Origin: a virus
DNA: 64,000 bases
IMG/VR virus record: IMGVR_UViG_3300017917_002237
Span: 1-64,000 of that record
Reading direction: 5' to 3' (one strand)
Shown here: piece by piece, positions 1-64,000 of the stretch
Position numbering within the stretch: position 1 is the first letter of the stretch
How the letters are laid out: each line of letters opens with the position of its first letter
Notes under the pieces: model-generated
Told to the model about the DNA's origin: nothing
Seen by the model: only the letters and a program-made list of their open reading frames with translations
Database searches by the model: none
Translations under genes and position numbers: made by a program

Positions 1-117
1 CCGTTAGTAATAGTCACTACCTAGGGCCTTCTTTCACTGACAAGGCTCGCTGTACCTTCTCTCATTGTGTGCCCACAATTGATTTCGCAACATCTAACTA
101 CCCAATTGTCATTCTTA

Positions 118-202
118 TGGTAGGACGTACAGGATTCGAACCCCGTATGCCTGAGGCGACAGATTTACAGTCTGCTAAAGTCACCAATGCTTCTCGATCT
201 CC
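118..202 (-). tRNA. tRNA-Tyr(GTA)-like gene with mismatched acceptor
   Basis: Read on the minus strand, this has a tyrosine-type anticodon arm (loop CTGTAAA, stem GCAGA/TCTGT), a D stem GAAG/CTTT, a long class II variable arm (GCCT/AGGC), a T loop TTCGAAT and an encoded CCA end at 118-120. The 5' acceptor strand (GGAGATC) does not pair with the 3' strand (ACGTCCT), and the T stem has mismatches. It may be degenerate, edited, or the product of recombination inside the gene. The anticodon identity is firm; function is not. Confidence 0.55.
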
Positions 203-230
203 AAATTTTAACGCACTCTTGCGAATGCGT

Positions 231-305
231 GTAGTAAAGCACACTAGCACCAGCAACCGGATCAGTGGCGGGGGATCGAACCCACATTGATAATGTGCTT
301 TACTA
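231..305. repeat. 13-bp perfect inverted repeat enclosing a T-arm-like sequence
   Basis: GTAGTAAAGCACA at 231-243 is exactly inverted at 293-305. Between the arms, on the minus strand, lies a T-arm-like sequence (GTGGGTTCGATCC) followed by CCCGCCAC. The latter can pair with GTGGCG about 60 bases upstream on the same strand. No normal anticodon arm can be drawn, so this is a tRNA-like structured element and not a confirmed tRNA. The rest of 1-420 holds no gene I can support. Confidence 0.5.
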
Positions 306-420
306 CTCTAGGTTTTTACCATCTGCGTTATCGCCACAGACTTCTCATCCCCTAGGACGCCCTCATTATAGCTGATGTTTTACGTGCCAGCAGGGTCGCG
401 TTCCCTCACACGATGCGATA

Positions 421-591
421 CTAACGGCTTTCTACAAATAGTGCCTCTCGCTTTTTCATGGCTTCTGAGTACTGTCTAGCACGAACCAATTTGTCTTGAA
501 TCAACCTACGTCGATCTTCAACTGTTAGTGTATGCTGTCGAGTAAACTCTATCTGCCTTTCTAATTTAATTTTTACATCTACTTCTTTCAT
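421..591 (-). CDS. small highly charged protein, unknown function
   Basis: A 56-residue frame (MKEVDVKIKLERQIEF..., ending KKREALFVESR) starts at an ATG with a good ribosome site, AAAGGA five bases upstream. It is rich in Arg, Lys and Glu and is predicted to be helical. It sits between tRNA genes on the same strand. I recognise no family. Confidence 0.6.
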   Translation of the reverse strand: MKEVDVKIKLERQIEFTRQHTLTVEDRRRLIQDKLVRARQYSEAMKKREALFVESR

Positions 592-614
592 AATTCCTTT
601 AACAAAACGAAAAA

Positions 615-637
615 CCCTGGAGTTTTTAGGTCCAGGG
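615..637 (-). terminator. hairpin terminator
   Basis: The arms CCCTGGA and TCCAGGG (615-621 and 631-637) form a 7-bp stem, followed on the minus strand by TTTTT. It lies between the 32-residue gene and the 56-residue gene and would end or attenuate minus-strand transcription. Confidence 0.6.
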
Positions 638-666
638 CTCAGATAATCTTAGGTAAACTTCTAGGA

Positions 667-765
667 TTATGCTGAACCCTCCGCAAAATTGCGGTCAATA
701 GTAGGCATAGACCAATATTGGCCTGCCTTAAATGACTCACAATGTTTGTATGAAGTTTGCATCAT
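667..765 (-). CDS. 32-residue small protein
   Basis: The frame starts MMQTSYKHCESFKAGQ and ends at TAA at 667. AGGAATT lies directly before the first ATG and a sigma70-type promoter lies just upstream, so the start is well supported although the product is tiny. No family recognised. Confidence 0.5.
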   Translation of the reverse strand: MMQTSYKHCESFKAGQYWSMPTIDRNFAEGSA

Positions 766-772
766 AATTCCT

Positions 773-801
773 ATTATACAGCTATTTATGTTTTTTGTCA
801 A
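773..801 (-). promoter_or_regulatory. sigma70-type promoter
   Basis: On the minus strand TTGACA is followed by 17 bases and TATAAT. The predicted start lies a few bases before the ribosome site of the 32-residue gene. Confidence 0.75.
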
Positions 802-825
802 ATATTTCTTATTTAACGTAAGTAT

Positions 826-900
826 TGGTGCCGGATGTCGGATTTGAACTGACGACCTACCGCTTACAAGGCGGTTGCTCTACCCCTGAGCTAATCCGGC
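826..900 (-). tRNA. tRNA-Thr(TGT)
   Basis: A complete cloverleaf on the minus strand: acceptor GCCGGAT/ATCCGGC, D arm with AGCTCAG and GGTAGAGC, anticodon loop CTTGTAA with anticodon TGT, T loop TTCAAAT, and encoded CCA (826-828). A sigma70-type promoter lies 20 bases upstream. Confidence 0.95.
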
Positions 901-920
901 TTTTTGTTTAACAACTACGC

Positions 921-949
921 ATTGTATGATATTTATAGTTTGTTGTCAA
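921..949 (-). promoter_or_regulatory. sigma70-type promoter for tRNA-Thr
   Basis: TTGACA, 17 bases, TACAAT on the minus strand, ending about 20 bases before tRNA-Thr. It overlaps the stop codon of the desaturase gene upstream. A TATAAATA string also occurs inside the spacer. Confidence 0.75.
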
Positions 950-1707
950 TTATTTTTTCCGATTAGTTTCACCAACCACGCCACGGGGTCCAACTCCCAC
1001 CAACGAACCTGCGTATTAACTTGATCTGCACGAGCATGATGGTTGTTGTGCCAGGCGTCACCTAATATAAAAGGCCAAAGGTATATGTTGTTGGTGCTAC
1101 GGTCACGTGTGTCAAAATTTCTATAACCATGTTTGTGTGCAAAATAATTAAAAGCAATCTGTGATACACTGACCATGAACACTGGCACTGCCCATGCATA
1201 AAACAACAAATTATAATTTATAACTAACAGTGCTGTCAAGAACAGGGCAATCAAAAGCATATAATATTTGTCGATTTTGATGTGAGCTGGTGTCAATAGT
1301 TCTTTTACTATAAAATAATTAATCTTCTTTGTGTCGTCATAGACCGGTTTGAATCCAACAAACTTAAAGGTGTCATAGTGAGGACTATGTGGATCCTTTT
1401 CTGTATCGCTAGTTGCATGATGTATTCTATGTATGTAGACCCAGCCTAATGGACTACCGCGACCTGATAGTACAGCAAACACTGTGAATATCCACTTTAA
1501 TATAGGGTTCAGTTTAAAACTTTTGTGGCTATAGTACCTGTGTAGCATCATGCTAACGCCCAGGATACTGTAGCAATAAAAACAGACGACGGACAACAAA
1601 GCATATTGCCAGGTCGTGTCGACCACAAACATGCCCACTAGTATTAATACCAGAGAAAAGATTTGTAATATGAACAAGGATTTTGGTGTTGCGGATAGGT
1701 ATTTCAT
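946..1707 (-). CDS. membrane fatty-acid desaturase (acyl-CoA/ACP delta-9 type)
   Basis: The protein has about 253 residues with hydrophobic segments and the three histidine boxes of class III membrane di-iron desaturases: HRYYSH near residue 56, HRIHH near 93 and HNNHH near 229, followed by WWELDP. The family introduces a double bond into acyl chains bound to CoA, ACP or lipid, using O2 and an electron carrier. No electron carrier is visible nearby. The start is placed at the ATG at 1707: there is no Shine-Dalgarno sequence, but ACTAAATA lies exactly five bases upstream. It is last in a three-gene operon with another desaturase and an oxygenase. The substrate is unknown. Confidence 0.9.
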   Translation of the reverse strand: MKYLSATPKSLFILQIFSLVLILVGMFVVDTTWQYALLSVVCFYCYSILGVSMMLHRYYSHKSFKLNPILKWIFTVFAVLSGRGSPLGWVYIHRIHHATSDTEKDPHSPHYDTFKFVGFKPVYDDTKKINYFIVKELLTPAHIKIDKYYMLLIALFLTALLVINYNLLFYAWAVPVFMVSVSQIAFNYFAHKHGYRNFDTRDRSTNNIYLWPFILGDAWHNNHHARADQVNTQVRWWELDPVAWLVKLIGKNN

Positions 1708-1712
1708 ACAAA

Positions 1713-1720
1713 TATTTAGT
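1713..1720 (-). promoter_or_regulatory. late-type promoter box, leaderless spacing
   Basis: ACTAAATA, one of a set of TNTAAATA-like boxes, lies five bases before the desaturase ATG at 1707. The T4 late consensus is TATAAATA with transcription starting 6-7 bases downstream, which here would be at the ATG. Confidence 0.4.
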
Positions 1721-1737
1721 GATAACAAATATAGAGT

Positions 1738-2313
1738 TTAAAACAAACCAGAAACATCCATGCATTCTTCTACGGTCCTGGCTTCTGTGGCATGAATCTT
1801 CCAACGTACTGTAAACATGATTCTATGATGGTCAGTGTCGTTGGTCACGCCATGAAATACTGAATTATTGGTAATATAGGGCCTAGTTATCTCTAGTTGA
1901 GATACTAGTTTAAGTTTACTGCGATCTTTTGGTTGTCTTGCTGCCAGATAGCCTTCACCTGTTTTGTATTCCATGTTGTCCTCGTCTGCTTCATAGAACG
2001 AATGTAATGTGTTCTCCGTGCCCAGCACAGGGATATTCAAGGCAAATGGCACTGTTGGCTCAGTGCCATCTATATGTATGGCTAGACTACTGCGTGGGGG
2101 TGTTACATAGTATCTATACAGTCTAACAGGAAGTTTTAGCCTGGGTGCTAGCCATGACATGAAAAGCGGGCAATGTTCTACCATATATGGCAGTACATAG
2201 GTAAACGCATGCGGTTTGGTATGCTGTTTATAATCATGTGCTATACCCTGGAGAAGTTCTTTTTGTATAACTTCAAAATTAGGTATTGAGAAAGGTATGA
2301 ATAGCTCTTTCAT
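1738..2313 (-). CDS. putative 2-oxoglutarate/Fe(II) oxygenase
   Basis: The 191-residue protein has a cupin-type facial triad: H80-x-D82 (AIHIDG) and H154 (FHGV), with R164 in HHRIMFTVRW as the likely 2OG carboxylate ligand. Such enzymes hydroxylate or desaturate small molecules, lipids or peptides. Its ATG overlaps the TGA of the upstream desaturase (ATGA), and another desaturase follows, so an acyl or lipid substrate is plausible but not shown. It is one of six similar triad proteins within 10 kb. Confidence 0.65.
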   Translation of the reverse strand: MKELFIPFSIPNFEVIQKELLQGIAHDYKQHTKPHAFTYVLPYMVEHCPLFMSWLAPRLKLPVRLYRYYVTPPRSSLAIHIDGTEPTVPFALNIPVLGTENTLHSFYEADEDNMEYKTGEGYLAARQPKDRSKLKLVSQLEITRPYITNNSVFHGVTNDTDHHRIMFTVRWKIHATEARTVEECMDVSGLF

Positions 2314-3092
2314 CTACGAATTAATTCAATGACTCTGGCAGCAGGGTCGAATTCCCACCACTTGCCGCTAGTACCAGAACCAAAGTCATAGTTGCCGGGG
2401 CGAGCATGATGGTTGTTGTGCCAGCCTTCACCAAATGTAATTAGAGCATTGATCCAGAGATTGCGGCTATTGTCTGTAGTTTCGAAATTTCTATAACCCC
2501 ACATGTGATTCATATAGTTACTGGTTGTGCTGATCCATACACTGATCACAGCAGGAATTATAACCACGTGCATCATAAGCACACTTCCACCAATAGCGTA
2601 CCATATTACGGTCCAGGTACTAATCAGTGCAAAATACCAGGTGTGAGTGAATACATGAAATTTATCAAATATCAAGTGCCTGATCTTCCACTTGTCCGGT
2701 GTATAAGGATACGATGCTAACAACATACTAGCACCGCGTGTAACAGGGCTATGTGGGTCGCCTATTTTGTCACTATACTTGTGATGATCTCGATGCAGGC
2801 CGACCCAACCTATACTAGATCCTGTAAATGCCAGCATGCCACATACTGTACAAAGTCTTTCCCAGAATTTGCTGGTCTTGAAACTCTTATGTGTGAGCAG
2901 TCTGTGATAACCAATACTAATACCCAAACAACCTATGATGACATAGACCGCAAGGCTTAGTAGCCACAATGACAGATCCTGCGGGAACACAAAGATGAAG
3001 GCAGCGACCAAGATGGTTGCTGCCAACTGTATATAAGGTAGAAATTCTGTATTGCTAGCGAAGATGTTGTTGATTATTCTTTTGTAGGCCAT
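2310..3092 (-). CDS. membrane fatty-acid desaturase (second copy)
   Basis: About 260 residues. Histidine boxes are HRLLTH, HRDHH and HNNHH, followed by KWWEFDPAARVIELI. Two pairs of hydrophobic segments flank the boxes. The start is placed at the ATG of MAYKRI: a second ATG two codons upstream is possible, but the late-type box AATAAATA lies five bases before this one and there is no Shine-Dalgarno sequence. It shares more box sequence with the third desaturase (13110-13925) than with the first. It is the first gene of the desaturase-oxygenase-desaturase operon. Confidence 0.9.
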   Translation of the reverse strand: MAYKRIINNIFASNTEFLPYIQLAATILVAAFIFVFPQDLSLWLLSLAVYVIIGCLGISIGYHRLLTHKSFKTSKFWERLCTVCGMLAFTGSSIGWVGLHRDHHKYSDKIGDPHSPVTRGASMLLASYPYTPDKWKIRHLIFDKFHVFTHTWYFALISTWTVIWYAIGGSVLMMHVVIIPAVISVWISTTSNYMNHMWGYRNFETTDNSRNLWINALITFGEGWHNNHHARPGNYDFGSGTSGKWWEFDPAARVIELIRR

Positions 3093-3097
3093 GCACA

Positions 3098-3105
3098 TAT
3101 TTATT
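3098..3105 (-). promoter_or_regulatory. late-type promoter box, leaderless spacing
   Basis: AATAAATA on the minus strand lies five bases before the ATG at 3092. It fits the same arrangement as the boxes before 1707, 8247 and 46655. Confidence 0.45.
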
Positions 3106-3136
3106 TGTGCATGTCTATAGACCTACAATAATGTAT

Positions 3137-3213
3137 TGGCCTGACTGGAGGGAATCGAACCCCCAACCTACGGCTTAGAAGGCCGTTGCTCTATCCGGTT
3201 GAGCTACAGTCAG
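3137..3213 (-). tRNA. tRNA-Arg(TCT)
   Basis: Acceptor CTGACTG/CAGTCAG, anticodon loop CTTCTAA (anticodon TCT), T loop TTCGATT and encoded CCA. A complete cloverleaf on the minus strand. It reads AGA codons, which are frequent in the neighbouring AT-rich genes. Confidence 0.93.
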
Positions 3214-3214
3214 A

Positions 3215-3643
3215 TTATAAACTTGAAATACTTTTCCATCCAAATTTCCTAGCACAGTCAATGCCTGTACGCATTGCTGCCGCGCAAGGAAACTTATGAT
3301 TCTTTTTAAACTTCCACTCATTCAAATAGAATGGTTTTAATACACGATCACCATTCCACCAACCACGTTGACACTTGATATAACCTAATTCTTCTAACTG
3401 ATTACGCAACTTAGTAAACTCATCATGGTCTTTGCTGTATGTGCTATAACCTTTATCATATCCTTTAAGGATTTTGATTAGGTCATCGTGTGTAGGATTA
3501 TTGCGATTTTTGATAAAATCGTGTTCTTGCTTAACTGTAACGTCACAGATATAGGCTTCATCAATATAAAATTTAGGCGCTCGTTGCGGATTCGAACCAC
3601 CATGTAACCCCTCTTCCTTGCGGGTCCTTGCTCTAGTCGACAT
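3215..3643 (-). CDS. hypothetical protein between tRNA genes
   Basis: The frame gives about 142 residues; the body (KFYIDEAYICDVTVKQEHDF onward) looks like real coding sequence, charged, with no membrane segment. No known domain recognised. The only in-frame starts are MTM/MSTR at 3649/3643. GGAAAG lies about eight bases before 3643, but this start falls inside a tRNA-like element on the same strand. Either the gene reads through that element or the N-terminus is not correctly identified. Confidence 0.55.
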   Translation of the reverse strand: MSTRARTRKEEGLHGGSNPQRAPKFYIDEAYICDVTVKQEHDFIKNRNNPTHDDLIKILKGYDKGYSTYSKDHDEFTKLRNQLEELGYIKCQRGWWNGDRVLKPFYLNEWKFKKNHKFPCAAAMRTGIDCARKFGWKSISSL

Positions 3644-3684
3644 TGTCAAGTCTTTCCGTTCTCAAGTGTAGTTACTAACGAGCA
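3578..3684 (-). tRNA. tRNA-like element with non-canonical body
   Basis: The ends pair well (TGCTCGT with ACGAGCG) and the 3' part has a T loop GGTTCGAATCC. The intervening 90 bases do not form a convincing D arm or anticodon arm, no CCA is encoded, and a protein frame overlaps it. It may be a degenerate tRNA, a tRNA with an insertion, or a structured processing signal. No anticodon is assigned. Confidence 0.3.
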
Positions 3685-3692
3685 TAAACTGG

Positions 3693-3784
3693 CGGAGAGT
3701 ATTGGATTCGAACCAATGATCAGAGTTTTTGCCCCGATGCCTTCTTAGCAGGAAGGTGCCTTCGACCAACTCGGCCAACTCTCC
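3693..3784 (-). tRNA. tRNA-Ser(GCT)
   Basis: Class II tRNA on the minus strand: acceptor GGAGAGT/ACTCTCC, anticodon stem CTTCC/GAAGG around loop TGCTAA, anticodon GCT, extended variable arm ATCGGGGCAAAAACTCTGAT, and T loop TTCGAAT. CCA is not encoded (GCC follows). Confidence 0.93.
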
Positions 3785-3785
3785 A

Positions 3786-3992
3786 TTAAACTTTTTTATC
3801 TGAATGAATACCTTTTGCGTGTTCAGTATTTAACTGTCCTTTTCTATCATAGATCAGGGAAGTTATAGTCCTGCTTCTGCGTTCCACAACAGTTACATCA
3901 TTACCTCTGTCATAGTGGTAGGTCTTGCGATTTTCAATTTGCAATTTATCATAAACCCAACCAATGACATTTTGTACCGATGTAACTTTCAT
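3786..3992 (-). CDS. small protein between tRNA-Leu and tRNA-Ser
   Basis: 68 residues, MKVTSVQNVIGWVYDKLQIE..., predicted soluble and basic. Longer N-terminal extension is possible in frame but would read into tRNA-Leu, so the ATG at 3992 is used. The ribosome site is weak. It probably comes from the tRNA precursor transcript. No family recognised. Confidence 0.55.
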   Translation of the reverse strand: MKVTSVQNVIGWVYDKLQIENRKTYHYDRGNDVTVVERRSRTITSLIYDRKGQLNTEHAKGIHSDKKV

Positions 3993-3998
3993 AATACT

Positions 3999-4089
3999 TG
4001 GTGCCCGAGGCCGGACTCGAACCGGCACGCCCCTTTCGGTAAGCGAGGGATTTTAAGTCCCTTGTGTCTACCTATTTCACCACTCGGGC
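3999..4089 (-). tRNA. tRNA-Leu(TAA)
   Basis: Class II cloverleaf: acceptor GCCCGAG/CTCGGGC, anticodon arm GGGACTTAAAATCCC (anticodon TAA), variable arm, T loop TTCGAGT, encoded CCA. Minus strand. Confidence 0.95.
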
Positions 4090-4172
4090 AATCTCCATTT
4101 AGGAGTGCACATCACGCACCGTGCAGTAGGCGATCAACTCTACCACCTTGTAGGCATCAATGCACTTTTAAA

Positions 4173-4249
<77 letters not shown>

Positions 4250-4272
4250 AGTTATTTCTAACTGATATATCT

Positions 4273-4301
4273 ATTGTAGTAGAAATACCATTTATTGTCA
4301 A
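4273..4301 (-). promoter_or_regulatory. sigma70-type promoter of the tRNA cluster
   Basis: TTGACA, 17 bases, TACAAT on the minus strand, 24 bases upstream of the CAT-anticodon tRNA. The same architecture lies before tRNA-Thr. Confidence 0.75.
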
Positions 4302-4324
4302 CTTATTTAGTGACCCAAAACTGC

Positions 4325-4687
4325 TCAATCTGCCTGTCTGGTTAGATAATATTTTCTAAGATGTTGTGCTCCAAATGATTCTATCATGCTTTTTTCTACC
4401 ACCGCAGGATTAAAATCTTTACAACTAAAAACATCTAGATAGATTTGGCCCAGACCATCAACGAAATGTGCAACTATACTGCTGGTGACGATTATCTGTA
4501 CTACAGTAAAACCCGCCTTGTCAGGGAATTCTGCCGCTGTATATTCTATACGTGGCTCCCCAATCGGTTCCATATCAATATCTTTTACTAATTTTCTAAT
4601 CCAACGATCTACATTGTCTCTGTCAGACATTTTTGGTGTGTCACACCCGCCACAATCAATAATAAAATGATAACCCCAATAATTCAT
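4325..4687 (-). CDS. speD: S-adenosylmethionine decarboxylase, small bacterial type
   Basis: 120 residues, the size of class Ib AdoMet decarboxylase. The N-terminus (GYHFIIDCGGCD) matches the family's G-x-H-hydrophobic-D start. S69, H74 and C89 keep the spacing of the self-cleaving Ser, the processing His and the catalytic Cys (63/68/83 in the family). The usual Glu before the Ser is Thr here, so processing should be checked. The product, decarboxylated AdoMet, donates aminopropyl groups for spermidine. No aminopropyltransferase is visible in this window. It is last in a coupled operon (ATGA overlap with the GNAT-like gene). Confidence 0.8.
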   Translation of the reverse strand: MNYWGYHFIIDCGGCDTPKMSDRDNVDRWIRKLVKDIDMEPIGEPRIEYTAAEFPDKAGFTVVQIIVTSSIVAHFVDGLGQIYLDVFSCKDFNPAVVEKSMIESFGAQHLRKYYLTRQAD

Positions 4688-5181
4688 TTATTTTTCCTAA
4701 ACGCTGTTTTTAAAATACTCACAAATACTTCGCTATCTACAGGTGACCACTGGTTGCTATATAAAGAATTGTAATGTCTTGTAAATTGCGTTTTCTTCCA
4801 TGCTGGCACCTTATAATCTAAGAAAGTCATATATCTATCAGGTAGATAATTTTGTAAAAAATCTATTTCATAAGTTCTTGCTGCCCAGCAGAATCTTTTT
4901 AAACCAAAAGCCTCAAAACGTTCAATGGTATCATTTAGCAACGTGGGCAGCTCTTCTGCTTCATCACAATAATGCCCAATATAATGCCACTCGGGATATT
5001 CACCTGAATAGAAAGTACAGGATATAGATGTAAGATCATTTTCCTTGTAACTGCTAAAATTTCCAAAAGCATGCCATGACTTGAGCCCACTAAGATAGGT
5101 TTCTTTGAAGTCTTCAAGTCTAGAGGGTGGTAACAATTGTGCTACCTGGGCCAGATGGTCTATTCTTAATTTTTTAAGCAT
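4684..5181 (-). CDS. GNAT-like protein, paralogue of 13922-14545
   Basis: 165 residues with an YLSGL-S-HAFG motif near residue 28 and alternating strands resembling an acyl-CoA/ACP N-acyltransferase fold; I see no definitive acetyl-CoA loop. It clearly matches the protein at 13922-14545 (YLSGLNSFHAFG). Both genes lie directly downstream of a PP-loop ATPase and overlap its end, so the pair probably acts together. It starts eight bases before the PP-loop stop codon and ends at ATGA with speD. Confidence 0.6.
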   Translation of the reverse strand: MLKKLRIDHLAQVAQLLPPSRLEDFKETYLSGLKSWHAFGNFSSYKENDLTSISCTFYSGEYPEWHYIGHYCDEAEELPTLLNDTIERFEAFGLKRFCWAARTYEIDFLQNYLPDRYMTFLDYKVPAWKKTQFTRHYNSLYSNQWSPVDSEVFVSILKTAFRKNK

Positions 5182-6097
5182 TGTTTCCTCGTAATTTACT
5201 AATTACCTCATTGTATGTTAAATAGGGCTTGGTATCTCCTAGATTATCTGGCATTAACTTTGCCAGCTCTACTCTAGAATCAACCAGCATGCCGCGTAAA
5301 TTTTCAAACCCCGTTGTTTTTTCTTTATCACGTAAATCTGGCACCAACCTTTGTAAAATTTTATTTTTAACAGGGGTTATGGACCAATAGGGTGTTTTGT
5401 CATTGATTAGTTCAACTATATCTTGATCCTCAAGATAATAAAGCATCAGTTCAGGAGTATAACTGAACCATTCGATAATAAAAGGTATCTGATACTTCAT
5501 CGAAAACCTTACGTGTGCTGCTTCAAGAGTCTCTATGTTCCTAAGCACCCATTCTCCCTCAAAAGAATTATTAACATATTTCTCAATCAACAATTCACCA
5601 CCAAGTATAGCGGCGGTATTTAATTTTTTAGCCACCTGAAAAAATGCTAGAAATGGCAGCAATTCGCACTGTATTTTAACTGCTAAATTTGCCGCTGCAC
5701 CACTAAGATAAAAATCCTTCACATCAAAATCAACAATCTCATAGGGCAAGGATAATTCCTCTGCAACTGACACGGCCTCCTTGACTTCCCCTATATTATA
5801 ACCACCAGTAAAGTTTATAATTATACACTTGGGACGCAGGCCTTGTCTAGCAAAACTTCTTGCCATGATTTCACTATCAGAACCCCCTGATATAAACAAT
5901 GCCATATCATTCTTAAATTCATCATATTGTAATCGCGCCACCCTCAACAACTCTGACTGGTAATTATTTTTTGCATAGTATTCAGGGTCTATGGTGCCCA
6001 CATCTGTAGTATACTGCTGGTACTTGTTGGTTCTTACACCAAAGGGCACCCCATCAATAAAATGTTTAAGGTGATTATTGTGGGTAAAATTGTACAT
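5174..6097 (-). CDS. PP-loop ATPase, asparagine-synthetase-like domain only
   Basis: 307 residues with SGGSDS at 70-75, the ATP pyrophosphatase loop, and GGELL later. The family adenylates a carboxylate or carbonyl and lets an amine attack it, forming an amide. There is no N-terminal glutaminase domain, so ammonia or an amine must come from elsewhere. The N-terminus (NNHLKHFIDG) matches its paralogue at 14514-15473. Its ATG overlaps the TctC stop (TAATG). The substrate is unknown; location in a coupled operon with a GNAT-like protein and AdoMet decarboxylase suggests amide formation in one pathway. Confidence 0.75.
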   Translation of the reverse strand: MYNFTHNNHLKHFIDGVPFGVRTNKYQQYTTDVGTIDPEYYAKNNYQSELLRVARLQYDEFKNDMALFISGGSDSEIMARSFARQGLRPKCIIINFTGGYNIGEVKEAVSVAEELSLPYEIVDFDVKDFYLSGAAANLAVKIQCELLPFLAFFQVAKKLNTAAILGGELLIEKYVNNSFEGEWVLRNIETLEAAHVRFSMKYQIPFIIEWFSYTPELMLYYLEDQDIVELINDKTPYWSITPVKNKILQRLVPDLRDKEKTTGFENLRGMLVDSRVELAKLMPDNLGDTKPYLTYNEVISKLRGNNA

Positions 6098-6957
6098 TAC
6101 TTATAGGATTTTTGCCAAATTTTGACTTGATCATCAAATTGCTTTTTTGTGCCTTCTAAAGTAGAAGCCACTGGTCTAATACCCTTAGACTTAAAGAAGC
6201 TTGCATTAGCAGGGTCCTTGTTGAACTTCATACCAAGATCATTAAGCATCTTAACAAATTCAGGATCTGCTTTTTTGTTAGTCGCTAATAAGAACTGATT
6301 AACAACGTTTTGAGTTACTCCTAGACAGTCCTTGGTTGTTGGTAGCCCTTCAAAAACCGTGGAACCCGTGTTTGCCAACATGGTGATCTCTGGATTATCG
6401 TGCATTGTGGCAAAGAATATCATGTCAATCCGGCCGGCGATCAAATCAATTGTCGCTTGTGATGCACCCTTATAAGGTATATCAATGTATTTCTTGGGCT
6501 CATTATCAAACAGAATTTTTGCAGGTGCATAAGTGATACTATCTTTACCATTGGTACCAATGAATATTGGGCCGGGGGCCGCCTTCATTGATTGGCAAGT
6601 ATACTTCTTAGAAGCAGGTGTTCCAATCATCAATGGAGATTCTGCTAGAACAGATGTTATGGTGAACGCATCTTCTGCAAAAGTATTTTGTACTATATTT
6701 GCATAGTGGCTGCTAGAGTTAACCATAGCAACATTACCAGATGATTCCAATAGCCGTCTAGATGCCACCACGGAGCCTGCACCGGTTATGTTTTCTACTA
6801 TAACATTCTTGCCTGTTGTCTTTTCTACATGTATGGCAAACGTTCTTGCGACCGTATCTACTGCACCACCTGGTGCAAATGGTACGATTATTTTAAAATC
6901 CGCTAGGGCCATAGTTGGCGCTAGAAGTATTGCTACTATCGCTAGTAATTTTTTCAT
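6097..6957 (-). CDS. TctC/Bug-family periplasmic solute receptor
   Basis: A clear Sec signal peptide (KKLLAIVAILLAPTMALA) is followed by IVPFAPGGAVDTVAR, the ligand loop typical of the tripartite tricarboxylate transporter receptor family, and IPYKGASQA later. Mature length (about 265) is normal. The family is greatly expanded in Betaproteobacteria. The start at 6957 is supported by GGAG and by ATGA overlap with the upstream PP-loop gene. No TctA/TctB membrane partners are encoded here, so it would either use host partners or sense or sequester a metabolite. Confidence 0.9.
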   Translation of the reverse strand: MKKLLAIVAILLAPTMALADFKIIVPFAPGGAVDTVARTFAIHVEKTTGKNVIVENITGAGSVVASRRLLESSGNVAMVNSSSHYANIVQNTFAEDAFTITSVLAESPLMIGTPASKKYTCQSMKAAPGPIFIGTNGKDSITYAPAKILFDNEPKKYIDIPYKGASQATIDLIAGRIDMIFFATMHDNPEITMLANTGSTVFEGLPTTKDCLGVTQNVVNQFLLATNKKADPEFVKMLNDLGMKFNKDPANASFFKSKGIRPVASTLEGTKKQFDDQVKIWQKSYK

Positions 6958-8183
6958 TTTGAACTCCATTTCCAATCTTTAATTATGTATGGTTGACTAT
7001 AAAATGATATACTGTTTATTGGGAAATTTTCGATGTTATATCTAAAATATCCCTCGTCCTCTCTGAGGAGTTTCTTCCACTTTTTAACCCATCTATTTCT
7101 ACTAGGAGTAGTTCCCCTAAGAAACCACAGATCCTTTGTAGAAAATATAACGCTACCTGTTACCTTGTCATTGCCAAAGTCGTCAGGATTTTCATCCGGA
7201 TAGATGATCTTTTCTACTTCTTTCTTTTTAACCCACTTGCCGTTGGGGGAACCATAACCTATAGGATGCTCTACAAAGGGCCCGGTGGTGGTAATAAACC
7301 CAATATCTACAATTCTATCATCATCAAGTGATCTAATATCATTGATCATGTCCACCAATAGATGGCATTGTTTGATGGTGATTTCTGGCATGTCTGGGGT
7401 GACAAAAAATGGTTCATCATAGAAATTTTTAAGTACGCCGCCCAAGACCTTCCTGTTAACATATGGACGTACAGAATATTCAGACACACTGTCAGTAAAT
7501 TTAAAACACCATTTACCGTCTATTTCAAATAGATTGGGTTTGTCGTATCCCCACATGTAGCATATTGTCTTGCCTTCTTTGCTTAATTCAACATGATGTT
7601 CAATTTTTAATTTAAAGAAGTGCGAGCGTAATGCCAGATACCATGATGGCAATGGACCATTGTAAAAATACTGAAATTTTTCATAGTAATTGTCATCCAA
7701 AAACTGATCTAACTGTAATTGTCCAAAGTCTACGTAGGTAACTCGAGTTCCCTTGTCTTCAAGATTTAATGACTGTACATATGGTATAGCCATCTTCACT
7801 ACTTCTTGATTTATTTTGGCAGTCTCTGGTAGATACTTTTTGTTCCCTGCTATGACAACCTCATCCAATTTAATATTATTCTTAACAAAGGTGTTTAAAA
7901 TAACATGGCTATCTATTCCGCCACTGTAAAGTAAAACCACATAGTCAAATTTATCTCGTAGCTGCTGGGCACGTCGTTTATAAAGCTCCTGTAAAGATTC
8001 TTCTGGTTCCTTTTGCCAATCTAACTCCTCCATCTTGTTGTCGTTGAAGATGAATTTGATATCGCTAGCTGGCAGGTTCTTATTCTGAGCTATTTTCCAG
8101 GCTTCATATTTACTGAAAGTTTTGACACCATCAATCTCAAAGTAGCCGTATTTTGTAAATTGTTCTTCTGAATTAAAGTACAC
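6954..8183 (-). CDS. PP-loop ATPase, asparagine-synthetase-like, longer type
   Basis: 409 residues. The PP loop SGGIDS lies at 87-92 after a helical N-terminal region, and there is no glutaminase Cys at the N-terminus. It starts with GTG, preceded by AGGAG at ideal spacing. An exact TATAAATA late-type box lies about 20 bases upstream, so it heads the operon PP-loop, TctC, PP-loop, GNAT-like, speD, in which every junction overlaps. It is less similar to the two other island PP-loop proteins than they are to each other. Amide or thioamide chemistry is expected; substrate unknown. Confidence 0.75.
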   Translation of the reverse strand: MYFNSEEQFTKYGYFEIDGVKTFSKYEAWKIAQNKNLPASDIKFIFNDNKMEELDWQKEPEESLQELYKRRAQQLRDKFDYVVLLYSGGIDSHVILNTFVKNNIKLDEVVIAGNKKYLPETAKINQEVVKMAIPYVQSLNLEDKGTRVTYVDFGQLQLDQFLDDNYYEKFQYFYNGPLPSWYLALRSHFFKLKIEHHVELSKEGKTICYMWGYDKPNLFEIDGKWCFKFTDSVSEYSVRPYVNRKVLGGVLKNFYDEPFFVTPDMPEITIKQCHLLVDMINDIRSLDDDRIVDIGFITTTGPFVEHPIGYGSPNGKWVKKKEVEKIIYPDENPDDFGNDKVTGSVIFSTKDLWFLRGTTPSRNRWVKKWKKLLREDEGYFRYNIENFPINSISFYSQPYIIKDWKWSSK

Positions 8184-8202
8184 AGTTAACTCCTGTACGG
8201 AA

Positions 8203-8210
8203 TATTTATA
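8203..8210 (-). promoter_or_regulatory. late-type promoter TATAAATA
   Basis: Exact T4 late consensus on the minus strand, 20 bases upstream of the GTG start at 8183. The leader contains AGGAG. It would transcribe the five-gene PP-loop/TctC/speD operon. Confidence 0.6.
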
Positions 8211-8233
8211 TATTAACGTCGTTGATTGCCATG

Positions 8234-8241
8234 TGTAAATA
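8234..8241 (+). promoter_or_regulatory. late-type promoter box, leaderless spacing
   Basis: TGTAAATA on the plus strand, followed by five bases and the ATG at 8247. It is divergent from the minus-strand box at 8203. No Shine-Dalgarno sequence is present. Confidence 0.45.
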
Positions 8242-8246
8242 TCTAT

Positions 8247-8927
8247 ATGACCGTATTATTTCAGCAGCTAGACAATTTACCGCAGCCACCTGGAAATTTA
8301 GTAGACAGTGTAATTGATCAATGGATTAAAAAATATGGTACTTTTGATCGATATGGTAGCTTTCCAAACATAAGCATGGACCTTAGGGACTCAGTAAAAG
8401 CAAAAATATTCCAGAGAGTCAGCACATTTGATCCAATAACTCATGAAATCGGTGCTTGGCTCAAAGACAATATATTTAGAAACATTAGACAGCATTCAGA
8501 TTGGATACTGCGTGTGTCGCACATTCACTGGCAGGCATTTAAGAAAGACCAGTTAATTGAAATTTATGAAAAGCATTTAGATTCTAGAAATGCATCACCT
8601 CTATTAGAGGATAACAGCTTTGTTCTTATCTATAATATAACAGATTCAATTGGAGATTTTGTTATCTATCAGGAAGCAGGAAAGCCACTGATAAGAACAG
8701 AAGATAGACCTGTATACAAAAAGCCAACAGACGAAATACATCAACTACCTCATGAAACATTAAAATTCAACGACTGCATAGAGATTGAAAGACATAGGCC
8801 CATGCCAAGAACATGGTATCTTAGCAGGATAGATGTAATTCATGCAGTTGAGAATAGCAATCAAATACCCAGGGTTGCACTTCAAATACGCCTTACAGAG
8901 AGCGAGGCCAGGAATTTAATGAAATGA
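8247..8927 (+). CDS. putative 2OG/Fe(II) oxygenase
   Basis: 226 residues. KHLDSR supplies H110-x-D112 followed by a conserved-looking Arg. FVIYQE resembles the next strand, and IDVIHAVENSNQIPRVAL gives H199 and R209 in the order expected for the double-stranded beta-helix. The start is placed at the ATG at 8247 and not at an upstream TTG, because the late-type box lies five bases before it. It is followed by another oxygenase-like gene on the same strand. Substrate unknown. Confidence 0.6.
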   Translation: MTVLFQQLDNLPQPPGNLVDSVIDQWIKKYGTFDRYGSFPNISMDLRDSVKAKIFQRVSTFDPITHEIGAWLKDNIFRNIRQHSDWILRVSHIHWQAFKKDQLIEIYEKHLDSRNASPLLEDNSFVLIYNITDSIGDFVIYQEAGKPLIRTEDRPVYKKPTDEIHQLPHETLKFNDCIEIERHRPMPRTWYLSRIDVIHAVENSNQIPRVALQIRLTESEARNLMK

Positions 8928-8940
8928 TTTGAATAGCATA

Positions 8941-8967
8941 ATACTTCGGTACTAAATACTGAAGTAT
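8941..8967. repeat. hairpin before the 8966 start codon
   Basis: ATACTTC (8941-8947) and GAAGTAT (8961-8967) form a 7-bp stem around a loop that contains ACTAAATA. It overlaps the ATG at 8966. It could terminate the upstream gene, hide the start codon in read-through RNA, or be incidental to a late-type promoter. Confidence 0.4.
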
Positions 8968-9604
8968 GAGTTATTATCGCAGGCTAAATTTACCTAAAAA
9001 TCCAGTTAAAAAAGTACCTAATTTTGTGGCCGCCTATGATGGACAGGTGGTTGCAGATCCCTATGAAGAATTAACAGATGAATTTTTAGATATACTAAGC
9101 AGACTAAATCTCACACCAAATGTTTTATTTTTCTTCTGTAAAGGCGACAAAGAATCTAATTTAGAGTCACGAGTGTTACACAGTGACATAACTAGGGCGG
9201 ACCCACACCCCTGGTACCCCTCAGATGAACCAAGCAAAAAAACCTGGAAGGACATAATATGCGGACTAAACTGGGAGATGTCAGGGTCAAAGACAGAATT
9301 CATTTTCTATGACACCACACACTTAGAAGGTCTTTATCCTGTACGTAAGGATTTGCCACTAAAATATGACTATCTAAACAGTGTCCACTATGTAAAACGA
9401 AGTAACTTTGGTATACCGGAAGGTGCGGTAAGATTAGATACAGTGCTGCTTAATGAAATTCCTACCATGGTTAGAACAGAAACTCCTCATATTACAGCCT
9501 ATTCTGGTGACAACATTAGAGTAGGGGCCAGTCTTAGATTCAAAGAAGATTGGACTACATGGGAGGAAGCATTAGAAAGATTCAGACCATTAATAATTGA
9601 ATAA
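8966..9604 (+). CDS. putative 2OG/Fe(II) oxygenase
   Basis: 212 residues. The triad candidates are H72-x-D74 (VLHSDI) and H175 (TPHITAYSGDN), with R185/R191 in IRVGASLRF for 2OG binding. The C-terminus resembles other phage oxygenases. ACTAAATA lies seven bases before the ATG. Its end overlaps by 15 bases the end of the convergent gene 9590-10216, so the two transcripts may interfere. Confidence 0.6.
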   Translation: MSYYRRLNLPKNPVKKVPNFVAAYDGQVVADPYEELTDEFLDILSRLNLTPNVLFFFCKGDKESNLESRVLHSDITRADPHPWYPSDEPSKKTWKDIICGLNWEMSGSKTEFIFYDTTHLEGLYPVRKDLPLKYDYLNSVHYVKRSNFGIPEGAVRLDTVLLNEIPTMVRTETPHITAYSGDNIRVGASLRFKEDWTTWEEALERFRPLIIE

Positions 9605-10216
9605 TATTTTTCTAGCAGCAAAAAAATCTATATTATCGTTTGTACTTCTTAAAGTAAGAATAGTTCTCTCGTTGGGGCTTCTATAGTTGTTGACGTCGTG
9701 AAACAGATCTACATTGAATAATATTACATCATTCTGTTTGGCCACCATACTCTTTACTGGAACTATTTTATCCCATTCAAGGCTTCTGTTGTAGTCACCG
9801 ATTTCTCTACTTCGTGCTTTGCCAATTGGGGCAGCTTCTAAGGTATCAATTGGTCTACCAGCAAATTGTTCATCATCATACCAAGAGGTAACACATTTAT
9901 TATCTTTTACATCTACGATATAATTGATACCCATTTTACAAGACAATCCGTCCTTGTGCGGTCTGTAATAGAATCTAGGTTGAGTCACAAACAGAGACAC
10001 TCTTGTTTTTAAAAAGCTAAATTGATCTACATATGGTATGTAATTTAGTATTTGTTCTGCATCATCTAGTGGCAATCTATGATGCACAAATTTATTTGTA
10101 TATTTTCCGTCAACCTGGTTTACTTTAAATTTTTTAGACAGGTCTATTATCTTGTCAGAATCTGTATGACGATAACGAATAAAATATGGGCTGCAATCTT
10201 CAATTAGTTCGATCAT
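9590..10216 (-). CDS. putative 2OG/Fe(II) oxygenase
   Basis: 208 residues with a convincing triad: H87-x-D89 (YRPHKDG), H173 (LFHDVNN) and R184 (NERTILTLR). The arrangement matches small prolyl-hydroxylase-like or carrier-tethered hydroxylases. Its ATG overlaps the stop of the upstream aspartyl-hydroxylase-like gene (ATGA type). It is last of a four-gene run: radical SAM, three oxygenases. Confidence 0.7.
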   Translation of the reverse strand: MIELIEDCSPYFIRYRHTDSDKIIDLSKKFKVNQVDGKYTNKFVHHRLPLDDAEQILNYIPYVDQFSFLKTRVSLFVTQPRFYYRPHKDGLSCKMGINYIVDVKDNKCVTSWYDDEQFAGRPIDTLEAAPIGKARSREIGDYNRSLEWDKIVPVKSMVAKQNDVILFNVDLFHDVNNYRSPNERTILTLRSTNDNIDFFAARKILFNY

Positions 10217-10863
10217 ACCGCAATTTTTCCCGTAGTCTTCACACCATAAGTATCTGTTTCTGGTGTTGTATTGTAGTAATATAACACTCTTCGACGGGGA
10301 TGTCTGTTTACTAATCTTTCTTCCGCCAACTGTTTTGTATCTAAGAAATCAATTAACAAACTTGTCTTGGGTGTGGCCTTAGATGAATTTTTAGCAAAAT
10401 GTGTTGTTATATTATCAATCTCATAGACGTTGGGGGTTTCTAATTTAAAATAACGTTCACGTGAAACAAAGTAGGCGTTGTCAACTAGCAGCGGCACTTG
10501 TATTCGCCTGCCACATAGATGATAAAAACGAACATCGTTATGTCGTTTTAATTCTTGGCCCGGATCTAGGTAGCTTATCTCACAAGAAAAAATAGTCATA
10601 TCATTAAACTGTGGCCAAGTTCTTAGCTCATTTAATATGTCTATAACAGATGAGAAGTCTAAATCACTGACATCCTGATCATAAGCAGAGCTGTCTACAA
10701 TGGGGGCCTGTAAAGATACAAGATAATTAGAATATCGCAGGGCAGGCTCTTCTCTGGCAAATCTTTTTTCCTTATAATCAATGCTTAATGCAAAATCACT
10801 AGCGCGATCAATTAATTTTTGATCCAACTGTCCTATAACTTTGCATCCCTCTCTGAAAAACAT
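10213..10863 (-). CDS. aspartyl/asparaginyl beta-hydroxylase-like oxygenase
   Basis: 216 residues. H108-x-D110 (KRHNDVRFYH), RRIQVPLLVDN and H155 within YEIDNITTHFAKN follow the pattern of the aspartyl/asparaginyl beta-hydroxylase family. The usual Arg after the second His is replaced by Lys/Thr (KATPKTSLLIDF), which may alter 2OG binding. GGAGAGG precedes the ATG. It lies between two other oxygenases. Confidence 0.7.
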   Translation of the reverse strand: MFFREGCKVIGQLDQKLIDRASDFALSIDYKEKRFAREEPALRYSNYLVSLQAPIVDSSAYDQDVSDLDFSSVIDILNELRTWPQFNDMTIFSCEISYLDPGQELKRHNDVRFYHLCGRRIQVPLLVDNAYFVSRERYFKLETPNVYEIDNITTHFAKNSSKATPKTSLLIDFLDTKQLAEERLVNRHPRRRVLYYYNTTPETDTYGVKTTGKIAV

Positions 10864-10880
10864 AAACCTCTCCGATCTTT

Positions 10881-11543
10881 TTAATGTTTAGAAATATATT
10901 TGTAACGAGTATCAGGCCCGCCATACCCGCTTAGACGTACAGGATTATTGATAACTGCATCTATATCTATCTTATTTTTCCATTCTTCAAGAAGCTCAGG
11001 TTTGTAGATATCAAATCCCAGGAAATAAAAATTATCACTGGTTGTGTTTCTAAATTCATGTAGATCTTTCGCAGGACTAAATGTCCACAATGTGCCTTGG
11101 TCTGACCCCACAGATTGTTTATTAATGTTTACTATAATAGATCCAGGTGCGTGCTTAGATACAAAAAATATGTATCTAACAATCATATTATGATATGTGA
11201 AATCATCTTTATGTGGCATGATTGTGTGCCCGGGAGGTACTCTCCATGCACACATTCTACCAAAAGGTACACCGTCGTTTCCTGTCAAAGTTCTAATAAA
11301 TTTTGCAAACTCTATCGTCAATGGTAGTTCAGGATTCCACTCTTCCGGTTCTGCAACAGCAGCAGCCACCATGCTTTCGTGATCGAAATAATTTAAATTT
11401 CTATTCATGAATTTCATATATGCCTGTTCAAATATTTTGTGTTTGTTGGATACCGGATGAAACCATCCATTGGGTGCCGAATCTAATTCTTTAAAGATCA
11501 GTTTTGCCCAGTCTTGAAATTGAGTGCTTATATAATTTAGCAT
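10881..11543 (-). CDS. aspartyl/asparaginyl beta-hydroxylase-like oxygenase
   Basis: 220 residues. H111-x-D113 (IMPHKDDFTYHN), a GTLWTFSPAKDLHEF strand with H162, and a C-terminal extension with GYGGPDTRYK. Its ATG lies inside the last codons of the radical SAM gene, so the two are translated together. It probably hydroxylates a product of that enzyme or a shared scaffold; this is inference. Confidence 0.65.
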   Translation of the reverse strand: MLNYISTQFQDWAKLIFKELDSAPNGWFHPVSNKHKIFEQAYMKFMNRNLNYFDHESMVAAAVAEPEEWNPELPLTIEFAKFIRTLTGNDGVPFGRMCAWRVPPGHTIMPHKDDFTYHNMIVRYIFFVSKHAPGSIIVNINKQSVGSDQGTLWTFSPAKDLHEFRNTTSDNFYFLGFDIYKPELLEEWKNKIDIDAVINNPVRLSGYGGPDTRYKYISKH

Positions 11544-13021
11544 GTTGCCCCCTTAACAATTCTGTTGAATTCCTTTGATACACGTTCTTGCGTGTCTAGT
11601 TCTATTAGATATTTTAGTATTTTATGCGGCATATTATCATCCAAGTTTTCATCTGCAACACCTGCTTGCCATAGGCCTGCAATTCTCCAGCCTCCTGACC
11701 GAACAAATTTCTGTGACTTTATCATTAATTTTTTTGCCAGATAATTTGCCTGGTATCTTGTCCAATGGTCGTTATACCAATTGCCTCTCTGGTCAAACTT
11801 ATATCCAAAACTTTCAGGATCCTTGTCAAATGTAGACAATACGTCGCCGGCAAGAGGTTTGGTACCAGTATATATTCTCAAACTCAAAGGTTCAATGTGC
11901 CAGGATCTAAAAAATGTATTTTGTTCGCTTACTAGAAAATTATATGTTTCAGTCACTAATTCTGGTGTATCATAAGGAAGGCCTGCAATAAAACTAGCAT
12001 GAACTCTAACTTGATTATTATTTGCTTCGCCTAATTTTTTACAAACGTCCAGAACCTTTTCCACTTTAGTTCCCTTACCAATAACTTTTCTTGTTTCTTC
12101 GTTAAAACTTTCCATGCCAATAAATGCACCCTTTAATCCTAGATCAACTAGCATATCAATCATCTCGGGTTTGGTTACTAATATCTCTGGTTTAATATAC
12201 GCAACAAATTCAAAATTAGGTATATCAGCTAATTTCACTGCTTCAGTGAGTCTATGAACTTTTTCTATACTGTCGTTGAACGTATCATCTAATACTGTAT
12301 ATCTTGTTGTTCCGAACAATTCGTAGTTACGTGAAAGCTCACTTGCAATATTATTTATAGATCTCTGATAGCTATCGTAATATTTCTTGCCTTGGAAGGG
12401 GTGTCTACAAAATCCGCACCTAAATATACAACCCCTCGCTACTTCAATAGGCAATGGTTGATGTTTTTTAAAATTATCTTCTTTAAGAAAAATAGTTTCT
12501 AAATCATCAGGATTGGTAACAGCATGGTTTTTATTGCTGTCAATCATATAGACCTGTTTGTTATCCTCAATCTTCATTGGTGTGAACGTTAAAGTATGAT
12601 CTTGGCCATGGATCATTTTTAAAAATTCAACGAAGCTATCATCACTATATCCATGGAAATGATAATTTGCGTTTTCAAGTAGAAAACCCTTGTTGTATTC
12701 ATCGTGGCCGCCGGTGATTATTAAAAGATTGGGCCAGCGTCTTTTCACTGTATCAAAGAATTTGACATTATACCATGGATAAAATTGTATAGTGCCCGGG
12801 TCTATCCATGAAGCACTCAATCCTATAAATTTTGTTTCTTTTGTTATCGCTTTGTCTAGCAATTCAAAGATCTGATCAAGAGTAAGGCTGTTGATAAAAT
12901 CAACAATCATTACATTGAAACCGGCCCTGCTTGCTGCTGTTCTAAGCCTGGGACCTGCTATACCTCTGCCTGCAAATTCAAAATTTTGGCCGAAAAGTAA
13001 TATTCCACAATAGTCGATCAT
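11537..13021 (-). CDS. B12-binding-type radical SAM enzyme
   Basis: 494 residues. The N-terminal 150 residues resemble a cobalamin-binding Rossmann domain (PRLRTAASRAGFNVMIVDF, IITGGHDEY), though the cobalamin His motif is not obvious. C198, C202 and C205 (CIFRCGFC) form the CxxxCxxC cluster of the radical SAM core. Members methylate unactivated carbons, build thioethers or rearrange rings. It heads the run of three oxygenases, all overlapping. AT-rich sequence with TATGATAAAAT lies upstream; no clear promoter. Confidence 0.8.
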   Translation of the reverse strand: MIDYCGILLFGQNFEFAGRGIAGPRLRTAASRAGFNVMIVDFINSLTLDQIFELLDKAITKETKFIGLSASWIDPGTIQFYPWYNVKFFDTVKRRWPNLLIITGGHDEYNKGFLLENANYHFHGYSDDSFVEFLKMIHGQDHTLTFTPMKIEDNKQVYMIDSNKNHAVTNPDDLETIFLKEDNFKKHQPLPIEVARGCIFRCGFCRHPFQGKKYYDSYQRSINNIASELSRNYELFGTTRYTVLDDTFNDSIEKVHRLTEAVKLADIPNFEFVAYIKPEILVTKPEMIDMLVDLGLKGAFIGMESFNEETRKVIGKGTKVEKVLDVCKKLGEANNNQVRVHASFIAGLPYDTPELVTETYNFLVSEQNTFFRSWHIEPLSLRIYTGTKPLAGDVLSTFDKDPESFGYKFDQRGNWYNDHWTRYQANYLAKKLMIKSQKFVRSGGWRIAGLWQAGVADENLDDNMPHKILKYLIELDTQERVSKEFNRIVKGATC

Positions 13022-13109
13022 AATTCATATTTTATCATATACCTGCTGGTATATTTGTATTCTTTATTTAAGCCGATTATTGTAATAGAATTTTCGATTT
13101 TGAATTCTT

Positions 13110-13925
13110 TTATTTTGATGCTGTAGGTTTGCCTATGAAAGGTATGAATATTACGCAGGGGTCAAATTCCCACCACTTACCGCTTACGCCGCGGCCGAAG
13201 TCAAACGCACTGGCCTTATAGTGATGGTTATTATGCCAAGCCTGGCCCCAGGTCAGATAACCCAGTATAGGATTATTTTGACTATTGTCTTTAGTATCAA
13301 AATTTCTATAGCCTATAACTGCCTTGGTGTGCCCAAACACGTTGACTAGGTTATCCTGGAATAAGCCTATCATCGTAACCAACCAAAAACCAGTAAGAGC
13401 CAGGCGCCAGTCAAATACTGCAACTGCCAGTGGTGTTAGCCATAGAATTCTTAGATAATGTTTATGGAAAAAACTATGATTAGGTTTTCTCAACATATCC
13501 AATGAATACTTAATGCTTATAGGCATTTCACGTTCTGTAATAGTTCTATACCAGCCCACAAATGCATGCCACTTGCCATAGACCACAGGACTATGAATAT
13601 CCCTGGGTTGGTCTGCATATGGGTGATGATATCCTCTATGCAAAGATGTCCAGAAAATGCTGCTACCCTGGCCTGCAAATACAGCGAAAAATAATATTAC
13701 GGATTCTTTCCAGGTAGGAAGTTTATGTGTTCTATGACTGAAGATTCTATGATAACCCACAGCAATGCCTAGCCCACATACCAAGACCCACATTACAAAA
13801 GTGGCCCACAAATAGTAAGCGGGAATAATGCCCATAGCAAGTAACGCTATGGTAAATGAACCTATTATCATTGCTGGTACGAATTGAAACCAGAATGATT
13901 TTGACATGCCTGTTAAAAATGTCAT
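13110..13925 (-). CDS. membrane fatty-acid desaturase (third copy)
   Basis: 271 residues with HRIFSH, HRGYHH and HNNHH boxes, four hydrophobic stretches and KWWEFDP near the end. It is coupled to the GNAT-like gene by ATGA overlap and so belongs to the operon GNAT-ACP, PP-loop, GNAT-like, desaturase. An ACP in the same operon makes an acyl-ACP substrate an attractive guess. Confidence 0.9.
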   Translation of the reverse strand: MTFLTGMSKSFWFQFVPAMIIGSFTIALLAMGIIPAYYLWATFVMWVLVCGLGIAVGYHRIFSHRTHKLPTWKESVILFFAVFAGQGSSIFWTSLHRGYHHPYADQPRDIHSPVVYGKWHAFVGWYRTITEREMPISIKYSLDMLRKPNHSFFHKHYLRILWLTPLAVAVFDWRLALTGFWLVTMIGLFQDNLVNVFGHTKAVIGYRNFDTKDNSQNNPILGYLTWGQAWHNNHHYKASAFDFGRGVSGKWWEFDPCVIFIPFIGKPTASK

Positions 13926-14545
13926 ATGTGTCCTCCTATGGGCAGCTCTGTCCTATATTCTTGTTTTAAATAATTACAACGGACAACACTATCCTCAGGC
14001 ACTAACCAACGCTTGAATAATAACTCCCAATGATTGCCATAGAAACATTTTGCCTTGGCGGGTACGACGAACTCATCAAAATAACCATATCGTTCGTCAT
14101 TTTCCTTGCTCCAATGAAATCTACGTAGAAGTCTAGAATGTTTTTTATGCACCAGAGTATAGAATTTAAGCCTTCCATTGCTTTCATTATATTTAATCAC
14201 TTCGTCCAGAACAGCTCGTAATTTCTCATTATCTCCCAGACTTCTATATAAGGTATAATACCAAGCAGGTTCTTCATTGCTCTCATAGAAACTAATGGCG
14301 GCCTGGACTTCGTCATTTTCCACCCAGCCAAAAGCATGAAAACTATTTAGGCCGCTTAGATAGTTAGAACAAAATACATGATATAGTCTGGTATTAAATT
14401 GCTCTGTTGGTGATGCTGGGATATTTTTAAAAGTTCCTAAAGTAAACTCGGGGGTATCTGCTATGACATTGCCCATGTACTTTTCATTATTGAACAACCC
14501 CCTGACGGCGGCTTTATGACTGCTGTTCAACTTCACTACTGACAT
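13922..14545 (-). CDS. GNAT-like protein, paralogue of 4684-5181
   Basis: 207 residues from the ATG at 14545, chosen because GGAGAAG lies just before it; a longer start at 14557 is possible. NYLSGLNSFHAFG near residue 75 and the following strand-helix pattern match the protein at 4684-5181. It overlaps the PP-loop gene upstream by about 30 bases and the desaturase downstream by ATGA. Function is probably acyl or aminoacyl transfer, but the fold assignment is tentative. Confidence 0.6.
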   Translation of the reverse strand: MSVVKLNSSHKAAVRGLFNNEKYMGNVIADTPEFTLGTFKNIPASPTEQFNTRLYHVFCSNYLSGLNSFHAFGWVENDEVQAAISFYESNEEPAWYYTLYRSLGDNEKLRAVLDEVIKYNESNGRLKFYTLVHKKHSRLLRRFHWSKENDERYGYFDEFVVPAKAKCFYGNHWELLFKRWLVPEDSVVRCNYLKQEYRTELPIGGHI

Positions 14546-15473
14546 AATCTTCTCCATGTAAACTTTTGTATAAATCTCTTATGTAAATGCCATCCAGACT
14601 GGATTCTAGCCTTTTTACATAACATTGTGAAAGGGCAGCATATGTTTCGCCATTAAATCCTAATATTTTTTCAAACCCATGTGTCTTTATTTTCTTAACA
14701 ATGTCAGGCATGTAGGTATACAACACTGAATTCTTAGTACTGACGCTGGTGAGTTTATAATTATTTTCAGTTAGCATACTCTTGATCACAGGATGTTCTA
14801 GATAATAACCCATCATCTCAGGTGTATAACTGAACCATTCATTTACTAGCGGTATGCCATACTTATGGCTAAAACGCATGGCGCTGGCGTCCTCGTTTTC
14901 TCTGAAGCAATAGGACCACTCGCTAAAGTTTGGTTTTGTTATTCGCTTCATCAGCATCTCCCCACCCATGACCGCAGGCAAACATAATTTTGCTACGTGG
15001 TAGTATACAGAAAGATAAGCCATCTGACTGCACTGTAATTCAGTGGCAAGCTCTGCGGCTAAGCCGCTGCGATAGAAATTAATAATGTCAAAGGGTATGA
15101 TCTCCAGTTTCAAATCCATGCTATTGGCTATTTGTATAGCATAAACCATGTCTCCATGATTATAGTCATTGTTGAATTTGATAAAAACTACCCTGGGCGT
15201 CACGCCGATATGTTTGAAGGCTCTTAGTACTATTTCACTATCAGTACCACCACTAAACATCACAACAAAGTCCTTGCCGTATTCTCTGCGAATTATATCG
15301 GCAGTTCTATATTGTTCTTGGACCCAATTGCTAGTAGCATAATGATCTTTGTCAATGGCTCCTACAGATACTTTAAATTTATCCGTGACCTGTTCCCTGT
15401 AGCCAAAGTCTCTATAACCGGTTACATCACTACCAATTTTATATTTTAAATGGTTATTGTATGTGAAATTCAT
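14514..15473 (-). CDS. PP-loop ATPase, asparagine-synthetase-like domain only
   Basis: 319 residues, SGGTDS at 74-79, GGEMLMKR later; same length, N-terminus (NNHLKYKIG) and order of motifs as 5174-6097. No glutaminase domain. The ATG overlaps the stop of the GNAT-ACP gene (ATGA). Proximity to an acyl carrier protein suggests that it forms an amide with a carrier-bound or free acyl group; not proven. Confidence 0.75.
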   Translation of the reverse strand: MNFTYNNHLKYKIGSDVTGYRDFGYREQVTDKFKVSVGAIDKDHYATSNWVQEQYRTADIIRREYGKDFVVMFSGGTDSEIVLRAFKHIGVTPRVVFIKFNNDYNHGDMVYAIQIANSMDLKLEIIPFDIINFYRSGLAAELATELQCSQMAYLSVYYHVAKLCLPAVMGGEMLMKRITKPNFSEWSYCFRENEDASAMRFSHKYGIPLVNEWFSYTPEMMGYYLEHPVIKSMLTENNYKLTSVSTKNSVLYTYMPDIVKKIKTHGFEKILGFNGETYAALSQCYVKRLESSLDGIYIRDLYKSLHGEDYVSSEVEQQS

Positions 15474-16237
15474 TTCATTAAGGACATTAGGTCTCTAACA
15501 AACACCACTCTGGCATCTGCAGACAATTCTATGCCTTGATCGTCTTCGTAGAACATTTGAAGCTCAACAATGTCCAGACTATCTAAACCAAGGTCTAAAA
15601 GTCTCGCATCAGGTGTAATTGGTACTTTGGGCTCTTTATTGAATTGTGATTTGATGGCATTGTTGATATACTCAAGTTTTTCTTGATCTGTCATGATTTT
15701 CCTCGTTAATTGAACCACATACTGTGTAGTATTATATATAGTCATTTTATTCAATGGTTTGAACTGCCTGTATATGTCAGGCCAATCATTGAACAAACTG
15801 GTACGTTTATTTTGGCTTGCTCTTACAAACCAATCGTAGATCATTTTATTATGTTCGTTTACTGTTATCCATAATTTTCTATAATTAGCGGTTTCTAATA
15901 TAATTTTTGGCAATATGTATTTGGCCATGGGATATTGGCCTCGGTATTCAGGAGAAACATAGGCTCTGGTCAATCCCAATGCTACATTTGAATCTTCTTC
16001 ATATTCGTTCCACCCAGCAGAACATACGATTTTCCCCTCGTCCTCTACGATGTAATATTTCCCATAAAATTTTCTGTATCTACCAGATCTTAAAACGTAA
16101 AAAAGATTACCGTGCTCATCACGGTAATCTGGGTGGTAATTTCTTATTATATTTGGATCAGAAACTTTCATGAGTTCTGTCCCCAACAACTTTAATAAGT
16201 CTAGGTTACTGTTGTCGTGTAATTCATGAATTATCAT
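15470..16237 (-). CDS. GNAT acyltransferase fused to acyl carrier protein
   Basis: 255 residues. Residues 1-180 resemble a GNAT acyltransferase (AYVSPEYRGQYPMAKYILP corresponds to the acetyl-CoA-binding loop and helix). Residues 182-255 are a normal-size ACP with LGLDSLDIVELQM, whose Ser carries phosphopantetheine. An in-frame ATG at 15694, preceded by GAGG at good spacing, could give a free 74-residue ACP as well as the fusion. It heads the operon with PP-loop, GNAT-like and desaturase genes. No phosphopantetheinyl transferase is seen here, so a host enzyme would be needed. Confidence 0.8.
   Translation of the reverse strand: MIIHELHDNSNLDLLKLLGTELMKVSDPNIIRNYHPDYRDEHGNLFYVLRSGRYRKFYGKYYIVEDEGKIVCSAGWNEYEEDSNVALGLTRAYVSPEYRGQYPMAKYILPKIILETANYRKLWITVNEHNKMIYDWFVRASQNKRTSLFNDWPDIYRQFKPLNKMTIYNTTQYVVQLTRKIMTDQEKLEYINNAIKSQFNKEPKVPITPDARLLDLGLDSLDIVELQMFYEDDQGIELSADARVVFVRDLMSLMK
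15695..15705 (-). promoter_or_regulatory. internal ribosome binding site for the ACP domain
   Basis: CGAGGAAAATC directly precedes an in-frame ATG at 15694, at the exact domain boundary between the GNAT and ACP parts. It would allow separate translation of a free ACP. Confidence 0.5.
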
Positions 16238-16254
16238 TATACATGTATTTAATA

Positions 16255-16863
16255 CTATGTGTCTATTTGACTAAACTGTTCATGGATCTTCCTGGATACA
16301 ACCTTGTGCAAACCAGGATTGACGACAAGTGCTCGAGGCAGTAGCTCGTGTCTAACAAAATTACGCATATACTTTAGGTCCATGTTGGTCTTGTCATCAA
16401 TACAGGGCACAGCATTTTTCTTGCACCAGGCAACAAGATCCGCCTTGACTGTCAACAATAATGGCCTAAACACACGATTACGCTGGTATGGAATAAGTTT
16501 GGCAGTACCATGCATCATGCTCCAGAGATAAGTTTCTACCGAGTCATCAAGATGATGTGCGGTAAGGATATTTTCTTCTAGTGAATCAAGCCAAGCATAC
16601 CTTTGCTCACGCCAGTGCTCTTCAGGGCTAACATCAGGATCTCGTTGTTTACTGATACGACCTTGAATTAATTTCCATCCGCGAAACTCGCAGTACTCTG
16701 ATAAAAATTCTTCAGCTTCTGCGCTAGTCTCTGTACCGTGATGGAAGAAGGCGCAACGCACACTTCTAGTACGACTGACAAAATCCGCCAATGCCATACT
16801 ATCTACACCACCACTAAGAGCAATAACAGGATTCTGTGGCAGACTGCCCAGGATCTTGATCAC
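16255..16863 (-). CDS. tilS: tRNA(Ile)-lysidine synthase-like PP-loop protein
   Basis: 202 residues covering the TilS catalytic domain: SGGVDS at 17-22, AHHLDDSVETYL, and PCIDDKTNMDLKYMRNFVR, which match the ATP loop, the AHHxDD motif and the D-x-(T/S)N...RN signature. C-terminal tRNA-binding domains of long TilS proteins are absent, as in short forms. It would convert C34 of a CAU tRNA to lysidine, changing Met reading to Ile (AUA). A CAU tRNA is encoded at 4173-4249. The start is GTG, overlapping the upstream stop (GTGA). Confidence 0.8.
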   Translation of the reverse strand: MIKILGSLPQNPVIALSGGVDSMALADFVSRTRSVRCAFFHHGTETSAEAEEFLSEYCEFRGWKLIQGRISKQRDPDVSPEEHWREQRYAWLDSLEENILTAHHLDDSVETYLWSMMHGTAKLIPYQRNRVFRPLLLTVKADLVAWCKKNAVPCIDDKTNMDLKYMRNFVRHELLPRALVVNPGLHKVVSRKIHEQFSQIDT

Positions 16864-17405
16864 TGTTCTTCCTCGTCCTCGTCCCAGGAATTTTCACTAA
16901 TGCCAAACATTTCGTCTAGGTCTTCAGGAATCTCATCGCCCTTGTTGATCTCGTAGGTGTGATCGCCATACTCTGTAGTATACTTGCCACAGAAACCCAT
17001 ACCAGGTTCATAGTAACACAGCCTAACTTCAAAGCCCAGGTCACTAAGTTTCTCCATGGCGTTTACGGGCGGCGCCCACGCACTATCGAAGTTAGCACTA
17101 AAACTAATCTCCGTCTGATCGTAGATGTCGTTAGATTCTACATCCCACTTTGTACCCCATTCGCTGACACAGAATTCATACCAAGTAGGATAGCCAAACT
17201 TCTCTGAATTGGATTTATGTTGATCTTCCAACTTCTTCTGTTCAGCTTCATCTGCAAAGGAACCTGCTACTGCTTCCTTTAGTTCCTTGGGACAGGGTAC
17301 GAATTCCTGCAGGAATTCTCCACGCTTGAGGGCGTTAATTGCTCGAGTAATCATCTGTGGATTGCTGTGGGTCAGATCCAGATAATTACTACACCAGTTA
17401 GGCAT
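16860..17405 (-). CDS. Api92/DUF1281-like protein
   Basis: 181 residues starting MPNWCSNYLDLTH, the hallmark N-terminus of a phage- and plasmid-borne family with a ferredoxin-like fold and unknown function. Later WAPPVNAMEKLSDLGFEVR also fits. The C-terminus is strongly acidic. Start chosen at this conserved MPNWC with GGAGA upstream. The TGA overlaps the tilS GTG. Confidence 0.75.
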   Translation of the reverse strand: MPNWCSNYLDLTHSNPQMITRAINALKRGEFLQEFVPCPKELKEAVAGSFADEAEQKKLEDQHKSNSEKFGYPTWYEFCVSEWGTKWDVESNDIYDQTEISFSANFDSAWAPPVNAMEKLSDLGFEVRLCYYEPGMGFCGKYTTEYGDHTYEINKGDEIPEDLDEMFGISENSWDEDEEEQ

Positions 17406-17421
17406 TTTGTGTCTTCTCCAA

Positions 17422-17808
17422 TTAAAGTGTAAAACCAACAGCTCGCAATTCTTGCGCGGCCGTACGGCGATTCTCTGCCGAGATTGATAGTATAGCAGAT
17501 TTATTTGAAAATTTCAAGCCATCGTAAATATCTTTGGCTTCCTTGAGTCCGAGACGTCGATTGTCCAGAGTTCGAATTGCTTTAATGCATGAAACGGCGT
17601 TGGCATTCTGGGTTACTCCATGTAGCGTGATCCTACCGGAAAATTGACCGGTAAGCATGGCTATGAAAACTTCGGCCTTGAGGTCTGGATCGACAAAGTC
17701 AGCCATCTTCTCCCATGCCGACTGTCCCTGTGCGTCACCATAATGGCGCACCAGACTCTGCAAGAAGGCAATGGCATCTGCTACTAATTGCGCTCGTTCT
17801 TCTTCCAT
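17422..17808 (-). CDS. ribosomal protein L7/L12 C-terminal-domain-like protein
   Basis: 128 residues. The last 60 (CIKAIRTL...LGLKEAKDIYDG...AENRRTAAQELRAVGFTL) follow the L7/L12 C-terminal domain pattern KxIKxVRxxTGLGLKEAKxxV...A...L...GA. That domain recruits IF2, EF-Tu and EF-G to the ribosome. The N-terminal half is helical and is not the usual dimerisation domain. It may compete with host L7/L12 or attach to ribosomes during infection. Homology is judged by eye. Confidence 0.65.
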   Translation of the reverse strand: MEEERAQLVADAIAFLQSLVRHYGDAQGQSAWEKMADFVDPDLKAEVFIAMLTGQFSGRITLHGVTQNANAVSCIKAIRTLDNRRLGLKEAKDIYDGLKFSNKSAILSISAENRRTAAQELRAVGFTL

Positions 17809-17817
17809 GATATCTAC

Positions 17818-18954
17818 TTAATTTCGTTCAAACCAAATTTTTGCCATGCTGTGCAATTCAGGCATAATAGCGTTGGTGCTGAATGCAATAAAGAATTTGT
17901 CATTCTTGGTATTCCAAATAATTGTTTGGCCACCATATCCCACAGCCGCGTAGGTTCCAGGGATAGCAGTGTTGTCCACCCAGGTCAGATAACCATAGCC
18001 CTGATAGGAAGGAACGAATCGACGGTCAGTACTGATCTGCCTTGTGGTTGCTTGGCGCACAAAATCACCATAACAACCTGTTTGCCGACGACTTTCCTGC
18101 ACAAATACTGCAAAGCGGGCCCAGTCGTTCATAGTCATGCGACTATCACCCACTGTCCATGCATAACCAAATTTGTCTCTGCCGTGATACCTGCGGTCTC
18201 CTGTCTGTACTTTGCTAAAGAAATGCTCAGTCTGCCATTCACGAAAATCCTTGCCGCCCTTACCATAGGCAGCAGAAATCATCATGCCCACAAGAATGGG
18301 ATCTTGTGATTTGTAGGAAAATGTGCTACCAGTCTTTTCCCAACCCTGTTGTTTACCTAGACGGCCCTTAAGCAATTCCATCCAGCTGGTACGTGCATTA
18401 CTCAGATCCTGACGTTCTTCCTTGGTCAAGCTCTGACTGTCATCAAAGGCACGTGTAGTACCAGACGACATGGTAAGATTATCTCGCAAGGTTGTTTCGC
18501 CAATGCCAGTTCCTGCAAGTTCAGGCAACACATCTTTGGCTCTTGTATTCAGTGAAATCTTACCATCACAGATGGCCACGCCTGCGCTCATAGCAGTGAC
18601 AGTCTTGTCCACACTAGCACTCATAAATGTGTTGAATTCTGAAGCACCATCCTTATAGCCAACCTTGACAATCTTGTCGCCATCACCCAGGAGGTATGCT
18701 ACTGAGCTGATACTTTCAAACTGGCGTTGAATGTCTTCGATGCCACGTGCCTCGGCCTGAGTTGGTTCCCTAGTACCTAGCACTCGTCCTTGCCTAGTGG
18801 CAGGTACAAAATATCTGTGGTATTCGCCCTCTGACATCAAAACGTTTTTAGGCATGAGGGGTCTGCCATTGCTCTGCGGCAGATGTTGTGAATATGCCGA
18901 TAATGCCGTACTAGTAAGTGCAAGCACCAAAAGAGTTTTAGAAAATTTCTTCAT
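17818..18954 (-). CDS. secreted serine hydrolase, class C beta-lactamase-like
   Basis: 378 residues with a signal peptide (FSKTLLVLALTSTALSAYS). The family active-site Ser-x-x-Lys is present as SASVDK; YKSQD is a candidate for the Tyr-x-Asn element, with Gln/Ser variation; GYGGQT replaces the third motif. Such proteins (esterases, amidases, D-aminopeptidases) act in the periplasm. It probably acts on the cell wall, surface polymer or an amide compound. The ribosome site is weak. Confidence 0.75.
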   Translation of the reverse strand: MKKFSKTLLVLALTSTALSAYSQHLPQSNGRPLMPKNVLMSEGEYHRYFVPATRQGRVLGTREPTQAEARGIEDIQRQFESISSVAYLLGDGDKIVKVGYKDGASEFNTFMSASVDKTVTAMSAGVAICDGKISLNTRAKDVLPELAGTGIGETTLRDNLTMSSGTTRAFDDSQSLTKEERQDLSNARTSWMELLKGRLGKQQGWEKTGSTFSYKSQDPILVGMMISAAYGKGGKDFREWQTEHFFSKVQTGDRRYHGRDKFGYAWTVGDSRMTMNDWARFAVFVQESRRQTGCYGDFVRQATTRQISTDRRFVPSYQGYGYLTWVDNTAIPGTYAAVGYGGQTIIWNTKNDKFFIAFSTNAIMPELHSMAKIWFERN

Positions 18955-18959
18955 GATAA

Positions 18960-19634
18960 TTAACTAATCACTTTCACACGAGTAAGCCAGGTTTCTTTAA
19001 CACCGGTACGATCATTCTCCTGGCAACGCTTGATGCTACCTGCAAGCACCACAGTAGAACCCTTGGCATATAGTGCAGGGTCGTGTGCGGTACTAAACTT
19101 AACGATGTTCTTGCCGTCAGTGGCTGTAACGATGTGGATGTTATAATTGCGGCTATAGACAAGATCCATGATCTCCGCAATAACGCGAAGCTTGGCACCC
19201 ACTTGACCTAGATATTCGCTGGTGGCCACCATGCCCTGTTCCCGAGCCAGTTTATTCTCACGCTCGAGATCACTGCGATAGGTCTTGGGCAGAGCTGCCA
19301 TGCAGGCAATGTCAAATTTACTCACCTGCTTCTTACCCACAATGTCAGCGATGTTGGCAAGGAAGCCGTTGTCCAACTTGCCAGTCAACTTGCGGAACAG
19401 CAGACCCTGAAAATGCTGTGAAAGGTTGATACCCTGTTCGCGATCTTCAGCGGTCAACAGATGAGGGGACTCCACCATGTCGTAGGCAATGGCCTTGTTG
19501 AACTTTGAGTCAACTGGCATGGGGTAGGTGTTTTGATTGATATACTTGCCGCCGTTGATACGATCAGCGGCCGCCACAGCCGCCCAGGCAGTTTCAATGT
19601 CATAGAGCGGTTGCGGAGCACGATTATAACGCAT
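18960..19634 (-). CDS. hypothetical protein with OB-fold-like C-terminus
   Basis: 224 residues; the last 80 (KLRVIAEIMDLVY...VTATDGKNIVKF...VVLAGSIKRC...TWLTRVKVIS) have the spacing of a small OB-fold nucleic-acid-binding domain. The N-terminal part is helical. It is the first gene after a strong sigma70-type promoter, so probably early. A DNA replication or RNA-binding role is a guess. Confidence 0.6.
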   Translation of the reverse strand: MRYNRAPQPLYDIETAWAAVAAADRINGGKYINQNTYPMPVDSKFNKAIAYDMVESPHLLTAEDREQGINLSQHFQGLLFRKLTGKLDNGFLANIADIVGKKQVSKFDIACMAALPKTYRSDLERENKLAREQGMVATSEYLGQVGAKLRVIAEIMDLVYSRNYNIHIVTATDGKNIVKFSTAHDPALYAKGSTVVLAGSIKRCQENDRTGVKETWLTRVKVIS

Positions 19635-19666
19635 GTCAGATGCCTTGTTCGTTAACTGATATCAGT

Positions 19667-19695
19667 ATTATACGACAGTTCTGATTTTTGGTCAA
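19667..19695 (-). promoter_or_regulatory. sigma70-type promoter, repeated family
   Basis: TTGACC, 17 bases, TATAAT, with the AATAATTGACC block shared by other copies. It drives the OB-fold-like gene at 19634. Confidence 0.8.
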
Positions 19696-19705
19696 TTATT
19701 GGCGA

Positions 19706-20092
19706 TTATTGGCAAGTCCAGGCCTGTTGCTTGGCTTGGCTATAGCAACCATCGCGATGTTGCCAGGTGTAATGAGGATCATTGCGAAACTTAGCATCAC
19801 AGCCTGCAATACGAGCCTGATAAACTTCCTGATTCAGGAAGCAGACCTGACGTTGCTGATAGACATGCACAGGGGCAGGCGCATAGACCACCGGAGGACT
19901 AGCAGGATGCTGGCTACCAATAGCGGTACCAAGGACGGCACCAACAACAGCACCACCACGACCGGCAACGGCATTACCAACAACAGCACCAACGCCTGCA
20001 CCAACTGCGGTGTTGGCTTGCTGATGCGTGGCGCAACCAGTAAGGGCCGCAGTGGACACAAGGGCGCCAATAACCAGAGTACGTTTAAGCAT
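19706..20092 (-). CDS. glycine-zipper lipoprotein
   Basis: 128 residues with a lipoprotein signal (LVSTAALTGCA, lipobox LTGC) and a glycine-zipper segment (GAGVGAVVGNAVAGRGG and so on) like the 17-kDa/OmpA-associated family. The C-terminal part has four Cys. It would be anchored in the outer or inner membrane. Possible roles are superinfection exclusion or envelope change. It lies downstream of the SWIM gene and overlaps it by eight bases. Confidence 0.75.
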   Translation of the reverse strand: MLKRTLVIGALVSTAALTGCATHQQANTAVGAGVGAVVGNAVAGRGGAVVGAVLGTAIGSQHPASPPVVYAPAPVHVYQQRQVCFLNQEVYQARIAGCDAKFRNDPHYTWQHRDGCYSQAKQQAWTCQ

Positions 20093-20420
20093 TTTGGATC
20101 TCCTTCACATGCTTACATGCACCACGAAAAGTGAACCCGGGACAGGTGCAAGTCTTTGCATCGGGATCAATAAAATAGGAGTTACCTTTACTACCTTTGA
20201 CTTCAATAAGGCTACTCTCTATCTTAATCTTGAACAGTTTCGCATCTGCACGAGTAAAAGTTCTGCCACGACGATCGATCGTCATAGGCTTACTAAAATA
20301 AAACGGCTTGCCTTCTCCAAACTTAATGTAGGCCACTGCCTTGCTGCCGTCAAACAAATAAATGTGATTGGGCTGGCTGGGCGAGTCCTTCCAAACTGTA
20401 GTTTCTCGAAGTGCTTCCAT
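20085..20420 (-). CDS. SWIM zinc-finger protein
   Basis: 111 residues ending with CTCPGFTFRGACKH, a SWIM finger (CxCx8CxH). SWIM domains bind DNA or protein; short phage versions are common but uncharacterised. It is first gene after the promoter at 20445-20473. Confidence 0.75.
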   Translation of the reverse strand: MEALRETTVWKDSPSQPNHIYLFDGSKAVAYIKFGEGKPFYFSKPMTIDRRGRTFTRADAKLFKIKIESSLIEVKGSKGNSYFIDPDAKTCTCPGFTFRGACKHVKEIQNA

Positions 20421-20444
20421 TATTTACTCCATCTCATTGCCATT

Positions 20445-20473
20445 AGTATAGCATCAAGTGGATTTTTCGTCAA
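20445..20473 (-). promoter_or_regulatory. sigma70-type promoter, repeated family
   Basis: CAATAATTGACG, 17 bases after the -35, TATACT. It transcribes the SWIM and lipoprotein genes. It directly abuts the stop codon of the 26-residue membrane peptide. Confidence 0.8.
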
Positions 20474-20554
20474 TTATTGGGGTTTTTCCAAGCCAATGAA
20501 GAAACTGACGCCCATCATTATAGCCATAATTATGCCAAAAAGTTCTACGGTCAT
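20474..20554 (-). CDS. 26-residue membrane peptide
   Basis: The frame MTVELFGIIMAIMMGVSFF continues to a TAA; it is one transmembrane helix with charged ends. AAGGAG lies seven bases before the ATG. Too short for family assignment. Small inner-membrane peptides of this size often regulate membrane enzymes. Confidence 0.55.
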   Translation of the reverse strand: MTVELFGIIMAIMMGVSFFIGLEKPQ

Positions 20555-20565
20555 AATTGGCTCCT

Positions 20566-20763
20566 TCAATCGCCTGCCAGGCGCATGATCTGAGCGAGCT
20601 CGTCGCTTTCCACATAGAAGTCGGTGCGAGGATCCCAATACTGTCCTGCCTTGGGATCATAGTACAGGATCCTGCCATCGTAGTAAAACGGACCTTCCAG
20701 GCCCTTACGGGGACCGAAACCCTGCATGATTTCCTCTGTCTTGCCGATTACTCGATAGCCCAT
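20566..20763 (-). CDS. hypothetical phage protein
   Basis: 65 residues, MGYRVIGKTEEIMQGFGPRK... with YYDPKAGQYWDPRTDFYV. AAGGAG lies upstream and a repeated sigma70-type promoter is 30 bases before the ATG. No domain recognised. Confidence 0.7.
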   Translation of the reverse strand: MGYRVIGKTEEIMQGFGPRKGLEGPFYYDGRILYYDPKAGQYWDPRTDFYVESDELAQIMRLAGD

Positions 20764-20792
20764 CAGGTGCTCCTTTTGTTTACCATAATGCT

Positions 20793-20821
20793 AGTATAGC
20801 AGAATGGGTATTTTCGGTCAA
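20793..20821 (-). promoter_or_regulatory. sigma70-type promoter, repeated family
   Basis: TTGACC, GAAAATACC-type spacer of 17, TATACT; upstream AAAAATACTCATAAA matches the extended block of the family. Confidence 0.85.
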
Positions 20822-21010
20822 TTTATGAGTATTTTTGAATGGGCATGGGCCGCAGTAGCGACCCTATACTGAAATGGGGCAAGAGCACGATGGGCCCTAC
20901 AAGGGGTTAGAATTCTGAGCTTAGGGCATAATACCTGGCCCTAGCCCAGAGCCTTTATGAGCAGATGTTGTGTTTTTGCAACACCAAAAATACTCAATAA
21001 TTGACAATAA
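20822..21010. other. gene-free stretch with a stray plus-strand promoter block
   Basis: About 190 bases without a frame. It contains CCA/TGG-rich possible stems (GGGCC, CCTGGCCC). At 20983-21006 the extended block AAAAATACTCAATAATTGACA appears on the plus strand, but no -10 follows at 17 bases. It may be a decayed promoter copy or a recombination point. Confidence 0.4.
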
Positions 21011-21145
21011 TTATTGTTTATTTCTGGGGCAATCACAGGGCAGGCGACCCTGGTTGCAGTTACCCGAGCAGCCTGGTGCGTCTGACAACAAGTGCCATGC
21101 CACAATGCAGGCCACCAGAGAAATAATAGCGATTAAAATAGTCAT
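21011..21145 (-). CDS. small Cys-rich membrane protein
   Basis: 44 residues. An N-terminal transmembrane helix (TILIAIISLVACIVAWHLL) is followed by GCSGNCNQGRLPCDC. The ATG overlaps the TGA of the phosphoesterase gene (ATGA), which supports translation. Short membrane proteins with a CxxxC...CxC tail occur in other phages; function unknown. Confidence 0.65.
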   Translation of the reverse strand: MTILIAIISLVACIVAWHLLSDAPGCSGNCNQGRLPCDCPRNKQ

Positions 21146-21990
21146 ATTTCAATTACAATCTTAGGATCCCAGCCACTATCAGGCTCATAGCCTTCGTAGC
21201 CGCGAGGGTTACAGACAACACGAGTTGAACCAATCATGTAATCAAAACAATGATGGGTGTGCCCATGTGTCCACAGTTTGATCTGAGGACGATCCATGAT
21301 GAACTCATCCAGGCTAGAACTATATGCACCATTCATAAGCGTCTCGTCGGCATATTTTGGATGGGTACTAAGACGACTAGGAGCCATGTGGCCAACCACA
21401 ACAAACTTCTGGTCAAACTTGCCTTCTACCACGGTGCGGATATAATCTACACTTCGACGGTGCTGTGCCAGAGTATGTGCAGGTCGCAACTTGGTGTAGC
21501 CATGATCACTATTACGAACAATCCTATAATCGTTCATCATGTCAGCAATGGCATGAAGGGTCAGAGGATCACCTTTGTTCATGTCAGTCCACAATGTGCA
21601 ACCAATAAATGTTGTATCATCAATGGTCTTTACATCGTTTTCCAGGAAGTAGATGTTTGTGTACTTGGCACATTCATTACGTAGGTCCTGCAGGCTAGCA
21701 GGAAACTTACCATGATAGAATTCGTGATTACCAGCAACATAAACAACGTGGGGGAATTGAAAACTGCAACGCTTTAGAAAGTTTCTATAGTCATATGCTT
21801 TGGCTTGACGCCGACCCATATTCTTATACAAATGATCAGTCATGGGAGTCATGTCTGCTTCTGGATGATCGTGCAAGTCCTGGGCGATCATAATATCGCC
21901 ACTGAGAATTAAGACATCGCAGTTTTCATCGTTAGTGATGTTGACATCAGAAAACTCTAGGTGCAGATCTGATACTACTTTTATTTTCAT
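21142..21990 (-). CDS. calcineurin-like metallophosphoesterase
   Basis: 282 residues with the full metal-binding series: SDLHLEF, SGDIM, AGNHEFYH, GHMAPS and HGHTHH. These bind two metal ions and cleave phosphomono- or diesters. A phage role could be nucleotide or cyclic dinucleotide breakdown, or RNA 2',3' end processing. It overlaps its neighbours on both sides (ATGA). Confidence 0.85.
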   Translation of the reverse strand: MKIKVVSDLHLEFSDVNITNDENCDVLILSGDIMIAQDLHDHPEADMTPMTDHLYKNMGRRQAKAYDYRNFLKRCSFQFPHVVYVAGNHEFYHGKFPASLQDLRNECAKYTNIYFLENDVKTIDDTTFIGCTLWTDMNKGDPLTLHAIADMMNDYRIVRNSDHGYTKLRPAHTLAQHRRSVDYIRTVVEGKFDQKFVVVGHMAPSRLSTHPKYADETLMNGAYSSSLDEFIMDRPQIKLWTHGHTHHCFDYMIGSTRVVCNPRGYEGYEPDSGWDPKIVIEI

Positions 21991-22208
21991 TTTAGCTTAT
22001 CCACAAAACGCTTATGGTACCACTCTTCTTCACCTGCAAAAGTAGGACAGTTTTCAATTAAGTCGTCTAGTATGAATTTAATCTGTACTAGATCTTGTTT
22101 GATGGCACTGGCGGTGAATCCGTCGTTATAAGGACTACGGCATTCAGCCGCCATGCTACGAAGTTGGGCGACAATGTCGCCCTCATTCCAGGATTTTTTA
22201 AATCCCAT
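21987..22208 (-). CDS. hypothetical protein
   Basis: 73 residues, acidic, helical (SIKQDLVQIKFILDDLIENC). Start overlaps the TAA of the preceding gene (TAATG), stop overlaps the phosphoesterase ATG. No family recognised. Confidence 0.65.
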   Translation of the reverse strand: MGFKKSWNEGDIVAQLRSMAAECRSPYNDGFTASAIKQDLVQIKFILDDLIENCPTFAGEEEWYHKRFVDKLK

Positions 22209-22384
22209 TACTTGGCATCGGGTTGCTGAACGCGAACTCGTTTGGTCTTGCCAAGGTTCGTCTTAATCTCGGCTACACGGTCTTGTAGCCAGGACTCCTT
22301 TTCAGCTTCAGCCTTTGCAGACTGGAAGTCGAAAAAAGTTTTACGAAACTTGCCGCAAGTAACAGTCCAAGTCATACCACTCAT
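22208..22384 (-). CDS. 58-residue hypothetical protein
   Basis: MSGMTWTVTCGKFRKTFFDF... helical, basic C-terminus. GAGG lies six bases before the ATG. It is the first gene behind the promoter at 22420-22449 and is coupled to the next gene by TAATG. Confidence 0.65.
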   Translation of the reverse strand: MSGMTWTVTCGKFRKTFFDFQSAKAEAEKESWLQDRVAEIKTNLGKTKRVRVQQPDAK

Positions 22385-22419
22385 ATTTACCTCATTAAGG
22401 TTAAGTTAAACACAGCCTG

Positions 22420-22449
22420 ATTATAATACAGATTCAAGCGGGCTGTCAA
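22420..22449 (-). promoter_or_regulatory. sigma70-type promoter
   Basis: TTGACA, 18 bases, TATAAT. It drives the run 22384 down to 21011. Confidence 0.7.
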
Positions 22450-22477
22450 CGCTCAAATTCACCAAAATAAATAATCA

Positions 22478-22666
22478 ATGCCAATACTCGTTGATATCAA
22501 GGAGAAAGAAAGAAGGATGACGGTGTGCTACCATTGTGAGCATATCAAATTACCTGTACAGATATGTGGTGTCTGTTGGTGCTTTCTTCCTGCCAAAGCT
22601 CGACTAGCCAGGGAACATTGCCCCTTGGGCAAATGGCGCTTCAATGATGCTTCAGCATCTCCATAA
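22478..22666 (+). CDS. small zinc-ribbon-like protein
   Basis: 62 residues on the plus strand. Cysteine pairs CYHC, CGVC and a final CPLGKW match a short phage family with C-x2-C...C-x2-C...CP-x-GKW. AATAAATA lies four bases before the first ATG with no Shine-Dalgarno sequence; an internal start (MTVCYHC) is also possible. Its end overlaps the convergent gene 22641-22928. Confidence 0.6.
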   Translation: MPILVDIKEKERRMTVCYHCEHIKLPVQICGVCWCFLPAKARLAREHCPLGKWRFNDASASP

Positions 22667-22928
22667 AAACTGCCTTGCCCAGTTCTTCACTGAAGTCTTC
22701 CTGGTTGGTGATAATGTGTAGAGACCTGTTGTGCTGATCTCGTTTCTCATCATAAAAGGTTGATTCAACAACGTAGCCGCCACTGGCCTTGTGAATAGTA
22801 AAATTCACTGCATGGCGATCATGGTCTAGAATTCTACCGCGATGAGAACCTCCTATGACAAGGTTGGCCTCCTTTGTTTCCTGCTCATGACGCATCAGCC
22901 ATTGTGCAAGTCGCATTTTCCAGTTCAT
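22641..22928 (-). CDS. hypothetical protein
   Basis: 95 residues, mixed alpha/beta (GYVVESTFYDEKRDQHNRSL). ATGA overlap with the cyclotransferase-like gene upstream. It converges with the plus-strand zinc-ribbon gene. No family recognised. Confidence 0.65.
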   Translation of the reverse strand: MNWKMRLAQWLMRHEQETKEANLVIGGSHRGRILDHDRHAVNFTIHKASGGYVVESTFYDEKRDQHNRSLHIITNQEDFSEELGKAVFMEMLKHH

Positions 22929-23368
22929 TGTGTACCTTTCATATCAATTACATAGGGATCCAGCGTGTCTAAATAGGCACGAGTAAGTTTTTCTAAATTC
23001 ATGTCGTGTTGAAAATAACCTTTTAACACGCCATTGTAATATTGCTGTGCGGGTGTACCAAGTACATGACCAGGCGTCATACAGTAGATCATGGCCTCGA
23101 CATTGATGCTATTAAAATACACTTGTACTATCTTTTTATTATAATAATGTGGATAGCCTTCTAGCGCATCAAGAGCTCGTTCACACTTGGATGTAATAGA
23201 CCAAATAGCGCATTCCATTTCTTGTCCAGGTGCATACTCGGCGTCGGCATGATATTTGAAACGCAGTGCATGATCCTGCAGAGTAATTTTACCAAGAGAT
23301 CTGGCGGCTGGACAACGATGTGCCATATCCTCAAGGTTTGTGTTCATACCATAGGCGAGGTAAAACAT
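22925..23368 (-). CDS. gamma-glutamylcyclotransferase-like protein
   Basis: 147 residues. YLAYGMNTN is the substrate loop of the GGCT/AIG2 fold, and the Glu in DALEGYPHYY is at the position of the catalytic acid. The family forms 5-oxoproline from gamma-glutamyl amines or glutathione. A phage substrate is not known. Overlaps: ATG with the stop of the membrane gene upstream, TGA with the gene downstream. Confidence 0.75.
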   Translation of the reverse strand: MFYLAYGMNTNLEDMAHRCPAARSLGKITLQDHALRFKYHADAEYAPGQEMECAIWSITSKCERALDALEGYPHYYNKKIVQVYFNSINVEAMIYCMTPGHVLGTPAQQYYNGVLKGYFQHDMNLEKLTRAYLDTLDPYVIDMKGTQ

Positions 23369-23694
23369 TAGAGATCCAGTCCCAATTCTTTCATGTGTTG
23401 CTCATTGGTCAAGAATGTTTTGTTGGGGAAACGCTTGGTCATTGCTTCCTTCATCTCCTTGCCATCCTTACCTTGAGCAATAAACGTGTCTGTTTCCTTG
23501 TCAAAGGCGTAGTAGATGTCTCCATGTTTTTCAACGCTGATGATAACTATAGTGTCCTTGATCTTCTTCCTGACAAACTCTATATCCTGTTGCATTTCAT
23601 CATTCTTACGAATGAGATAATTTTGCAAAATTCTAAGGATAAACCATCCCACAAAGGCATATAAAACAAATGTGCCCCAGTTAAAGTCTTCCAT
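23368..23694 (-). CDS. hypothetical membrane protein
   Basis: 108 residues: one N-terminal membrane helix (GTFVLYAFVGWFILRIL) and a cytoplasmic domain with IIVISVEKHGDIYYAFDKET-like strands. It overlaps clpP at its start by one base. Possibly recruits something to the membrane; function unknown. Confidence 0.65.
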   Translation of the reverse strand: MEDFNWGTFVLYAFVGWFILRILQNYLIRKNDEMQQDIEFVRKKIKDTIVIISVEKHGDIYYAFDKETDTFIAQGKDGKEMKEAMTKRFPNKTFLTNEQHMKELGLDL

Positions 23695-24281
23695 TATCGC
23701 TTCTCAATTACACGGTCAGCAAGACCATAATCTACAGATTCCTGTGCCGACATAAAGAAGTCACGCTCCATGTCTGACAAAAGGTTGCTGTAATTTCTAC
23801 CCTGGCTATTGTGCTTGACATAGATGTTGGTCAAGGTCTGTTTCATTTTGAGAATTTCTTTAACCTGAATTTCCATGTCAGTGGCCTGCCCACCGGCTCC
23901 ACCTGAGGGTTGATGGATCATGTGGCGAGCATTAGGCAGGATAAAACGCTTGCCTGCGGCGCCTGCTTGTGCTAATAGACTGCCCATAGAACAGGCCTGC
24001 CCGATAACGTAAGTGCTGACGTCAGGGCGAATAAACTGCATGGTATCGTAAATAGCCATGCCGGCTGTAACGCTGCCGCCAGGACTGTTAATAAACATGG
24101 TGATGTCTGCATCCGGATTCTCACTTTCCAAGAACAGCAATTGGCCTACAATAAGGTTAGCCATGGTATCATGCACTTCCCCCTCCAGAAGGATAATGCG
24201 GTCACGCATCAGCCTACTGTAAAGATCCATGGCACGTTCACCGTTACCAGTACGTTCAAGAACCATTGGTACTAGACTCAT
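23694..24281 (-). CDS. clpP: ATP-dependent Clp protease proteolytic subunit
   Basis: 195 residues, normal length. Catalytic Ser in [10 protein letters not shown], His in ARHMIHQP and Asp in MERDFFMSA are all present. There is no long propeptide. It would form the tetradecameric chamber and use an AAA+ partner; a phage clpX with an IGF docking loop lies at 43753-44991. It has its own sigma70-type promoter. Confidence 0.95.
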
Positions 24282-24299
24282 AAATTTCCTTAAAATTTT

Positions 24300-24328
24300 A
24301 TTGTATTGGTTTTTTAATATTTTGTCAA
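24300..24328 (-). promoter_or_regulatory. sigma70-type promoter of clpP
   Basis: TTGACA, 17 bases, TACAAT, 19 bases before the clpP ATG. The -35 box overlaps the end of the small gene 24325-24543. Confidence 0.75.
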
Positions 24329-24543
24329 ATGCCGCGCCATTGTTTTTCTGTCACACATAGAGTCAGAATTTTGTTATTGTCAAAACCTTCTAGTTTGCCA
24401 GCATAGCGAAGAATTTGATTCTGATCATATTTGCATTGTTGTTCCATGGAACCGGTCATTGGCACCGCCACTTTGTCCAGATATGTATTACCATATGGAC
24501 TGCCGGTGAACAAAAAAATTACAAGGAACCAGGTTGTGGACAT
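24325..24543 (-). CDS. small secreted or membrane protein
   Basis: 72 residues with a hydrophobic N-terminus ([14 protein letters not shown]), then a polar domain with two Cys (QCKYDQ, LCVTEK). Probably exported. It overlaps the preceding 58-residue gene by 25 bases. The ribosome site is weak. Confidence 0.55.
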
Positions 24544-24695
24544 TCTTCAGTATCAGTTTGTCGTTCTCGTTCGGCTTCGGATGGCTTCAGATTAAAGCTC
24601 TGGAAGTAGGGATCTTCCTGAGTTAGTATCTGACTATAGGCGTCAGTTTCTGTTATTTGCTTTTCGCTTCGCGTCTTTAGCCAGATTTTTAACAT
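24519..24695 (-). CDS. 58-residue hypothetical protein
   Basis: MLKIWLKTRSEKQITETDAYSQ..., charged, no domain. AAGGA lies eight bases before the ATG. It follows the 24700-24933 gene by four bases. Confidence 0.55.
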   Translation of the reverse strand: MLKIWLKTRSEKQITETDAYSQILTQEDPYFQSFNLKPSEAERERQTDTEECPQPGSL

Positions 24696-24699
24696 GATT

Positions 24700-24933
24700 C
24701 TATTCCTTGTTTAGTCTAAATTTTGCCAACACTTCATTGGCTTCGGTGTAATAGGCAGATTCGTCTTCTTCTACTATCGCCAGCGCCAACAGTTGTAGCA
24801 GTCCATTGGCCATGTCTTGATCTTGATCGTCTAAACAATCAAACCAATTGAAATAATCTTTCTTGCTCTGGAAGCTCCAGATGACATCTAGCATGTCACA
24901 TTGCTCTTTGGTTAACCCTTGAATCTGAATCAT
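24700..24933 (-). CDS. hypothetical acidic protein
   Basis: 77 residues, strongly acidic (FDCLDDQDQDMANGLLQ). The ATG at 24933 is preferred over 24948 because GGAG lies seven bases upstream. No family recognised. Confidence 0.6.
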   Translation of the reverse strand: MIQIQGLTKEQCDMLDVIWSFQSKKDYFNWFDCLDDQDQDMANGLLQLLALAIVEEDESAYYTEANEVLAKFRLNKE

Positions 24934-24975
24934 GTTAGGCTCCGTCATGCATACTTAGCCAAAATTGTCTTAATC

Positions 24976-25179
24976 TTAAGAATTGACTGTGGCGTAGGGA
25001 CTGAACTCGTCCTTGAGGCTAAACGTATCAGGCTTGGCCTTAGCGCCATCAACATTCTGCATGATCCAGTCTTCTACAATTGCAATTTGACAGCCCAGGG
25101 TACGAGCAATTTGCCTTGCACCCATGCCTTCAATATACAGTTGTTCGATTTCGTATTCTAGATCAGTGGTCTCGCTCAT
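24976..25179 (-). CDS. helix-turn-helix-like small protein
   Basis: 67 residues. IEQLYIEGMGARQIARTLG...VEDWI fits a helix-turn-helix of the resolvase/Trp-repressor-like kind. It may bind DNA or be a regulator. ATGA overlap with the next gene upstream. Confidence 0.6.
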   Translation of the reverse strand: MSETTDLEYEIEQLYIEGMGARQIARTLGCQIAIVEDWIMQNVDGAKAKPDTFSLKDEFSPYATVNS

Positions 25180-25565
25180 GCTTCTTCCTTTTCTTTACAA
25201 AACTCAGCAAACTCACTCCAGGAGCCACTGAAGATAAATTTCCCATAGCCTCGAACCTGCACTAGGGACTCGAAGATATGATACTCATAGTCCTGACCAC
25301 AGTCGCCTGCGGTAACGGGGTAGAGATAAAAACTACCAGCACCCACTTTAAAATGTGCCACCAGTTGCGCGGCAAGGCATCCCATGCCATTGGCAGTCTT
25401 ACGAGTTTCGCCCACACGAATACCATTGGTGATTGCTTCAAACTCGCCAAGAAACCCGGCTAGATCTGCACCGTGCCCAGAGGGATAACCATCCCATTGG
25501 GCATACATATTCATGATAGGTTCGTTATCGTTGTCGTAGACAAAGGTCAGCGAACGGGTTCCCAT
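25176..25565 (-). CDS. conserved phage protein (MGTRSLT family)
   Basis: 129 residues beginning MGTRSLTFVYDND with MYAQWDGYPSGHGADLAGFL, a phage family I recognise by this N-terminus but whose function is unknown. GGAG-type site upstream. Confidence 0.7.
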   Translation of the reverse strand: MGTRSLTFVYDNDNEPIMNMYAQWDGYPSGHGADLAGFLGEFEAITNGIRVGETRKTANGMGCLAAQLVAHFKVGAGSFYLYPVTAGDCGQDYEYHIFESLVQVRGYGKFIFSGSWSEFAEFCKEKEEA

Positions 25566-25577
25566 AGTGTGCTCCTA

Positions 25578-25751
25578 TTACTTCTGCTTGCGAGGACGAC
25601 CACGACCACGCTTGGGTTGATCAACTTCAGGTGCAGTCTGATTGAGTTCAGCCAGGCGACCAGAATATGCACCTGCACCAGCGCGGTGGATTAGACCGGT
25701 CTTGGTAAAGGTAACAGTACCGCCTTTATGAGTTACAAAAGACTTTTCCAT
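25578..25751 (-). CDS. small AT-hook protein
   Basis: 57 residues with a C-terminal KRGRGRPRKQK, a classical AT-hook that binds the minor groove of AT-rich DNA. GGAG lies eight bases before this ATG, so it is preferred over a longer start. It could act as a nucleoid-type or regulatory protein on phage or host DNA. Confidence 0.7.
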   Translation of the reverse strand: MEKSFVTHKGGTVTFTKTGLIHRAGAGAYSGRLAELNQTAPEVDQPKRGRGRPRKQK

Positions 25752-25752
25752 A

Positions 25753-26016
25753 TTAATTACTCCAGTAGGTTTCAGAACGGGGACTAGCAAAATAAGGGGT
25801 ATCGTAACGCTCTTTGAACTCTACGCCTGTCAGGGCATTACGACGAGTAACAAAAGTTTCGTGAATCTCGTAGCGGAAGCCCTGCGACTTCAGCCAGGTA
25901 TGCTTCACAGTGTGCTCCAGCATACTCAGGTTATCAGTGTCATAGTCTTGCTTGAGATGCAGACGCTCGCCTGCCTTTGTACGCTTGTCTGACTTGAAAA
26001 TTTCAACCGTGTACAT
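25753..26016 (-). CDS. hypothetical protein
   Basis: 87 residues, basic, mixed alpha/beta. First gene after the promoter at 26046-26074; TAGGTG serves as ribosome site. No family recognised. Confidence 0.65.
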   Translation of the reverse strand: MYTVEIFKSDKRTKAGERLHLKQDYDTDNLSMLEHTVKHTWLKSQGFRYEIHETFVTRRNALTGVEFKERYDTPYFASPRSETYWSN

Positions 26017-26045
26017 AAATGCACCTAATTTGTTACAGTACCATT

Positions 26046-26074
26046 AGTATAATGGAATTGGTATTTTCGGTCAA
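26046..26074 (-). promoter_or_regulatory. sigma70-type promoter, repeated family
   Basis: CCAATAATTGACCGAAAATACC followed by TATACT with 17-base spacing; a near-perfect copy of the extended block. Confidence 0.85.
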
Positions 26075-26084
26075 TTATTGGGTT

Positions 26085-26243
26085 TTAGGCGGAAGTGTCA
26101 AAAACCAGGTTTTCGTAAAGATCCAAGAGATCCAGATCCGACAAGTCGTGCAAGCCTTCTTCTGTAACGCTAAATTCACGAAGCAGAGTTTCGTCGGTCA
26201 CTGCCCACATAATGCGTTCAATGATAAGTTCACGCAGGTTCAT
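26085..26243 (-). CDS. 52-residue acidic protein
   Basis: MNLRELIIERIMWAVTDETL..., ending DLYENLVFDTSA. Helical with many Asp and Glu. AGGAGATTGTG lies before the ATG. The name of the family is not known to me, but the N-terminus looks conserved among phages. Confidence 0.65.
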   Translation of the reverse strand: MNLRELIIERIMWAVTDETLLREFSVTEEGLHDLSDLDLLDLYENLVFDTSA

Positions 26244-26255
26244 CACAATCTCCTA

Positions 26256-26750
26256 TTAGGAACCAGTAGAAAGAATCAGTGTGCGAGCGTCATCTTTAGC
26301 AGGGGTAAACCGCTCAATAAACACATGATGATCATCACCCGAATCGCGAATGCAAGCATCAGCGGCAACATACAGGGCCGCCCAGGTTGAGCCGTTAATA
26401 CTGCAACTCACAGGCTTACCACCCCAATGGTCCTTGTAGACAACACGATCAGCACCTTCAAAGGGATGACGATCCGACATATTATCTACTTCGTAGACAC
26501 TCCAAATAGACCGCAGTCCCAGTTCTTTTTGGACTTCCTCAAAATGTGAAGACTTGGCGCTAAACGATTTGTTATCCTGTTCGTAAGCGCCAGCCAAGCC
26601 CTTGCGAATTTGGCTAGCACTACGGGCCAGCAGTTTATAGAGTTCGGGATTCAGTACGTCTTCCAGACGATGCACCACACTGTCAAGATCGCAGAGTGCA
26701 TTGTGCACGGTCTTGAATTCTTCAGCGGTAAGAGTAGGAGAGCAGTTCAT
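26256..26750 (-). CDS. hypothetical protein
   Basis: 164 residues from the ATG at 26750 (GAGG five bases upstream). Helical N-terminal half, then KPVSCSINGSTWAALYVAADA. No domain recognised. Confidence 0.65.
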   Translation of the reverse strand: MNCSPTLTAEEFKTVHNALCDLDSVVHRLEDVLNPELYKLLARSASQIRKGLAGAYEQDNKSFSAKSSHFEEVQKELGLRSIWSVYEVDNMSDRHPFEGADRVVYKDHWGGKPVSCSINGSTWAALYVAADACIRDSGDDHHVFIERFTPAKDDARTLILSTGS

Positions 26751-26769
26751 GTTGACCTCGGTGTAAAAA

Positions 26770-27048
26770 TTAAACCACTTCCAGCATGTTAGCCGGGACA
26801 CGCCACATCATACCAGATTGGGTACGCACGGTGACGAACTTACGAGCGATCTTGGTCACTGAACCTTGCTCACCACGGGGGTTCTTGGAACTAGTCCAAC
26901 GAACCGTGTCGCCCAGGCTCAGGCTACGTTTGACCTGCTTCTGCAGACAACTGCGAGCGAACTTGATAGCATCGATCATGCTGGACAGTTCGGTGTCGGT
27001 CCACTGACCAAACATAATAGCGCGGTTAACTTCTTGGATCGTAGTCAT
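26770..27048 (-). CDS. KOW/SH3-like small protein
   Basis: 92 residues. LGDTVRWTSSKNPRGEQGSVTKIARKFVTVRTQ has the look of a KOW or SH3-like barrel that binds RNA or protein. AAGGAG precedes the start. First gene after the promoter at 27075-27103. Confidence 0.6.
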   Translation of the reverse strand: MTTIQEVNRAIMFGQWTDTELSSMIDAIKFARSCLQKQVKRSLSLGDTVRWTSSKNPRGEQGSVTKIARKFVTVRTQSGMMWRVPANMLEVV

Positions 27049-27074
27049 CATTGACTCCTTGTTGCAATATCAGT

Positions 27075-27103
27075 ATTATATGATACCTGGGATTTTCGGT
27101 CAA
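27075..27103 (-). promoter_or_regulatory. sigma70-type promoter, repeated family
   Basis: TTGACCGAAAATCCC, 17-base spacer, TATAAT; extended block AAAAATACCCATAAA upstream. Confidence 0.85.
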
Positions 27104-27116
27104 TTTATGGGTATTT

Positions 27117-27377
27117 TTACAGGGTAGTCAAAAACTGTTGCATTTCCACAACATTTTTGAACACTTGGCTGCCGTGTCGGTTAGTACGCACCAACATAAA
27201 GTTTCGATTATAAATTTCCACAGTGGCATCCAGGGTGCGAGCACGACCAAAAGTCACGCTCAGATACTTGGTGCCCTTCTTGCTAACATGAGAACCTGCC
27301 AGTACGCCGTAGGGCGCGGTGAAGTTTCTACTGTTAGCCCAGTTATAAACTGCGTCTTGAATTTCTTGGCTGTTCAT
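27117..27377 (-). CDS. hypothetical protein
   Basis: 86 residues, strand-rich (KYLSVTFGRARTLDATVEIY). A longer start at 27389 is possible. The ribosome site is weak. No family recognised. Confidence 0.6.
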   Translation of the reverse strand: MNSQEIQDAVYNWANSRNFTAPYGVLAGSHVSKKGTKYLSVTFGRARTLDATVEIYNRNFMLVRTNRHGSQVFKNVVEMQQFLTTL

Positions 27378-27389
27378 TTTTTGTGTCAA

Positions 27390-27911
27390 TTAACGCCGAA
27401 GTGCGTTTGGGTTCACAAATTTACAATCTCCCGTAGTCATCGTCGTTCGCATATAGTTAGGGCCGGCGGGCGGATTCTTAGATTGTAAAATCGAAACTTT
27501 GTCACCTTTAGTAGTTTTCATAAATGTTGTAATTTCCGACATTGTTGGATATACAGTAAGGACGACAATTTCTTCGGCACTTTTTCGTAGGAGATAAAGT
27601 TTGGCTCCATCTTCGATGGCAGAGAATGTTTCTTTCCTTGGATTGTTATAGATAATAATATCTAATGTTCCGTCATCTTGCTGAACTAAGAAAATTGTTC
27701 CATTTTTATAACCATCATCCACCCAATCTGCTGGTTTTATAGATTTCCCCAGTACTTGCTCTGCCGCTTTTTCTTTTAGGGTTTTATCATCCTTGGGAAT
27801 ATTTGGATAAAAAGAATATCCGTTAGTTTCTCCACATTGAGCAATAGGGGTTACTCCGGCAGATGCGATTCCGGATAAAAACATTAACGAAAGGATTAGT
27901 GATTTTTTCAT
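27390..27911 (-). CDS. exported protein of unknown function
   Basis: 173 residues from the ATG at 27911, with a clear signal peptide (KKSLILSLMFLSGIASA). The mature part has two Cys and no family I know. Earlier in-frame starts would precede the signal peptide with an unlikely basic extension. Periplasmic location expected. Confidence 0.65.
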   Translation of the reverse strand: MKKSLILSLMFLSGIASAGVTPIAQCGETNGYSFYPNIPKDDKTLKEKAAEQVLGKSIKPADWVDDGYKNGTIFLVQQDDGTLDIIIYNNPRKETFSAIEDGAKLYLLRKSAEEIVVLTVYPTMSEITTFMKTTKGDKVSILQSKNPPAGPNYMRTTMTTGDCKFVNPNALRR

Positions 27912-27916
27912 ATTAA

Positions 27917-28252
27917 TTACCACTGATGATAGATAACCATGTGATCCACGCCGGGCACCGTGCCTACGGGACGATAAATCTGCTGTTCTCCATCCCACTG
28001 GTCCTGGTCAAACAGGACATCGTGTTCGCTGACTACAGTAAAGCGAACTTCCTTGCCAGTGTGATGGCTCTTGACAAAAAACTCACGGGGCATGCCAAAG
28101 AATTCACTAGCCAACTTCAGGACTCGGCGAGTCTTGTCGTACTCACAGAGCTTGAGTGAAACGGTAGGGATCTTGGGTTCGTCTTCCAGGGCAGGAAGCG
28201 GATAATGTTGGGCTTCCCACTCGGGCGATACTTTGCGAAACATGCTGTTCAT
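27917..28252 (-). CDS. hypothetical phage protein
   Basis: 111 residues, first behind the promoter at 28279-28307. VRFTVVSEHDVLFDQDQWDG suggests a small beta domain. No family recognised. Confidence 0.65.
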   Translation of the reverse strand: MNSMFRKVSPEWEAQHYPLPALEDEPKIPTVSLKLCEYDKTRRVLKLASEFFGMPREFFVKSHHTGKEVRFTVVSEHDVLFDQDQWDGEQQIYRPVGTVPGVDHMVIYHQW

Positions 28253-28278
28253 GATTCCGTCCTATTTACGATACTGCT

Positions 28279-28307
28279 AGTATAGCAGAATCGGTATTTT
28301 CGGTCAA
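28279..28307 (-). promoter_or_regulatory. sigma70-type promoter, repeated family
   Basis: CAATAATTGACCGAAAATACC and TATACT at 17-base spacing. Best-conserved copy together with 26046 and 40165. Confidence 0.85.
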
Positions 28308-28319
28308 TTATTGGGTATT

Positions 28320-28517
28320 TTATCTAGAAACCCACTTTTCCCCGTGGGTCAGGTACCAAACAAGTGCATCCTCGTCGTGCTGAAAAAATATACACCAGGT
28401 CATGGGTTCGTCATCCTGCCAACGAAAATCAAAATCCCTAATGGGCTCAAGTCCCATGCGCTCACATTCGCGTTCGATGGTGCGGAGATTCCAGCTGTCT
28501 AGTAGATACTGAATCAT
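28320..28517 (-). CDS. FKLRW-family small protein
   Basis: 65 residues from the ATG at 28517. Ends WCIFFQHDEDALVWYLTHGEKW, matching the F-x-D-x-x-D-A-x-x-(F/W)-x-L C-terminal pattern of at least five neighbours. TAAATA lies four bases before the ATG. Confidence 0.6.
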   Translation of the reverse strand: MIQYLLDSWNLRTIERECERMGLEPIRDFDFRWQDDEPMTWCIFFQHDEDALVWYLTHGEKWVSR

Positions 28518-28528
28518 CCAGTATTTAC

Positions 28529-28747
28529 CTAGCCATGTTGTAGTTTGAACAACATCCCTCGATGCTCGTTGTAAAAGGTGAAAACAGTAAACCGCTTCTG
28601 ATCGTCCCCGCCAAAATAGTCCCACTTGGGTGGGTTGTAGGCAAAGTCAAAGTCTATACCTTGTACAAGGCCTTCACTTCTAAGATTGGTTACTATAAAC
28701 AAAACTTCAGAGATGACTATATCATGTAGGATTACATCTATAGCCAT
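28529..28747 (-). CDS. FKLRW-family small protein
   Basis: 72 residues, ends TVFTFYNEHRGMLFKLQHG, a member of the tandem small-protein family. GGGGAT lies before the ATG and overlaps the stop of the gene upstream. Confidence 0.6.
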   Translation of the reverse strand: MAIDVILHDIVISEVLFIVTNLRSEGLVQGIDFDFAYNPPKWDYFGGDDQKRFTVFTFYNEHRGMLFKLQHG

Positions 28748-28748
28748 C

Positions 28749-29096
28749 TTATCCCCAGGTTAGCTTGAGTATGACATAGAATTCTTCACTGATATCAAAC
28801 CGGGTTCTGTCTAAGACCCAGTTGTGATCTATATGCTCGTACCAGTCAACGTCTTGATTGGGTTGAAGTCTTACCCAGTCTGCAACATCCCTTGTGCATT
28901 TAACTGTGTACCAGGTTTTGCCATCAACCATGCTGTGCTGAATGATTTTATGTGAGGGCACAGACAATTCGTCCATGATGTTCCACATTTGTGCTAGAGT
29001 TGATTTGCCTATTTGCCTGCCGCCCATGTAGATTTTCATTTGTGTAAGATCCTGACCTGCCAGTGCTGTTAAAAAATCTTTTTGCCAATCCTGCAT
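28749..29096 (-). CDS. small Walker-A protein with FKLRW-type tail
   Basis: 115 residues from the ATG at 29096. WQKDFLTALAGQD...IYMGGRQIGKSTLAQ contains a nucleotide-binding P loop like that of terminase or other phage ATPases, but it is too short for a full ATPase. The rest ends ISEEFYVILKLTWG, like the surrounding small-protein family. Probably a fusion of a truncated ATPase fragment with that family. Confidence 0.55.
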   Translation of the reverse strand: MQDWQKDFLTALAGQDLTQMKIYMGGRQIGKSTLAQMWNIMDELSVPSHKIIQHSMVDGKTWYTVKCTRDVADWVRLQPNQDVDWYEHIDHNWVLDRTRFDISEEFYVILKLTWG

Positions 29097-29097
29097 A

Positions 29098-29346
29098 TCA
29101 CTGCCAACGTAGTTTGAACAACATGGCATCTTTGTCATCTTGAAATTTTATTTCCATCCTAGGATTACCATCATTATAATTGACCTGATAGGTTGTATTA
29201 GGATAGTTATACTTTAGCCATGTTTCTAGTACCTGGAATCCAGGATAGGGAGGATAACTAGGTACCGGTATGTTGTAGGGGAAACAACTAAAAACTATGC
29301 CATCCTCTTCTCGCCATTCGCGGTCAAACAACACTGACCAAGCCAT
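29098..29346 (-). CDS. FKLRW-family small protein
   Basis: 82 residues ending MEIKFQDDKDAMLFKLRWQ. The start at 29346 overlaps the TGA of the carboxypeptidase gene (TGATG). Proline/Tyr-rich centre. Confidence 0.65.
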   Translation of the reverse strand: MAWSVLFDREWREEDGIVFSCFPYNIPVPSYPPYPGFQVLETWLKYNYPNTTYQVNYNDGNPRMEIKFQDDKDAMLFKLRWQ

Positions 29347-30104
29347 CACAGACTACCTATCTGCTTGAATAAGGTATTGACAACCATGGTGCGTTGATTC
29401 AGTGTGCGTTGACCTAGCACAATAACGGCAAATAGCTCGTTATTCTTTTTTACCAACATGGCTACACAACGTCCGGCAGCATTGGTAAAACCTGTTTTAC
29501 TCAAGATGATGTTATCGTATACCCACATGGAAGGATTGGTATTTTTAAGATTTACCGTTACAGTTTTTTTCCCACGTGTAAATTGTGTCTTGTCTTCCTT
29601 CTCACTAGCATAGGTAGCTATCATGGGTTGATCTTTGATGGCAAATAAAAACTTGGCAATGTCTGCAATGGTACTCTGATTGTCAGCCATCAGGCCCGTG
29701 GGCTCTACTACGGTTGTGTTGGTTAATCCTAGGTTTTCAATATATTTTGCAGTGTCTGCTAAAAAGGCATTCATGCCACCTGGATGTGCATGAGCTAGAC
29801 TCTCTGCGGCAAGATTATCACTACTGATCAACATGGCCTTGAATAATTCCCTGCGTGGAATCAGTGCGTTGCGTGGGAACCTGCCCGTGCTTTTGCCAGT
29901 CACCTTGACCAACTCCTCCATGTCCACGCCACTTTTAGCCACAGTGTATGCGGTAAACAGTTTGGTAATGCTAGCGATGCTACGAACCATGCCCGAATTA
30001 TACTCATGTTCGTACTGCTCTGTGTTGTAGTTCAAAATGGCATAGGAATTGGCGAATGCCATGCAGGGCAACATCAACACCAGCAGAATAAGTTTTCTTA
30101 ACAT
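29346..30104 (-). CDS. exported D-Ala-D-Ala carboxypeptidase/endopeptidase (S11)
   Basis: 252 residues with signal peptide (LRKLILLVLMLPCMAFA). S-x-x-K in SIASITKLFTAY, S-x-N in ISSDNLAAES and K-T-G in ILSKTGFTNAAG are the three motifs of peptidase S11 / low-molecular-mass PBPs. It cleaves peptidoglycan stem peptides in the periplasm. It might alter the wall during infection or help lysis. It sits among unrelated small genes. Confidence 0.85.
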   Translation of the reverse strand: MLRKLILLVLMLPCMAFANSYAILNYNTEQYEHEYNSGMVRSIASITKLFTAYTVAKSGVDMEELVKVTGKSTGRFPRNALIPRRELFKAMLISSDNLAAESLAHAHPGGMNAFLADTAKYIENLGLTNTTVVEPTGLMADNQSTIADIAKFLFAIKDQPMIATYASEKEDKTQFTRGKKTVTVNLKNTNPSMWVYDNIILSKTGFTNAAGRCVAMLVKKNNELFAVIVLGQRTLNQRTMVVNTLFKQIGSL

Positions 30105-30119
30105 TGTATATTTAATCTT

Positions 30120-30293
30120 TTAAGCCCAACGTAGCTTAAACATTAGCGCATGATGTTGATCTGGGATGTCAAATACATATTGCCCAGCAAAGGGGCTGGC
30201 GCTGGTCACAGTTATATTATATTGCCAATTTTTTTGTTTAAGCCAGTCGCAGGCTGCTACTGCTTTCTTGACTCCCGATAACTCAATCCGCAT
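30120..30293 (-). CDS. FKLRW-family small protein
   Basis: 57 residues ending VFDIPDQHHALMFKLRWA. TAATG overlap with the next paralogue upstream supports the start at 30293. Confidence 0.65.
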   Translation of the reverse strand: MRIELSGVKKAVAACDWLKQKNWQYNITVTSASPFAGQYVFDIPDQHHALMFKLRWA

Positions 30294-30604
30294 TAAACAC
30301 CGCCCCAACGTAGAGTAAACAGAGCAGCCTCTTCTTTATCTCTAAAGAGGATGCGTGTTCTGTATTCGTCACGTAGATAAGTCCATGCTGGATTTACGTC
30401 CCCAGGTACTTCCATCAGCTTGGAACCTTCTCGCCAATCAGCCAGCGGTCGTGTAATGCCCCACTGATCAATACACCAATTTTTAAGTTCGTAGAAATTT
30501 TCCACATAGTCTGCGCCGTATGCGGGTTCAACAAAATACTTCATGAGCCCATAACCGTTGTGGCGCCTATCTAGTTTTTTGATTTTAAGTTTACTGTTTG
30601 CCAT
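30293..30604 (-). CDS. FKLRW-family small protein
   Basis: 103 residues ending RILFRDKEEAALFTLRWGGV, the longest typical member. Basic N-terminus (SKLKIKKLDRRH). Confidence 0.65.
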   Translation of the reverse strand: MANSKLKIKKLDRRHNGYGLMKYFVEPAYGADYVENFYELKNWCIDQWGITRPLADWREGSKLMEVPGDVNPAWTYLRDEYRTRILFRDKEEAALFTLRWGGV

Positions 30605-30800
30605 ATTTTAAGTTATACATAAACACAAATTCTTCTGCAGATTTGTGTGAAGGGAACAACCAAGTGTTAAAACTTTTCCTTGATGCCCCCGATGCATTAA
30701 TCATTTCTGCTAGTTCATTCTGCTCTCGTTCAGAAGTAAGATCCAACATTTCATCCACACGCAACACACAATAGCCTTTAGGCGTTTTCTCTAGTTTCAT
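30591..30800 (-). CDS. FKLRW-family-like small protein
   Basis: 69 residues ending LFPSHKSAEEFVFMYNLKYGK, a more divergent member with the same strand-helix C-terminus. It overlaps neighbours at both ends. Confidence 0.6.
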   Translation of the reverse strand: MKLEKTPKGYCVLRVDEMLDLTSEREQNELAEMINASGASRKSFNTWLFPSHKSAEEFVFMYNLKYGKQ

Positions 30801-31245
30801 CTTGTGCCAGTTTAGCTACAAATAGAAAATGCTCGTAGGCTTCCTTTACACTGGGATGACTCATGAGTTTTTCTGCCTCGTCTTGCATGGCCTTAATACC
30901 AGCTTCTACTGCATCAACGATACTGCCGTACTGTAGATAAAACATTTCATCGCCCAGAGTCTTCTGCATGGCCTGCCAGGCAGCAGCCTGTTCCTCGGTG
31001 AGTTGTCTTTTCTGAGGTCTGGCTTCGCTGGCCTTGTGAATAGCCTCACGAATCTTATCTTCTGCTGCTCTACCTGCGGCAATCATAGGCCCATATGCTG
31101 GATCAATGTGATACCTAGTGCTTTTGCCACCAGGGTAACACATGACAATGTGAGAACCTTTGGGGAAACTGTCTAGATAATCACTGTCATATTCACTGAC
31201 AGGATAATATCTACGTCCTCGTTTCTCGTAGTAAACTTTTTTCAT
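30778..31245 (-). CDS. hypothetical protein
   Basis: 155 residues. The first half is a small beta domain (GSHIVMCYPGGKSTRYHIDP); the second half is a helical, Ala/Glu-rich coiled region. ATG overlaps the aldolase stop (TAATG). Confidence 0.65.
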   Translation of the reverse strand: MKKVYYEKRGRRYYPVSEYDSDYLDSFPKGSHIVMCYPGGKSTRYHIDPAYGPMIAAGRAAEDKIREAIHKASEARPQKRQLTEEQAAAWQAMQKTLGDEMFYLQYGSIVDAVEAGIKAMQDEAEKLMSHPSVKEAYEHFLFVAKLAQDETRENA

Positions 31246-32021
31246 TATGATTTATAGTCAGGATATTTTCTATCTAGCAGGCGAATGATGGCAGGCCATT
31301 CTCTTACGCCCATTTCCACACCGGCGGGGCCTGGTATGTTCTTTCTAAATTCCGGGCTGAAAAAATAATTTGTTTTTTTAACAGCAGCGTCAGAGGGAAT
31401 ATACAAAGGCGTATTGCAGGCCTGCGCCTTTAATTGCCAACGACACGCTTGCTCTAAGAAAAATAAAGTGTTAAAGGCCTGAGGAATACCTGTTCCCACC
31501 ACCAGCAGTCCATGGTTTCTTAAGATAATAGAATCACTGGTTCCCATGCACTCCATAAACATATCTATATCTTCAAAGCCAATGATATTTCCTGTATACT
31601 CAAAATGAGGAATGTTTGCAAAGCGCATCGCCGACTGCGTATATGGTAGCAATCCGCATTCCAGCATAGACACGGGTGTTCCAGCAGGAGAGTGTGTGTG
31701 AATCAAACAATTAATTTCTGGGCGGCGCTCAACTATAGGCAGATGTTGAAGTAGACCTTTGCCAAAACTAAGATCATTATGAGGGTTGAATACTGTTTCC
31801 CCTTTAAATGTAACCTTGATAAAATCCGATGCCCTAATTTCTTCATAGGCAACACTGAATGGAGGCACAAGGATGTTATTGTCTGGTGTTCTGGCAAATA
31901 GATGGTTGTAACCAAACTCCTCAATTTCAAAGTGGTAAAGTGCACGGGCGCAGGCGGCCAAGTTAACTCGTATATCCCATTCTTCTTGACTGACCAGCGA
32001 TTTTACATCTTTGTCTCTCAT
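31245..32021 (-). CDS. class II aldolase/adducin-family protein
   Basis: 258 residues. IHTHSPAG and ILRNHGLLVVG supply the His residues that bind zinc in fuculose-phosphate aldolase and related epimerases. Catalytic Glu is not clear. It would act on a sugar phosphate or related hydroxy-acid. A second member lies at 54306-54935 with its own context. Confidence 0.8.
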   Translation of the reverse strand: MRDKDVKSLVSQEEWDIRVNLAACARALYHFEIEEFGYNHLFARTPDNNILVPPFSVAYEEIRASDFIKVTFKGETVFNPHNDLSFGKGLLQHLPIVERRPEINCLIHTHSPAGTPVSMLECGLLPYTQSAMRFANIPHFEYTGNIIGFEDIDMFMECMGTSDSIILRNHGLLVVGTGIPQAFNTLFFLEQACRWQLKAQACNTPLYIPSDAAVKKTNYFFSPEFRKNIPGPAGVEMGVREWPAIIRLLDRKYPDYKS

Positions 32022-32045
32022 AATTATCCTTTCATAGTCGAGTAT

Positions 32046-32276
32046 TTACACGACCTTGCCCAGGATTCCATAGATTAGCTGATCAAGATCACTTTGATAA
32101 TCTTTGCCTTGACGACGATTTAGCCAAATGCGTTCCAAGAGCTCGCGCATTTCGTCACCATCAACGCCCTCGGTATTGTAATCAAAGCCTCGATTTTCAA
32201 GTTCTTCAATGAGATCGTCTGTGTCAAATTCTGACAGATCAACTTCTACTTCTGCGGTTACATATCTATATGGCAT
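32046..32276 (-). CDS. conserved small phage protein
   Basis: 76 residues from the ATG at 32276 (GGAG seven bases upstream): MPYRYVTAEVEVDLSEFDTD followed by DLIEELENRG, a phage family known by sequence only. Confidence 0.65.
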   Translation of the reverse strand: MPYRYVTAEVEVDLSEFDTDDLIEELENRGFDYNTEGVDGDEMRELLERIWLNRRQGKDYQSDLDQLIYGILGKVV

Positions 32277-32277
32277 G

Positions 32278-32523
32278 TTATACTCCAAAGTGATCTTTAA
32301 TTTTCTTTTTTAGATCTGTTACTATACCACTGGCAGTGGCAAGATCGTGAGTCGTGTAGACCCATGCATTATAATTTGTTGTATCATTCATGATATCAAT
32401 AACATCTTTCAGGACTAACTCGGCATATTTTTCTAAAGCGTCTTCCCACTTGTCTCGTCTCGCTCCGAGGCCATATATTTCAAGTCCAGATTCTCTTTCA
32501 AATTTTCTAATTATTTCGTTCAT
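32278..32523 (-). CDS. MNERIKEL-family small protein
   Basis: 81 residues, begins MNEIIRKFERESGL and ends KKKIKDHFGV; helical. One of five related genes between 32.3 and 37 kb that share the start, a (K/Y)FAELI(V)K(E)C core and the KKHFGVE end. Confidence 0.65.
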   Translation of the reverse strand: MNEIIRKFERESGLEIYGLGARRDKWEDALEKYAELVLKDVIDIMNDTTNYNAWVYTTHDLATASGIVTDLKKKIKDHFGV

Positions 32524-32876
32524 ACAATTACCCTTCTATCAATAGGATTATAATCACTGTAGATCTTGTGTCCGTTCCTACGGATAGCATCTACAATGAC
32601 CTGCGGACTGGTCTTGAACATTTCCAAAATGGTGTCATAGTCAATATCCGCTTCAGCACTAAATGCATAGATTTCATAACTACGTTGAGTATTAAATCGT
32701 GCCCGCATGATCATCATGCCGATGTTATAAGGAGTCCTGTAGGATTCTCCTTTAAGTCCCGCCATCATGGCGTCATGATCGCTGTCAGTAATATCAAACA
32801 GACTTTCAAGACCATTACAGTCCCACATAGCCAGATATCTGCGATCTGAATTACTTGGTTTTTTCTTTTTCGGCAT
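32520..32876 (-). CDS. hypothetical protein
   Basis: 118 residues from the ATG at 32876, with a basic start (PKKKKPSNSDRRYL). AAAGGA lies upstream. The middle resembles no domain I know. It overlaps the next gene's start by ATGA. Confidence 0.6.
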   Translation of the reverse strand: MPKKKKPSNSDRRYLAMWDCNGLESLFDITDSDHDAMMAGLKGESYRTPYNIGMMIMRARFNTQRSYEIYAFSAEADIDYDTILEMFKTSPQVIVDAIRRNGHKIYSDYNPIDRRVIV

Positions 32877-33216
32877 TTGTATGATCCTTTGCAAGTGCTC
32901 TCAACATTTCACGATGACGATAGTCATCTTCCTTTTTAGCTCGCTTGTTTTCATCACTGAGCTTCAACATATTGTCATAATCACGTGCCCAATGTACACC
33001 AATAAGCCAAACACGAATTTGCTCTAGTGTACCAGTAAAGATCTCAGCGTCTCGAGTGTAAACAGGCAAAGCATCTGCATCCTTGGGCTTGACACCGGCA
33101 CGGTCACCAAGGTCGTTAGACCAATTGCCATGCTTAGGAACACAGAGCACCAGACCAAGACGATCTAGGTCTTCTTCAAGTCTTCGAAGTTCTAATACAG
33201 CATTAAAGCCAGCCAT
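32851..33216 (-). CDS. hypothetical protein
   Basis: 121 residues, charged, helical. IRVWLIGVHWARDYDNMLKL is shared by short phage proteins of unknown role. Overlaps the downstream gene by 26 bases. Confidence 0.65.
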   Translation of the reverse strand: MAGFNAVLELRRLEEDLDRLGLVLCVPKHGNWSNDLGDRAGVKPKDADALPVYTRDAEIFTGTLEQIRVWLIGVHWARDYDNMLKLSDENKRAKKEDDYRHREMLRALAKDHTNAEKEKTK

Positions 33217-33225
33217 TTTTATTCC

Positions 33226-33549
33226 TTAGGCAACATAACAAAGATCATCGAAGGTACGCAGGCTTTCTGCACCATCGTATTCTTCAACGGTAAATCTGGT
33301 ACCCGGTTCTACCCAACGAACAGTCAGTCCATCAGCGCCGCCCATGTAAGAAGTATAACCTAGCTCTTTGCAAAGAGATTCAATTTCCAGTATAGACTTT
33401 TCTGCGAGCACAGCATCAACGATGCGACAGTCGAATAGCAGGGCTTCGCGTTCATCAGTGTCAGCCCATGTACTCCAGCCGGCACCAAAATCGCCGCTGA
33501 TTAGTACGGCCACATTTCCATGTTCGTCGTAACGCTTAGAGTATTCCAT
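33226..33549 (-). CDS. hypothetical protein with leaderless start
   Basis: 107 residues, MEYSKRYDEHGNVAVLISGD... The ATG lies only six bases after the TATAAT of a perfect sigma70-type promoter, with no Shine-Dalgarno sequence. The transcript should start at or next to the ATG. No family recognised. Confidence 0.65.
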   Translation of the reverse strand: MEYSKRYDEHGNVAVLISGDFGAGWSTWADTDEREALLFDCRIVDAVLAEKSILEIESLCKELGYTSYMGGADGLTVRWVEPGTRFTVEEYDGAESLRTFDDLCYVA

Positions 33550-33555
33550 TGCACT

Positions 33556-33584
33556 ATTATAATGCAATAACGAATTTAGGTCAA
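33556..33584 (-). promoter_or_regulatory. sigma70-type promoter, leaderless arrangement
   Basis: TTGACC, 17 bases, TATAAT, then AGTGCA and ATG. It overlaps the stop codon of the upstream gene. Confidence 0.8.
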
Positions 33585-33829
33585 TATTCGACTAATTTTT
33601 GTCGAATGTCCTTGTGTTTGATCACCAATACATTATGCACTCGATTTTGGTACATAATGGGCAGATCCAATTGAACAGTGATACGTGGGCCTTCATCCTC
33701 GCTGATCACACTGTCAGTTCCCACAGTGCCAATGAATGGAATTTTGTTCCAGTAACCAAAAACGCGATCACCGATTTCGTACTTGCCTTGATATCGGTTT
33801 TCACGGAAATAATCTGCTAGTGCGATCAT
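33581..33829 (-). CDS. SH3-like hypothetical protein
   Basis: 82 residues. YEIGDRVFGYWNKIPFIGTVG...VQLDLPI looks like a small beta-barrel. ATGA overlap with the upstream gene. Unknown function. Confidence 0.65.
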   Translation of the reverse strand: MIALADYFRENRYQGKYEIGDRVFGYWNKIPFIGTVGTDSVISEDEGPRITVQLDLPIMYQNRVHNVLVIKHKDIRQKLVEY

Positions 33830-34338
33830 GCTTCTTCTCTCTTTTGCTCAATAGCTCGCATGAGTAGTCGTTCAACCATTTGATTAAGAGTGATATCTTC
33901 TTCATGTGCCAGTTTCATCAATTGAAATAAATCGCTGTCTGGCAAATCAATAGGAACACTTACTCGTGTATCATAGGGCATGCCAGATTTGATTCCTTCC
34001 ACCTTTTGGAAGTAGTCATCCAAAGTTTCAAGATCCACGTAGTTAAGATCATCCCAGGCATTCTTAGGATCCGAGCCATTTGCGCGGCATTCTGCTTCGT
34101 ATGCTTCACGATGTTCCTCAGCCTGCCAACGATAGGCACGACCATTGGCATAATCATGTGCTTGCAGTTCATAGACAGTTGGACTTTTTGTACTGAAGAC
34201 AATGGTAAAACTATAACCGTCTTGCGTACCAGACCAACTGTCCAAGCAGTATCCATGTTCATAGCAGTTGTACATGTGCTCACTGCCTTCAGTGATGCGA
34301 TAGTCTACTGCCTTCATCCAACGTTCCATAACACTCAT
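33826..34338 (-). CDS. protein with ribbon-helix-helix-like C-terminus
   Basis: 170 residues. The C-terminus (RVSVPIDLPDSDLFQLMKLA...LNQMVERLLMRAIEQ) fits a ribbon-helix-helix DNA-binding fold. The N-terminal part is Tyr-rich and unknown. Possible regulator. Confidence 0.6.
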   Translation of the reverse strand: MSVMERWMKAVDYRITEGSEHMYNCYEHGYCLDSWSGTQDGYSFTIVFSTKSPTVYELQAHDYANGRAYRWQAEEHREAYEAECRANGSDPKNAWDDLNYVDLETLDDYFQKVEGIKSGMPYDTRVSVPIDLPDSDLFQLMKLAHEEDITLNQMVERLLMRAIEQKREEA

Positions 34339-34339
34339 A

Positions 34340-34681
34340 TCATTCTCCTTTGTCTTTAGATTGACTCATGTCAAATTCGTCGAAGAGTTTTTGCAGTTCT
34401 TCTTCTGCATCCCAGCTTTCGTCAACTTCGATGCCTTCTAGGCCAGGATCATCAAACTCCATATCAAAGTGCTCTAACACATCCAGGGGCAAGCCCCATA
34501 TTTCAGGTGATGTTTCACAGTAGCCTTCAATAATATTCACACAGTCCTTGACAATCAATTCGGCGAACTTTTGATATGCTAGTTCACATTCTTCGGCACT
34601 CATCCATTTGGGCCAGGGCTTGCCATTTAAGTCTACATACAAGCCGGCCTCCATACCAAGCTGTTTAATTCGTTCGCTCAT
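34340..34681 (-). CDS. MNERIKEL-family protein with extension
   Basis: 113 residues from the ATG at 34681: MSERIKQLGMEAGLYVD, KFAELIVKDCVN, then an acidic C-terminal part (ESWDAEEELQKLFDEFD) not seen in the others. It overlaps the upstream gene by 17 bases. Confidence 0.6.
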   Translation of the reverse strand: MSERIKQLGMEAGLYVDLNGKPWPKWMSAEECELAYQKFAELIVKDCVNIIEGYCETSPEIWGLPLDVLEHFDMEFDDPGLEGIEVDESWDAEEELQKLFDEFDMSQSKDKGE

Positions 34682-34904
34682 CTGGATCTTTCTCAAAACA
34701 GGGTAAACATACTGCATCGTATTTGGGGCCGCCCGAACTTGATATAGCACCATTACAATACTTGCAAAGTATGAACGCCTGTGTTACTATAGTTCCTGTT
34801 GGGTTTCTATATATAGGATAATATCCTTCTTCTCGCTCTACATAGCCCAGCAAAGTTCTTGTGTGATCTTTGCTAAGTTCTGCTAAGAACTTTTCTTCTT
34901 TCAT
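34665..34904 (-). CDS. small zinc-finger-like protein
   Basis: 79 residues from the ATG at 34904 with CKYCNG...CLPC, two Cys pairs about 20 residues apart. ATGA overlap with the small membrane gene upstream. Confidence 0.6.
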   Translation of the reverse strand: MKEEKFLAELSKDHTRTLLGYVEREEGYYPIYRNPTGTIVTQAFILCKYCNGAISSSGGPKYDAVCLPCFEKDPDERTN

Positions 34905-35074
34905 TTGAATTCGTGTGCGTCCCAAATTAGGAACGCACCAATCACAGTCCACAGCACAGCCATGCCAGTTTGGCCTTGAAAATAATAATTGACTGCTGCC
35001 AGCAAATTTAGGCCGCCGATGGTGTAGCCAATGGGCTTACGGTTGCGCCCAAACCATTCTGCAAATTTACTCAT
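34901..35074 (-). CDS. small membrane protein
   Basis: 57 residues from the ATG at 35074: two hydrophobic segments (IGYTIGGLNLLAAVNYYF and MAVLWTVIGAFLIWDA). GGGAG lies seven bases upstream. Function unknown. Confidence 0.65.
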   Translation of the reverse strand: MSKFAEWFGRNRKPIGYTIGGLNLLAAVNYYFQGQTGMAVLWTVIGAFLIWDAHEFK

Positions 35075-35075
35075 A

Positions 35076-35162
35076 TTATACTCCCAGTTTAAGTGATTTA
35101 AAAAGTCTCTTAACACGCCATGCAATATACGCAGGCCATTCACGCCAGTGAATTCTAATCAT
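35076..35162 (-). CDS. 28-residue basic peptide
   Basis: MIRIHWREWPAYIAWRVKRL and eight more residues, an amphipathic, basic helix. Its ATG overlaps the TAA of the preceding gene (TAATG) and its TAA lies one base before the next ATG. The tight spacing suggests real translation. Confidence 0.5.
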   Translation of the reverse strand: MIRIHWREWPAYIAWRVKRLFKSLKLGV

Positions 35163-35389
35163 TATTCAACTCCGAAATGTTGTTTAATCAAGTCCCGATA
35201 TTCGATCCAGCCTTGATAATGTTGATCGTTTTTGTAATCTAAAGTAAGTTCAACACATTCCTTGATAATCCTCCGTCCATATTCGATCATTTTCCGTTCA
35301 TCGTAAAGATCGAATCCACGACCATCATGTGGCTCCTGATAATCAACCGCCCATGGATTGGGAAGTAGTTCTTTTAAAAGTTCGTTCAT
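35162..35389 (-). CDS. MNERIKEL-family small protein
   Basis: 75 residues from the ATG at 35389: MNELLKELLPN..., ending RDLIKQHFGVE. ATGA overlap with the 49-residue gene. Confidence 0.65.
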   Translation of the reverse strand: MNELLKELLPNPWAVDYQEPHDGRGFDLYDERKMIEYGRRIIKECVELTLDYKNDQHYQGWIEYRDLIKQHFGVE

Positions 35390-35535
35390 AGATGCTTTCC
35401 AAAAATACAATAAATGACAAACCATTTGCTGTATGAATTTTCAACCCAATAAGAATTCTTACGCCAAGTCATGCCATCGGGACCCCACTGCCAGTGATAA
35501 GTTCCAAAACGGATATTAAACCAAAGATTGCTCAT
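35386..35535 (-). CDS. 49-residue Trp/Tyr-rich protein
   Basis: MSNLWFNIRFGTYHWQWGPD... with many aromatic residues. ATGA overlaps at both its start and its end. A weak sigma70-like pair (TTGAAA, 18 bases, TATACT; 35568-35597) lies upstream. No family recognised. Confidence 0.6.
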   Translation of the reverse strand: MSNLWFNIRFGTYHWQWGPDGMTWRKNSYWVENSYSKWFVIYCIFGKHL

Positions 35536-35855
35536 CGTGGATCCATTCCGCCCGTGCTGACAATGTCAGTATAACACAGATTGTCTTTTTGTTTCAAGTG
35601 TTTAATTGCTTCTTCCCAACCTTCTTGGAAAGTCTGCCAATGATCTTCCAGTGCGTCACTGACATATTCCCCTGTGGGCTTGCGGCGAAGACCATGAGCC
35701 GTTCCAAAGTTTGGGTAGCACACAGTTTCAAATGCTAGTCGCACAGGATCTTGTGTCATGAATTTTGGTGCGTATGGACCTTTACTACAAACATGAGCAA
35801 CATCAAAGTCGGGGAAACTATCTCCACAAAAATCACAGGTCAAAGTTTTCATCAT
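35532..35855 (-). CDS. zinc-finger-like hypothetical protein
   Basis: 107 residues: CDFCGDSFPDFDVAHVC at the N-terminus suggests a C2HC-type finger. Two in-frame ATG codons sit next to each other at the ATGA overlap. Function unknown. Confidence 0.65.
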   Translation of the reverse strand: MMKTLTCDFCGDSFPDFDVAHVCSKGPYAPKFMTQDPVRLAFETVCYPNFGTAHGLRRKPTGEYVSDALEDHWQTFQEGWEEAIKHLKQKDNLCYTDIVSTGGMDPR

Positions 35856-36298
35856 TTAATTCCTTCTTTAAGATATTTCCACCCTGTGAATCGTTCGTAC
35901 TCTTCTTCGAGACGTTCAATTTCTTCCAACATATTTTTACGCTTACGCTCGCGCCATGCCGTAACAATGCTTCTAGTTTTTTCACTGTTAGAAACATCTG
36001 CTACAAAGCCTTCAATTGTGCCATACTTGACAGCATCTTCCATCCATTCACGGTCAACAACCATTGACTTGGATAAATCAAAACTCCAACCATCGCCACA
36101 ATCAACATAGGCATTGGGTTCATCTTTGCGATTATGACTTCTTGGGCCACCCATACAACTTAATACGGTAACATCATCGCCTCTAACATCTACGACAATA
36201 AAGTAGGGAACAAACATTTCTTGCCAATAATCACCGGGCTGTGGATTCTCAAGGCTTTCATAATTTGTACGTTTTTGCTGTTCGTAATCGTAGGACAT
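35852..36298 (-). CDS. hypothetical protein
   Basis: 148 residues. N-terminal beta part (YFIVVDVRGDDVTVLSCMGG), C-terminal coiled coil (KNMLEEIERLEEEYERF). Overlaps the gene downstream. Confidence 0.65.
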   Translation of the reverse strand: MSYDYEQQKRTNYESLENPQPGDYWQEMFVPYFIVVDVRGDDVTVLSCMGGPRSHNRKDEPNAYVDCGDGWSFDLSKSMVVDREWMEDAVKYGTIEGFVADVSNSEKTRSIVTAWRERKRKNMLEEIERLEEEYERFTGWKYLKEGIK

Positions 36299-36310
36299 TA
36301 TTTGATTTCT

Positions 36311-36505
36311 TTAATCTAAATCTAAATCTGTGTTGCCTGCATACACGGCTCTGGCAACTTCTCTGCCTGCTTCTTTAAGCACCGTTTCATTAAATCTATC
36401 TATATAGGCCCTGGCTTCAAGTGCGGTTTGAAATTTTTTTTCTAACCTGACCTGCGAGTATACAGGCCGTCCATATTCCATTGGGTGTACTTTTACTTTG
36501 TGCAT
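36311..36505 (-). CDS. hypothetical protein
   Basis: 64 residues, MHKVKVHPMEYGRPVYSQ..., with AYIDRFNETVLKEAGREVAR helix. No family recognised. Confidence 0.6.
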   Translation of the reverse strand: MHKVKVHPMEYGRPVYSQVRLEKKFQTALEARAYIDRFNETVLKEAGREVARAVYAGNTDLDLD

Positions 36506-36508
36506 CGT

Positions 36509-36766
36509 TCATTTAACTCCTCGTGTTCTTACCGTTCGCAAAATTCTATCTACATCATTGGCAGGATGATCTTCAACTCCGAAATGTTCTTTAACTCTGT
36601 CTTTGACAGTTGTTGCAGTAAAAGTATATCTTCCATACTGGGTTTGAACTTCGTCGCAGATAATTATAACTTCTTTAAGTATCAACTCGGCGAATTTTTG
36701 TTCATCATGCCCACGACCAGAAGGATTTCGTGAAAGGTCCCAAAGTTCTTTAATTCGTTCGTTCAT
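36509..36766 (-). CDS. MNERIKEL-family small protein
   Basis: 85 residues: MNERIKELWDLSRN, KFAELILKEV, VKEHFGVED plus a short extra tail. ATGA overlap with the next copy. Confidence 0.65.
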   Translation of the reverse strand: MNERIKELWDLSRNPSGRGHDEQKFAELILKEVIIICDEVQTQYGRYTFTATTVKDRVKEHFGVEDHPANDVDRILRTVRTRGVK

Positions 36767-36981
36767 TCTTCAACTCCGAAATGTTTCTTAATTGCCTTTG
36801 AGCAATCATGTGTCCCTCTTGCCCATTCTGAATTTATTTTATGATCCAACAATAAGTCACAATGATTAGCACATTCACGAACAATCAACTCGGCGAACTT
36901 TTCCAGTTCCTGACTAGAAATTAGATAGTTAGGGCCAGTTAGTCCTTGCTGTTTGGCCAGTTCTTTAATTCGTTCGTTCAC
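36763..36981 (-). CDS. MNERIKEL-family small protein
   Basis: 72 residues, the archetype: MNERIKELAKQQGL, KFAELIVRECANHCD, AIKKHFGVEE. The start is GTG, overlapping the TAG of the preceding gene (TAGTG). Confidence 0.7.
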   Translation of the reverse strand: MNERIKELAKQQGLTGPNYLISSQELEKFAELIVRECANHCDLLLDHKINSEWARGTHDCSKAIKKHFGVEE

Positions 36982-37160
36982 TATCTGCGCTCCTCGACAA
37001 ACCGCATAATTTGCTCAACCCATTCAGGATTGCGTTCAATGATTTCATCAATGACATCATCTAGTTCGGCAAGTCTTCGCTTGTCTGGTGTAGGATTGTG
37101 AAAACAATCCAGCATTTCATCTAGAGTTAAATCACGATTGGTTTTTTGATACTTGATCAT
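36981..37160 (-). CDS. 59-residue acidic protein
   Basis: MIKYQKTNRDLTLDEMLDCF... helical with RRLAELDDVIDEIIERNPEW. Start overlaps the psiE-like stop (TAATG), stop overlaps the next start. No family recognised. Confidence 0.65.
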   Translation of the reverse strand: MIKYQKTNRDLTLDEMLDCFHNPTPDKRRLAELDDVIDEIIERNPEWVEQIMRFVEERR

Positions 37161-37579
37161 TATACTACATCGTCCTTTTTATCGCTAGGGTATTTTGCAC
37201 TAGTATACCTAACAATCAACACACTGATAGCAATTACAAAAGTAGAGCCAGCAACCGCCAACATTTCATTTACATTGATAGGTAAGTGGCTCATAATATC
37301 CACCATGTGGCGTGTCAGTGCAGTAATAGCAATATACAGCAGGAAGCGCACTGGCATGTGATTGGTTTTAAAATAGATACCAACCATTGCACCAATTTCT
37401 AGGTAAATGAATAGCAATAATAGATCACTTACACTAGCATGATGCTTATGAAATAGTTCACTAAATTCCCATGCCGCCGCCCAGACGGTAGCGGCGCCAA
37501 TGGCAAACAAGGCCAGGCGATGAAATATATCCACTAGAAGATTGCCTACATTGTCAACTCGTTTGATGTGTCGTAACAT
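37160..37579 (-). CDS. PsiE-like membrane protein
   Basis: 139 residues with four membrane segments and LFIYLEIGAMVGIYFKTNHM...VRFLLYIAITALTRH, the core signature of the PsiE family (phosphate-starvation-inducible E). Role of PsiE itself is not established; in the host it belongs to the phosphate/carbon stress response. Confidence 0.75.
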   Translation of the reverse strand: MLRHIKRVDNVGNLLVDIFHRLALFAIGAATVWAAAWEFSELFHKHHASVSDLLLLFIYLEIGAMVGIYFKTNHMPVRFLLYIAITALTRHMVDIMSHLPINVNEMLAVAGSTFVIAISVLIVRYTSAKYPSDKKDDVV

Positions 37580-37582
37580 TTT

Positions 37583-37771
37583 TCATCCAATAAAATTTAT
37601 AGGAGGAGGTGTGCCTCTGAATCCCATGGCTTGTGCATATCCATCGGGGCCGAAACCAACGCCGCCGATCAGGAACCACCCGCCAGCAATCATGGCATTT
37701 ACTTTTACCATAAGGCCTTTGGCTGTGGTATCTTCAAGTATGACATATGCACAGTTGGCTATCTCTATCAT
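37583..37771 (-). CDS. DUF1737-like small protein
   Basis: 62 residues; VNAMIAGGWFLIGGVGF...YAQAM is the pattern of the short DUF1737 family (V-x-x-x-GW-x-x-GG...QAM). Function unknown. ATGA overlap with the phosphatase gene. Confidence 0.65.
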   Translation of the reverse strand: MIEIANCAYVILEDTTAKGLMVKVNAMIAGGWFLIGGVGFGPDGYAQAMGFRGTPPPINFIG

Positions 37772-38247
37772 AACTTGGGCAAGATTATTCCTGATTCTGT
37801 TTTTATGCCATTGTCATAATGACTTTCATCTTGGTCATAGGTCCAGCCCAGAGCTCGCATCATACGATGCTTGACCAAGAGGTTGGGACTACGAAATGAT
37901 TCAGTGTCATCAAAACCCAACATAACACCAAGCTCGCAGACTGCGCCACTGCGGCAAACACCTGCATGACAGTGAACAACCACGTTCATACGGTTAGCCA
38001 AGGCATGTTGCAGTAGACGAACTAGATCGTTGGCTTGTTCTTGACTGCACCGCATTGATTCTTCTAATGCAAAATCATGTTCCTCAATATCAAGGAATTG
38101 AAACTGATGTACTTCCTTGAAGTTGTATTTGGGGGTAGGAAAGTCGCCAGGTGGATCCACAATTTGAATCAGCATGGCATTATCACCGGGGTTGATATGA
38201 AACCCCTTCTTAATGTCACTCATGCTAACATTCTGAATCCAAGGCAT
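37768..38247 (-). CDS. dual-specificity/tyrosine phosphatase-like protein
   Basis: 159 residues. HCHAGVCRSG is the C-x5-R active-site loop of Cys-based phosphatases. An Asp general acid could come from the FLDIEEHDF loop. Phage members are known only by sequence. It might dephosphorylate host proteins or a small molecule. Confidence 0.8.
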   Translation of the reverse strand: MPWIQNVSMSDIKKGFHINPGDNAMLIQIVDPPGDFPTPKYNFKEVHQFQFLDIEEHDFALEESMRCSQEQANDLVRLLQHALANRMNVVVHCHAGVCRSGAVCELGVMLGFDDTESFRSPNLLVKHRMMRALGWTYDQDESHYDNGIKTESGIILPKL

Positions 38248-38248
38248 G

Positions 38249-38560
38249 CTAAATCTTTAGCGTGGACCAAAAGGCGGTCTGTTGCAAATCTGTTTCGAAC
38301 TCTGGATACACTTTGTTTAGATTTTCCAGGCTCACGCTATTATAGCCTTTTTTGCTCTTACTGTCAATAAGTTTATTGATGTTTCGCTGACTTTCAGTAC
38401 TGACTTTGGTCATTAATTTCTTGCCGCGACGTCCCCAAAAAGTCACAATCTGATGATTGGGATCGTAGACATACTTGTTGATGTCACGCTCTAGAATGAT
38501 CACACCCCAGACCTTATCATGGTTATCTTCTTTGCACCAACCGATCCATTCGTAATTCAT
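38249..38560 (-). CDS. WGR-domain protein
   Basis: 103 residues from the ATG at 38560. FWGRRGKKLMTKV is the defining motif of the WGR domain, found in PARPs and bacterial DNA-binding proteins. It may bind DNA ends or nucleic acid. Confidence 0.7.
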   Translation of the reverse strand: MNYEWIGWCKEDNHDKVWGVIILERDINKYVYDPNHQIVTFWGRRGKKLMTKVSTESQRNINKLIDSKSKKGYNSVSLENLNKVYPEFETDLQQTAFWSTLKI

Positions 38561-38561
38561 A

Positions 38562-38759
38562 TTACCCACCAAAATATTTGATGATAATGTTCATTGCTTC
38601 AACAAGCCTAGTATTATTAACTACATCTTCGGGATGTAGGTACTCACCCTTTTTGAAGTTGCGAAGTTCTTTCTGCAAATAACTGCGATGCTCTTTAAGG
38701 GTGAGTAAGGTGATACCATCAGCCACTTCACCATCGAGTACGATTTGTCGTTTAGCCAC
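38562..38759 (-). CDS. hypothetical protein (GTG start)
   Basis: 65 residues. The GTG at 38759 is chosen because GGAG lies eight bases upstream and it overlaps the hydrolase stop; a much longer frame to 38873 lies inside the upstream gene and is unlikely. KEHRSYLQKELRNFKKGEYL is helical. A short bacterial/phage family. Confidence 0.6.
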   Translation of the reverse strand: MAKRQIVLDGEVADGITLLTLKEHRSYLQKELRNFKKGEYLHPEDVVNNTRLVEAMNIIIKYFGG

Positions 38760-39264
38760 GATATTTCTCCAGGTTGCTACGTGCAATGCCCAAGAGAACA
38801 GGATCTCCCTTGGTGAGAACTTCCAGTAGCAGACGCTTCTCCTCCATGTAAACTCTGGCAAAGGTAGCATCATGTTCCACGATAGTTCGCGTATTACTGA
38901 TCAGGTCAGCCAGCTTGACGGTTTGCGCTTCGGCTGGAGCCATGGCTGTATGGGCACGGTCAATGGCTTTACGTGTTGCCCTGTTGCCTTGTTCGGGGCG
39001 GCTGACGTCCGTAAGCCATCCCACCAGGTCAGCGACCTTTTCTCCAAATTCTGCGCGAATGATTTCAATTGTGACTCCTGTGTCTTCAACTACATCATGC
39101 AACCAAGCGGCGGCAATTTGTTCTTCTGTGTGCGGCACCGATGACACAATACTGGCAACCTCGGCAGGATGCACAATATAAGGTTCATTGGTGTACTTGC
39201 GGAGTTGAGCCACGGCGGCATGTGCCGCAGTAGCAAAAATTCTAGCTCGTTCTGTTAACATCAT
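38752..39264 (-). CDS. HD-domain (p)ppGpp hydrolase (SpoT/MESH1-like)
   Basis: 170 residues. PYIVHPAEVA, AAWLHDVVEDTGV, FGEKVADLVGWLTD and VKLADLISNT match in order the His/Asp metal ligands of the RelA/SpoT hydrolase domain. No synthetase or regulatory domains. It should remove the 3' pyrophosphate from (p)ppGpp and so suppress the stringent response of the infected cell. Stop overlaps the next gene. Confidence 0.85.
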   Translation of the reverse strand: MMLTERARIFATAAHAAVAQLRKYTNEPYIVHPAEVASIVSSVPHTEEQIAAAWLHDVVEDTGVTIEIIRAEFGEKVADLVGWLTDVSRPEQGNRATRKAIDRAHTAMAPAEAQTVKLADLISNTRTIVEHDATFARVYMEEKRLLLEVLTKGDPVLLGIARSNLEKYRG

Positions 39265-39513
39265 CTAGTGTACCTGTCTTTCTGTTGGCTCTTCACCGTC
39301 GCCTTCAATGAGACCAAATGCCTGAGCAAGAGCGTGAGCCTCATCATCACTGAGTTCATCCAGGTTAACGGGCACGGCACGTTCTTGCATTTCGCCTGAT
39401 TCTGCTAGACGCATGATCTCGGCAATGAGTCCATCCAGTTCCTCCTGGGTGCCTTCAAAATTATCAAAGCAACCAGGAGCGAACTCCACTTTAATTTTTT
39501 TATCTTCTGTCAT
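39265..39513 (-). CDS. conserved small phage protein
   Basis: 82 residues from the ATG at 39513: IKVEFAPGCFDNFEGTQEEL recalls a family common in T4-like phages, function unknown. Acidic C-terminus. Confidence 0.65.
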   Translation of the reverse strand: MTEDKKIKVEFAPGCFDNFEGTQEELDGLIAEIMRLAESGEMQERAVPVNLDELSDDEAHALAQAFGLIEGDGEEPTERQVH

Positions 39514-39514
39514 T

Positions 39515-39787
39515 TTAATGCAGATCAACTTGCACTTGACGGAAACCGCGAGCATCGGTAACTAAGCCCAGAGGCAAAGGTTCTCCATGATGCTGAGCCA
39601 TGCGGCGTTGATAAGACAACTTCAGCAGAGCTTCCCAAACTGCTACGCGGGCATCGCGAGTAGCGAACATGTCGCTCATTTGCTGAATGGTAATAACCAT
39701 ACCCACATCCTCACCGCTCTGAGCCGTAAGAATAAAACGAAACTTCTGGCTATTCTTAAAACCTTCAATGATCGTCTTGGTACGCAT
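39515..39787 (-). CDS. hypothetical protein
   Basis: 90 residues, alpha/beta, basic. First behind the promoter at 39815-39843. No family recognised. Confidence 0.65.
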   Translation of the reverse strand: MRTKTIIEGFKNSQKFRFILTAQSGEDVGMVITIQQMSDMFATRDARVAVWEALLKLSYQRRMAQHHGEPLPLGLVTDARGFRQVQVDLH

Positions 39788-39814
39788 CGCGCTCTCCAGT
39801 TAGTTGATAACACA

Positions 39815-39843
39815 ATTATACAGCCAAATTGATTTTATGTCAA
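39815..39843 (-). promoter_or_regulatory. sigma70-type promoter
   Basis: TTGACA, 17 bases, TATAAT; upstream block is a diverged version of the repeated element. It abuts the stop of the GIY-YIG gene. Confidence 0.8.
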
Positions 39844-40158
39844 TTAAAGGGTATTTAGGCTAGGTTGCAGTTCACGAGTCAGTTCACGCTCACGTGCATG
39901 AGCTTCGCTCTTGCCGCGAACCTTTTCCAGCAGGTGATACGTGAAGTTCTCAGGACCATGCTCACGCATGCTACGGCACAATGCCCACGTCTTGTTCTCA
40001 GTGAGCGCACGACGAACGTGCTTCTGTATGCGAACCTTCAGGCACTTCACTACACTACCAGAAGCCACAGTCACACCAATATAGAAATCACCCGTAACTT
40101 CGTTGGTGATCTGATATATTGCGTGGTTTCTGTCGCTTCTTGCTTTACGTTTCGTCAT
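39844..40158 (-). CDS. GIY-YIG nuclease, leaderless start
   Basis: 104 residues. AIYQITNEVTGDFYIGVT is the GIY-YIG core with its usual spacing, and later residues (QKHVRRALTENK, EKVRGKSEAHARERE) supply the catalytic Arg and Glu candidates. It resembles the catalytic half of homing or stand-alone phage nucleases. The ATG lies six bases after TATAAT, without a Shine-Dalgarno site. Confidence 0.75.
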   Translation of the reverse strand: MTKRKARSDRNHAIYQITNEVTGDFYIGVTVASGSVVKCLKVRIQKHVRRALTENKTWALCRSMREHGPENFTYHLLEKVRGKSEAHARERELTRELQPSLNTL

Positions 40159-40164
40159 ACCATT

Positions 40165-40193
40165 ATTATACGACAAATGGTATTTTCGGTCAA
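40165..40193 (-). promoter_or_regulatory. sigma70-type promoter, repeated family, leaderless arrangement
   Basis: CAATAATTGACCGAAAATACC, 17-base spacer, TATAAT, then AATGGT and the ATG of the GIY-YIG gene. Confidence 0.85.
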
Positions 40194-40199
40194 TTATTG

Positions 40200-40330
40200 A
40201 GTATTTTTGGCCTAGGGGCGCAGATTGCTGTCGTTTAAGATTGGCGCGAAGTATCCAGGCGTATTGCAGGACCTAGTGGCCGCCTAATCCCCCTATGCTG
40301 ATTAGCTCAGTGAGCTGCCTTCACACGGTA
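40200..40330 (-). ncRNA. possible small RNA gene
   Basis: About 130 bases with no frame, between a complete promoter (40336-40364) and the next promoter. The RNA would contain AGCTCA/TGAGCT and GGCC...CTAGG with CCTAGGCC, allowing paired arms. No T-rich terminator is seen, so the transcript may run into the GIY-YIG gene. On the plus strand there is a faint tRNA-like string (GATTAGCTCAGTGAGC). Confidence 0.4.
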
Positions 40331-40335
40331 GTATT

Positions 40336-40364
40336 ACTATAACACCAGTGGGATTTTTTGTCAA
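40336..40364 (-). promoter_or_regulatory. sigma70-type promoter with no gene directly downstream
   Basis: TCAATAATTGACA, 17 bases, TATAGT. It belongs to the repeated family and points into the 40200-40330 stretch. Confidence 0.75.
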
Positions 40365-40382
40365 TTATTGAGTATTTTTGAG

Positions 40383-40814
40383 TTAGTCGAGCTTGTAGTA
40401 TTTGATACGATATGCTCTTGCCAAACAGATGTTGAATTTTGCCAGTTCGTTGCGCCATTGGAAAAACTTGCGACCATGTGTCATGTTTTCATGAGTTAGC
40501 CATTCCCACTGGTGTACCATTTCATGTGCCATGGTGTCTATGAAAAGACGTTTGCTTAGAAAGCTCTTGTTCATGAAGATCGTGCACTTGGCAGGATCAT
40601 CTAAGTCTCCCCTGCACATACCCCAGAAGTCTTTACTATACATCAATCTGAAGTTAGGCATGCGTAGTTCATTGTTGAACACTTTAGCGTTTATATTGCG
40701 GAAGACTTCTCTGCAATCGCAGATCGTAGGCCTGAACTTATGATCTTCCACCCAGCAGGCTTGGACCATACGAAACAGTTTGGTACGTTCGATACGCTTT
40801 CTGGACCTAGACAT
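40383..40814 (-). CDS. SprT-like zinc metalloprotease
   Basis: 143 residues. MAHEMVHQWEW (HExxH) and THGRKFFQW (third ligand region) match the SprT/Spartan domain. Eukaryotic Spartan cleaves DNA-protein crosslinks; phage SprT-like proteins are common but not characterised. A CATAAATA late-like box lies about 25 bases upstream and GGGAGC precedes the ATG. Confidence 0.8.
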   Translation of the reverse strand: MSRSRKRIERTKLFRMVQACWVEDHKFRPTICDCREVFRNINAKVFNNELRMPNFRLMYSKDFWGMCRGDLDDPAKCTIFMNKSFLSKRLFIDTMAHEMVHQWEWLTHENMTHGRKFFQWRNELAKFNICLARAYRIKYYKLD

Positions 40815-40836
40815 TTCAGCTCCCTTCGCACAATAT

Positions 40837-40844
40837 TATTTATG
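40837..40844 (-). promoter_or_regulatory. late-type promoter box
   Basis: CATAAATA on the minus strand, 22 bases upstream of the SprT-like ATG, whose leader holds a Shine-Dalgarno sequence. Confidence 0.45.
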
Positions 40845-40872
40845 CAAGTTTAGCTGAAAGTTTAGTAAAAAA

Positions 40873-40950
40873 TCAACTCTTTTTTGGTATGGGTCGAAAT
40901 CCGTTTAGAATTTCCCATTCTTCGTCGCTGACTGGCCACCAATTTGTCAT
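40873..40950 (-). CDS. 25-residue peptide
   Basis: MTNWWPVSDEEWEILNGFRP and five more residues. GGGAGG lies eight bases before the ATG, which overlaps the stop of the 22-residue peptide (ATGA). Last of five chained micro-genes. Confidence 0.5.
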   Translation of the reverse strand: MTNWWPVSDEEWEILNGFRPIPKKS

Positions 40951-41015
40951 GGATGAACCTCCCATCCTTCTCGCTTCCATCTGGCTAGCATAATTAATAT
41001 TTCAATGAAATTCAT
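40947..41015 (-). CDS. 22-residue peptide
   Basis: MNFIEILIMLARWKREGWEV plus HP. It overlaps both neighbours. Translation is supported only by this chain arrangement. Confidence 0.35.
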   Translation of the reverse strand: MNFIEILIMLARWKREGWEVHP

Positions 41016-41100
41016 AGTTTTGTTTCAAAAATAGTTCGTCTGCTGTAATAACTGCTATTTTAATGCACAGGGTTACCAACATAATCATAAAAAGTTCCAT
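41002..41100 (-). CDS. 32-residue membrane peptide
   Basis: One hydrophobic helix (ELFMIMLVTLCIKIAVITA) with a charged tail. Overlaps the next micro-gene by 14 bases. Weak ribosome site. Confidence 0.45.
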   Translation of the reverse strand: MELFMIMLVTLCIKIAVITADELFLKQNYEFH

Positions 41101-41111
41101 GGTAACTACGC

Positions 41112-41207
41112 TCAATAAAAGTTTCGATATTTGTCGTTTTGACGATACTCGTTGATGGCCTCGGACCATGCTACTAGAAAATCCCAGATTCCTTTGATTA
41201 TCTTCAT
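41112..41207 (-). CDS. 31-residue peptide
   Basis: MKIIKGIWDFLVAWSEAINE and eleven more residues. Amphipathic. ATGA overlap with the 51-residue gene, whose end also supplies GGGAGG upstream. Confidence 0.5.
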   Translation of the reverse strand: MKIIKGIWDFLVAWSEAINEYRQNDKYRNFY

Positions 41208-41359
41208 AGCCAACCTCCCTGAGGCTTTCTATAACTCCACTGTCTCATTAGATGATCAACATCGGCAGCACTCTGTGGGTAGTGACTGGCAATCCAACGC
41301 TCTAGGTCAGAGCGGCGGTCAATTTTAAAAATTCTTTGTAAGAATCGCAACATATACAT
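41204..41359 (-). CDS. 51-residue basic protein (DUF3563-like)
   Basis: MYMLRFLQRIFKIDRRSDLE..., with ASHYPQSAADVDHLMRQW and GGW end. The pattern (ERWIA-x-x-YPQSAADVDHL) resembles the short DUF3563 family known from Burkholderiales, another hint of a betaproteobacterial host. AAAGGA lies before the ATG. Confidence 0.65.
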   Translation of the reverse strand: MYMLRFLQRIFKIDRRSDLERWIASHYPQSAADVDHLMRQWSYRKPQGGWL

Positions 41360-41425
41360 TTCCTTTGATTTTGTCTAGGTTTTGCTAAGTAGAAACTATA
41401 AACTATATTAGTGTTTCCACTAGTA

Positions 41426-41433
41426 TATTTATG
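41426..41433 (-). promoter_or_regulatory. late-type promoter box
   Basis: CATAAATA on the minus strand, about 67 bases before the first micro-gene of the chain; the intervening leader has no frame. Confidence 0.4.
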
Positions 41434-41449
41434 TTGCGGTGCAAAAAAA

Positions 41450-41731
41450 TTACTCTACAGGAGTATAGATGTTACTCCATTTTTTGAGCTTTTCTTTCTT
41501 GGCTAATAGGGCAAGTTCGACATTGTTCCAATCAAGAACACTGTGTTCTACCATGAGATCAACCATGGCCAGTAGGTCACCCACTTCATCTTCCAGATGT
41601 TGCCTATTGGTTTTGTCTGTATTTGGTTTGAGGTTGTCTATTCCAAAACGATTGATTTTGCTAATGGCAACTACTACTTCTGCACATTCCTCTTGGGTAA
41701 TGTCCAGTATTTCTTTGACTTTTGAGTCCAT
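41450..41731 (-). CDS. MazG-like NTP pyrophosphohydrolase
   Basis: 93 residues, all-alpha. EECAEVVVAISKINRFG and LEDEVGDLLAMVDLM supply the E-x-x-E and E-x-x-D metal sites of the MazG/dUTPase superfamily. It may hydrolyse dNTPs or ppGpp precursors. TAATG overlap with clpS. Confidence 0.75.
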   Translation of the reverse strand: MDSKVKEILDITQEECAEVVVAISKINRFGIDNLKPNTDKTNRQHLEDEVGDLLAMVDLMVEHSVLDWNNVELALLAKKEKLKKWSNIYTPVE

Positions 41732-42036
41732 TATTCAGATTCTAAATTGATATTGAGATTGTGGCCGTTGGTTCTGGAAATATAAACCGCCTCATTGTGC
41801 TTTTGCTCTGCAACCTCGAATGTGTATATGCCAGCGACGCCTTTGCCGCTGTTGTGTATTTCCATGGTTAAATTTAAGGCGCCCTCATCACTGTGATGGA
41901 AAACAGCCTTAAGTAGTTCTTTGACGAACTCCATTGGAGTTGTGTCGTCGTTATTAAAAATAACCTTATACATGTTGGGCTTTTGAATCACCACGTTTTG
42001 CTTGGTTGTTTGACTTGTTTCTGCCATTACCGTCAT
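41731..42036 (-). CDS. clpS: ClpS-like N-degron adaptor
   Basis: 101 residues. YKVIFNNDDTTPMEFVKELL and the IHNSGKGVAGIYTFEVAEQK block are characteristic of ClpS, which binds proteins with bulky N-terminal residues and delivers them to ClpA. Asn/Asp and His of the N-degron pocket are present. No ClpA is seen here. AGAGGA precedes the ATG and an exact late-type promoter lies 17 bases upstream. Confidence 0.9.
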   Translation of the reverse strand: MTVMAETSQTTKQNVVIQKPNMYKVIFNNDDTTPMEFVKELLKAVFHHSDEGALNLTMEIHNSGKGVAGIYTFEVAEQKHNEAVYISRTNGHNLNINLESE

Positions 42037-42052
42037 TTTAGTCCTCTATCAT

Positions 42053-42060
42053 TATTTATA
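42053..42060 (-). promoter_or_regulatory. late-type promoter TATAAATA of clpS
   Basis: Exact consensus on the minus strand, directly after the terminator-like hairpin of hsp20. Confidence 0.6.
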
Positions 42061-42079
42061 CAGGGGGCATGGCCCCCTG
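42061..42079 (-). terminator. perfect hairpin after hsp20
   Basis: CAGGGGGC/GCCCCCTG form an 8-bp GC-rich stem with a 3-base loop, four bases after the hsp20 stop. There is no long T-run, so termination may be partial. Confidence 0.55.
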
Positions 42080-42083
42080 CTTA

Positions 42084-42518
42084 TTACTTCGTATAACCCA
42101 GGACTTGGATTTTACGTGGCTTGAGCTCGTCAGGGACGATGCGTGATACTGCAATACGTAGCACGCCGTCTTTGATAACTGCTTCACCAACTTGCATGTA
42201 TTCACCAAGAGTCAGTGTTCGTTCAAAACTGCGATAGGCCAGACCTCTGTGTAGGTATTCTGCGCCGGCGCCTTCCTCTTGTTTTTTCTCTCCGCGAACG
42301 ATCAGCTGATTTTTATCAACTTCAACGTCAATTTCCTCAAGGCTAAATCCAGCCACTGCGAATTCGAGTTCGTAGTGATCTTCATCTTTCTTGATGACAT
42401 TGTAGGGAGGGTAAGTGTTATTTGAATACAAGCGATCGCTGAGTATGCGATCAAAACCGATTAGGGCTCGGTTTAACTGCTGTAGTGCAGTAGTATCAAA
42501 TCGTGTTAGTGCGTTCAT
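42084..42518 (-). CDS. small heat-shock protein HSP20
   Basis: 144 residues. The alpha-crystallin domain is complete: DHYELEFAVAGFSLEEIDVE, LIVRGEKK, YLHRGLAYRSFERTLTL and GVLRIAV. N-terminal NALTRFDTTALQQLNRALIG matches IbpA-type proteins. It prevents aggregation and acts with ClpB/DnaK, and sHSPs are common in T4-like cyanophages. The ATG at 42518 has AGGAG upstream; the longer frame is not needed. Confidence 0.92.
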   Translation of the reverse strand: MNALTRFDTTALQQLNRALIGFDRILSDRLYSNNTYPPYNVIKKDEDHYELEFAVAGFSLEEIDVEVDKNQLIVRGEKKQEEGAGAEYLHRGLAYRSFERTLTLGEYMQVGEAVIKDGVLRIAVSRIVPDELKPRKIQVLGYTK

Positions 42519-42592
42519 GATATTCTCCTTTTTAAAGCAAGAACGTTTGGGCAATATGCCCTGTGTGAAACCCATCAGGCGTCTCACAAGTA

Positions 42593-42600
42593 TATTTATA
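42593..42600 (-). promoter_or_regulatory. late-type promoter TATAAATA of hsp20
   Basis: Exact consensus, 75 bases before the hsp20 ATG. The leader contains a GGGCAATATGCCC hairpin (42549-42561) that could affect translation. Confidence 0.5.
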
Positions 42601-42608
42601 CAGGAAAT

Positions 42609-43025
42609 TTATTCTTCTGTCAATAAGTCGCCCTTGTTCTTCTTAGCCAGAACAAGTAGGAATCGATATTCATCGTAGGCGTTTCTAACTGCTGGGCAGT
42701 TATCACGTATTTCTTTTTCTTCGGCGATCATGGCTTCAAGTTTTTCAAGCCTACTGGTTAGTTCTTCATAGGGATCTGTAAAAGTAACTGTAGATCCTGA
42801 GTTCCAGTTTATCCCATTGCCGGTGATGCCTGGACCAGCTGCTATTGTACCACCAATGGCACCTGAATTAAATGAATCTATGCCGGTCAGTGTGATTGTG
42901 TCCATGCCAGGTATAGTTATAACTGTATCAGCCATGGTGTTTGCACACACATAATCGTCGAGTGCACCAGATGATATCGTTATAGTCTCTATGCCGGAGC
43001 CTGGCACAATTGTATCGTTACTCAT
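42609..43025 (-). CDS. possible virion or chaperone-like phage protein
   Basis: 138 residues from the ATG at 43025. A Gly/Ser/Thr-rich N-terminal half (GIETITISSGALDDYV, GPGITGNGINW) resembles fibre proteins; the C-terminal half is helical (EKLEAMIAEEKEIRDNC, YRFLLVLAKK) in a pattern I associate with T4-like phages. Role unknown. Last gene of the clpX/infC/rpsU polycistron. Confidence 0.6.
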   Translation of the reverse strand: MSNDTIVPGSGIETITISSGALDDYVCANTMADTVITIPGMDTITLTGIDSFNSGAIGGTIAAGPGITGNGINWNSGSTVTFTDPYEELTSRLEKLEAMIAEEKEIRDNCPAVRNAYDEYRFLLVLAKKNKGDLLTEE

Positions 43026-43026
43026 A

Positions 43027-43260
43027 TTAATAAAGTTTCTTAGGTAATGCTTCTGCTTGACGTTTGCGTTCTGCTCTGCGTACTTGTTGATTCTTAATGC
43101 GTCTGCGTTTTGTTGTGGGTTTTTCATAGAACTCTTTTTCTTTTAGTTCCATGAGTTTGCCACTTTCCTGAATCTTCTTTTTAAAGGTACGCAAGGCTTT
43201 TTCTACATTATCGTTATGTACATCTACACGATTACCATTAAAAAATTTTTGTTTACTCAT
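43027..43260 (-). CDS. rpsU: ribosomal protein S21
   Basis: 77 residues. NVEKALRTFKKKIQESGKL, EFYEKPTTKRRRIKNQQVRR is an unmistakable bS21 core with basic tail. S21 sits near the anti-Shine-Dalgarno sequence and affects mRNA selection. Phages that carry S21 may bias host ribosomes to phage mRNA; whether this one is incorporated is not known. ATGA overlap with infC. Confidence 0.95.
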   Translation of the reverse strand: MSKQKFFNGNRVDVHNDNVEKALRTFKKKIQESGKLMELKEKEFYEKPTTKRRRIKNQQVRRAERKRQAEALPKKLY

Positions 43261-43796
43261 TTTACTTTGCCTTGAAAAATAACTGCGGTTAATCTATTCC
43301 CCTGCATTTCACTTTTGCCTTCTATTTTGGCAGAGGGTATCTGGGTCAATATGTTTTCTATAATAACGTGTCCAACTTCTGTGTTAGACATTTCTCTGCC
43401 TCTGAATTTTATAATAATTTTTACTTTGTCACCGTCATCAATCCACTCTTTGATATGTTTTATTTTAACATCCAGATCATGCGTGTCAATAACGGGTCGT
43501 AATTGAACTTCTTTAATGTCCACTCGATTTTCACGATTGCGTTTGTCCTGCTCCTTTTGCTTCTTTTGCAGGTCATACTTATACTTACCTACGTCTCCTA
43601 TTTTGCAAACAGGGGGATTGGTTTGTGGATTAATGAGAATTAGATCAAGGCCCTGTTCTTCTGCTAGGCCCAGTGCTTTGAAAAAATTTAATATGCCTAT
43701 GTTTTGACCCACTGCGTCAATGAGTCTAACTTCGCGAGCGCGAATTTCTCTATTAGACAGAATTCTGTTCTCGTGTCTTCTTTCGTTTGTTGCCAT
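43257..43796 (-). CDS. infC: translation initiation factor IF-3
   Basis: 179 residues, full length. N-terminal domain (EVRLIDAVGQNIGILNFFKAL), linker (KYKYDLQKKQKEQDKRNRENR) and C-terminal domain (LRPVIDTHDLDVKIKHIKEW, KVKIIIKFRGREMSNTEVG). IF-3 proofreads start codon and initiator tRNA. Notably the phage also has leaderless starts, which IF-3 usually disfavours in Escherichia coli. The start lies inside the clpX end (44-base overlap). Confidence 0.95.
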   Translation of the reverse strand: MATNERRHENRILSNREIRAREVRLIDAVGQNIGILNFFKALGLAEEQGLDLILINPQTNPPVCKIGDVGKYKYDLQKKQKEQDKRNRENRVDIKEVQLRPVIDTHDLDVKIKHIKEWIDDGDKVKIIIKFRGREMSNTEVGHVIIENILTQIPSAKIEGKSEMQGNRLTAVIFQGKVK

Positions 43797-44991
43797 ATAC
43801 TAATAATGGTTCCTTGCCCTGCGTTACGGTGTCCTCGGTTATTGTAACTTTGACCACGTTATCGTTGGCCAAATCTGGCAGGACGAATTGCGTTTGTAGC
43901 AATACATTTTCTAACTCTGCTCTGAGCCCTCGAGCACCCACTTTCATGCTGTGGCATTTTTGTGCTAGTGCTTGACAAGCAGATGTGTCTATTTCAAGCT
44001 CTATGTTATCCATTTTAAATAGAGCCTTAAATTGGCTTATAAGACTATTCTTTGGTTCAATCAAAGCTCTGACCAGTTGATCTATGGTTAGCTCTTCAAG
44101 AACTGTAACCTTGGGAAGTCTACCTACCAGTTCAGGTATCATGCCCCATTTGACCAGATCATCAGGAATGACTTTGTTTAGTTCTGCTTTTTTCTTAGTG
44201 GGATCTCCACCAAAGCCTATACTACTGGTGACATTAATTCGTTTGCTTATGTGATCTTCAAGACCCACAAATGCACCACCTAGAATAAACAATATATTTT
44301 TAGTGTTAATGGTTAGTAATTCATTGCCAGGATGTTTGCGACCGCCTGCTTGTGGTACACGGCATTCTGTGCCCTCAATGATTTTTAACAGGGCCTGCTG
44401 TACGCCTTCGCCGCTGACGTCACGTGTGATGCTGGTGCTTTCACTCTTGCGGCCTTTTTTGTCTATTTCATCTATGTAGATGATACCACGTTCTGTTTGT
44501 TCAATATTTTGACCACTTGCCTGATAGAGTTTGTGTATGACGTTCTCAACATCTTCACCAACATATCCTGCTTCTGTTAAACTGGTGGCGTCTGCTATGG
44601 CAAATGGAACGTTTAAGAACTTGGCGATTGTTTTTGCCAACAGAGTTTTACCACTGCCCGTTGGGCCTATTAGGAGCACATTGCTCTTTTCGATGTCAAC
44701 GTCTGTGGTGTTGTGCAGGCGTTTGTAGTGATTGTATACAGCCACACTCATGGTTAATTTAGCGAGCTCTTGACCAATAACATACTGATCAAGATGTTCG
44801 TAAATTTCTTTTGGTGTAGGTAGTTTTTCATTTTGAAAATTAGTGGCAGCATCTTCTTTGATAACTTCGTTACAAAGTTTAATGCACTCGTCGCAAATAT
44901 AACCTTTGCTACCGGCTACTAATTTCTTGACCTCGTTCTGTGTTTTTTCACAGAAGCTGCATTCTAAGATAGGTTTATTTTTTTCAGCCAT
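43753..44991 (-). CDS. clpX: ATP-dependent unfoldase ClpX
   Basis: 412 residues, full length. Zinc-binding domain with C11, C14, C33, C36; Walker A GPTGSGKT at 109-116; GYVGEDVEN pore loop; DEIDK Walker B; RKH loop ([10 protein letters not shown]); and IGF (SSIGFGG), needed for docking to ClpP. With the phage clpP (23694-24281) it could form a phage-only ClpXP, or it could redirect the host one. In a polycistron with infC and rpsU. Confidence 0.97.
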
Positions 44992-45406
44992 TACCCAAGA
45001 ACGCCCTTAGCATATTATGCAGTTGCTCAGAATCGACAAATACGTTTGCATTAACAGTATTTAACAACATTCGCATGTTTTTGTCAACTAGTTCTGGATC
45101 GGCATAAAACCATACCTTGTTGCCCAAATGAAGCATAGCCATAATCATTTCGATTTCGGTTGTTATACCTGCATGCACCATGATTAGATCTGAATGCTCT
45201 GCCATCATGTATAGCCATTGCCAATTTTCTGCTGACTTTTCATCTAGATGATAAAAGGTCATTGGTATGCTGTTAAACGTGGATTCTAAATCATCTGTTA
45301 GGTCTTCAACCCACTCGCTGTCTGTACCAATAAACGCTATCTTCAGCCCATCTTCTGGTAAGAATATTGTGGGCGGCGTTATATAGTAGTTTTGTGTATC
45401 ATCCAT
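44984..45406 (-). CDS. hypothetical protein, Rossmann-like
   Basis: 140 residues. LKIAFIGTDSEWVEDLTDDL, HSDLIMVHAG and GNKVWFYADPELV suggest an alpha/beta fold like nucleoside 2-deoxyribosyltransferases, but no catalytic Glu/Asn is obvious. Overlaps clpX and the membrane gene. Confidence 0.6.
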   Translation of the reverse strand: MDDTQNYYITPPTIFLPEDGLKIAFIGTDSEWVEDLTDDLESTFNSIPMTFYHLDEKSAENWQWLYMMAEHSDLIMVHAGITTEIEMIMAMLHLGNKVWFYADPELVDKNMRMLLNTVNANVFVDSEQLHNMLRAFLGNG

Positions 45407-46655
45407 TTCTATTTTTTATTGGTCCCCAGTGAGTAGACTTTGCTCTATTCTTTTTAGCTAGTTCTTTGACTATTTTTTTATAGACTGCTTCTAAACCTTC
45501 ATTGTCATCTGCGTCTATCATTTTTTGAATTTCTGTATCAAAGTCAGGCTTTACTGGTTTTGTTTCACTTAATGATTTATCTTGCGGCGTCTGTTCTATA
45601 ATAGGTTCTATAATAGGTTGCTCAATATTGTTTGTATTATCACTAGTGGCAACAGGATCGTCCGCAACAATTTCAGGCTTAGATTTTTTAGCCCTTCGAA
45701 TCTTTTTTTTAGGTTCAGGATCCGCCTCTACTCCCACTGTTTCCACTGGGGCTGGGTCAACAATATGGGACTCAATTTTTGTTGCATCACTTGTAGATGC
45801 TTGGGGTTGTTCTGCAGGTGTATCAGCCACCTGCAACTCAGTTGTGTTAGCCACATCTTTATTTGTTTTATCATCAGGTTTTTCCTCCTTGGGTGGTTCC
45901 TGCCACTCTGCTTGGCGCATCTGTGTTAAGTTCGCCGCTATTAACATGAGCACAGCCAGTGGGTCGAAAACCACAATCAATAATATTATCAGCCAACGCA
46001 CGGCACGTTCCAACAAGTTACCGTCAGGATTGTCTCCATAAATCAGTGCCGCTATATATTTTAACGGACCAACTTCGGCTTCCACTTTACGAACTTCGGC
46101 AGCGATGGGTGCCCGTGCTTCATTAAGTTGACTAATTTTCTTCTGTTCGGTTTCGATTTCAGCAAGTAGTCTACGACGTTCGGCTTGTTGGCTCCTACGG
46201 ATAGCCACGGCTTTATCGGCTCCCGCTTCTGTTGTAGACCTACCCATAACCTGGTCCACTGCCTCATCCAACTGTTTAAGTGCTCGCCTGTTCGCATCAA
46301 TATTTTCCTTTGCGGTTTTAATCTTCTCATCGTAGACTGCGATTTGAGCCAGAACATCTCCACTGACCAAACTTTGATCACTGTGAGCTTTACTCAAAAA
46401 ACCAAAAATACCCATGCTTGTTATCAGCATGAGCACCAGCAGGGCAGTGGTAAAGTATGTTTTCATCAGCAGTGGGATGGCCCGCCAGTATCTATATAAC
46501 CAACTCGCCACCACCAGCTTGGCAACTTCAAGACTGCCGCCCATGATGGCCACAGGAATTGCCGCTGCGCTAAAGATGGCGACGAGTCCAATAACACTGT
46601 AGTAGGCAGCAATGCCGCTGAGTACCATTGCTGTTAAAAACAATAAGATGAACAT
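45399..46655 (-). CDS. large membrane protein with coiled coil and acidic tail
   Basis: 418 residues. Four hydrophobic segments (three in the first 90 residues, one at about 230: IILLIVVFDPLAVLMLIAAN). Between them is a coiled coil (EKIKTAKENIDANRRALKQL); the C-terminal 150 residues are Pro/Asp/Glu-rich and disordered, ending KSTHWGPIKNRNG. I recognise the arrangement from T4-like phages, function unknown. The late-type TATAAATA lies five bases before the ATG. It begins the clpX/infC/rpsU polycistron. Confidence 0.7.
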   Translation of the reverse strand: MFILLFLTAMVLSGIAAYYSVIGLVAIFSAAAIPVAIMGGSLEVAKLVVASWLYRYWRAIPLLMKTYFTTALLVLMLITSMGIFGFLSKAHSDQSLVSGDVLAQIAVYDEKIKTAKENIDANRRALKQLDEAVDQVMGRSTTEAGADKAVAIRRSQQAERRRLLAEIETEQKKISQLNEARAPIAAEVRKVEAEVGPLKYIAALIYGDNPDGNLLERAVRWLIILLIVVFDPLAVLMLIAANLTQMRQAEWQEPPKEEKPDDKTNKDVANTTELQVADTPAEQPQASTSDATKIESHIVDPAPVETVGVEADPEPKKKIRRAKKSKPEIVADDPVATSDNTNNIEQPIIEPIIEQTPQDKSLSETKPVKPDFDTEIQKMIDADDNEGLEAVYKKIVKELAKKNRAKSTHWGPIKNRNG

Positions 46656-46660
46656 TATTT

Positions 46661-46668
46661 TATTTATA
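46661..46668 (-). promoter_or_regulatory. late-type promoter TATAAATA, leaderless spacing
   Basis: Exact consensus followed by AAATA and ATG. It should drive the six-gene polycistron from the membrane protein to 42609. No Shine-Dalgarno sequence is present before the ATG. Confidence 0.6.
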
Positions 46669-46800
46669 GAATGTAGGCCCTAGAAATATGTCTACGAAGA
46701 GTTATCTTTTAAGTTAATACACTTAAAAGCACAGTTAATTATACATGAAGTCGCCGGATACATCAAGAATTATGGTAAATATTACAAATAGGAAGAAAAA

Positions 46801-49497
46801 ATGGCCGCTTACATACGTTCCAAAATAACCAATAGTGATTTCACAGATGTAACCATTGAAGCCAAAGACAGCAATGCCAAGGTACGCCAAGACGGTACAT
46901 TCAAGTTGCCAGTCGCATCTGGTATCAACGCAGAAACACCAGTGGGCAGTATCAGATACAACGACGTATTACAAAAAATACAGTTCAAAACCGACACCGG
47001 CTGGAAAGTTATCGATGCCATAACAGATGGCCTGGCCACAGAGCAATATGTCAATAATGCCATCAATAATCTAGCGCCAGTGGCCAGATCCGGTAATTTT
47101 GATGATCTTTATAATAAACCCAATACACTAGCAGGTTATGGTATTATTGATGATGTTGCTTCTAAGTATTATGTAAACGAAGCAATTTCCTCACTGCTTG
47201 GTGGTGCCCCAACATTTTTAGACACACTGAATGAAATAGCCAATGCTATTAACAATGATCCGGATTTTAGTAACAACGTAGTTACTCAACTATCAAACAA
47301 ATTAAATTTAAGTGGTGGCACTCTTACTGGTCCACTCTATCTAAGTGGCCCACCCGGTGCAGCCAACCAGGCAGCAACCAAGGCCTATGTAGATAGCGTA
47401 ACATCTGGCATTGTCATATACAATACAGATGACTTGCCCGAAGGCAGCACAAACTTATATTATACAAATGCCCGTGCCACTGCGGCCGCCAAGAACGCGA
47501 TAAGTGCTGGCACAGGAGTGAGCTATAACAGTGGCACAGGAGTTGTGTCAATAGGACAAAATGTTTCCACCAGCAGTAATGTTACTTTTAATACTGTAAC
47601 TGCAAATGAATTTAATATTGAAGCCACAGGTGACTACACAGTAACCAGCGCCACCAATATTGTTCTAGATGCTGGCATGGAAGTGCTGGTAAGAAGTCCG
47701 CTGACTCTTGCAAGTTATACAACCACACAACTTGATGACCTATTGGTACAAAACGGTACCATAGCATTTGATAGTGTAACAGGTACATTAAAAATATATA
47801 CAAGTTTGGGTTGGACTGAGGTAGTAGGAGGTGGTGGGTTCAGTGGTGACTATAACGATCTTATTAACAAACCTGTTCTGTTCAGTGGCAGTTATAACGA
47901 CCTGACCAATAAACCCACTATCCCAACCAACACGAATCAACTGATCAATGGCGCAGGTTTTATTACAAGTTCTAGTCTAACATGGTCAAATATCACCGGC
48001 AAGCCGGTGTTTGCCACAGTGGCAACGTCTGGCAGTTATACTGATTTAACCAACAAGCCCGACTTGACTACCAAACTGAACTTGTCAGGCGGAGCAATGA
48101 CGGGTGCGTTAATTTTAAACGGTGCCCCAATAATTCCAAACCAAGCCGCTACTAAACAATATGTAGACGACAACATTCCATACAGTATATTAGATCTTGG
48201 CATAGAAGACGGAACAGATGGGCAAGTATTAACCACTGACGGTGCAGGCAATTTTACATTTAAAACTGTATCAGGAACAGGCGGTGGTGGCGCATCTACT
48301 TGGTCTGATATAAGTTTTGAAGGCGGTGGCTTTACTGATCCTCCCGCAGAATACAGCGACGAAGAAGTCATATTAGATGGCGGACTTTTAGATGTAGATT
48401 ATAATAGTATTATTAATCCGCCCAACATACCCACCGCTCTGAGTCAGCTAACAAATGATGTTGGCTTCTTAACTTCAGAAACAGATAGCCAAACATTGTC
48501 CTTAGTGGGCAATCAGCTGAGTATCAGTAATGGTAATACCATTACACTGCCTTCTACCGTGGCCGATTATAATGATCTAGCCAACTTGCCAGATCTCAGT
48601 GTATATCAGTTGGCCAGTTCAGCGTTTAGTGGCAATTACAATGATCTAACGAATACACCAGCTATACCATCCAAGGTAAGTGATCTAACCAACGACAGTG
48701 GTTTCTTAACTGGTGTCACATGGACACAGGTAAGTGGCAAGCCTACTATACCTTCTAAAGTTAGTGATCTAACCAATGACGTGGGATATATGTCCAGCGT
48801 GGATTGGTCTGACATTATAAGTAAACCCAGTTTTGCCACAGTGGCAACTAGTGGCAGTTACAATGATTTGTCAAACAAGCCAACTATTCCTACTGATGTG
48901 GGTGATCTAACTGACACTGGCAGTCTATTGAGTGGAACTGCCAGTATTTTAGTATCAACAAATGCAACCGGTGACGAAGGCGGCGAGGTACAGCTGGCAA
49001 AACCGCCAAATGCTACACTCAATGGTGGCATAGTCTTTGATGCTTACCAAAACAGGCTTAGAATTTTTGAAAATGGTGGCGACTATAGAGGTATACACAT
49101 TGATTTAACCAAAGCGCCCGCTGGTGTAGCCGGTGAATTAATGTGGAAGAAGACTGCATTTGTTAATGCCGGCACATTTGTCACCATGGACAATCTCAAA
49201 GTTTCAGTTACGACTAGTGGTGCTCGTGGATTGAGCATAGGTGCAGTAAGCACAAACTTTACTGCTAATGTGAGCGGATGGTTTGGATATACTGGTGGTG
49301 GTGGTGGCGCCTCTGCTTATAATGTCGCCTATACTACTACAGCATCTGGTTCTGCATTTGGTTGGAGTTTTGGCACAGAAGGTGATACTGCACAATATAA
49401 CATATTAGACAGAACAAATAGTAGAATGTATCGTGTTACCATGATGATCGGCGGTGGCTATATCAACAACTTTATCTGTATTGAGAGATTGATTTAA
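46801..49497 (+). CDS. long tail-fibre protein
   Basis: 898 residues. It has phage-fibre repeats (LNLSGGTLTGPLYLSGPP...QAATKAYVD and LNLSGGAMTGALILNG...QAATKQYVD) and many copies of (S/N/D)-Y-(N/T)-D-L-x-N-K-P with WSDI/WSNITGKP. The C-terminal 150 residues lack repeats (GGGGGASAYNVAYTTTASGS) and are a candidate receptor-binding domain. GGTAAATA and AGGAAG lie upstream. It is first gene of the plus-strand structural run. Confidence 0.9.
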   Translation: MAAYIRSKITNSDFTDVTIEAKDSNAKVRQDGTFKLPVASGINAETPVGSIRYNDVLQKIQFKTDTGWKVIDAITDGLATEQYVNNAINNLAPVARSGNFDDLYNKPNTLAGYGIIDDVASKYYVNEAISSLLGGAPTFLDTLNEIANAINNDPDFSNNVVTQLSNKLNLSGGTLTGPLYLSGPPGAANQAATKAYVDSVTSGIVIYNTDDLPEGSTNLYYTNARATAAAKNAISAGTGVSYNSGTGVVSIGQNVSTSSNVTFNTVTANEFNIEATGDYTVTSATNIVLDAGMEVLVRSPLTLASYTTTQLDDLLVQNGTIAFDSVTGTLKIYTSLGWTEVVGGGGFSGDYNDLINKPVLFSGSYNDLTNKPTIPTNTNQLINGAGFITSSSLTWSNITGKPVFATVATSGSYTDLTNKPDLTTKLNLSGGAMTGALILNGAPIIPNQAATKQYVDDNIPYSILDLGIEDGTDGQVLTTDGAGNFTFKTVSGTGGGGASTWSDISFEGGGFTDPPAEYSDEEVILDGGLLDVDYNSIINPPNIPTALSQLTNDVGFLTSETDSQTLSLVGNQLSISNGNTITLPSTVADYNDLANLPDLSVYQLASSAFSGNYNDLTNTPAIPSKVSDLTNDSGFLTGVTWTQVSGKPTIPSKVSDLTNDVGYMSSVDWSDIISKPSFATVATSGSYNDLSNKPTIPTDVGDLTDTGSLLSGTASILVSTNATGDEGGEVQLAKPPNATLNGGIVFDAYQNRLRIFENGGDYRGIHIDLTKAPAGVAGELMWKKTAFVNAGTFVTMDNLKVSVTTSGARGLSIGAVSTNFTANVSGWFGYTGGGGGASAYNVAYTTTASGSAFGWSFGTEGDTAQYNILDRTNSRMYRVTMMIGGGYINNFICIERLI

Positions 49498-49513
49498 AAT
49501 CACGGAGCTTTAA

Positions 49514-51076
49514 ATGAAAAAAGAATATCTAGTAACTGTAAAAACACCTGACGAATTTGATAGTCTGCACGAAGATTTAATTACAGACAGAACTCGAGGA
49601 CATTATCTAGCTGACAGACTTAACGGCATTGATACTAGTATACCCAATGTCCCAGATAGACCCGTGGAATTATTAAACTATCGCCCTGGTAGCCTGCGTA
49701 CAGCGCATTATAGTTTAACTGATCAAGAGGCAGAGCAGCTTCGTAATGACCAACGTGTTGCATCAGTAGATCTTCACATGAAGCATAGAGAAAATTTAAA
49801 AGTAATACACTGTGCTAGCCAAACTGGGTTATTCGACAAAAGTTTTGTTACAAATAATCAACATCTAAATTGGGCTTTAAAAAGTTCCACTAGACCAACA
49901 GACCCATTTGTATCTTCACAACAATTAAACACGACATATCCATATTGCTTGGACGGTGAGCATGTTGATATTGTAATTGTAGACAGTGGCATCACGCCCA
50001 ACCACCCCGAGTTCGCAGTTAACGCAGATGGTACTGGTGGTAGTAGAGTTAAACAAATAGACTGGTATGCCGAAACAGGTCTACCAGGTAGCATGCCCGT
50101 AAATCCATATGTAGACGAGGATGGTCATGGCACGCATGTTGCAGGTATCGCAGCTGGTAATACCTGTGGATGGGCCAGAAAAGCCAATATATATTCTATT
50201 AAAGCTATAACAGGCTGGAACCCTGGTATAGATATCTATGAAGTTTTTGACCTAATACGTCTATGGCATCTGAATAAAGAAATAAATCCTGTAACAGGTA
50301 AAAAGAACCCGACTATCGTTAATAATAGCTGGGCGTTTATAGCAGTTACTGGTTCTATATCAGGAATAAGTTATAGAGGAACCTGGTACCCAGGAAATTT
50401 ATCGGCATCGACCAGGGCTAGCTATGGCCTAGTAAATTATACTCCATGGTATGGTGGTAATCTGCATGGTGTTAGAGTACCAAGTATAGATGCAGAAATA
50501 GAGGAATGTATCGCTGCTGGCGTCATCGTGGTGGCGGCCGCCGGTAATTATGCACATAAAATTGACATCCCGGGAGGTGTTGATTATGACAATTATTATG
50601 TTGATAATTGGGGTGCAGAATATTATAATAGAGGGGCAACTCCAGGCGGCACTGTAGGAGTAATATGTGTTGGCAACATAGATTCTATTACCCCGGAACA
50701 AAAAAGCACCAGCTCTGAATGTGGTCCAAGGGTAGATATATATGCACCGGGCACGTCAATAATGAGCTCGTGTACTTTTGGTGTCAGTGATGCTAGAAAT
50801 AACAGCTATTTCAAAGCAAAGTTATCTGGAACCAGCATGGCAAGTCCACAGGTACTAGGTGCTCTATCGTTGCTATTACAATCTAAACCTTGGCTAACAC
50901 CAACACAAGCACTAACTGCACTAAAGACATTGTCGGTAACTAATAGAATAACAGATACATCACCAGTCAGTTATACTAACTACAGAAGTCTGCAGGGTAG
51001 CACAAATAGATATCTATACATGCCCTATACAGGTAATGATACTGGCAAAACTGTTCGTCTACGAGCTATAGAATGA
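49514..51076 (+). CDS. subtilisin-like serine protease (S8)
   Basis: 520 residues. Asp in DIVIVDSGITPNHPEF, His in DEDGHGTHVAGIAAG and Ser in LSGTSMASPQVLGAL are the S8 catalytic triad; EECIAAGVIVVAAAGN fits the oxyanion region. No classical signal peptide, but an N-terminal region like an inhibitor propeptide. It may process the adjacent fibre or other virion proteins, or target the host surface. CGGAG precedes the ATG. Confidence 0.92.
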   Translation: MKKEYLVTVKTPDEFDSLHEDLITDRTRGHYLADRLNGIDTSIPNVPDRPVELLNYRPGSLRTAHYSLTDQEAEQLRNDQRVASVDLHMKHRENLKVIHCASQTGLFDKSFVTNNQHLNWALKSSTRPTDPFVSSQQLNTTYPYCLDGEHVDIVIVDSGITPNHPEFAVNADGTGGSRVKQIDWYAETGLPGSMPVNPYVDEDGHGTHVAGIAAGNTCGWARKANIYSIKAITGWNPGIDIYEVFDLIRLWHLNKEINPVTGKKNPTIVNNSWAFIAVTGSISGISYRGTWYPGNLSASTRASYGLVNYTPWYGGNLHGVRVPSIDAEIEECIAAGVIVVAAAGNYAHKIDIPGGVDYDNYYVDNWGAEYYNRGATPGGTVGVICVGNIDSITPEQKSTSSECGPRVDIYAPGTSIMSSCTFGVSDARNNSYFKAKLSGTSMASPQVLGALSLLLQSKPWLTPTQALTALKTLSVTNRITDTSPVSYTNYRSLQGSTNRYLYMPYTGNDTGKTVRLRAIE

Positions 51077-51939
51077 TTGAACAAGCAGAAATACACTGGC
51101 ATATCACAGACAAATGCCATTATGATTGTGAATATTGTCCCACACGTTATCGTGCAGGTAAAAATACTAATGGTATAGAAAAATATTTAGATGTAGTCAA
51201 AAAATTACAAGACAGTAGATACAAGCACGCAAAGTCTATATACTGGAAAATAGGTGGAGGTGAACCGCTGGCTTTTAATGGATTAACTACATTACTAAAA
51301 GAAATTAAAAAGCAGCCATCTACGATAAGATTAGACACCAGCGGCGGTGATACCTGGTTTAATTTTGTCGAGGTAAAAAATTTAATCGACATAGTAAAGT
51401 TAACACATCATCATTGGCAAAATATCAGTGTATTGGAATTCATAATCGACACCTGCAAAGAAAATCAGGTTGACATGATCATTGAAATACCCCTAACTCC
51501 GGGCAGAGTAAAAGAAGACCTGGCATTGGTAGACGAATTGCGTGGTAGAGGCGTTAATGCTAGAAAACAAGAACTTAGAGATGAACACAATAATTTATGG
51601 CCAGGCTACAGCAGGAGAGAGATGAATATAATCATGGGCCTGCCAGAAGATTGGGAACCGCCCCCACCAGGTTACAATCCCAATCCCCCATATGTTGATC
51701 TAAGTGTAGCGCCAGACGACGGGTCTCCAAGTTATACTGGCAAACCCTGCTATGCAGGTGTTGACTATCTGTTTATCAGCGGTAGAGGCTATACTAATGC
51801 CAGCGAGTGTGGTGGCAGAGAACTTGGCAATGTATTTGATGACAACTGGCAGGCTCCGACTACGGCATTTGCCTGCCCCATGCTATGGTGCAGATCATCA
51901 AAAGACAGACAAAGAATTCGAGTAAACTGTCAGGAATAA
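51073..51939 (+). CDS. radical SAM enzyme with SPASM-like C-terminus
   Basis: 288 residues. CHYDCEYC binds the radical [4Fe-4S] cluster; KIGGGEPLAFNGL is the GGE motif. Later Cys (CYAGVDYL, CGGREL, CPMLWC, VNCQE) resemble a SPASM-type auxiliary cluster region, typical of peptide- or protein-modifying members. It is translationally coupled to the subtilisin (ATGA). The target could be the fibre or a peptide; unknown. Confidence 0.8.
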   Translation: MIEQAEIHWHITDKCHYDCEYCPTRYRAGKNTNGIEKYLDVVKKLQDSRYKHAKSIYWKIGGGEPLAFNGLTTLLKEIKKQPSTIRLDTSGGDTWFNFVEVKNLIDIVKLTHHHWQNISVLEFIIDTCKENQVDMIIEIPLTPGRVKEDLALVDELRGRGVNARKQELRDEHNNLWPGYSRREMNIIMGLPEDWEPPPPGYNPNPPYVDLSVAPDDGSPSYTGKPCYAGVDYLFISGRGYTNASECGGRELGNVFDDNWQAPTTAFACPMLWCRSSKDRQRIRVNCQE

Positions 51940-52457
51940 GTGGTCATGCAGGTTAATTTATAACCCTGTTGATTGATAAAACTTATACCTGGTAAAAATT
52001 CCAATCCTGCTAGCACCGCATGTATTTGTTGACCAGGTGATATATTCCAGTATTCTGTAAGCAATTCACCAGTAGCCTTCAATGTGCCGCCGGTGGCTAG
52101 TATATCGTCCACCACTAGTACTGGACCTTGTATACTATTTGATTTTAATAGACTCAGTGAAGCAGTACTGTATTCTGTATCATAAATTTTGGTCACAACT
52201 TCACCAGGCAACTTACCAGGCTTTCTGGCCAAAAACAATGGTATTCTAAGTTCGTCTGCAATAGCGGCTCCCCAGATAAAGCCACGTGCGTCAATGGCAA
52301 CAATGCTATTAACATTATTGTTGGTTGCCTGTTTGACGAACCATTTTATAGTATACCTAAATACTTCTGGATTTTCTAGTATGCTGGTTACATCCAGAAA
52401 TTTAACACCGGGTTTGGGAAAGTTATCAACTGTTCTTATAAAATTTTTGATATCCAT
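51930..52457 (-). CDS. apt: adenine phosphoribosyltransferase
   Basis: 175 residues. FPKPGVKFLDVTSIL, ARGFIWGAAIADEL and VLVVDDILATGGTLKA (PRPP-binding motif) are characteristic of Apt. Converts adenine and PRPP to AMP, saving purine from host nucleic-acid breakdown. It converges with the radical SAM gene and overlaps its end by 10 bases. Confidence 0.95.
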   Translation of the reverse strand: MDIKNFIRTVDNFPKPGVKFLDVTSILENPEVFRYTIKWFVKQATNNNVNSIVAIDARGFIWGAAIADELRIPLFLARKPGKLPGEVVTKIYDTEYSTASLSLLKSNSIQGPVLVVDDILATGGTLKATGELLTEYWNISPGQQIHAVLAGLEFLPGISFINQQGYKLTCMTTYS

Positions 52458-52472
52458 GGGTCACTCATGAAG

Positions 52473-52493
52473 AAAGGGTACAATGTACCCTTT
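52473..52493. terminator. palindromic hairpin
   Basis: AAAGGGTAC/GTACCCTTT, 9-bp stem with 3-base loop and T/A-rich ends. Situated between apt and the 52516-52773 gene; would end minus-strand transcription of the latter. Confidence 0.6.
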
Positions 52494-52515
52494 ACTTATC
52501 TAGCTAGACTAAAGT

Positions 52516-52773
52516 TTAGACTAGACCCAGAGCCATAGCACGATAGCCAGCGGCTACGATTTCACGGCTAGGAGTACCCAGGCGGTACTTGGTGGTCTCA
52601 CGACCCTTGGTATCAGTATGCTGGTTAGCATAGATAGCAAAACCCTGGAAGCGCAGGTCACTGACCGTAGCACGAGGATTCTTAATACCAAAACGCTGGC
52701 TGATTTGAGCAGCGGTCAGCTCTTCACCACTACGGAGAGCTTGCAGAAGCTTACTAGACTTAGTAACGTTCAT
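52516..52773 (-). CDS. winged-helix/HTH small protein
   Basis: 85 residues from the ATG at 52773 (AAAGGA nine bases upstream). LTAAQISQRFGIKNPRATVS is a helix-turn-helix followed by a wing (GFAIYANQH...KYRLG). Similar DNA-binding proteins occur in T4-like cyanophages; target unknown. Confidence 0.7.
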   Translation of the reverse strand: MNVTKSSKLLQALRSGEELTAAQISQRFGIKNPRATVSDLRFQGFAIYANQHTDTKGRETTKYRLGTPSREIVAAGYRAMALGLV

Positions 52774-52832
52774 TTTTTGATTTCCTTTAAAGTTCATCGT
52801 TGTTAAACAACGTAGATCTATTATTACATAAA

Positions 52833-52867
52833 AAAACGGTAAAAGCAATAGTGCATTTTACCGTTTT
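52833..52867. terminator. bidirectional hairpin terminator
   Basis: AAAACGGTAAAA/TTTTACCGTTTT, 12-bp stem with an 11-base loop and flanking A/T runs. It separates the 52886 gene from the HTH gene. Confidence 0.75.
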
Positions 52868-52885
52868 AGTGGTTTATTTCACCGA

Positions 52886-53146
52886 TTAGGCTTTTTGGTT
52901 AATAAACTCGTTTAGGACCTTGGCCTTCTTGATAATTTCTTCCTCTGTGGGGAATGGTTTGAATGAAGGCATTGCGGGGAAGTCACTATTTTGAAATCCT
53001 GCACTCTCTGCTTTGGCATGTGCGAAGCTGACCTTATTGTTGAACTCGGTCATTGCCATGTCTCTATGTGCATGCCAGTCTTGTTCTAGCATTTCTTTTG
53101 CCATCTTGAGTAGTTCAAGACGAATTTCGTACCCATTTGTACTCAT
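52886..53146 (-). CDS. conserved phage protein, paralogue of 62759-63208 N-terminus
   Basis: 86 residues, helical. L-x-x-AKEMLEQDWHAHRDM..., PAMPSFKPFPTEEEI..AKVLNEFI matches the layout of the protein at 62759 (RVILNFEY..., YPNTPLFPAESEV..ARALKKFL). Family known in T4-like phages by sequence only. Confidence 0.65.
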   Translation of the reverse strand: MSTNGYEIRLELLKMAKEMLEQDWHAHRDMAMTEFNNKVSFAHAKAESAGFQNSDFPAMPSFKPFPTEEEIIKKAKVLNEFINQKA

Positions 53147-53171
53147 AATAATACCTCTCTATGTGTGTGAA

Positions 53172-53205
53172 AATAGCGTATACGCCTAGTGACGCATACG
53201 CTATT
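53172..53205 (-). terminator. hairpin terminator of the redox operon
   Basis: AATAGCGTAT (53172-53181) and ATACGCTATT (53196-53205) form a 10-bp stem, followed on the minus strand by TTTTC. It lies 30 bases after the ahpD stop. Confidence 0.75.
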
Positions 53206-53235
53206 ATATAGTCTTGTTCTTCTTAAATCTATATA

Positions 53236-53754
53236 TTAGTTACTCAAGACCTTGGAAACTGCATTAATTACGCTGGCAATTCTACCAATGTCACGCAACT
53301 GTTCTACTGTATAACCCTCTTGCTTGAGTGTTTCATAGTGAGCTTTCACACAGAAGTGGCATTTCCCCACAATGCTGGCAGCTAGACTATAGGCTTCGAA
53401 ACGAGCCTTGGTGGTACCACCGTGTGTACTAACAGCATTCATGCGTAGCTGTGCAGGCAAACCTTTTAGGTTAGCATCATCAGCCATTTCCACATAGGGA
53501 TACCATGTGTTGTTCATAGCCATCAAACTGGCCGCTGTCAGTGCCGCATCTGCTTCTTTGCGGTCGGCAATTTGTGCGTGTAGCCAAGTCCAGAACTTAC
53601 TGTTACCAGTGGCAAAGGCTGCTGCCACTGCAACAGCTTCTGCTTCCTCTACTGGTAGAGTTGAACGCTTGATAACTGCGTCAATGTTCAATTTTGAATC
53701 TTTGGCATATTCTGGTATGCTAGATTCTTTTAGTGCATCAACCCATGCTGTCAT
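53236..53754 (-). CDS. ahpD: AhpD-like alkylhydroperoxidase
   Basis: 172 residues. E...VGKCHFCVKAHYETL keeps the Glu, the redox pair CxxC and the His of AhpD's active site, followed by QLRDIGRIASVINA. In mycobacteria AhpD reduces AhpC. An AhpC of the matching type is encoded 1.2 kb upstream in the same operon. ATGA overlap with the CDGSH gene. Confidence 0.88.
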   Translation of the reverse strand: MTAWVDALKESSIPEYAKDSKLNIDAVIKRSTLPVEEAEAVAVAAAFATGNSKFWTWLHAQIADRKEADAALTAASLMAMNNTWYPYVEMADDANLKGLPAQLRMNAVSTHGGTTKARFEAYSLAASIVGKCHFCVKAHYETLKQEGYTVEQLRDIGRIASVINAVSKVLSN

Positions 53755-53918
53755 AGTGGATCCTCCTCATCGTCAAATACACTTAATTCGTATTTTTCTA
53801 ATTCTATCTGGTAATCTTCTTCGCTGAGATTATGCCATCCCATGCACTTACCGTTTGGGCTTCGGCCGCAGCCACAAGCGCCAAACTCTTCTGTATTTTC
53901 TTTCACTCTTACTTGCAT
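53751..53918 (-). CDS. CDGSH-type iron-sulfur protein
   Basis: 55 residues. CGCGRSPNGKCMGWH follows C-x-C-x2-S-x4-C-x-G-x-H, that is, the CDGSH [2Fe-2S] motif with D changed to M. The acidic C-terminus ends DDEEDPL. ATGA overlap with ahpD. May carry electrons or sense redox state. Confidence 0.7.
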   Translation of the reverse strand: MQVRVKENTEEFGACGCGRSPNGKCMGWHNLSEEDYQIELEKYELSVFDDEEDPL

Positions 53919-54313
53919 TTTGTTGCCTCCGCTAATTCTTTATAGCCTGCCCAACTTGGATGAACTCCGTCTTTCTGCAGACTTTTTATAGGAAGAACTG
54001 TGTCTCCGTATTCTGCCGCCATCTGCTTTATAGTTTCCTGAATATCAGGTTTAATTGCAGGCAAAATCCAAAAAACGCAGGCGTTAGTTCCTACTTTTTC
54101 TCTAATACGTTGTAATTCTGCCTTGGTTCTAACGCCTTTATGATCATTAGAACCAAGACTGATAATCACAGTTTTGGCAGTTAGATCATTTTTTAAATAA
54201 TCACGATTCCACTGCCATGTATTCCAACCTCCCTTTGCATAGGCAACACATTCAGTTTTAAACTGGTGTGTACCCACAGCTATACTATCTCCTAAGATTA
54301 AACAATCAAGCAT
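53909..54313 (-). CDS. SGNH/GDSL hydrolase
   Basis: 134 residues from the ATG at 54313. LILGDSIAVG (Ser nucleophile), SLGSNDH (Gly/Asn oxyanion) and DGVHPSWAGY (Asp, His). Small member; may deacetylate or de-esterify a cell-surface sugar. Overlaps both neighbours in the operon. Confidence 0.8.
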   Translation of the reverse strand: MLDCLILGDSIAVGTHQFKTECVAYAKGGWNTWQWNRDYLKNDLTAKTVIISLGSNDHKGVRTKAELQRIREKVGTNACVFWILPAIKPDIQETIKQMAAEYGDTVLPIKSLQKDGVHPSWAGYKELAEATKCK

Positions 54314-54935
54314 GATATCCCTTTGCACTTAATACGATTTTACAAATATGTTCCAGTCGTTCGATGTGTTCAAAAGCCCTCCATGGGCTAGTATCAATAG
54401 CAACAACGCCGTGCCCTTTAATGCCAACAATGTCGTAATCAATATTGCCGTTTTTATCAAGACCCAATTTCTCATGACACTGATCAGCAAGTTCTTGACT
54501 AATGGGCGGAACATCTCCCACGTTAGGTGCCACCTTAGTATAGCGACTAAGTTCAGGAAAGTCATTGGCCAAGGTACTTAACTCGATCCCACAATGCATG
54601 GCCGCAATGCAGTAAGTTGGGTGTAGATGCACCACAACCCTAACTTCATTACTGTGTTGCCCCATATTTTTTTGCAGACCAAAATGTAGTGGAATTTCCC
54701 CGCTGGGCTTTAACGCACTGCTGATGTCACTATAAGTTTCCTCCCGCCACATTAGGCCGCTGACAATTTTAATCTTCTTGAACTGGTCAGGCTGTAGTGT
54801 TTGCTTACGGACGCCACTGGGTGTGATATAAAAGTGATCACGGTCGTGATGACGAATACTTACATTGCCATCACGACTGGTAATCCAGTTACGTCTATAT
54901 GCTTCAACTAAGGTGTCGCATATAGTTTCTAACAT
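54306..54935 (-). CDS. class II aldolase-family protein
   Basis: 209 residues. SRDGNVSIRHHDRDHFYITPSG is the N-terminal signature, VVVHLHPTYCIAAM and IKGHGVVAI give the zinc His residues. It resembles methylthioribulose-phosphate dehydratase or fuculose-phosphate aldolases. Reads TAATG from ahpC. Its role in the redox operon is not obvious. Confidence 0.8.
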   Translation of the reverse strand: MLETICDTLVEAYRRNWITSRDGNVSIRHHDRDHFYITPSGVRKQTLQPDQFKKIKIVSGLMWREETYSDISSALKPSGEIPLHFGLQKNMGQHSNEVRVVVHLHPTYCIAAMHCGIELSTLANDFPELSRYTKVAPNVGDVPPISQELADQCHEKLGLDKNGNIDYDIVGIKGHGVVAIDTSPWRAFEHIERLEHICKIVLSAKGYHA

Positions 54936-55480
54936 TACAGAGTCTCACCGCCTATAGCACGATTGCAAGGGCATAGCTCGCCAGTCTGTAGTGCATCTAG
55001 CACACGCAGAGTTTCGTCTGGGCTACGGCCAACGTCCAGGTTGTTTACTGTGACATGTTGAATAACATTGTCCGGATCAACAATGAATGTAGCACGTAAT
55101 GCGGCACCTGCTGGAGCGTAGAATACACCAAGCTGTTCAGCAAGGCTTAGTTCGCCACGAGCAACGTCAGCAAACATCCAGCTGTTGGTCTTCTTTAAGT
55201 CTTCGTGGTGTGTACGCCATGCTAACTTACAGAACTCGTTGTCTGTGCTGCCTGTTAGTAGGATAGCATCACGGTCAGCAAAATCGCCAACCAACTTGTC
55301 ATAGGCAACGATTTCTGTAGGACATACGAAAGTAAAGTCCTTAGGATAGAATACGATGACTTTCCACTTGCCTTCGAAACTACGTTCTGTAATTGTTTCA
55401 AAAGCATTGTCTGGTGTCAGAGCACCTGGTTTAACGCCAGTTACTGCAAAGGCTGTTAGTTTATCACCTACTGTTTTCAT
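54935..55480 (-). CDS. ahpC: peroxiredoxin AhpC (C-x-C tail type)
   Basis: 181 residues. Peroxidatic Cys in DFTFVCPTEIVAY; resolving region ELCPCNRAIGGETL near the C-terminus with two Cys, the form that works with AhpD in actinobacteria, unlike the single-Cys AhpF-dependent form. It removes H2O2, alkyl hydroperoxides and peroxynitrite. Heads a five-gene coupled operon ending in ahpD. Confidence 0.93.
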   Translation of the reverse strand: MKTVGDKLTAFAVTGVKPGALTPDNAFETITERSFEGKWKVIVFYPKDFTFVCPTEIVAYDKLVGDFADRDAILLTGSTDNEFCKLAWRTHHEDLKKTNSWMFADVARGELSLAEQLGVFYAPAGAALRATFIVDPDNVIQHVTVNNLDVGRSPDETLRVLDALQTGELCPCNRAIGGETL

Positions 55481-55504
55481 TTGTGTTTCCTTTATAAAAA
55501 TGAA

Positions 55505-55855
55505 TTATTTTTGTGATTTGCAATTCGGGCAAATCAATTCTAAATTTTTCTCTGCATTGTTATGGCTATTGCCATCCCTATAGTCTACTAGTAGAGGAAT
55601 GGGTTCTCCGTTATGCAATGTATTCTCGCATACTTCACAACGATGGCCGCGATCCTGTATCAAATACTTCTTAACATACTCAGGCACTTGGCGCCATGCT
55701 GTTTCACCCTGATGTTCTTTCCACTCACTGACTAATAGTCTGCCACGGTGTTGCTGCTGGCAGCTATTATTGCAGTATTTGTTAGTGTAACTGTGGCCCT
55801 TGATAGGGTTAACTTTTCCACAGTTTAGACAAGTAAAACAACCTAAATTTGACAT
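55505..55855 (-). CDS. HNH-like protein with altered active site
   Basis: 116 residues. Two N-terminal Cys pairs (CLNCGK, YCNNSC) and RGHRCEVCEN...LLVDYRDGNSHNNAEKNLELICPNCKSQ. The fold is HNH, but the expected D-H-x-D-G is D-Y-R-D-G and the final H is K. Probably catalytically impaired; it may act as a binding protein. Confidence 0.7.
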   Translation of the reverse strand: MSNLGCFTCLNCGKVNPIKGHSYTNKYCNNSCQQQHRGRLLVSEWKEHQGETAWRQVPEYVKKYLIQDRGHRCEVCENTLHNGEPIPLLVDYRDGNSHNNAEKNLELICPNCKSQK

Positions 55856-55870
55856 CAGTTCCTCATTCTA

Positions 55871-55927
55871 GTAGAGCACATTGTAGAGCACATTGTAGAG
55901 CACTATGTCTAATATTTACTGCTCTAC
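55871..55927. repeat. iteron-like tandem repeat
   Basis: GTAGAGCACATT is repeated at 55871 and 55883, with a third partial copy GTAGAGCAC at 55895, and GCTCTAC in inverse orientation at 55921. It lies in the intergenic region between the HNH-like gene and the TctC-LuxR operon and could be an operator bound by one of the two LuxR-type proteins. Confidence 0.55.
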
Positions 55928-56060
55928 ACCAGACATTATATACAACTTTAATATATTTTGTACATCAGTTTAGCCGATTTATCTGAGTAGACTGATCTAT
56001 TATTAAATTGCATAATACTTACTTTTGTAGTACATTACATTCACAGACAGACGGAGTTCT

Positions 56061-56831
56061 ATGAAAAAAATTGTTACACCAATAGCACTTGCTAGTATGT
56101 TGATCTGGGCACAGCGTTCTGATGCTCAAGTGTTACAACTAGCAATACCATGTTCAGCAGGTTGTTTAATACACCAAGCAGCCAATGTTCTCAGTGATTA
56201 CGGCGAAAGTCAGGGCATCAAGATTGTTGCAATACCACACAAAACTTCCGTCATTGCTGTTAACAATGCCATTGAAAGGAAATGGCCCATAATTGGAGAT
56301 GTTGTTGATCTTCAACAGCATGCAAACTTTTCACAATTAGAAAAGAACATCAAAATAGGAACTCCCACCATGGTTTTGGTTGTTAATAAGACCATGAACT
56401 TAAACTCCCTTGATGACGTTGTTGCCTATGAAAAAACTAACCCAGGAAAATTAAACTGGTCCCAAGCGGGTCATGTGCAGGAAAAAATGATTACCGCGTT
56501 TGCACAACAAAAAACCCTGAATGCAGACAAAATTCAACGCATAAACTATGCGGGCCTGAATTTTATTTCTGACATTATCAATAATGATGTTCAGCTTGGG
56601 TTTGTCAGTGCGGCAGTGGCCACCAGAGTCAAAGATCACGTTAAAATTATCAATATTGAAAATGAAACCGAATTAAAAAGAACGGTGGGCGGTATGACCA
56701 TATTTTTTAATTCCGATATGAATTCAATTGAAAAAAACACCTGGAAAAGTTTGATAGAACGATTTCTGCAGGATGGACCCTCTCTGGCAAAACTTCAGAG
56801 ATTGTATATTGATACATCCTTGGTAAAATAA
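56061..56831 (+). CDS. TctC/Bug-family solute receptor (divergent)
   Basis: 256 residues with signal peptide (KKIVTPIALASMLIWAQRSDA). IPCSAGCLIHQAANVLSDY corresponds to the ligand loop PxxPGGxxDxxAR but is changed; GKLNWSQAGH and INYAGLNFISDII match the later family blocks. It may not bind the usual dicarboxylate. CGGAG precedes the ATG. TAATG overlap with the LuxR-type gene suggests a sensor-regulator pair. Confidence 0.75.
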   Translation: MKKIVTPIALASMLIWAQRSDAQVLQLAIPCSAGCLIHQAANVLSDYGESQGIKIVAIPHKTSVIAVNNAIERKWPIIGDVVDLQQHANFSQLEKNIKIGTPTMVLVVNKTMNLNSLDDVVAYEKTNPGKLNWSQAGHVQEKMITAFAQQKTLNADKIQRINYAGLNFISDIINNDVQLGFVSAAVATRVKDHVKIINIENETELKRTVGGMTIFFNSDMNSIEKNTWKSLIERFLQDGPSLAKLQRLYIDTSLVK

Positions 56832-57577
56832 TGGATATAATTATAAAACCATCATGCCATTTTCCTATTTGGCATAGGGTGGGATCACTGGTCATTCCAC
56901 AAAAGTATAATGATCTCAATAGACGAAATAGATTGATCCATTTAGAATATGGTGGGGTAGTGGAAAGGTTTTATGCCAGTGATAGCACCGCGTCACTTAT
57001 TAGTCGACTACATGGTATAACCAACTACAATAACCTACCAGATGTTATTAAGTTTGATTATAACGAACTAGAAGGCGCAGGCATGTCTGCTATTAACATA
57101 AGCGATCTAATAACGCTTACTTATAAACTGCTGGCGCTAAAACACAACTGCAAGGAAAAAATTCCCTTGCTCAGTGGTTTCGTCCAACAACCAATATCAA
57201 GTTCCTTTCAGAAAGAATTAATAGACGCTGGATTCAGGGGCGGTGGTAATAGCTTTGGTGTATTAAGAGATAAAATTAAATACGTTAAAGAAACTAAACA
57301 TTGGTTATTGTTTCCCGACACCTGGTCGGAGGGAGTAGTTGATCAGAAGATAAAAACACCAGTAAACCGAAATAGTGTAGATTTTGAACTGACATTTAGA
57401 CAACAACAAGTTCTACATCTAATTAAAAATCGTGGTTTGACTAATAAACAAATAGCCAAAGAACTAGGCGTTGGTGAGCAGGCAATTAAATTACACATTA
57501 GTGTGCTATTGAAGAAGTATGGTGTTCAGAACCGAATGCAGTTGGCCCTGGCATCAGATGCACGGCTAAAAATTTGA
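56831..57577 (+). CDS. LuxR-type transcription regulator
   Basis: 248 residues. The C-terminus LTFRQQQVLHLIKNRGLTNK...IAKELGVGEQAIKLHISVLL is a complete LuxR/FixJ helix-turn-helix. The N-terminal 180 residues match neither a receiver nor an autoinducer domain I can name. Coupled to the TctC-like gene. Similar HTH to the next gene (KKYGVQNRMQLAL against KKYGVRNRTQLAI). Confidence 0.85.
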   Translation: MDIIIKPSCHFPIWHRVGSLVIPQKYNDLNRRNRLIHLEYGGVVERFYASDSTASLISRLHGITNYNNLPDVIKFDYNELEGAGMSAINISDLITLTYKLLALKHNCKEKIPLLSGFVQQPISSSFQKELIDAGFRGGGNSFGVLRDKIKYVKETKHWLLFPDTWSEGVVDQKIKTPVNRNSVDFELTFRQQQVLHLIKNRGLTNKQIAKELGVGEQAIKLHISVLLKKYGVQNRMQLALASDARLKI

Positions 57578-57730
57578 CTATCTTACTTAACTATAGTTAA
57601 GCAGCGTAAAACTCTAAACATTCTAAATACTACTAACAGTATTCTACTCCAGTACATGTTGTACCAGAGTACTTAACAAATGATACTAGACTGTTATTAA
57701 GTATTTTAAACCAATGTTTAGGAGTTTTCG
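57578..57730. other. intergenic region between two LuxR-type genes
   Basis: About 150 bases, AT-rich. Contains the palindrome GTACATGTTGTAC and TAGTTAAGC/CTTAACTA; both may be binding sites for the flanking regulators. AGGAG lies before the next ATG. No gene seen. Confidence 0.4.
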
Positions 57731-58462
57731 ATGACTAAGGTAATATCTACTAGTGCTTCCAAGCAGGCAGGCATAGAAGAATGTGAAAAGATACAGCAAA
57801 GACTGTCACGTGATTTTCCAGATCTATGCATAGACAGATTAGACAATACCAGCGAGATATTTCCCTTGCTGGCCAATCCAGAATTTCATATAGATTATGT
57901 TATACTTGATCTAGATGTCACTGGTAAAAATAAAAATATAGATACATTTGAATTGGTGCATGCACTGCATACACTGATTAAATGTACCGTTCAGCGTGTT
58001 AGCAGTGGCAAAACTGCAAAACGTACCACAAAGATCGTGGGCCTGGCCAGAGACGACACTAGCCTAGAAAGAATAAAAGAAGCTATATCATTTAATGATA
58101 TAGACTTTATCATGGCAGGCTGCTCTAAAACCTATGGCCATGATGTTGTGGCAGATGAATTCAAAGCCATACTAGAGGGCAAAGCTGACAGAGTGTCACC
58201 ACTGATCAAGAAGAGGGTGCAGGCCAGTAAGAAAAAGGCAACATCAGATTCTGATATTAGACTGACGCCAAGGCAGGCGCAGATACTAAACATTATTAAT
58301 ACCAGAGGTGCTAGCAATAAGATTATTGCTAGAATGCTCAATATCAGTGAGAGCACGGTTAAACTACACATTGGTGCTATACTAAAAAAATATGGCGTTC
58401 GCAATAGAACTCAGCTGGCCATATTTTCCAAACAGGCAACAAACTCCTCCGCTGAAGTATAG
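57731..58462 (+). CDS. response-regulator-like LuxR-type protein
   Basis: 243 residues. The N-terminal half resembles a receiver domain (DYVILDLDVTG at the phosphoacceptor strand, IVGLARDD, FIMAGCSK), with poor match for the acidic pocket; the C-terminal LTPRQAQILNIINTRGASNK...VKLHIGAILKKYGV is a LuxR HTH. No histidine kinase here. Probably regulates the adjacent structural genes or host genes. Confidence 0.8.
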   Translation: MTKVISTSASKQAGIEECEKIQQRLSRDFPDLCIDRLDNTSEIFPLLANPEFHIDYVILDLDVTGKNKNIDTFELVHALHTLIKCTVQRVSSGKTAKRTTKIVGLARDDTSLERIKEAISFNDIDFIMAGCSKTYGHDVVADEFKAILEGKADRVSPLIKKRVQASKKKATSDSDIRLTPRQAQILNIINTRGASNKIIARMLNISESTVKLHIGAILKKYGVRNRTQLAIFSKQATNSSAEV

Positions 58463-58553
58463 TATAAACCACCCGCTACCTTTTTGAAGTAGAATACCCT
58501 GTAAGTAGTTTAGAGATTATGAATTCTCGAAACTAATATTAGGAGTATTCTAC

Positions 58554-59306
58554 ATGGATGTGAGTACAACAACAGGAGGCGGTGACTTCCTATCAGGTGC
58601 AGGTGGTCTAGGTGCAGGCGGTGGTTTCATCGGTGGTATCATTCTAGGTGCCCTACTAAACAACGGTAACGGTGGTGGATTATTTGGGAATAACAGAAAC
58701 AATGTTCCATTTGACCCACAAGCACAGGCAAACATGAGTTTGATGCAATCTATTGGCGCAGTTGATAAAGCAGTTGCAGTAAGCACAGCCGCCATGGAGG
58801 CAAGCCAGGCGAACCAAACTATTGGTATCACAAGCCAGTTCAACAACACAACAGCTTCTTTGGCCGCTCGTGTTGAAGGTGTAAAAGATGCTGTTAACGG
58901 AAATGCCGTTGCATTAATGCAGCAGTTGAATCAGGTCAACACTCAGGTAATGCAAACTGCTAATGACACCCAGACAGCAATATCCAATGATGGTGACAAG
59001 ACTCGTGCATTGATCACAGCACAATACGAAGCGATGTTAAATCGTCAAATAACTGATGCAAATGCTCGAGTTATTGCTCTTGAAACTCGTTTCGATGGTG
59101 CCGAGCGTGCCCGCGGTATTGAAGTTAATACAACAAATAACATCAACCAGATGCAACAACAAACTCAACAACAAGCACAGTATGGCCAGCTATACAATAT
59201 GCTATGGGGGTTGGGGCAATCAATTAGAGCAAACAACGAGGCTATAAATGTTGGAAGCGGTACGCTAACTGCCAGCCCAACCAACACAAACACAAACATT
59301 AGATAA
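58554..59306 (+). CDS. Gly-rich/coiled-coil virion protein
   Basis: 250 residues. N-terminal glycine-rich hydrophobic part (GGGFIGGIILGALLNNGNGG), then long helix with QxxNxT repeats and many Gln (QMQQQTQQQAQYGQ). Pattern is typical of phage structural proteins of unknown role. TAGGAG precedes the ATG. Confidence 0.65.
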   Translation: MDVSTTTGGGDFLSGAGGLGAGGGFIGGIILGALLNNGNGGGLFGNNRNNVPFDPQAQANMSLMQSIGAVDKAVAVSTAAMEASQANQTIGITSQFNNTTASLAARVEGVKDAVNGNAVALMQQLNQVNTQVMQTANDTQTAISNDGDKTRALITAQYEAMLNRQITDANARVIALETRFDGAERARGIEVNTTNNINQMQQQTQQQAQYGQLYNMLWGLGQSIRANNEAINVGSGTLTASPTNTNTNIR

Positions 59307-59321
59307 TCTTTCTCTAATGCG

Positions 59322-59789
59322 ATGGCCAAATTATCACAGACACAGACGCTAAGACCCATCGGAATGTGGGCACCACTACCCCCGGTGCCCATTATTCCGC
59401 TTGGCTGTCCTAGCCCAGAATTTGACATCGTAAATTATACAACAACCACCCCCGGACCCCCAGGCCCACCAGGCCCGCCGGGTCCCCCTGGTCCACCCGG
59501 CACCCCCGGGTTGGTACCCGTTACAGAAGTAACAACATCAGAATTTACACCCACAGCGGATGACTATTTCCTCTGTGTTGATCACGCTGGTCAAGTTGTG
59601 ATTACATTGCCTACAGGTATATTAGGTACTGTTTATATTGTTAAAGATTGCAGTGGCAATGCCTCTGTGGCTAATCCTATTATTGTACAAGGCAATTTAC
59701 AAAACGTAGATGGAGCCACATCTACAATTAATACTCCCTATGGGAGTCTAACATTCATATTCAACGGCACTGAATGGAGCATTGCATAA
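59322..59789 (+). CDS. collagen-like fibre protein
   Basis: 155 residues. The centre has (GPP)n collagen-type triplets (PGPPGPPGPPGPPGPPGTPG), forming a triple helix. The C-terminal 85 residues form the module also found in three following genes (DDYFLCVDHAGQVVITLP, GTVYIVKDCSG, YGSLTFIFNGTEWSI). Confidence 0.8.
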   Translation: MAKLSQTQTLRPIGMWAPLPPVPIIPLGCPSPEFDIVNYTTTTPGPPGPPGPPGPPGPPGTPGLVPVTEVTTSEFTPTADDYFLCVDHAGQVVITLPTGILGTVYIVKDCSGNASVANPIIVQGNLQNVDGATSTINTPYGSLTFIFNGTEWSIA

Positions 59790-60343
59790 TGGGCTTCAAG
59801 GAACCGTTTGCTAGTACCGGTGACTGGGGAGTCATGAGAGCAGGGTCCGGCCTCAGTGTTGTTGACGGCATTGTGTCTGTAGAACCCAGTCCGGGTATTC
59901 ATGACGTTGGTTATTTTTATAGTACACTAACGCAGACAAATTTATTACTAACCAATATTGTCAGTTGTACCAACACTACACTGAGTCAAGGTGTTACATT
60001 GGTAGGCGGCACACGGTTTACAGTTAGTAAAACAGGAAACTATACATTAAACTATACCATACAATTTGATAAAACTGCCGGCGGCGCCGCAGCCAACATG
60101 GATATATGGTTAAGACGAAATGGTCTAGATGTCGCCGACAGCAACAGCAACTTTACCATTACCAACAATAATGCTGCCATAGTAGCAGGTGCCAATTACA
60201 CGCTGACTATGACAGCCGGAGATTATTTAGAATTGGCCTGGCATAGTGCCAGTGCCAACGCAGAATTGCTGGCCTTACCAGCACAAGTGGGTCCCGTAAG
60301 ACCTGCAAGTCCTAGTGTCAGAGTTACACTATTACAAGTATAA
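59789..60343 (+). CDS. jelly-roll-like fibre protein
   Basis: 184 residues. C-terminal beta-rich domain (RFTVSKTGNYTLNYTIQFDK, GDYLELAWHSASANA) resembles the C1q/TNF-like or BclA-type trimeric jelly roll often used as phage fibre tip. Starts by TAATG overlap with the collagen gene. Confidence 0.7.
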   Translation: MGFKEPFASTGDWGVMRAGSGLSVVDGIVSVEPSPGIHDVGYFYSTLTQTNLLLTNIVSCTNTTLSQGVTLVGGTRFTVSKTGNYTLNYTIQFDKTAGGAAANMDIWLRRNGLDVADSNSNFTITNNNAAIVAGANYTLTMTAGDYLELAWHSASANAELLALPAQVGPVRPASPSVRVTLLQV

Positions 60344-60356
60344 AAGAAAGACAACT

Positions 60357-60761
60357 ATGTCATATACAAATAATCCAACTTCGATACTAGCAGGAGCAGG
60401 TATTACCATTACGCCAACAACGGGCACAGGTGCCAATACTATTACTATTAGTTCTAGTGGTATTTCTCCATTAGCAGTTAGAATTGCCGTGGCTACTCCT
60501 GTGGCGATTAGTGCGACAACTGACGAGGTTATCAGTGTACAAGTACCTGGCCCAATTGCAGTAACCGCAAACTTGCCAGCAGGTGTTTTAGGTCAAGTGT
60601 TTACTATTAAAGATGGTCTAGGCTTGGCTGCTCCGGCGACACCTATTACAATTAACCCCAGCGGTGCTGACACAATCGATGGTGCGGCATCTGCTACAAT
60701 TAATGCACCCTTTGGTTCATTGACCTTAGTTTTTGATGGCGGGCAGTGGATACTGATTTAA
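60357..60761 (+). CDS. fibre protein with shared C-terminal module
   Basis: 134 residues: N-terminal AGAGITITPTTGTGANTITI repeats, then the module (GQVFTIKDGLG, INAPFGSLTLVFDGGQWILI). GAAAGACAACT precedes the ATG. Probably trimerises with its paralogues. Confidence 0.7.
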   Translation: MSYTNNPTSILAGAGITITPTTGTGANTITISSSGISPLAVRIAVATPVAISATTDEVISVQVPGPIAVTANLPAGVLGQVFTIKDGLGLAAPATPITINPSGADTIDGAASATINAPFGSLTLVFDGGQWILI

Positions 60762-60762
60762 A

Positions 60763-61254
60763 ATGGCATACAACAGACCGCCTAATGTAGTGTTAGCAGG
60801 AACGGCATTGAGGCAAAATCCTCTGCCTACGCCTGTGGCACCTGCTGGTATTATTCCTGTAGAACTCGATGCAGAAATAGCCAGCAAAACACAACTTGGT
60901 GTGGTCAAAATTGGCGACGGGATTGATGTAACACCAGAAGGTGTTATCAGTGTTAGCAGTTTTAGTGGAGGCTGTAACACAATACTAGTGGGAGAAGACT
61001 ATGAATGTGAGAGTGATGATTGCTATATTGGTGTTCATAGTATTGGACCGGTTACTGTTTCACTTCCCGTGGATATATCAGACGGTCATCAAATAGTTGT
61101 CAAAGCAGAAATGGGGCCGCCCATTGGCAATAGAAAAGTTACCATTAATACGCTGGATGGTTCATTGATTGATGATGATCCAACGTGTGTTCTATCTGTA
61201 CCTTATGAAAGTGTACATTTAATTTATAGAGGTGCCGCCTGGCACATTATTTAA
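60763..61254 (+). CDS. fibre protein with diverged C-terminal module
   Basis: 163 residues. TQLGVVKIGDGIDVTPEGVI is a fibre repeat; the module is diverged with Cys (EDYECESDDCYIGVHSIGPV, VPYESVHLIYRGAAWHII). Confidence 0.65.
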   Translation: MAYNRPPNVVLAGTALRQNPLPTPVAPAGIIPVELDAEIASKTQLGVVKIGDGIDVTPEGVISVSSFSGGCNTILVGEDYECESDDCYIGVHSIGPVTVSLPVDISDGHQIVVKAEMGPPIGNRKVTINTLDGSLIDDDPTCVLSVPYESVHLIYRGAAWHII

Positions 61255-61263
61255 GGATACGAT

Positions 61264-61965
61264 ATGTCTTACCTAAGTCAGCCAACGTCCACGACAGAAT
61301 ATGGGGTAGTTAAAATTGGTAGCTACGTCGATGTTCTAGACGGCGTAATTAGTCTACCACAAAATGTCAGTACCACAGCAGACGTTGTGTTTGATACTGT
61401 ATCTGGTAATGAGTTATACGATAATAGCAAAAGAGTTATAACCGCATTAACGCCTACAGCAGGCACGGGTATTAGTGTAACGGGTGCGACCACTACGGGG
61501 CCTAGTGCATCATTTACTGTTAATAACACAGGTGTTTTAAGTACAGCAGCAGGTGCAGGTATCAGTGTTAGTTCTGCTACGGGTCCAGTGACCATTGCCA
61601 ATACTGGAGTTTTGAGTGTAACGGCGGGGTCCGGTATTAGCCTAAGTGGTTCAACCGGTAACATCACGATCAGCAGTTTTGGTGCTGACTTAATCAATGT
61701 CATTGGTGTTACCAGCAACTATACAGCAACGCTGACAGACGAATATATTGGCGTTAGTTCAGCCACCGCTGTTACTATTACACTGCCTGCAGGTGTTGAC
61801 GGTCGAGTCTACACTATCAAAGATGAATACGGCCAGGGTAGTGGTAAAATTACCATTCAACCTCAGGCAGGAGCAAAGATTGATAAAGCCACAAGCTATA
61901 TTATCAATGTACCATTTCAAAGTGTACAAGTTGTCTACAGAGCAGGCAATTGGTGGATCATGTAA
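61264..61965 (+). CDS. fibre protein with repeats and shared C-terminal module
   Basis: 233 residues. TEYGVVKIGSYVDVLDGVIS, then AGTGISVTGATTTG-like repeats (three copies of (G/N)TGVLS...AGxGISxS) and the module (DEYIGVSSATAVTITLPAG, VYTIKDEYG, VPFQSVQVVYRAGNWWIM). Confidence 0.75.
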   Translation: MSYLSQPTSTTEYGVVKIGSYVDVLDGVISLPQNVSTTADVVFDTVSGNELYDNSKRVITALTPTAGTGISVTGATTTGPSASFTVNNTGVLSTAAGAGISVSSATGPVTIANTGVLSVTAGSGISLSGSTGNITISSFGADLINVIGVTSNYTATLTDEYIGVSSATAVTITLPAGVDGRVYTIKDEYGQGSGKITIQPQAGAKIDKATSYIINVPFQSVQVVYRAGNWWIM

Positions 61966-61979
61966 TAAGGAGATTTTAA

Positions 61980-62777
61980 ATGTATAAGAAAGTCACAGTA
62001 GTTAAAGAATATTTCAAAGAAGTACCAGATGATGCGTTAGTAGACTACACAGATGGTATAAATGGTGCCACAGAGTGGTATCCAGATAACGGATCATATG
62101 ATGCAATGCAAATGAAAAAGGCAATGAAATACAAAAAAGGAATGAAGGCTGGCAAAAATCTTAAAGCAGCCAATGTATTTTCTACAGTGGATCCAGAAAA
62201 TACAGAAGTTGGAGTAGCGATAAGAATGGGCTCTAGAGACTTCTTTACTAGATATAATAATTTACTAAGAGATTATATTGTTAGTAAATCAAGCAAGCAC
62301 GAAGACGCTGAAACTATTAAAGGATTGCTAGAACTTCATGCAAGAACCATTGGAACAGTAGTGACCACATGGTATAGACCAGAAAACGTAACAGCATTTG
62401 CAAATTCCTTTGTATCATTACATAGTGCTGCTATACCAGCATTAGATGCTCGTATTGCAGGTACAGACAGTGCCGGCGCCATGGATCAATTCATGGCCAC
62501 AGCGGGACAATTCAGTACTGCACTCTCAAGTCTAAATGCATTTCCAGCAGCAAACACCTGGCCAGCCGAAGGCGTCAAGGACATAATGGTTAGTTTTGTC
62601 AACAGCGTAATAAGGCAAATAGATGCACGTAAAACCAAGGATTGGGATACCGATCAATCTGCCGCTAAAGTAACGTATAACATACTTGTTTCAGGTCTAC
62701 CTACTGGCATGGCGGGATTCGCTGATGTACTATCAAAAGGTGTGATTGTAGAAAACCCATGGAGATTCAACCTGTGA
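61980..62777 (+). CDS. virion-associated hypothetical protein
   Basis: 265 residues. Basic N-terminal part (MKKAMKYKKGMKAGKNLKAA) then helical body. AAGGAG lies before the ATG. Overlaps the next gene by 19 bases. No family recognised. Confidence 0.65.
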   Translation: MYKKVTVVKEYFKEVPDDALVDYTDGINGATEWYPDNGSYDAMQMKKAMKYKKGMKAGKNLKAANVFSTVDPENTEVGVAIRMGSRDFFTRYNNLLRDYIVSKSSKHEDAETIKGLLELHARTIGTVVTTWYRPENVTAFANSFVSLHSAAIPALDARIAGTDSAGAMDQFMATAGQFSTALSSLNAFPAANTWPAEGVKDIMVSFVNSVIRQIDARKTKDWDTDQSAAKVTYNILVSGLPTGMAGFADVLSKGVIVENPWRFNL

Positions 62778-63208
62778 AGGATAGTTTAGAATTACTGCGT
62801 ATAGCAAGAGTCATTTTAAATTTTGAATATCAAGAACGTAGGCAACAAATGCACGACAGGTGGCTGGAAGAATCTAATAAAATTTGGCGGGAAGGGGGAT
62901 CATTTGTCCCCTATCCCAATACACCACTGTTCCCTGCAGAATCTGAAGTAGTTGATATGGCTAGAGCCCTAAAGAAATTTTTAGACTCTAGAAATAATAC
63001 CGTTGAGTCTCCTGCTGAAGAATCTAAGGTGCCCGTGGCGCCACCAGAATTACCACCGGCCATGGAACAAGCAAGGCCGGTGGTTCCTGTGTTTCCCATG
63101 GAGCCAATAGAAACAGATCCTGACCGTGTCGAGCAAATAACAAAAAAAGTTACGGAAGTGCCTATAGATGATGTCGAAGAGGTTGAAGTTAAAAAAGAGT
63201 CCATTTGA
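62759..63208 (+). CDS. conserved phage protein with Pro-rich tail
   Basis: 149 residues. The N-terminal 80 resemble 52886-53146; the rest is Pro/Glu-rich and probably disordered (PVAPPELPPAMEQARPVVPV). Overlaps both neighbours. Confidence 0.65.
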   Translation: MEIQPVKDSLELLRIARVILNFEYQERRQQMHDRWLEESNKIWREGGSFVPYPNTPLFPAESEVVDMARALKKFLDSRNNTVESPAEESKVPVAPPELPPAMEQARPVVPVFPMEPIETDPDRVEQITKKVTEVPIDDVEEVEVKKESI

Positions 63209-63911
63209 TATCAGAGACAGTTTGTATAAGTCCAATGGAGTAGGACTCAGAAGAACTGTGGATCTTAGAGAATGGGATTCTCCAATAGAAGATCAAGGGG
63301 ATCTAGGAAGTTGTGTGGGCAATGCATTTGCAAATGCCTACGAACTCATGCAAAGAAATCTGGATCCTGCGCATTATGTGAATCTAAGTAGGCTTTTTAT
63401 CTATTACAACAGCAGAGAGATGGAAAATAGCATCATGGAAGATGCCGGAGTATTACATCTAAGGCACGCACTAAAGGCACTAAAATTATACGGTATATGT
63501 CGTGAAGACATATGGCCCTATATTCCAGAAAAGTTTGATGATAAGCCCAGTCCAGAAGCCTATGCAGACGGCGTTAAAAGACAAATAAAACAGTATGAAT
63601 CACTTAGCACAATAACGGACATGCTAGAGGCCCTGGCAATGAACAAGCCCATAGTATTAGGCATGAATATCTATCAAGACTTTCTAGATTTAACGCCTAA
63701 CAATAGCATAATAAAGGTACCAGAATATCCTGCGTCTTCACTTGGTACACATGCATTAATAGTTGTTGGTTATTCTTTGGCTGAACAACACTTTTTAGTA
63801 AAAAATAGTTTTGGAACCGGCTGGGGTATGAACGGCTATGCCTGGATGCCTTTTGAATACGTAAAAAGCGATGTATTTGAACGCTGGATATTTGATATAG
63901 CTGACCAATGA
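63168..63911 (+). CDS. papain-like cysteine protease (C1)
   Basis: 247 residues. EDQGDLGSCVGNAFANAYEL gives the oxyanion Gln and Cys nucleophile, GTHALIVVGYS the His, and VKNSFGTGWGMNGYAWMP the Asn of peptidase family C1A. No signal peptide. Could process virion or host proteins. It begins inside the gene upstream (40-base overlap) and ends just before a terminator. Confidence 0.88.
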   Translation: MMSKRLKLKKSPFDIRDSLYKSNGVGLRRTVDLREWDSPIEDQGDLGSCVGNAFANAYELMQRNLDPAHYVNLSRLFIYYNSREMENSIMEDAGVLHLRHALKALKLYGICREDIWPYIPEKFDDKPSPEAYADGVKRQIKQYESLSTITDMLEALAMNKPIVLGMNIYQDFLDLTPNNSIIKVPEYPASSLGTHALIVVGYSLAEQHFLVKNSFGTGWGMNGYAWMPFEYVKSDVFERWIFDIADQ

Positions 63912-63933
63912 AAAAGGCCACTAGTGGCCTTTT
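63912..63933 (+). terminator. perfect intrinsic terminator
   Basis: AAAAGGCC/GGCCTTTT around ACTAGT, a 22-base perfect palindrome followed by TTTTG, immediately after the protease stop. Can terminate both strands. Confidence 0.85.
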
Positions 63934-63952
63934 GTTTGGTATCATAATTTAA

Positions 63953-64000
63953 TTAAAAATTATGTTCAACACCAAAACCTAATTGCTTACGATCGTTCGC
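63953..64000 (-). CDS. possible outer-membrane porin, C-terminal end (partial)
   Basis: Only 15 residues are inside the window: ANDRKQLGFGVEHNF and stop. A C-terminal LG-x-G-x-E-H-x-F with terminal Phe is the Bam-recognised end of Gram-negative porins, notably betaproteobacterial ones. The gene runs beyond position 64000. The call is tentative because of the length. Confidence 0.45.
   Translation of the reverse strand, partial: ANDRKQLGFGVEHNF

What the first reader, a model, noticed from the sequence alone, without database searches (positions are those of the whole stretch)
946..16237. Phage-borne biosynthetic island: desaturases, 2OG oxygenases, PP-loop ligases, ACP, AdoMet decarboxylase
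Between 0.9 and 16.2 kb I find three desaturases, six proteins with a 2OG/Fe(II) triad, three asparagine-synthetase-like PP-loop ATPases, two GNAT-like paralogues, a GNAT-ACP fusion, AdoMet decarboxylase, a B12-type radical SAM enzyme and a TctC receptor. Almost all are in overlapping operons. Family knowledge says these make unsaturated acyl chains, amides, polyamine precursors and hydroxylations. Inference: they form one pathway that builds or decorates an acyl-amide (perhaps acyl-polyamine or acyl-amino acid) metabolite or a lipid/surface group. No described phage pathway known to me has this gene set.
Basis: partly seen in the sequence, partly recalled or inferred. Interest (0 to 1): 0.92.

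Follow-up and report, generated by a model that had tools for sequence, protein, structure and literature searches.

The report
Phage-only acyl-amide biosynthesis gene island
This virus of bacteria carries a compact set of enzyme genes that about 60 distinct uncultured phages keep together in fixed order and that I did not find in the bacterial, plasmid or cultured-phage collections searched; the set probably builds an unsaturated fatty acyl chain and joins it to an amine, but the product and its use are unknown.

Summary
More important, the genes recur. An IMG/VR search found 77 viral loci, 62 distinct with the window (ppA under 97% identical), sharing one core. A PP-loop ATPase (ppA) is translationally coupled to a GNAT protein (gap 20 nt or less in 58 of 60). 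A Delta9-type membrane desaturase is adjacent in nearly all. A second GNAT and a dedicated acyl carrier protein lie upstream in many. Catalytic motifs are conserved, dN/dS is mostly 0.01-0.15, and the genes share histories (Mantel r 0.43-0.72). No ortholog was found in GTDB contigs, 398 Pseudomonadota genomes, plasmids or 50,697 cultured-phage records. 2OG oxygenases, radical SAM enzymes and PP-loop paralogues are enriched around the core. A further PP-loop gene is usually paired with TctC. This is therefore a phage-specific, modular biosynthetic island, not scattered host-derived metabolic genes. SpeD occurs in 1 of 23 contigs, so the polyamine reading is not supported. The GNAT-ACP fusion is private to the window. 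The most likely product is an unsaturated N-acyl amide or aminolipid; this is inferred from enzyme classes, and product and role are undetermined.

The parts
15470..16237 (-). GNAT1-ACP ORF (255 aa): N-terminal GNAT acyltransferase, C-terminal acyl carrier protein (about residues 182-255) with the DSL phosphopantetheine serine
   Evidence: PF00550 over cut-off, weak Acetyltransf_7; TIGR00517 acyl_carrier E 1e-7; separate genes in relatives; internal ATG with GAGG upstream
14514..15473 (-). ppA, core PP-loop ATPase (319 aa, SGGTDS), no glutaminase domain
   Evidence: 77 viral loci; AlphaFold2 pLDDT 83.6; Foldseek to asparagine synthetase, LarE, MnmA, carbapenam synthetase
13922..14557 (-). gnatA, core GNAT-fold protein overlapping the end of ppA
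   Evidence: alignment A2; AlphaFold2 pLDDT 77 and Foldseek GNAT hits E 1e-6; no sequence hit in Pfam or PDB
13110..13925 (-). desatC, core Delta9-type membrane desaturase, three His boxes
   Evidence: PF00487; A4 profile hits stearoyl-CoA desaturase 4ymk E 5e-25; His boxes
11537..13021 (-). B12-type radical SAM enzyme, accessory, recurrent
   Evidence: PF04055; TIGR04479 E 1e-23, TIGR04072 E 4e-15; family in 23 loci
10881..11543 (-). 2OG/Fe(II) oxygenase-like, Asp_Arg_Hydrox type (HKD)
   Evidence: PF05118 E 0.004, below cut-off; relatives in 7 loci
10213..10863 (-). 2OG/Fe(II) oxygenase-like, Asp_Arg_Hydrox type (HND)
   Evidence: PF05118 E 0.018, below cut-off; 68% identical gene directly after the core desaturase in L008
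9590..10216 (-). 2OG/Fe(II) oxygenase-like (HKD)
   Evidence: HxD and later His; family in 25 loci
8966..9604 (+). possible 2OG oxygenase (HSD), opposite strand
   Evidence: motif only; no family match
8226..8927 (+). possible 2OG oxygenase (HLD), opposite strand
   Evidence: motif only; no family match
6954..8183 (-). ppC, second type of PP-loop ATPase (SGGIDS), partner of TctC
   Evidence: TctC within 50 nt on the same strand in most relatives; 45% identical gene with TctC right after the core in L011
6097..6975 (-). TctC/Bug-type periplasmic binding protein
   Evidence: PF03401 E 2e-14; in 13 of 23 contigs
5174..6097 (-). ppB, paralogue of ppA (35%)
   Evidence: blastp E 1e-64
4684..5181 (-). 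gnatB, paralogue of gnatA (31%)
   Evidence: blastp E 1e-12
4325..4687 (-). SpeD-family pyruvoyl decarboxylase; not recurrent, substrate unknown
   Evidence: PF02675; 1 of 23 contigs
2310..3098 (-). desatB, accessory desaturase
   Evidence: PF00487 E 4e-20
1738..2313 (-). 2OG/Fe(II) oxygenase-like (HID)
   Evidence: motif; family in 19 loci
946..1728 (-). desatA, accessory desaturase
   Evidence: PF00487 E 3e-18

Best explanation
A phage-specific, modular acyl-amide biosynthetic island. The core operon is GNAT1 - ACP - PP-loop ligase (ppA) - GNAT (gnatA) - Delta9-type membrane desaturase. Proposed working: a fatty acyl chain is held on the phage ACP (or on host ACP/CoA in phages that lack it) and desaturated by the membrane desaturase. 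ppA activates a carboxylate as an adenylate, and the GNATs transfer the acyl group to an amine, giving an unsaturated N-acyl amino compound or aminolipid. Swappable 2OG hydroxylases, extra desaturases and a B12-type radical SAM enzyme then decorate it. A ppC-TctC pair handles a further amide step and a periplasmic ligand. The likeliest destination is the envelope of the infected cell. Shown: fixed gene order, conserved motifs, purifying selection, co-inheritance, and no ortholog found in the cellular collections searched. Inferred from families: each chemical step. Speculative: product identity and envelope destination.
For: 77 IMG/VR loci. ppA-gnatA gap 20 nt or less in 58 of 60; desaturase directly after gnatA or directly before ppA in nearly all. 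His boxes intact in 53-55 of 55, SGGxDS in 62 of 62, ACP DSL serine in essentially all ACPs. dN/dS mostly 0.01-0.15, up to 0.29. Mantel r with ppA 0.72 (gnatA), 0.49 (desaturase), 0.43 (GNAT1), all P 0.0005. All 8 PP-binding hits in 23 contigs lie at the core, and in the window the ACP is fused to GNAT1. In 11 contigs over 100 kb, PF05118 oxygenases (12 of 19 within 10 kb, expected 2.7, P 9e-7), radical SAM (17 of 48, expected 5.3, P 5e-6) and PP-loop paralogues (7 of 15, expected 1.7, P 6e-4) cluster at the core. Desaturase profile hits stearoyl-CoA desaturase.
Against: No PPTase, acyl-AMP ligase or thioesterase was seen among the island genes scanned (these were not searched for in whole contigs), so acyl loading would rely on host enzymes or on ppA. 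A class of cores with the desaturase upstream (15 distinct loci, 14 without GNAT1 and ACP) shows the ACP is not indispensable. ppA relates to QueC, LarE, MnmA and asparagine synthetase alike, so its reaction could be sulfur or nitrile chemistry. No amine substrate is identified. The clustering test counts hits from related contigs as independent, so its P values are optimistic.
Confidence: 0.5

Rival explanations
1. A diffusible small molecule (antibiotic, siderophore-like chelator or signal) made in the infected cell, rather than an envelope lipid. The variable tailoring genes give each phage its own variant, and TctC binds or recovers it.
For: Constant core with swappable tailoring enzymes looks like a natural-product gene cluster. 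ppC-TctC pairs recur. Foldseek hits include carbapenam and beta-lactam synthetases.
Against: No exporter, NRPS, PKS or resistance gene was seen at the core. TctC clustering at the core is weak. The beta-lactam link is fold-level only.
Confidence: 0.22
2. Protein modification: the island acylates or hydroxylates a phage or host protein (tail fibre, or a small ribosomal peptide).
For: Asp_Arg_Hydrox, B12 radical SAM and SPASM enzymes are common in peptide modification. In Pelagibacter phage Mosig an analogous set lies beside tail-fibre genes.
Against: The core genes overlap, leaving no room for a precursor peptide. Core position relative to tail genes varies. A membrane desaturase beside an ACP is not usual in such systems. 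Separate small precursor ORFs were not searched for systematically.
Confidence: 0.12
3. Nucleic-acid modification: PP-loop, GNAT and radical SAM enzymes modify tRNA or phage DNA.
For: PP-loop relatives include TilS, MnmA and QueC. tRNA genes and a TilS-like gene sit in or beside the island.
Against: Neither the desaturase nor the ACP fits, and the desaturase is next to ppA-gnatA in nearly every phage.
Confidence: 0.08
4. Acyl-polyamine pathway fed by the phage SpeD (part of the first reader's proposal).
For: SpeD is next to gnatB and ppB in the window; SpeG is among many GNATs matched by gnatA.
Against: SpeD occurs in only 1 of 23 contigs. Phage SpeD homologues can be ornithine or arginine decarboxylases (PMC10407285, PMC9992855). 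GNAT folds match one another broadly.
Confidence: 0.05
5. Unrelated host-derived metabolic genes that happen to accumulate in one region.
For: Cultured phages are known to carry single desaturases or mixed metabolic islands.
Against: Fixed order in about 60 distinct phages, no cellular orthologs found, shared histories, significant clustering.
Confidence: 0.03

Closest known systems
Phage and cyanophage fatty-acid desaturases (Roitman et al. 2018, seen only as a citation in PMC11480375; PMC7300359; PMC7678222)
   Same: Phage-encoded Delta9-type membrane desaturases of the stearoyl-CoA type, proposed to alter host lipids
   Different: There single desaturase genes, some best matched by host genes; here embedded in a coupled core with a PP-loop ATPase, GNATs and ACP, with the closest bacterial desaturases found at 37% identity or less
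Pelagibacter phage Mosig EXVC030M hyper-variable island (MT647606, 54.7-71 kb)
   Same: Two Asp_Arg_Hydrox oxygenases, a desaturase, a TauD oxygenase, a GNAT with weak similarity to GNAT1 (20.8 bits), and MoaA-like proteins
   Different: No ppA, gnatA or ACP detected in the stretch examined
Bacterial ornithine-lipid pathway (OlsB, OlsA, OlsC/D/E; PMC3972451)
   Same: Acyl-ACP-dependent N-acylation of an amino acid, followed by hydroxylation
   Different: No OlsA-type acyltransferase seen and the GNATs do not match the OlsB family; adds a PP-loop ligase and desaturase
Asparagine synthetase, beta-lactam and carbapenam synthetases
   Same: PP-loop ATPase fold (Foldseek E 2e-6 to 9e-5)
   Different: No glutaminase domain, no Asn_synthase sequence match, about 10% identity
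Phage QueC-type and 'asparagine synthase' proteins of uncultured Caudovirales (BFVD)
   Same: Best structural neighbour A0A6J5TAF3, TM 0.79, 25% identity, uncharacterised
   Different: No function assigned

Membership tests
Delta9-type membrane fatty-acid desaturase (PF00487, SCD/DesC type) | Pfam profile over cut-off and three His boxes | tested here: met
Delta9-type membrane fatty-acid desaturase (PF00487, SCD/DesC type) | Desaturation at C9 of an acyl-CoA, acyl-ACP or lipid | not testable with these tools
   needs expression and fatty-acid analysis
Acyl carrier protein | PP-binding domain with DSL serine | tested here: met
   PF00550 22.2 bits, cut-off 20.8; DSL serine in relatives
Acyl carrier protein | Reaches the curated cut-off of the fatty-acid-synthase AcpP model | tested here: not met
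   TIGR00517 31.5 bits against 70.45; a divergent, dedicated ACP
Asparagine synthetase B | PF00733 sequence match plus N-terminal glutaminase domain | tested here: not met
   no PF00733 match to ppA; only about 65 residues precede the PP-loop motif, too short for a glutaminase domain
PP-loop (N-type) ATP pyrophosphatase superfamily | SGGxDS motif and PP-loop fold | tested here: met
   62 of 62; Foldseek E 1.6e-6
GNAT superfamily (gnatA) | GNAT fold | tested here: met
   Foldseek E 1e-6, probability 1.0
LuxI-type or OlsB-type acyl-ACP-dependent GNAT | Match to those Pfam families | tested here: not met
   no such match for GNAT1 or gnatA
S-adenosylmethionine decarboxylase (SpeD) | PF02675 over cut-off; Ser63/His68/Cys83 equivalents (T. 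maritima numbering) | tested here: met
   residues present at the right spacing (S-x4-H-x14-C) by reading
S-adenosylmethionine decarboxylase (SpeD) | AdoMet rather than ornithine or arginine as substrate | not testable with these tools
   phage homologues vary (PMC10407285); TIGR03330 37.5 bits against 75.65
B12-binding radical SAM methyltransferase | Radical SAM core and similarity to B12-binding members | tested here: met
   PF04055; TIGR04479 E 1e-23, all below their curated cut-offs; no separate B12-binding Pfam match
Host-derived auxiliary metabolic gene | Close relative in a cellular genome | tested here: not met
   ppA: none in GTDB contigs, 398 Pseudomonadota genomes (only PP-loop motif hits of about 27 bits or less) or plasmids
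2OG/Fe(II) oxygenase (six window proteins) | Curated family cut-off reached | tested here: not met
   PF05118 below cut-off for two, none for four; several relatives in other phages do pass

The most novel reading that the evidence does not exclude
Tailed phages have evolved their own biosynthetic pathway, absent from cells, that makes a phage-specific class of acylated metabolite or lipid, with a constant core and phage-by-phage variation of the decorations.
Probability: 0.4. Interest if true: 0.9.

Novelty: new variant of a known kind. Interest (0 to 1): 0.72.

Why it matters
Phage metabolic genes are usually read as single borrowed host genes that tune host metabolism. Here a multi-enzyme core is shared by about 60 distinct phages, under purifying selection, and was not found in cellular genomes. 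That would mean phages maintain biosynthetic chemistry of their own. Five short genes are enough to express and test, so the question of what it makes is directly answerable.

Tried and rejected
Chance accumulation: rejected by fixed order and clustering. Polyamine branch: SpeD in 1 of 23 contigs. LuxR-type signalling: two GerE proteins at 56.8-58.5 kb looked like a partner, but no other contig has one over the cut-off. Defence system: PADLOC gave only weak PP-loop hits and a radical SAM hit. Bacterial counterpart through the desaturase: the 80 closest bacterial loci (37% identity or less) have no ppA, gnatA or GNAT1 neighbour. Acinetobacter 'phage' MD-2021a desaturase: its neighbours look chromosomal, so not used as a phage precedent. 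The PDB search with ppA returned many HIV gp120 chains, taken as compositional chance hits. The PDB search with SpeD gave only chance hits. Literature searches found no description of the core; only open-licence PMC papers are searchable.
Full report
The observation. Pfam supports the desaturases, SpeD, TctC, radical SAM, ACP and, just outside, a TilS-type PP-loop protein. The three PP-loop proteins and the two GNAT-like paralogues have no meaningful Pfam match; they are recognised by motif, by paralogy (ppA-ppB 35%, gnatA-gnatB 31%) and, for ppA and gnatA, by predicted structure (AlphaFold2 pLDDT 83.6 and 77; Foldseek to PP-loop ATPases and to GNATs). The six 2OG proteins rest mainly on an HxD motif and a later histidine, with Pfam support below cut-off for two.

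Whether it is phage. The record is a 68,172-base viral contig in which no terminase match was found. It carries a tail-fibre gene. Relatives include contigs of 524, 210 and 136 kb with a large terminase, and others place the core a few kilobases from ribonucleotide reductase, glutaredoxin and PAAR-like genes (by reading).

Recurrence. A single-sequence search gave 10 loci and a profile search 77. In these, ppA is followed directly by gnatA (58 of 60 within 20 nt, median overlap 4 nt). The desaturase lies directly after gnatA or directly before ppA. GNAT1 lies near ppA, mostly upstream, in about half, and an ACP gene sits just before ppA in roughly 30 loci. After removing ppA sequences at least 97% identical, 62 distinct loci remain, window included. 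Two arrangements exist: GNAT1-ACP-ppA-gnatA-desaturase, and desaturase-ppA-gnatA often followed by an Asp_Arg_Hydrox and a TauD oxygenase and mostly without GNAT1 and ACP. On the ppA tree the upstream arrangement needs about 4 changes.

Function and co-inheritance. Motifs are intact throughout. dN/dS between close pairs is mostly 0.01-0.15, with GNAT1 and gnatA reaching about 0.29 in one pair each. Distances of gnatA, desaturase and GNAT1 follow those of ppA (Mantel r 0.72, 0.49, 0.43). All PP-binding matches in 23 contigs lie at the core.

Clustering of accessories. In eleven contigs over 100 kb, PF05118 oxygenases, radical SAM enzymes and PP-loop paralogues are enriched within 10 kb of the core. 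The test treats hits from related contigs as independent, so the P values are optimistic. Extra desaturases are only weakly clustered (3 of 6). TctC is in 13 of 23 contigs and lies within 50 nt of a ppC gene in most cases, a second linked module.

Absence elsewhere. No ppA relative was found in GTDB contigs by pattern scan, in 398 Pseudomonadota genomes by profile (only the PP-loop motif rings, about 27 bits or less), in plasmids or in cultured phages. gnatA and ppC also have none in cultured phages. The pattern scan used two short peptides and could miss divergent members.

Working model. The ACP and desaturase point to acyl chains; GNATs next to an ACP point to acyl transfer to an amine; a PP-loop ATPase without a glutaminase domain fits adenylation of a carboxylate with an amine as acceptor. 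The simplest reading is an unsaturated N-acyl amine, amino acid or aminolipid, hydroxylated and possibly methylated. The ornithine-lipid pathway shows comparable logic in bacteria (PMC3972451). Each chemical step is inferred from the enzyme family; none is shown.

The core is smaller than the 15 kb island. SpeD is not part of it, and phage SpeD homologues are not always AdoMet decarboxylases (PMC10407285, PMC9992855). The GNAT-ACP fusion is private to the window among the loci examined: relatives have an ATGA overlap, and the window retains the ACP's own ATG with a GAGG sequence upstream, so a one-base change or a sequence error could explain it.

Scores. That a conserved phage core operon exists I hold at about 0.9; the acyl-amide chemistry at about 0.5; the envelope destination at about 0.3.

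Noticed in passing
56061-58462: A short TctC-like protein (PF03401, over cut-off) followed by two proteins with LuxR/GerE-type HTH domains; not recurrent in 22 related contigs.
   Followed up: partly
49514-51939: A subtilisin-like protease ORF directly after a tail-fibre gene overlaps a radical SAM ORF (PF04055 at 51103-51354).
   Followed up: no
59322-59789: Small tail-fibre-like protein with a collagen-like GPP repeat.
   Followed up: no
L084:3954-4871: Gram-negative porin-like ORF just past the window end; by reading it resembles Burkholderiales porins, a hint to the host, as are the TctC proteins.
   Followed up: no
23694-24281, 43257-44991, 51930-52457, 54935-55480: Host-like ORFs that read as ClpP, IF-3, ClpX, adenine phosphoribosyltransferase and a peroxiredoxin (by reading only).
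   Followed up: no
17818-18954 and 29346-30104: Two serine hydrolases of beta-lactamase or penicillin-binding-protein appearance (by reading only).
   Followed up: no
G003:C1:293779-305176 (contig of L057, 524 kb) and G001:C1:43415-57279 (contig of L004): Arrays of six or more radical SAM genes away from the core.
   Followed up: no
G003:C1:105029-170691 (contig of L057): A second region with PP-loop, TctC, desaturase and PF05118 genes far from the core.
   Followed up: no
L165: Record named Acinetobacter phage MD-2021a carries what look like bacterial chromosomal genes around its desaturase.
   Followed up: no
L172:8702-25306: Pelagibacter phage Mosig, a cultured phage, has a related oxygenase-desaturase-GNAT-MoaA island beside tail fibres.
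   Followed up: partly

Follow-up and report, generated by a model that had tools for sequence, protein, structure and literature searches.

Acyl carrier proteins (ACPs) encoded by phages have been published from isolates as well as from prophages (PMC5463345, PMC10152775, PMC8224337), and the PHROGs collection includes an ACP family, PHROG 5934. In the JamABC terminal-alkyne cassette, an acyl-ACP synthetase, a membrane desaturase and an ACP are combined, and the desaturase acts on the ACP-bound chain (PMC4356899). FeeM is a GNAT-like acyltransferase that works with an ACP (PMC4897644), and in the loading module of the curacin PKS, GNAT and ACP occur in one chain (PMC3252866). That a GNAT–ACP chain would be something unknown anywhere is ruled out by this cellular module.

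We have analysed a stretch of viral DNA of 64,000 nt, here called the window (positions 1 to 64,000 of IMG/VR record IMGVR_UViG_3300017917_002237; 68,172 bases), in which a GNAT-like sequence and an ACP share one open reading frame. A previous, sequence-only reading of the window had described this gene as a GNAT–ACP fusion with an internal ribosome site at the domain boundary, giving no strand for 15470-16237: stop codons abound on the plus strand across that interval, and the open reading frame is on the minus strand. The features of the locus are listed in Table 1.

Table 1. Features of the fused gene and its cassette in the window, and of the ACP locus of phage contig L087 (own coordinates).
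Feature	Position	Strand	Basis or remark
Fused GNAT-ACP open reading frame	15470-16237 (16237→15470)	minus	255 codons, single open frame
GNAT-fold acyltransferase domain, residues 1-181	15695..16237	minus	AlphaFold2 model and structural match; separate gene of ~180 aa in relatives
ACP, residues 182-255	15470..15694	minus	PF00550 above cut-off and ACP profile
Ser220, predicted phosphopantetheine attachment site	15578..15580	minus	invariant in 13/13 aligned phage ACPs
ATG182, ACP start codon (gene probably separate ancestrally)	15692..15694	minus	aligns with relatives' ACP starts
AAAA run beside the junction	15697..15700	minus	
GAGG, Shine-Dalgarno-like site of the ACP start	15701..15704	minus	like sites before relatives' separate ACP genes
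PP-loop ATP pyrophosphatase-like protein (SGGTDS)	14514..15473	minus	4-nt ATGA overlap with the ACP stop
Second GNAT-fold protein (GNAT2), 211 aa	13922..14557	minus	model, Z 13.9 to 3g8w
Membrane fatty-acid desaturase	13110..13925	minus	PF00487 1.8e-11; His boxes in sequence
ACP of L087	2986-3222		
Desaturase of L087	2186-2989		

That residues 182-255 constitute a complete ACP was borne out. The Pfam model PF00550 matches residues 199-239 with 22.2 bits (cut-off, 20.8), and the NCBIfam ACP models span residues 182-251, albeit all below their equivalog cut-offs; the housekeeping AcpP equivalog, TIGR00517, scores 31.5 bits versus the 70.45 required. A profile of the ACP relatives, compared with solved ACPs, supports the assignment. 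Judged by these matches, the C-terminal part of the fusion is an ACP, yet not the housekeeping AcpP equivalog. The LGLDSLD sequence, including the DSL motif, is present, and its serine (residue 220) is the predicted attachment site, as had been proposed.

When GNAT and ACP rows were aligned together, the ACPs were misplaced onto the N-terminus of the GNAT, and GNAT-only rows were modelled instead. In the AlphaFold2 model, residues 1-180 clearly fold as a GNAT (Z 14.0 to 3gya; 138 residues, 2.3 Å), with pLDDT mostly >90 up to residue 180, and GNATs fill the list of its structural matches. The ACP part of the model is of low confidence, its input alignment consisting of GNAT rows. The cut-offs of the Pfam acetyltransferase families were not reached (PF13508, 19.8 bits vs. 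27; PF00583, 15.1 vs. 20.7): residues 1-180 are sequence-divergent and, according to the model, belong to the GNAT superfamily by fold only. The modelled tether between the two domains is ~5 residues, the last GNAT strand ending at residue 178 and the first ACP helix beginning at 184.

Direct searching with the fusion gene yielded no close relative, nor did a single-protein search of viral contigs, while the ACP gave only two weak matches amongst named phages, both in unannotated faecal phage records. The GNAT alignment proved too variable to search the collection with. By contrast, an alignment of the gene's neighbour, the PP-loop protein, with its paralogue elsewhere in the window (36% identity) retrieved 32 IMG/VR loci when used as a query, and the ACP alignment retrieved 59, some of them on contigs shared with the PP-loop loci. 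As expected of a phage auxiliary metabolic gene, the record is viral and so are the relatives, IMG/VR contigs of up to 524 kb. In view of these 59 loci, the PHROGs family and the published isolates and prophages, the statement that ACPs are rare in phages was too strong.

The relatives place the fused gene within a cassette. The gene order GNAT-(ACP)-PP-loop-GNAT2-desaturase is collinear in most loci, on ~20 uncultured phage contigs. From its sequence, the PP-loop protein appears to be ATP pyrophosphatase-like, with a weak likeness to QueC, asparagine synthase, MnmA and NAD synthase. GNAT2 matches no Pfam family; its model rules out an unknown fold (Table 1). Desaturases of 48-71% identity adjoin the other genes in most of the GNAT-bearing relatives, and further down, the window encodes a radical SAM protein of the B12 type and proteins resembling 2OG oxygenases. 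In roughly ten cassettes that include the GNAT, the ACP is missing, and a search of the rest of those records, which may be incomplete and of which one is 524 kb long, did not turn one up. The cassette therefore does not depend on an ACP. Neither the PP-loop nor the GNAT protein gave a match to the cassette in 50,697 named phage records, and no description of it was found in open-access papers. It is this undescribed, conserved cassette of fatty-acid type, rather than the fusion, that is the real novelty here.

The window harbours additional genes of related kinds, all on the minus strand. A second PP-loop/GNAT2 pair (4684-6097) is 36% and 28-39% identical to the pair in the cassette, and no GNAT-ACP or desaturase directly adjoins it. 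A TctC-type substrate-binding protein (6097-6975; PF03401 1.9e-14) is encoded beside a 409-aa PP-loop gene; such a TctC-type/PP-loop pair occurs again after the cassette in L017 (9554-10453). At 946-3098, a probable 2OG-oxygenase gene has a fatty-acid desaturase gene on either side, bringing the desaturases in the record to three. Immediately beyond the fused gene, at 16255-16863, a 202-aa protein matches the tRNA lysidine synthetase TilS in its N-terminal domain only (TIGR02432, above cut-off), and a secreted-looking serine hydrolase of 378 aa (17818-18954) belongs to the beta-lactamase fold family (PF00144 8e-16) with scores far below every named beta-lactamase cut-off.

At none of 19 distinct phage GNAT–ACP junctions in the relatives are the two genes in one frame. 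Five of these junctions overlap by 4 nt (ATGA) and four by 23 nt; at the remainder, the genes overlap slightly by other lengths or lie up to 95 nt apart. If any one base of the 13 nt preceding ATG182 is deleted, the GNAT of the window ends at the TGA of an ATGA, and if one base is inserted in the same 13 nt, it ends 23 nt into the ACP gene. Both single-base layouts occur in relatives, although the TGA within ATGA follows from the second ACP codon beginning with A and is not independent evidence. The fusion is an oddity of a single record, one indel away from the usual layout. Most simply, it would be a derived one-base frameshift, either genuine or due to an assembly error.

There is indeed an in-frame ATG at the domain boundary with a GAGG before it, at a spacer of 6 nt (GAGGAAAATC directly followed by the ATG; window 15704-15692). 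The duplex energy of this site with the 16S tail, a simple anti-Shine-Dalgarno measure, is −5.9 kcal/mol, a value equalled or bettered by 8% of the 365 ATGs on the same strand in the region, which rules out the Shine-Dalgarno site alone as proof of an internal start. In the same gene, the in-frame ATG23 (−5.5) and ATG104 (−5.9) score alike with poorer spacing. By itself, the signal before ATG182 proves little; it appears credible because ATG182 is aligned with the start codons of the relatives' separate ACP genes, several of which have a similar Shine-Dalgarno sequence, as in L010 (aaaggaaaacaa before the ATG) and L014 (aaggaaataaa before the ATG). The proposal of an internal ribosome site in a fused gene did not stand up against the relatives, where 19 of 19 junctions are those of separate genes. 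Since the relatives have separate GNAT and ACP genes, the site most likely descends from the start of an ACP gene that formerly stood alone.

We therefore favour, with a probability of about 0.6, a derived join of neighbouring GNAT and stand-alone ACP genes inside a conserved cassette. A one-base indel near the junction would have joined the frames and removed the GNAT stop; ATG182 and its GAGG would be inherited, the free ACP made from ATG182 would be the working form, and the ACP would have an acyl-carrier role. In the PP-loop tree, the window falls in a supported group of 12 rows (100/100), eight with a separate ACP, three without ACP and one fused. The junction of the immediate ancestor is unobserved because the nearest neighbour in that tree, L006, has no ACP.

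It is possible, at somewhat below even odds, that the virus itself has two overlapping genes and that an assembly or sequencing error has added a base to the record, or dropped one, at the junction. The fusion occurs in this record and in 0 of 19 others, a one-base change beside the AAAA run restores either of the relatives' layouts, and an independent copy of the junction was not found: no near-identical contig covers the junction or the inside of the ACP (the two regions searched; near-identical records may lie outside the search). However, a run of four bases is short for a typical indel error, and the other cassette genes of the record are full length, without signs of frameshifts. Unlikely, in our view, is a genuine and useful fusion, in which a tethered GNAT–ACP and a free ACP initiated at ATG182 are both made, as the sequence-only reading proposed. 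The frame is open, the GAGG is well spaced and both domains look intact, but the fusion is conserved in no relative, the start signal is accounted for by a separate ACP gene and the tether is short. Both products could be made from the one gene; nothing shows selection for two products, nor is the idea specially supported. We are equally doubtful of this reading when the tethered and the internally initiated ACP are set within an undescribed phage acyl-chemistry pathway with a counterpart in Bdellovibrionales.

Under the favoured join of two genes, the ACP most likely carries an acyl group for the cassette enzymes, mainly as a free protein. Host AcpS would add phosphopantetheine to Ser220, and the ACP would hold an acyl group for the desaturase to modify. 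Transfer of this group, or its ATP-driven joining to an amine or carboxylate, would fall to the GNATs and the PP-loop ATPase and would give a small product, acylated or amidated. JamABC offers a precedent for desaturation of an ACP-bound chain, FeeM for a GNAT-like enzyme paired with an ACP, and the curacin loading module for both domains in one chain. Where the cassette has no ACP of its own, it could draw on the ACP of the host or on CoA. The domains, the cassette, the separate genes of the relatives and the conserved serine are established; the substrate, the order of the enzymes and the product are guesses.

The ACP might instead feed or divert fatty-acid synthesis of the host and adjoin the cassette by chance or for co-expression. 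Its absence from ~10 cassettes would fit, as would the annotation of published phage ACPs as fatty-acid-synthesis proteins and the presence of fabG-acpP-fabF in some prophages. We nonetheless consider such a role quite improbable: the ACP lies between GNAT and PP-loop gene in ~19 divergent loci, often with stop-start overlaps, its score falls far short of the cut-off for housekeeping ACPs, and desaturase and ACP recur together in other neighbourhoods, both phage and cellular.

One such neighbourhood is that of phage contigs L087 and L092, which differs from the cassette and where genes for a radical SAM protein, desaturase and ACP occur together. L087 also has its own AcpS-type phosphopantetheinyl transferase (PF01648 1.6e-14, above cut-off; 830-1129, minus strand), and its position beside the radical SAM protein, desaturase and ACP supports reading such phage ACPs as activated carriers. 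The record of the window and the 18 other records searched yielded no AcpS. In addition, a scan of 84,980 species genomes identified PP-loop relatives of 25-29% identity in four Bdellovibrionales MAG contigs. In the 413-kb contig LNEB01000015.1 (L034), the segment 3137-10571 codes for a PP-loop protein and two desaturases, a homologue of GNAT2 (E 2.5e-15), a free ACP that matches the phage ACP profile with E 6.3e-8, a radical SAM protein of the B12 type and a 2OG-oxygenase-like protein; there was no match to the first GNAT in this cluster.

The fusion is probably no more than a one-base accident; tracing it nevertheless exposed a widespread, collinear phage cassette, apparently for carrier-bound acyl chemistry. 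This raises the question of which small molecule or lipid such phages make, a question that is directly testable because the cassette occurs in phages and in Bdellovibrionales, and one phage has its own ACP-activating enzyme.

The cluster in L034 is likely the cellular counterpart of the phage cassette: PP-loop protein, GNAT2 homologue, desaturases, B12-type radical SAM protein, 2OG-oxygenase-like gene and ACP are common to both, whereas L034 is cellular and its ACP is free and adjoins the GNAT2 homologue. The phage ACPs known so far (PHROG 5934, ORF32 of Erythrobacter phage vB_EliS-R6L, that of Vibrio phage R16F and those in the fabG-acpP-fabF genes of Rhodobacteraceae prophages) are likewise small, phage-encoded type II ACPs; they occur alone or in a fab-like operon, whereas the ACP described here is in frame with a GNAT and part of a PP-loop/GNAT/desaturase cassette. 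FeeM resembles the phage genes in pairing a GNAT-like acyltransferase with an ACP; it is not among the 50 structural matches listed for the GNAT model, which excludes nothing. The curacin loading module resembles the fused gene in having GNAT beside ACP in one polypeptide, but it is part of a modular PKS, whereas no PKS genes surround the phage gene. JamABC, likened by gene content, shares with the phage cassette a membrane desaturase, a dedicated ACP and an ATP-using enzyme; it differs in having an acyl-ACP synthetase where the phage has the PP-loop protein, and the phage cassette has two GNATs.
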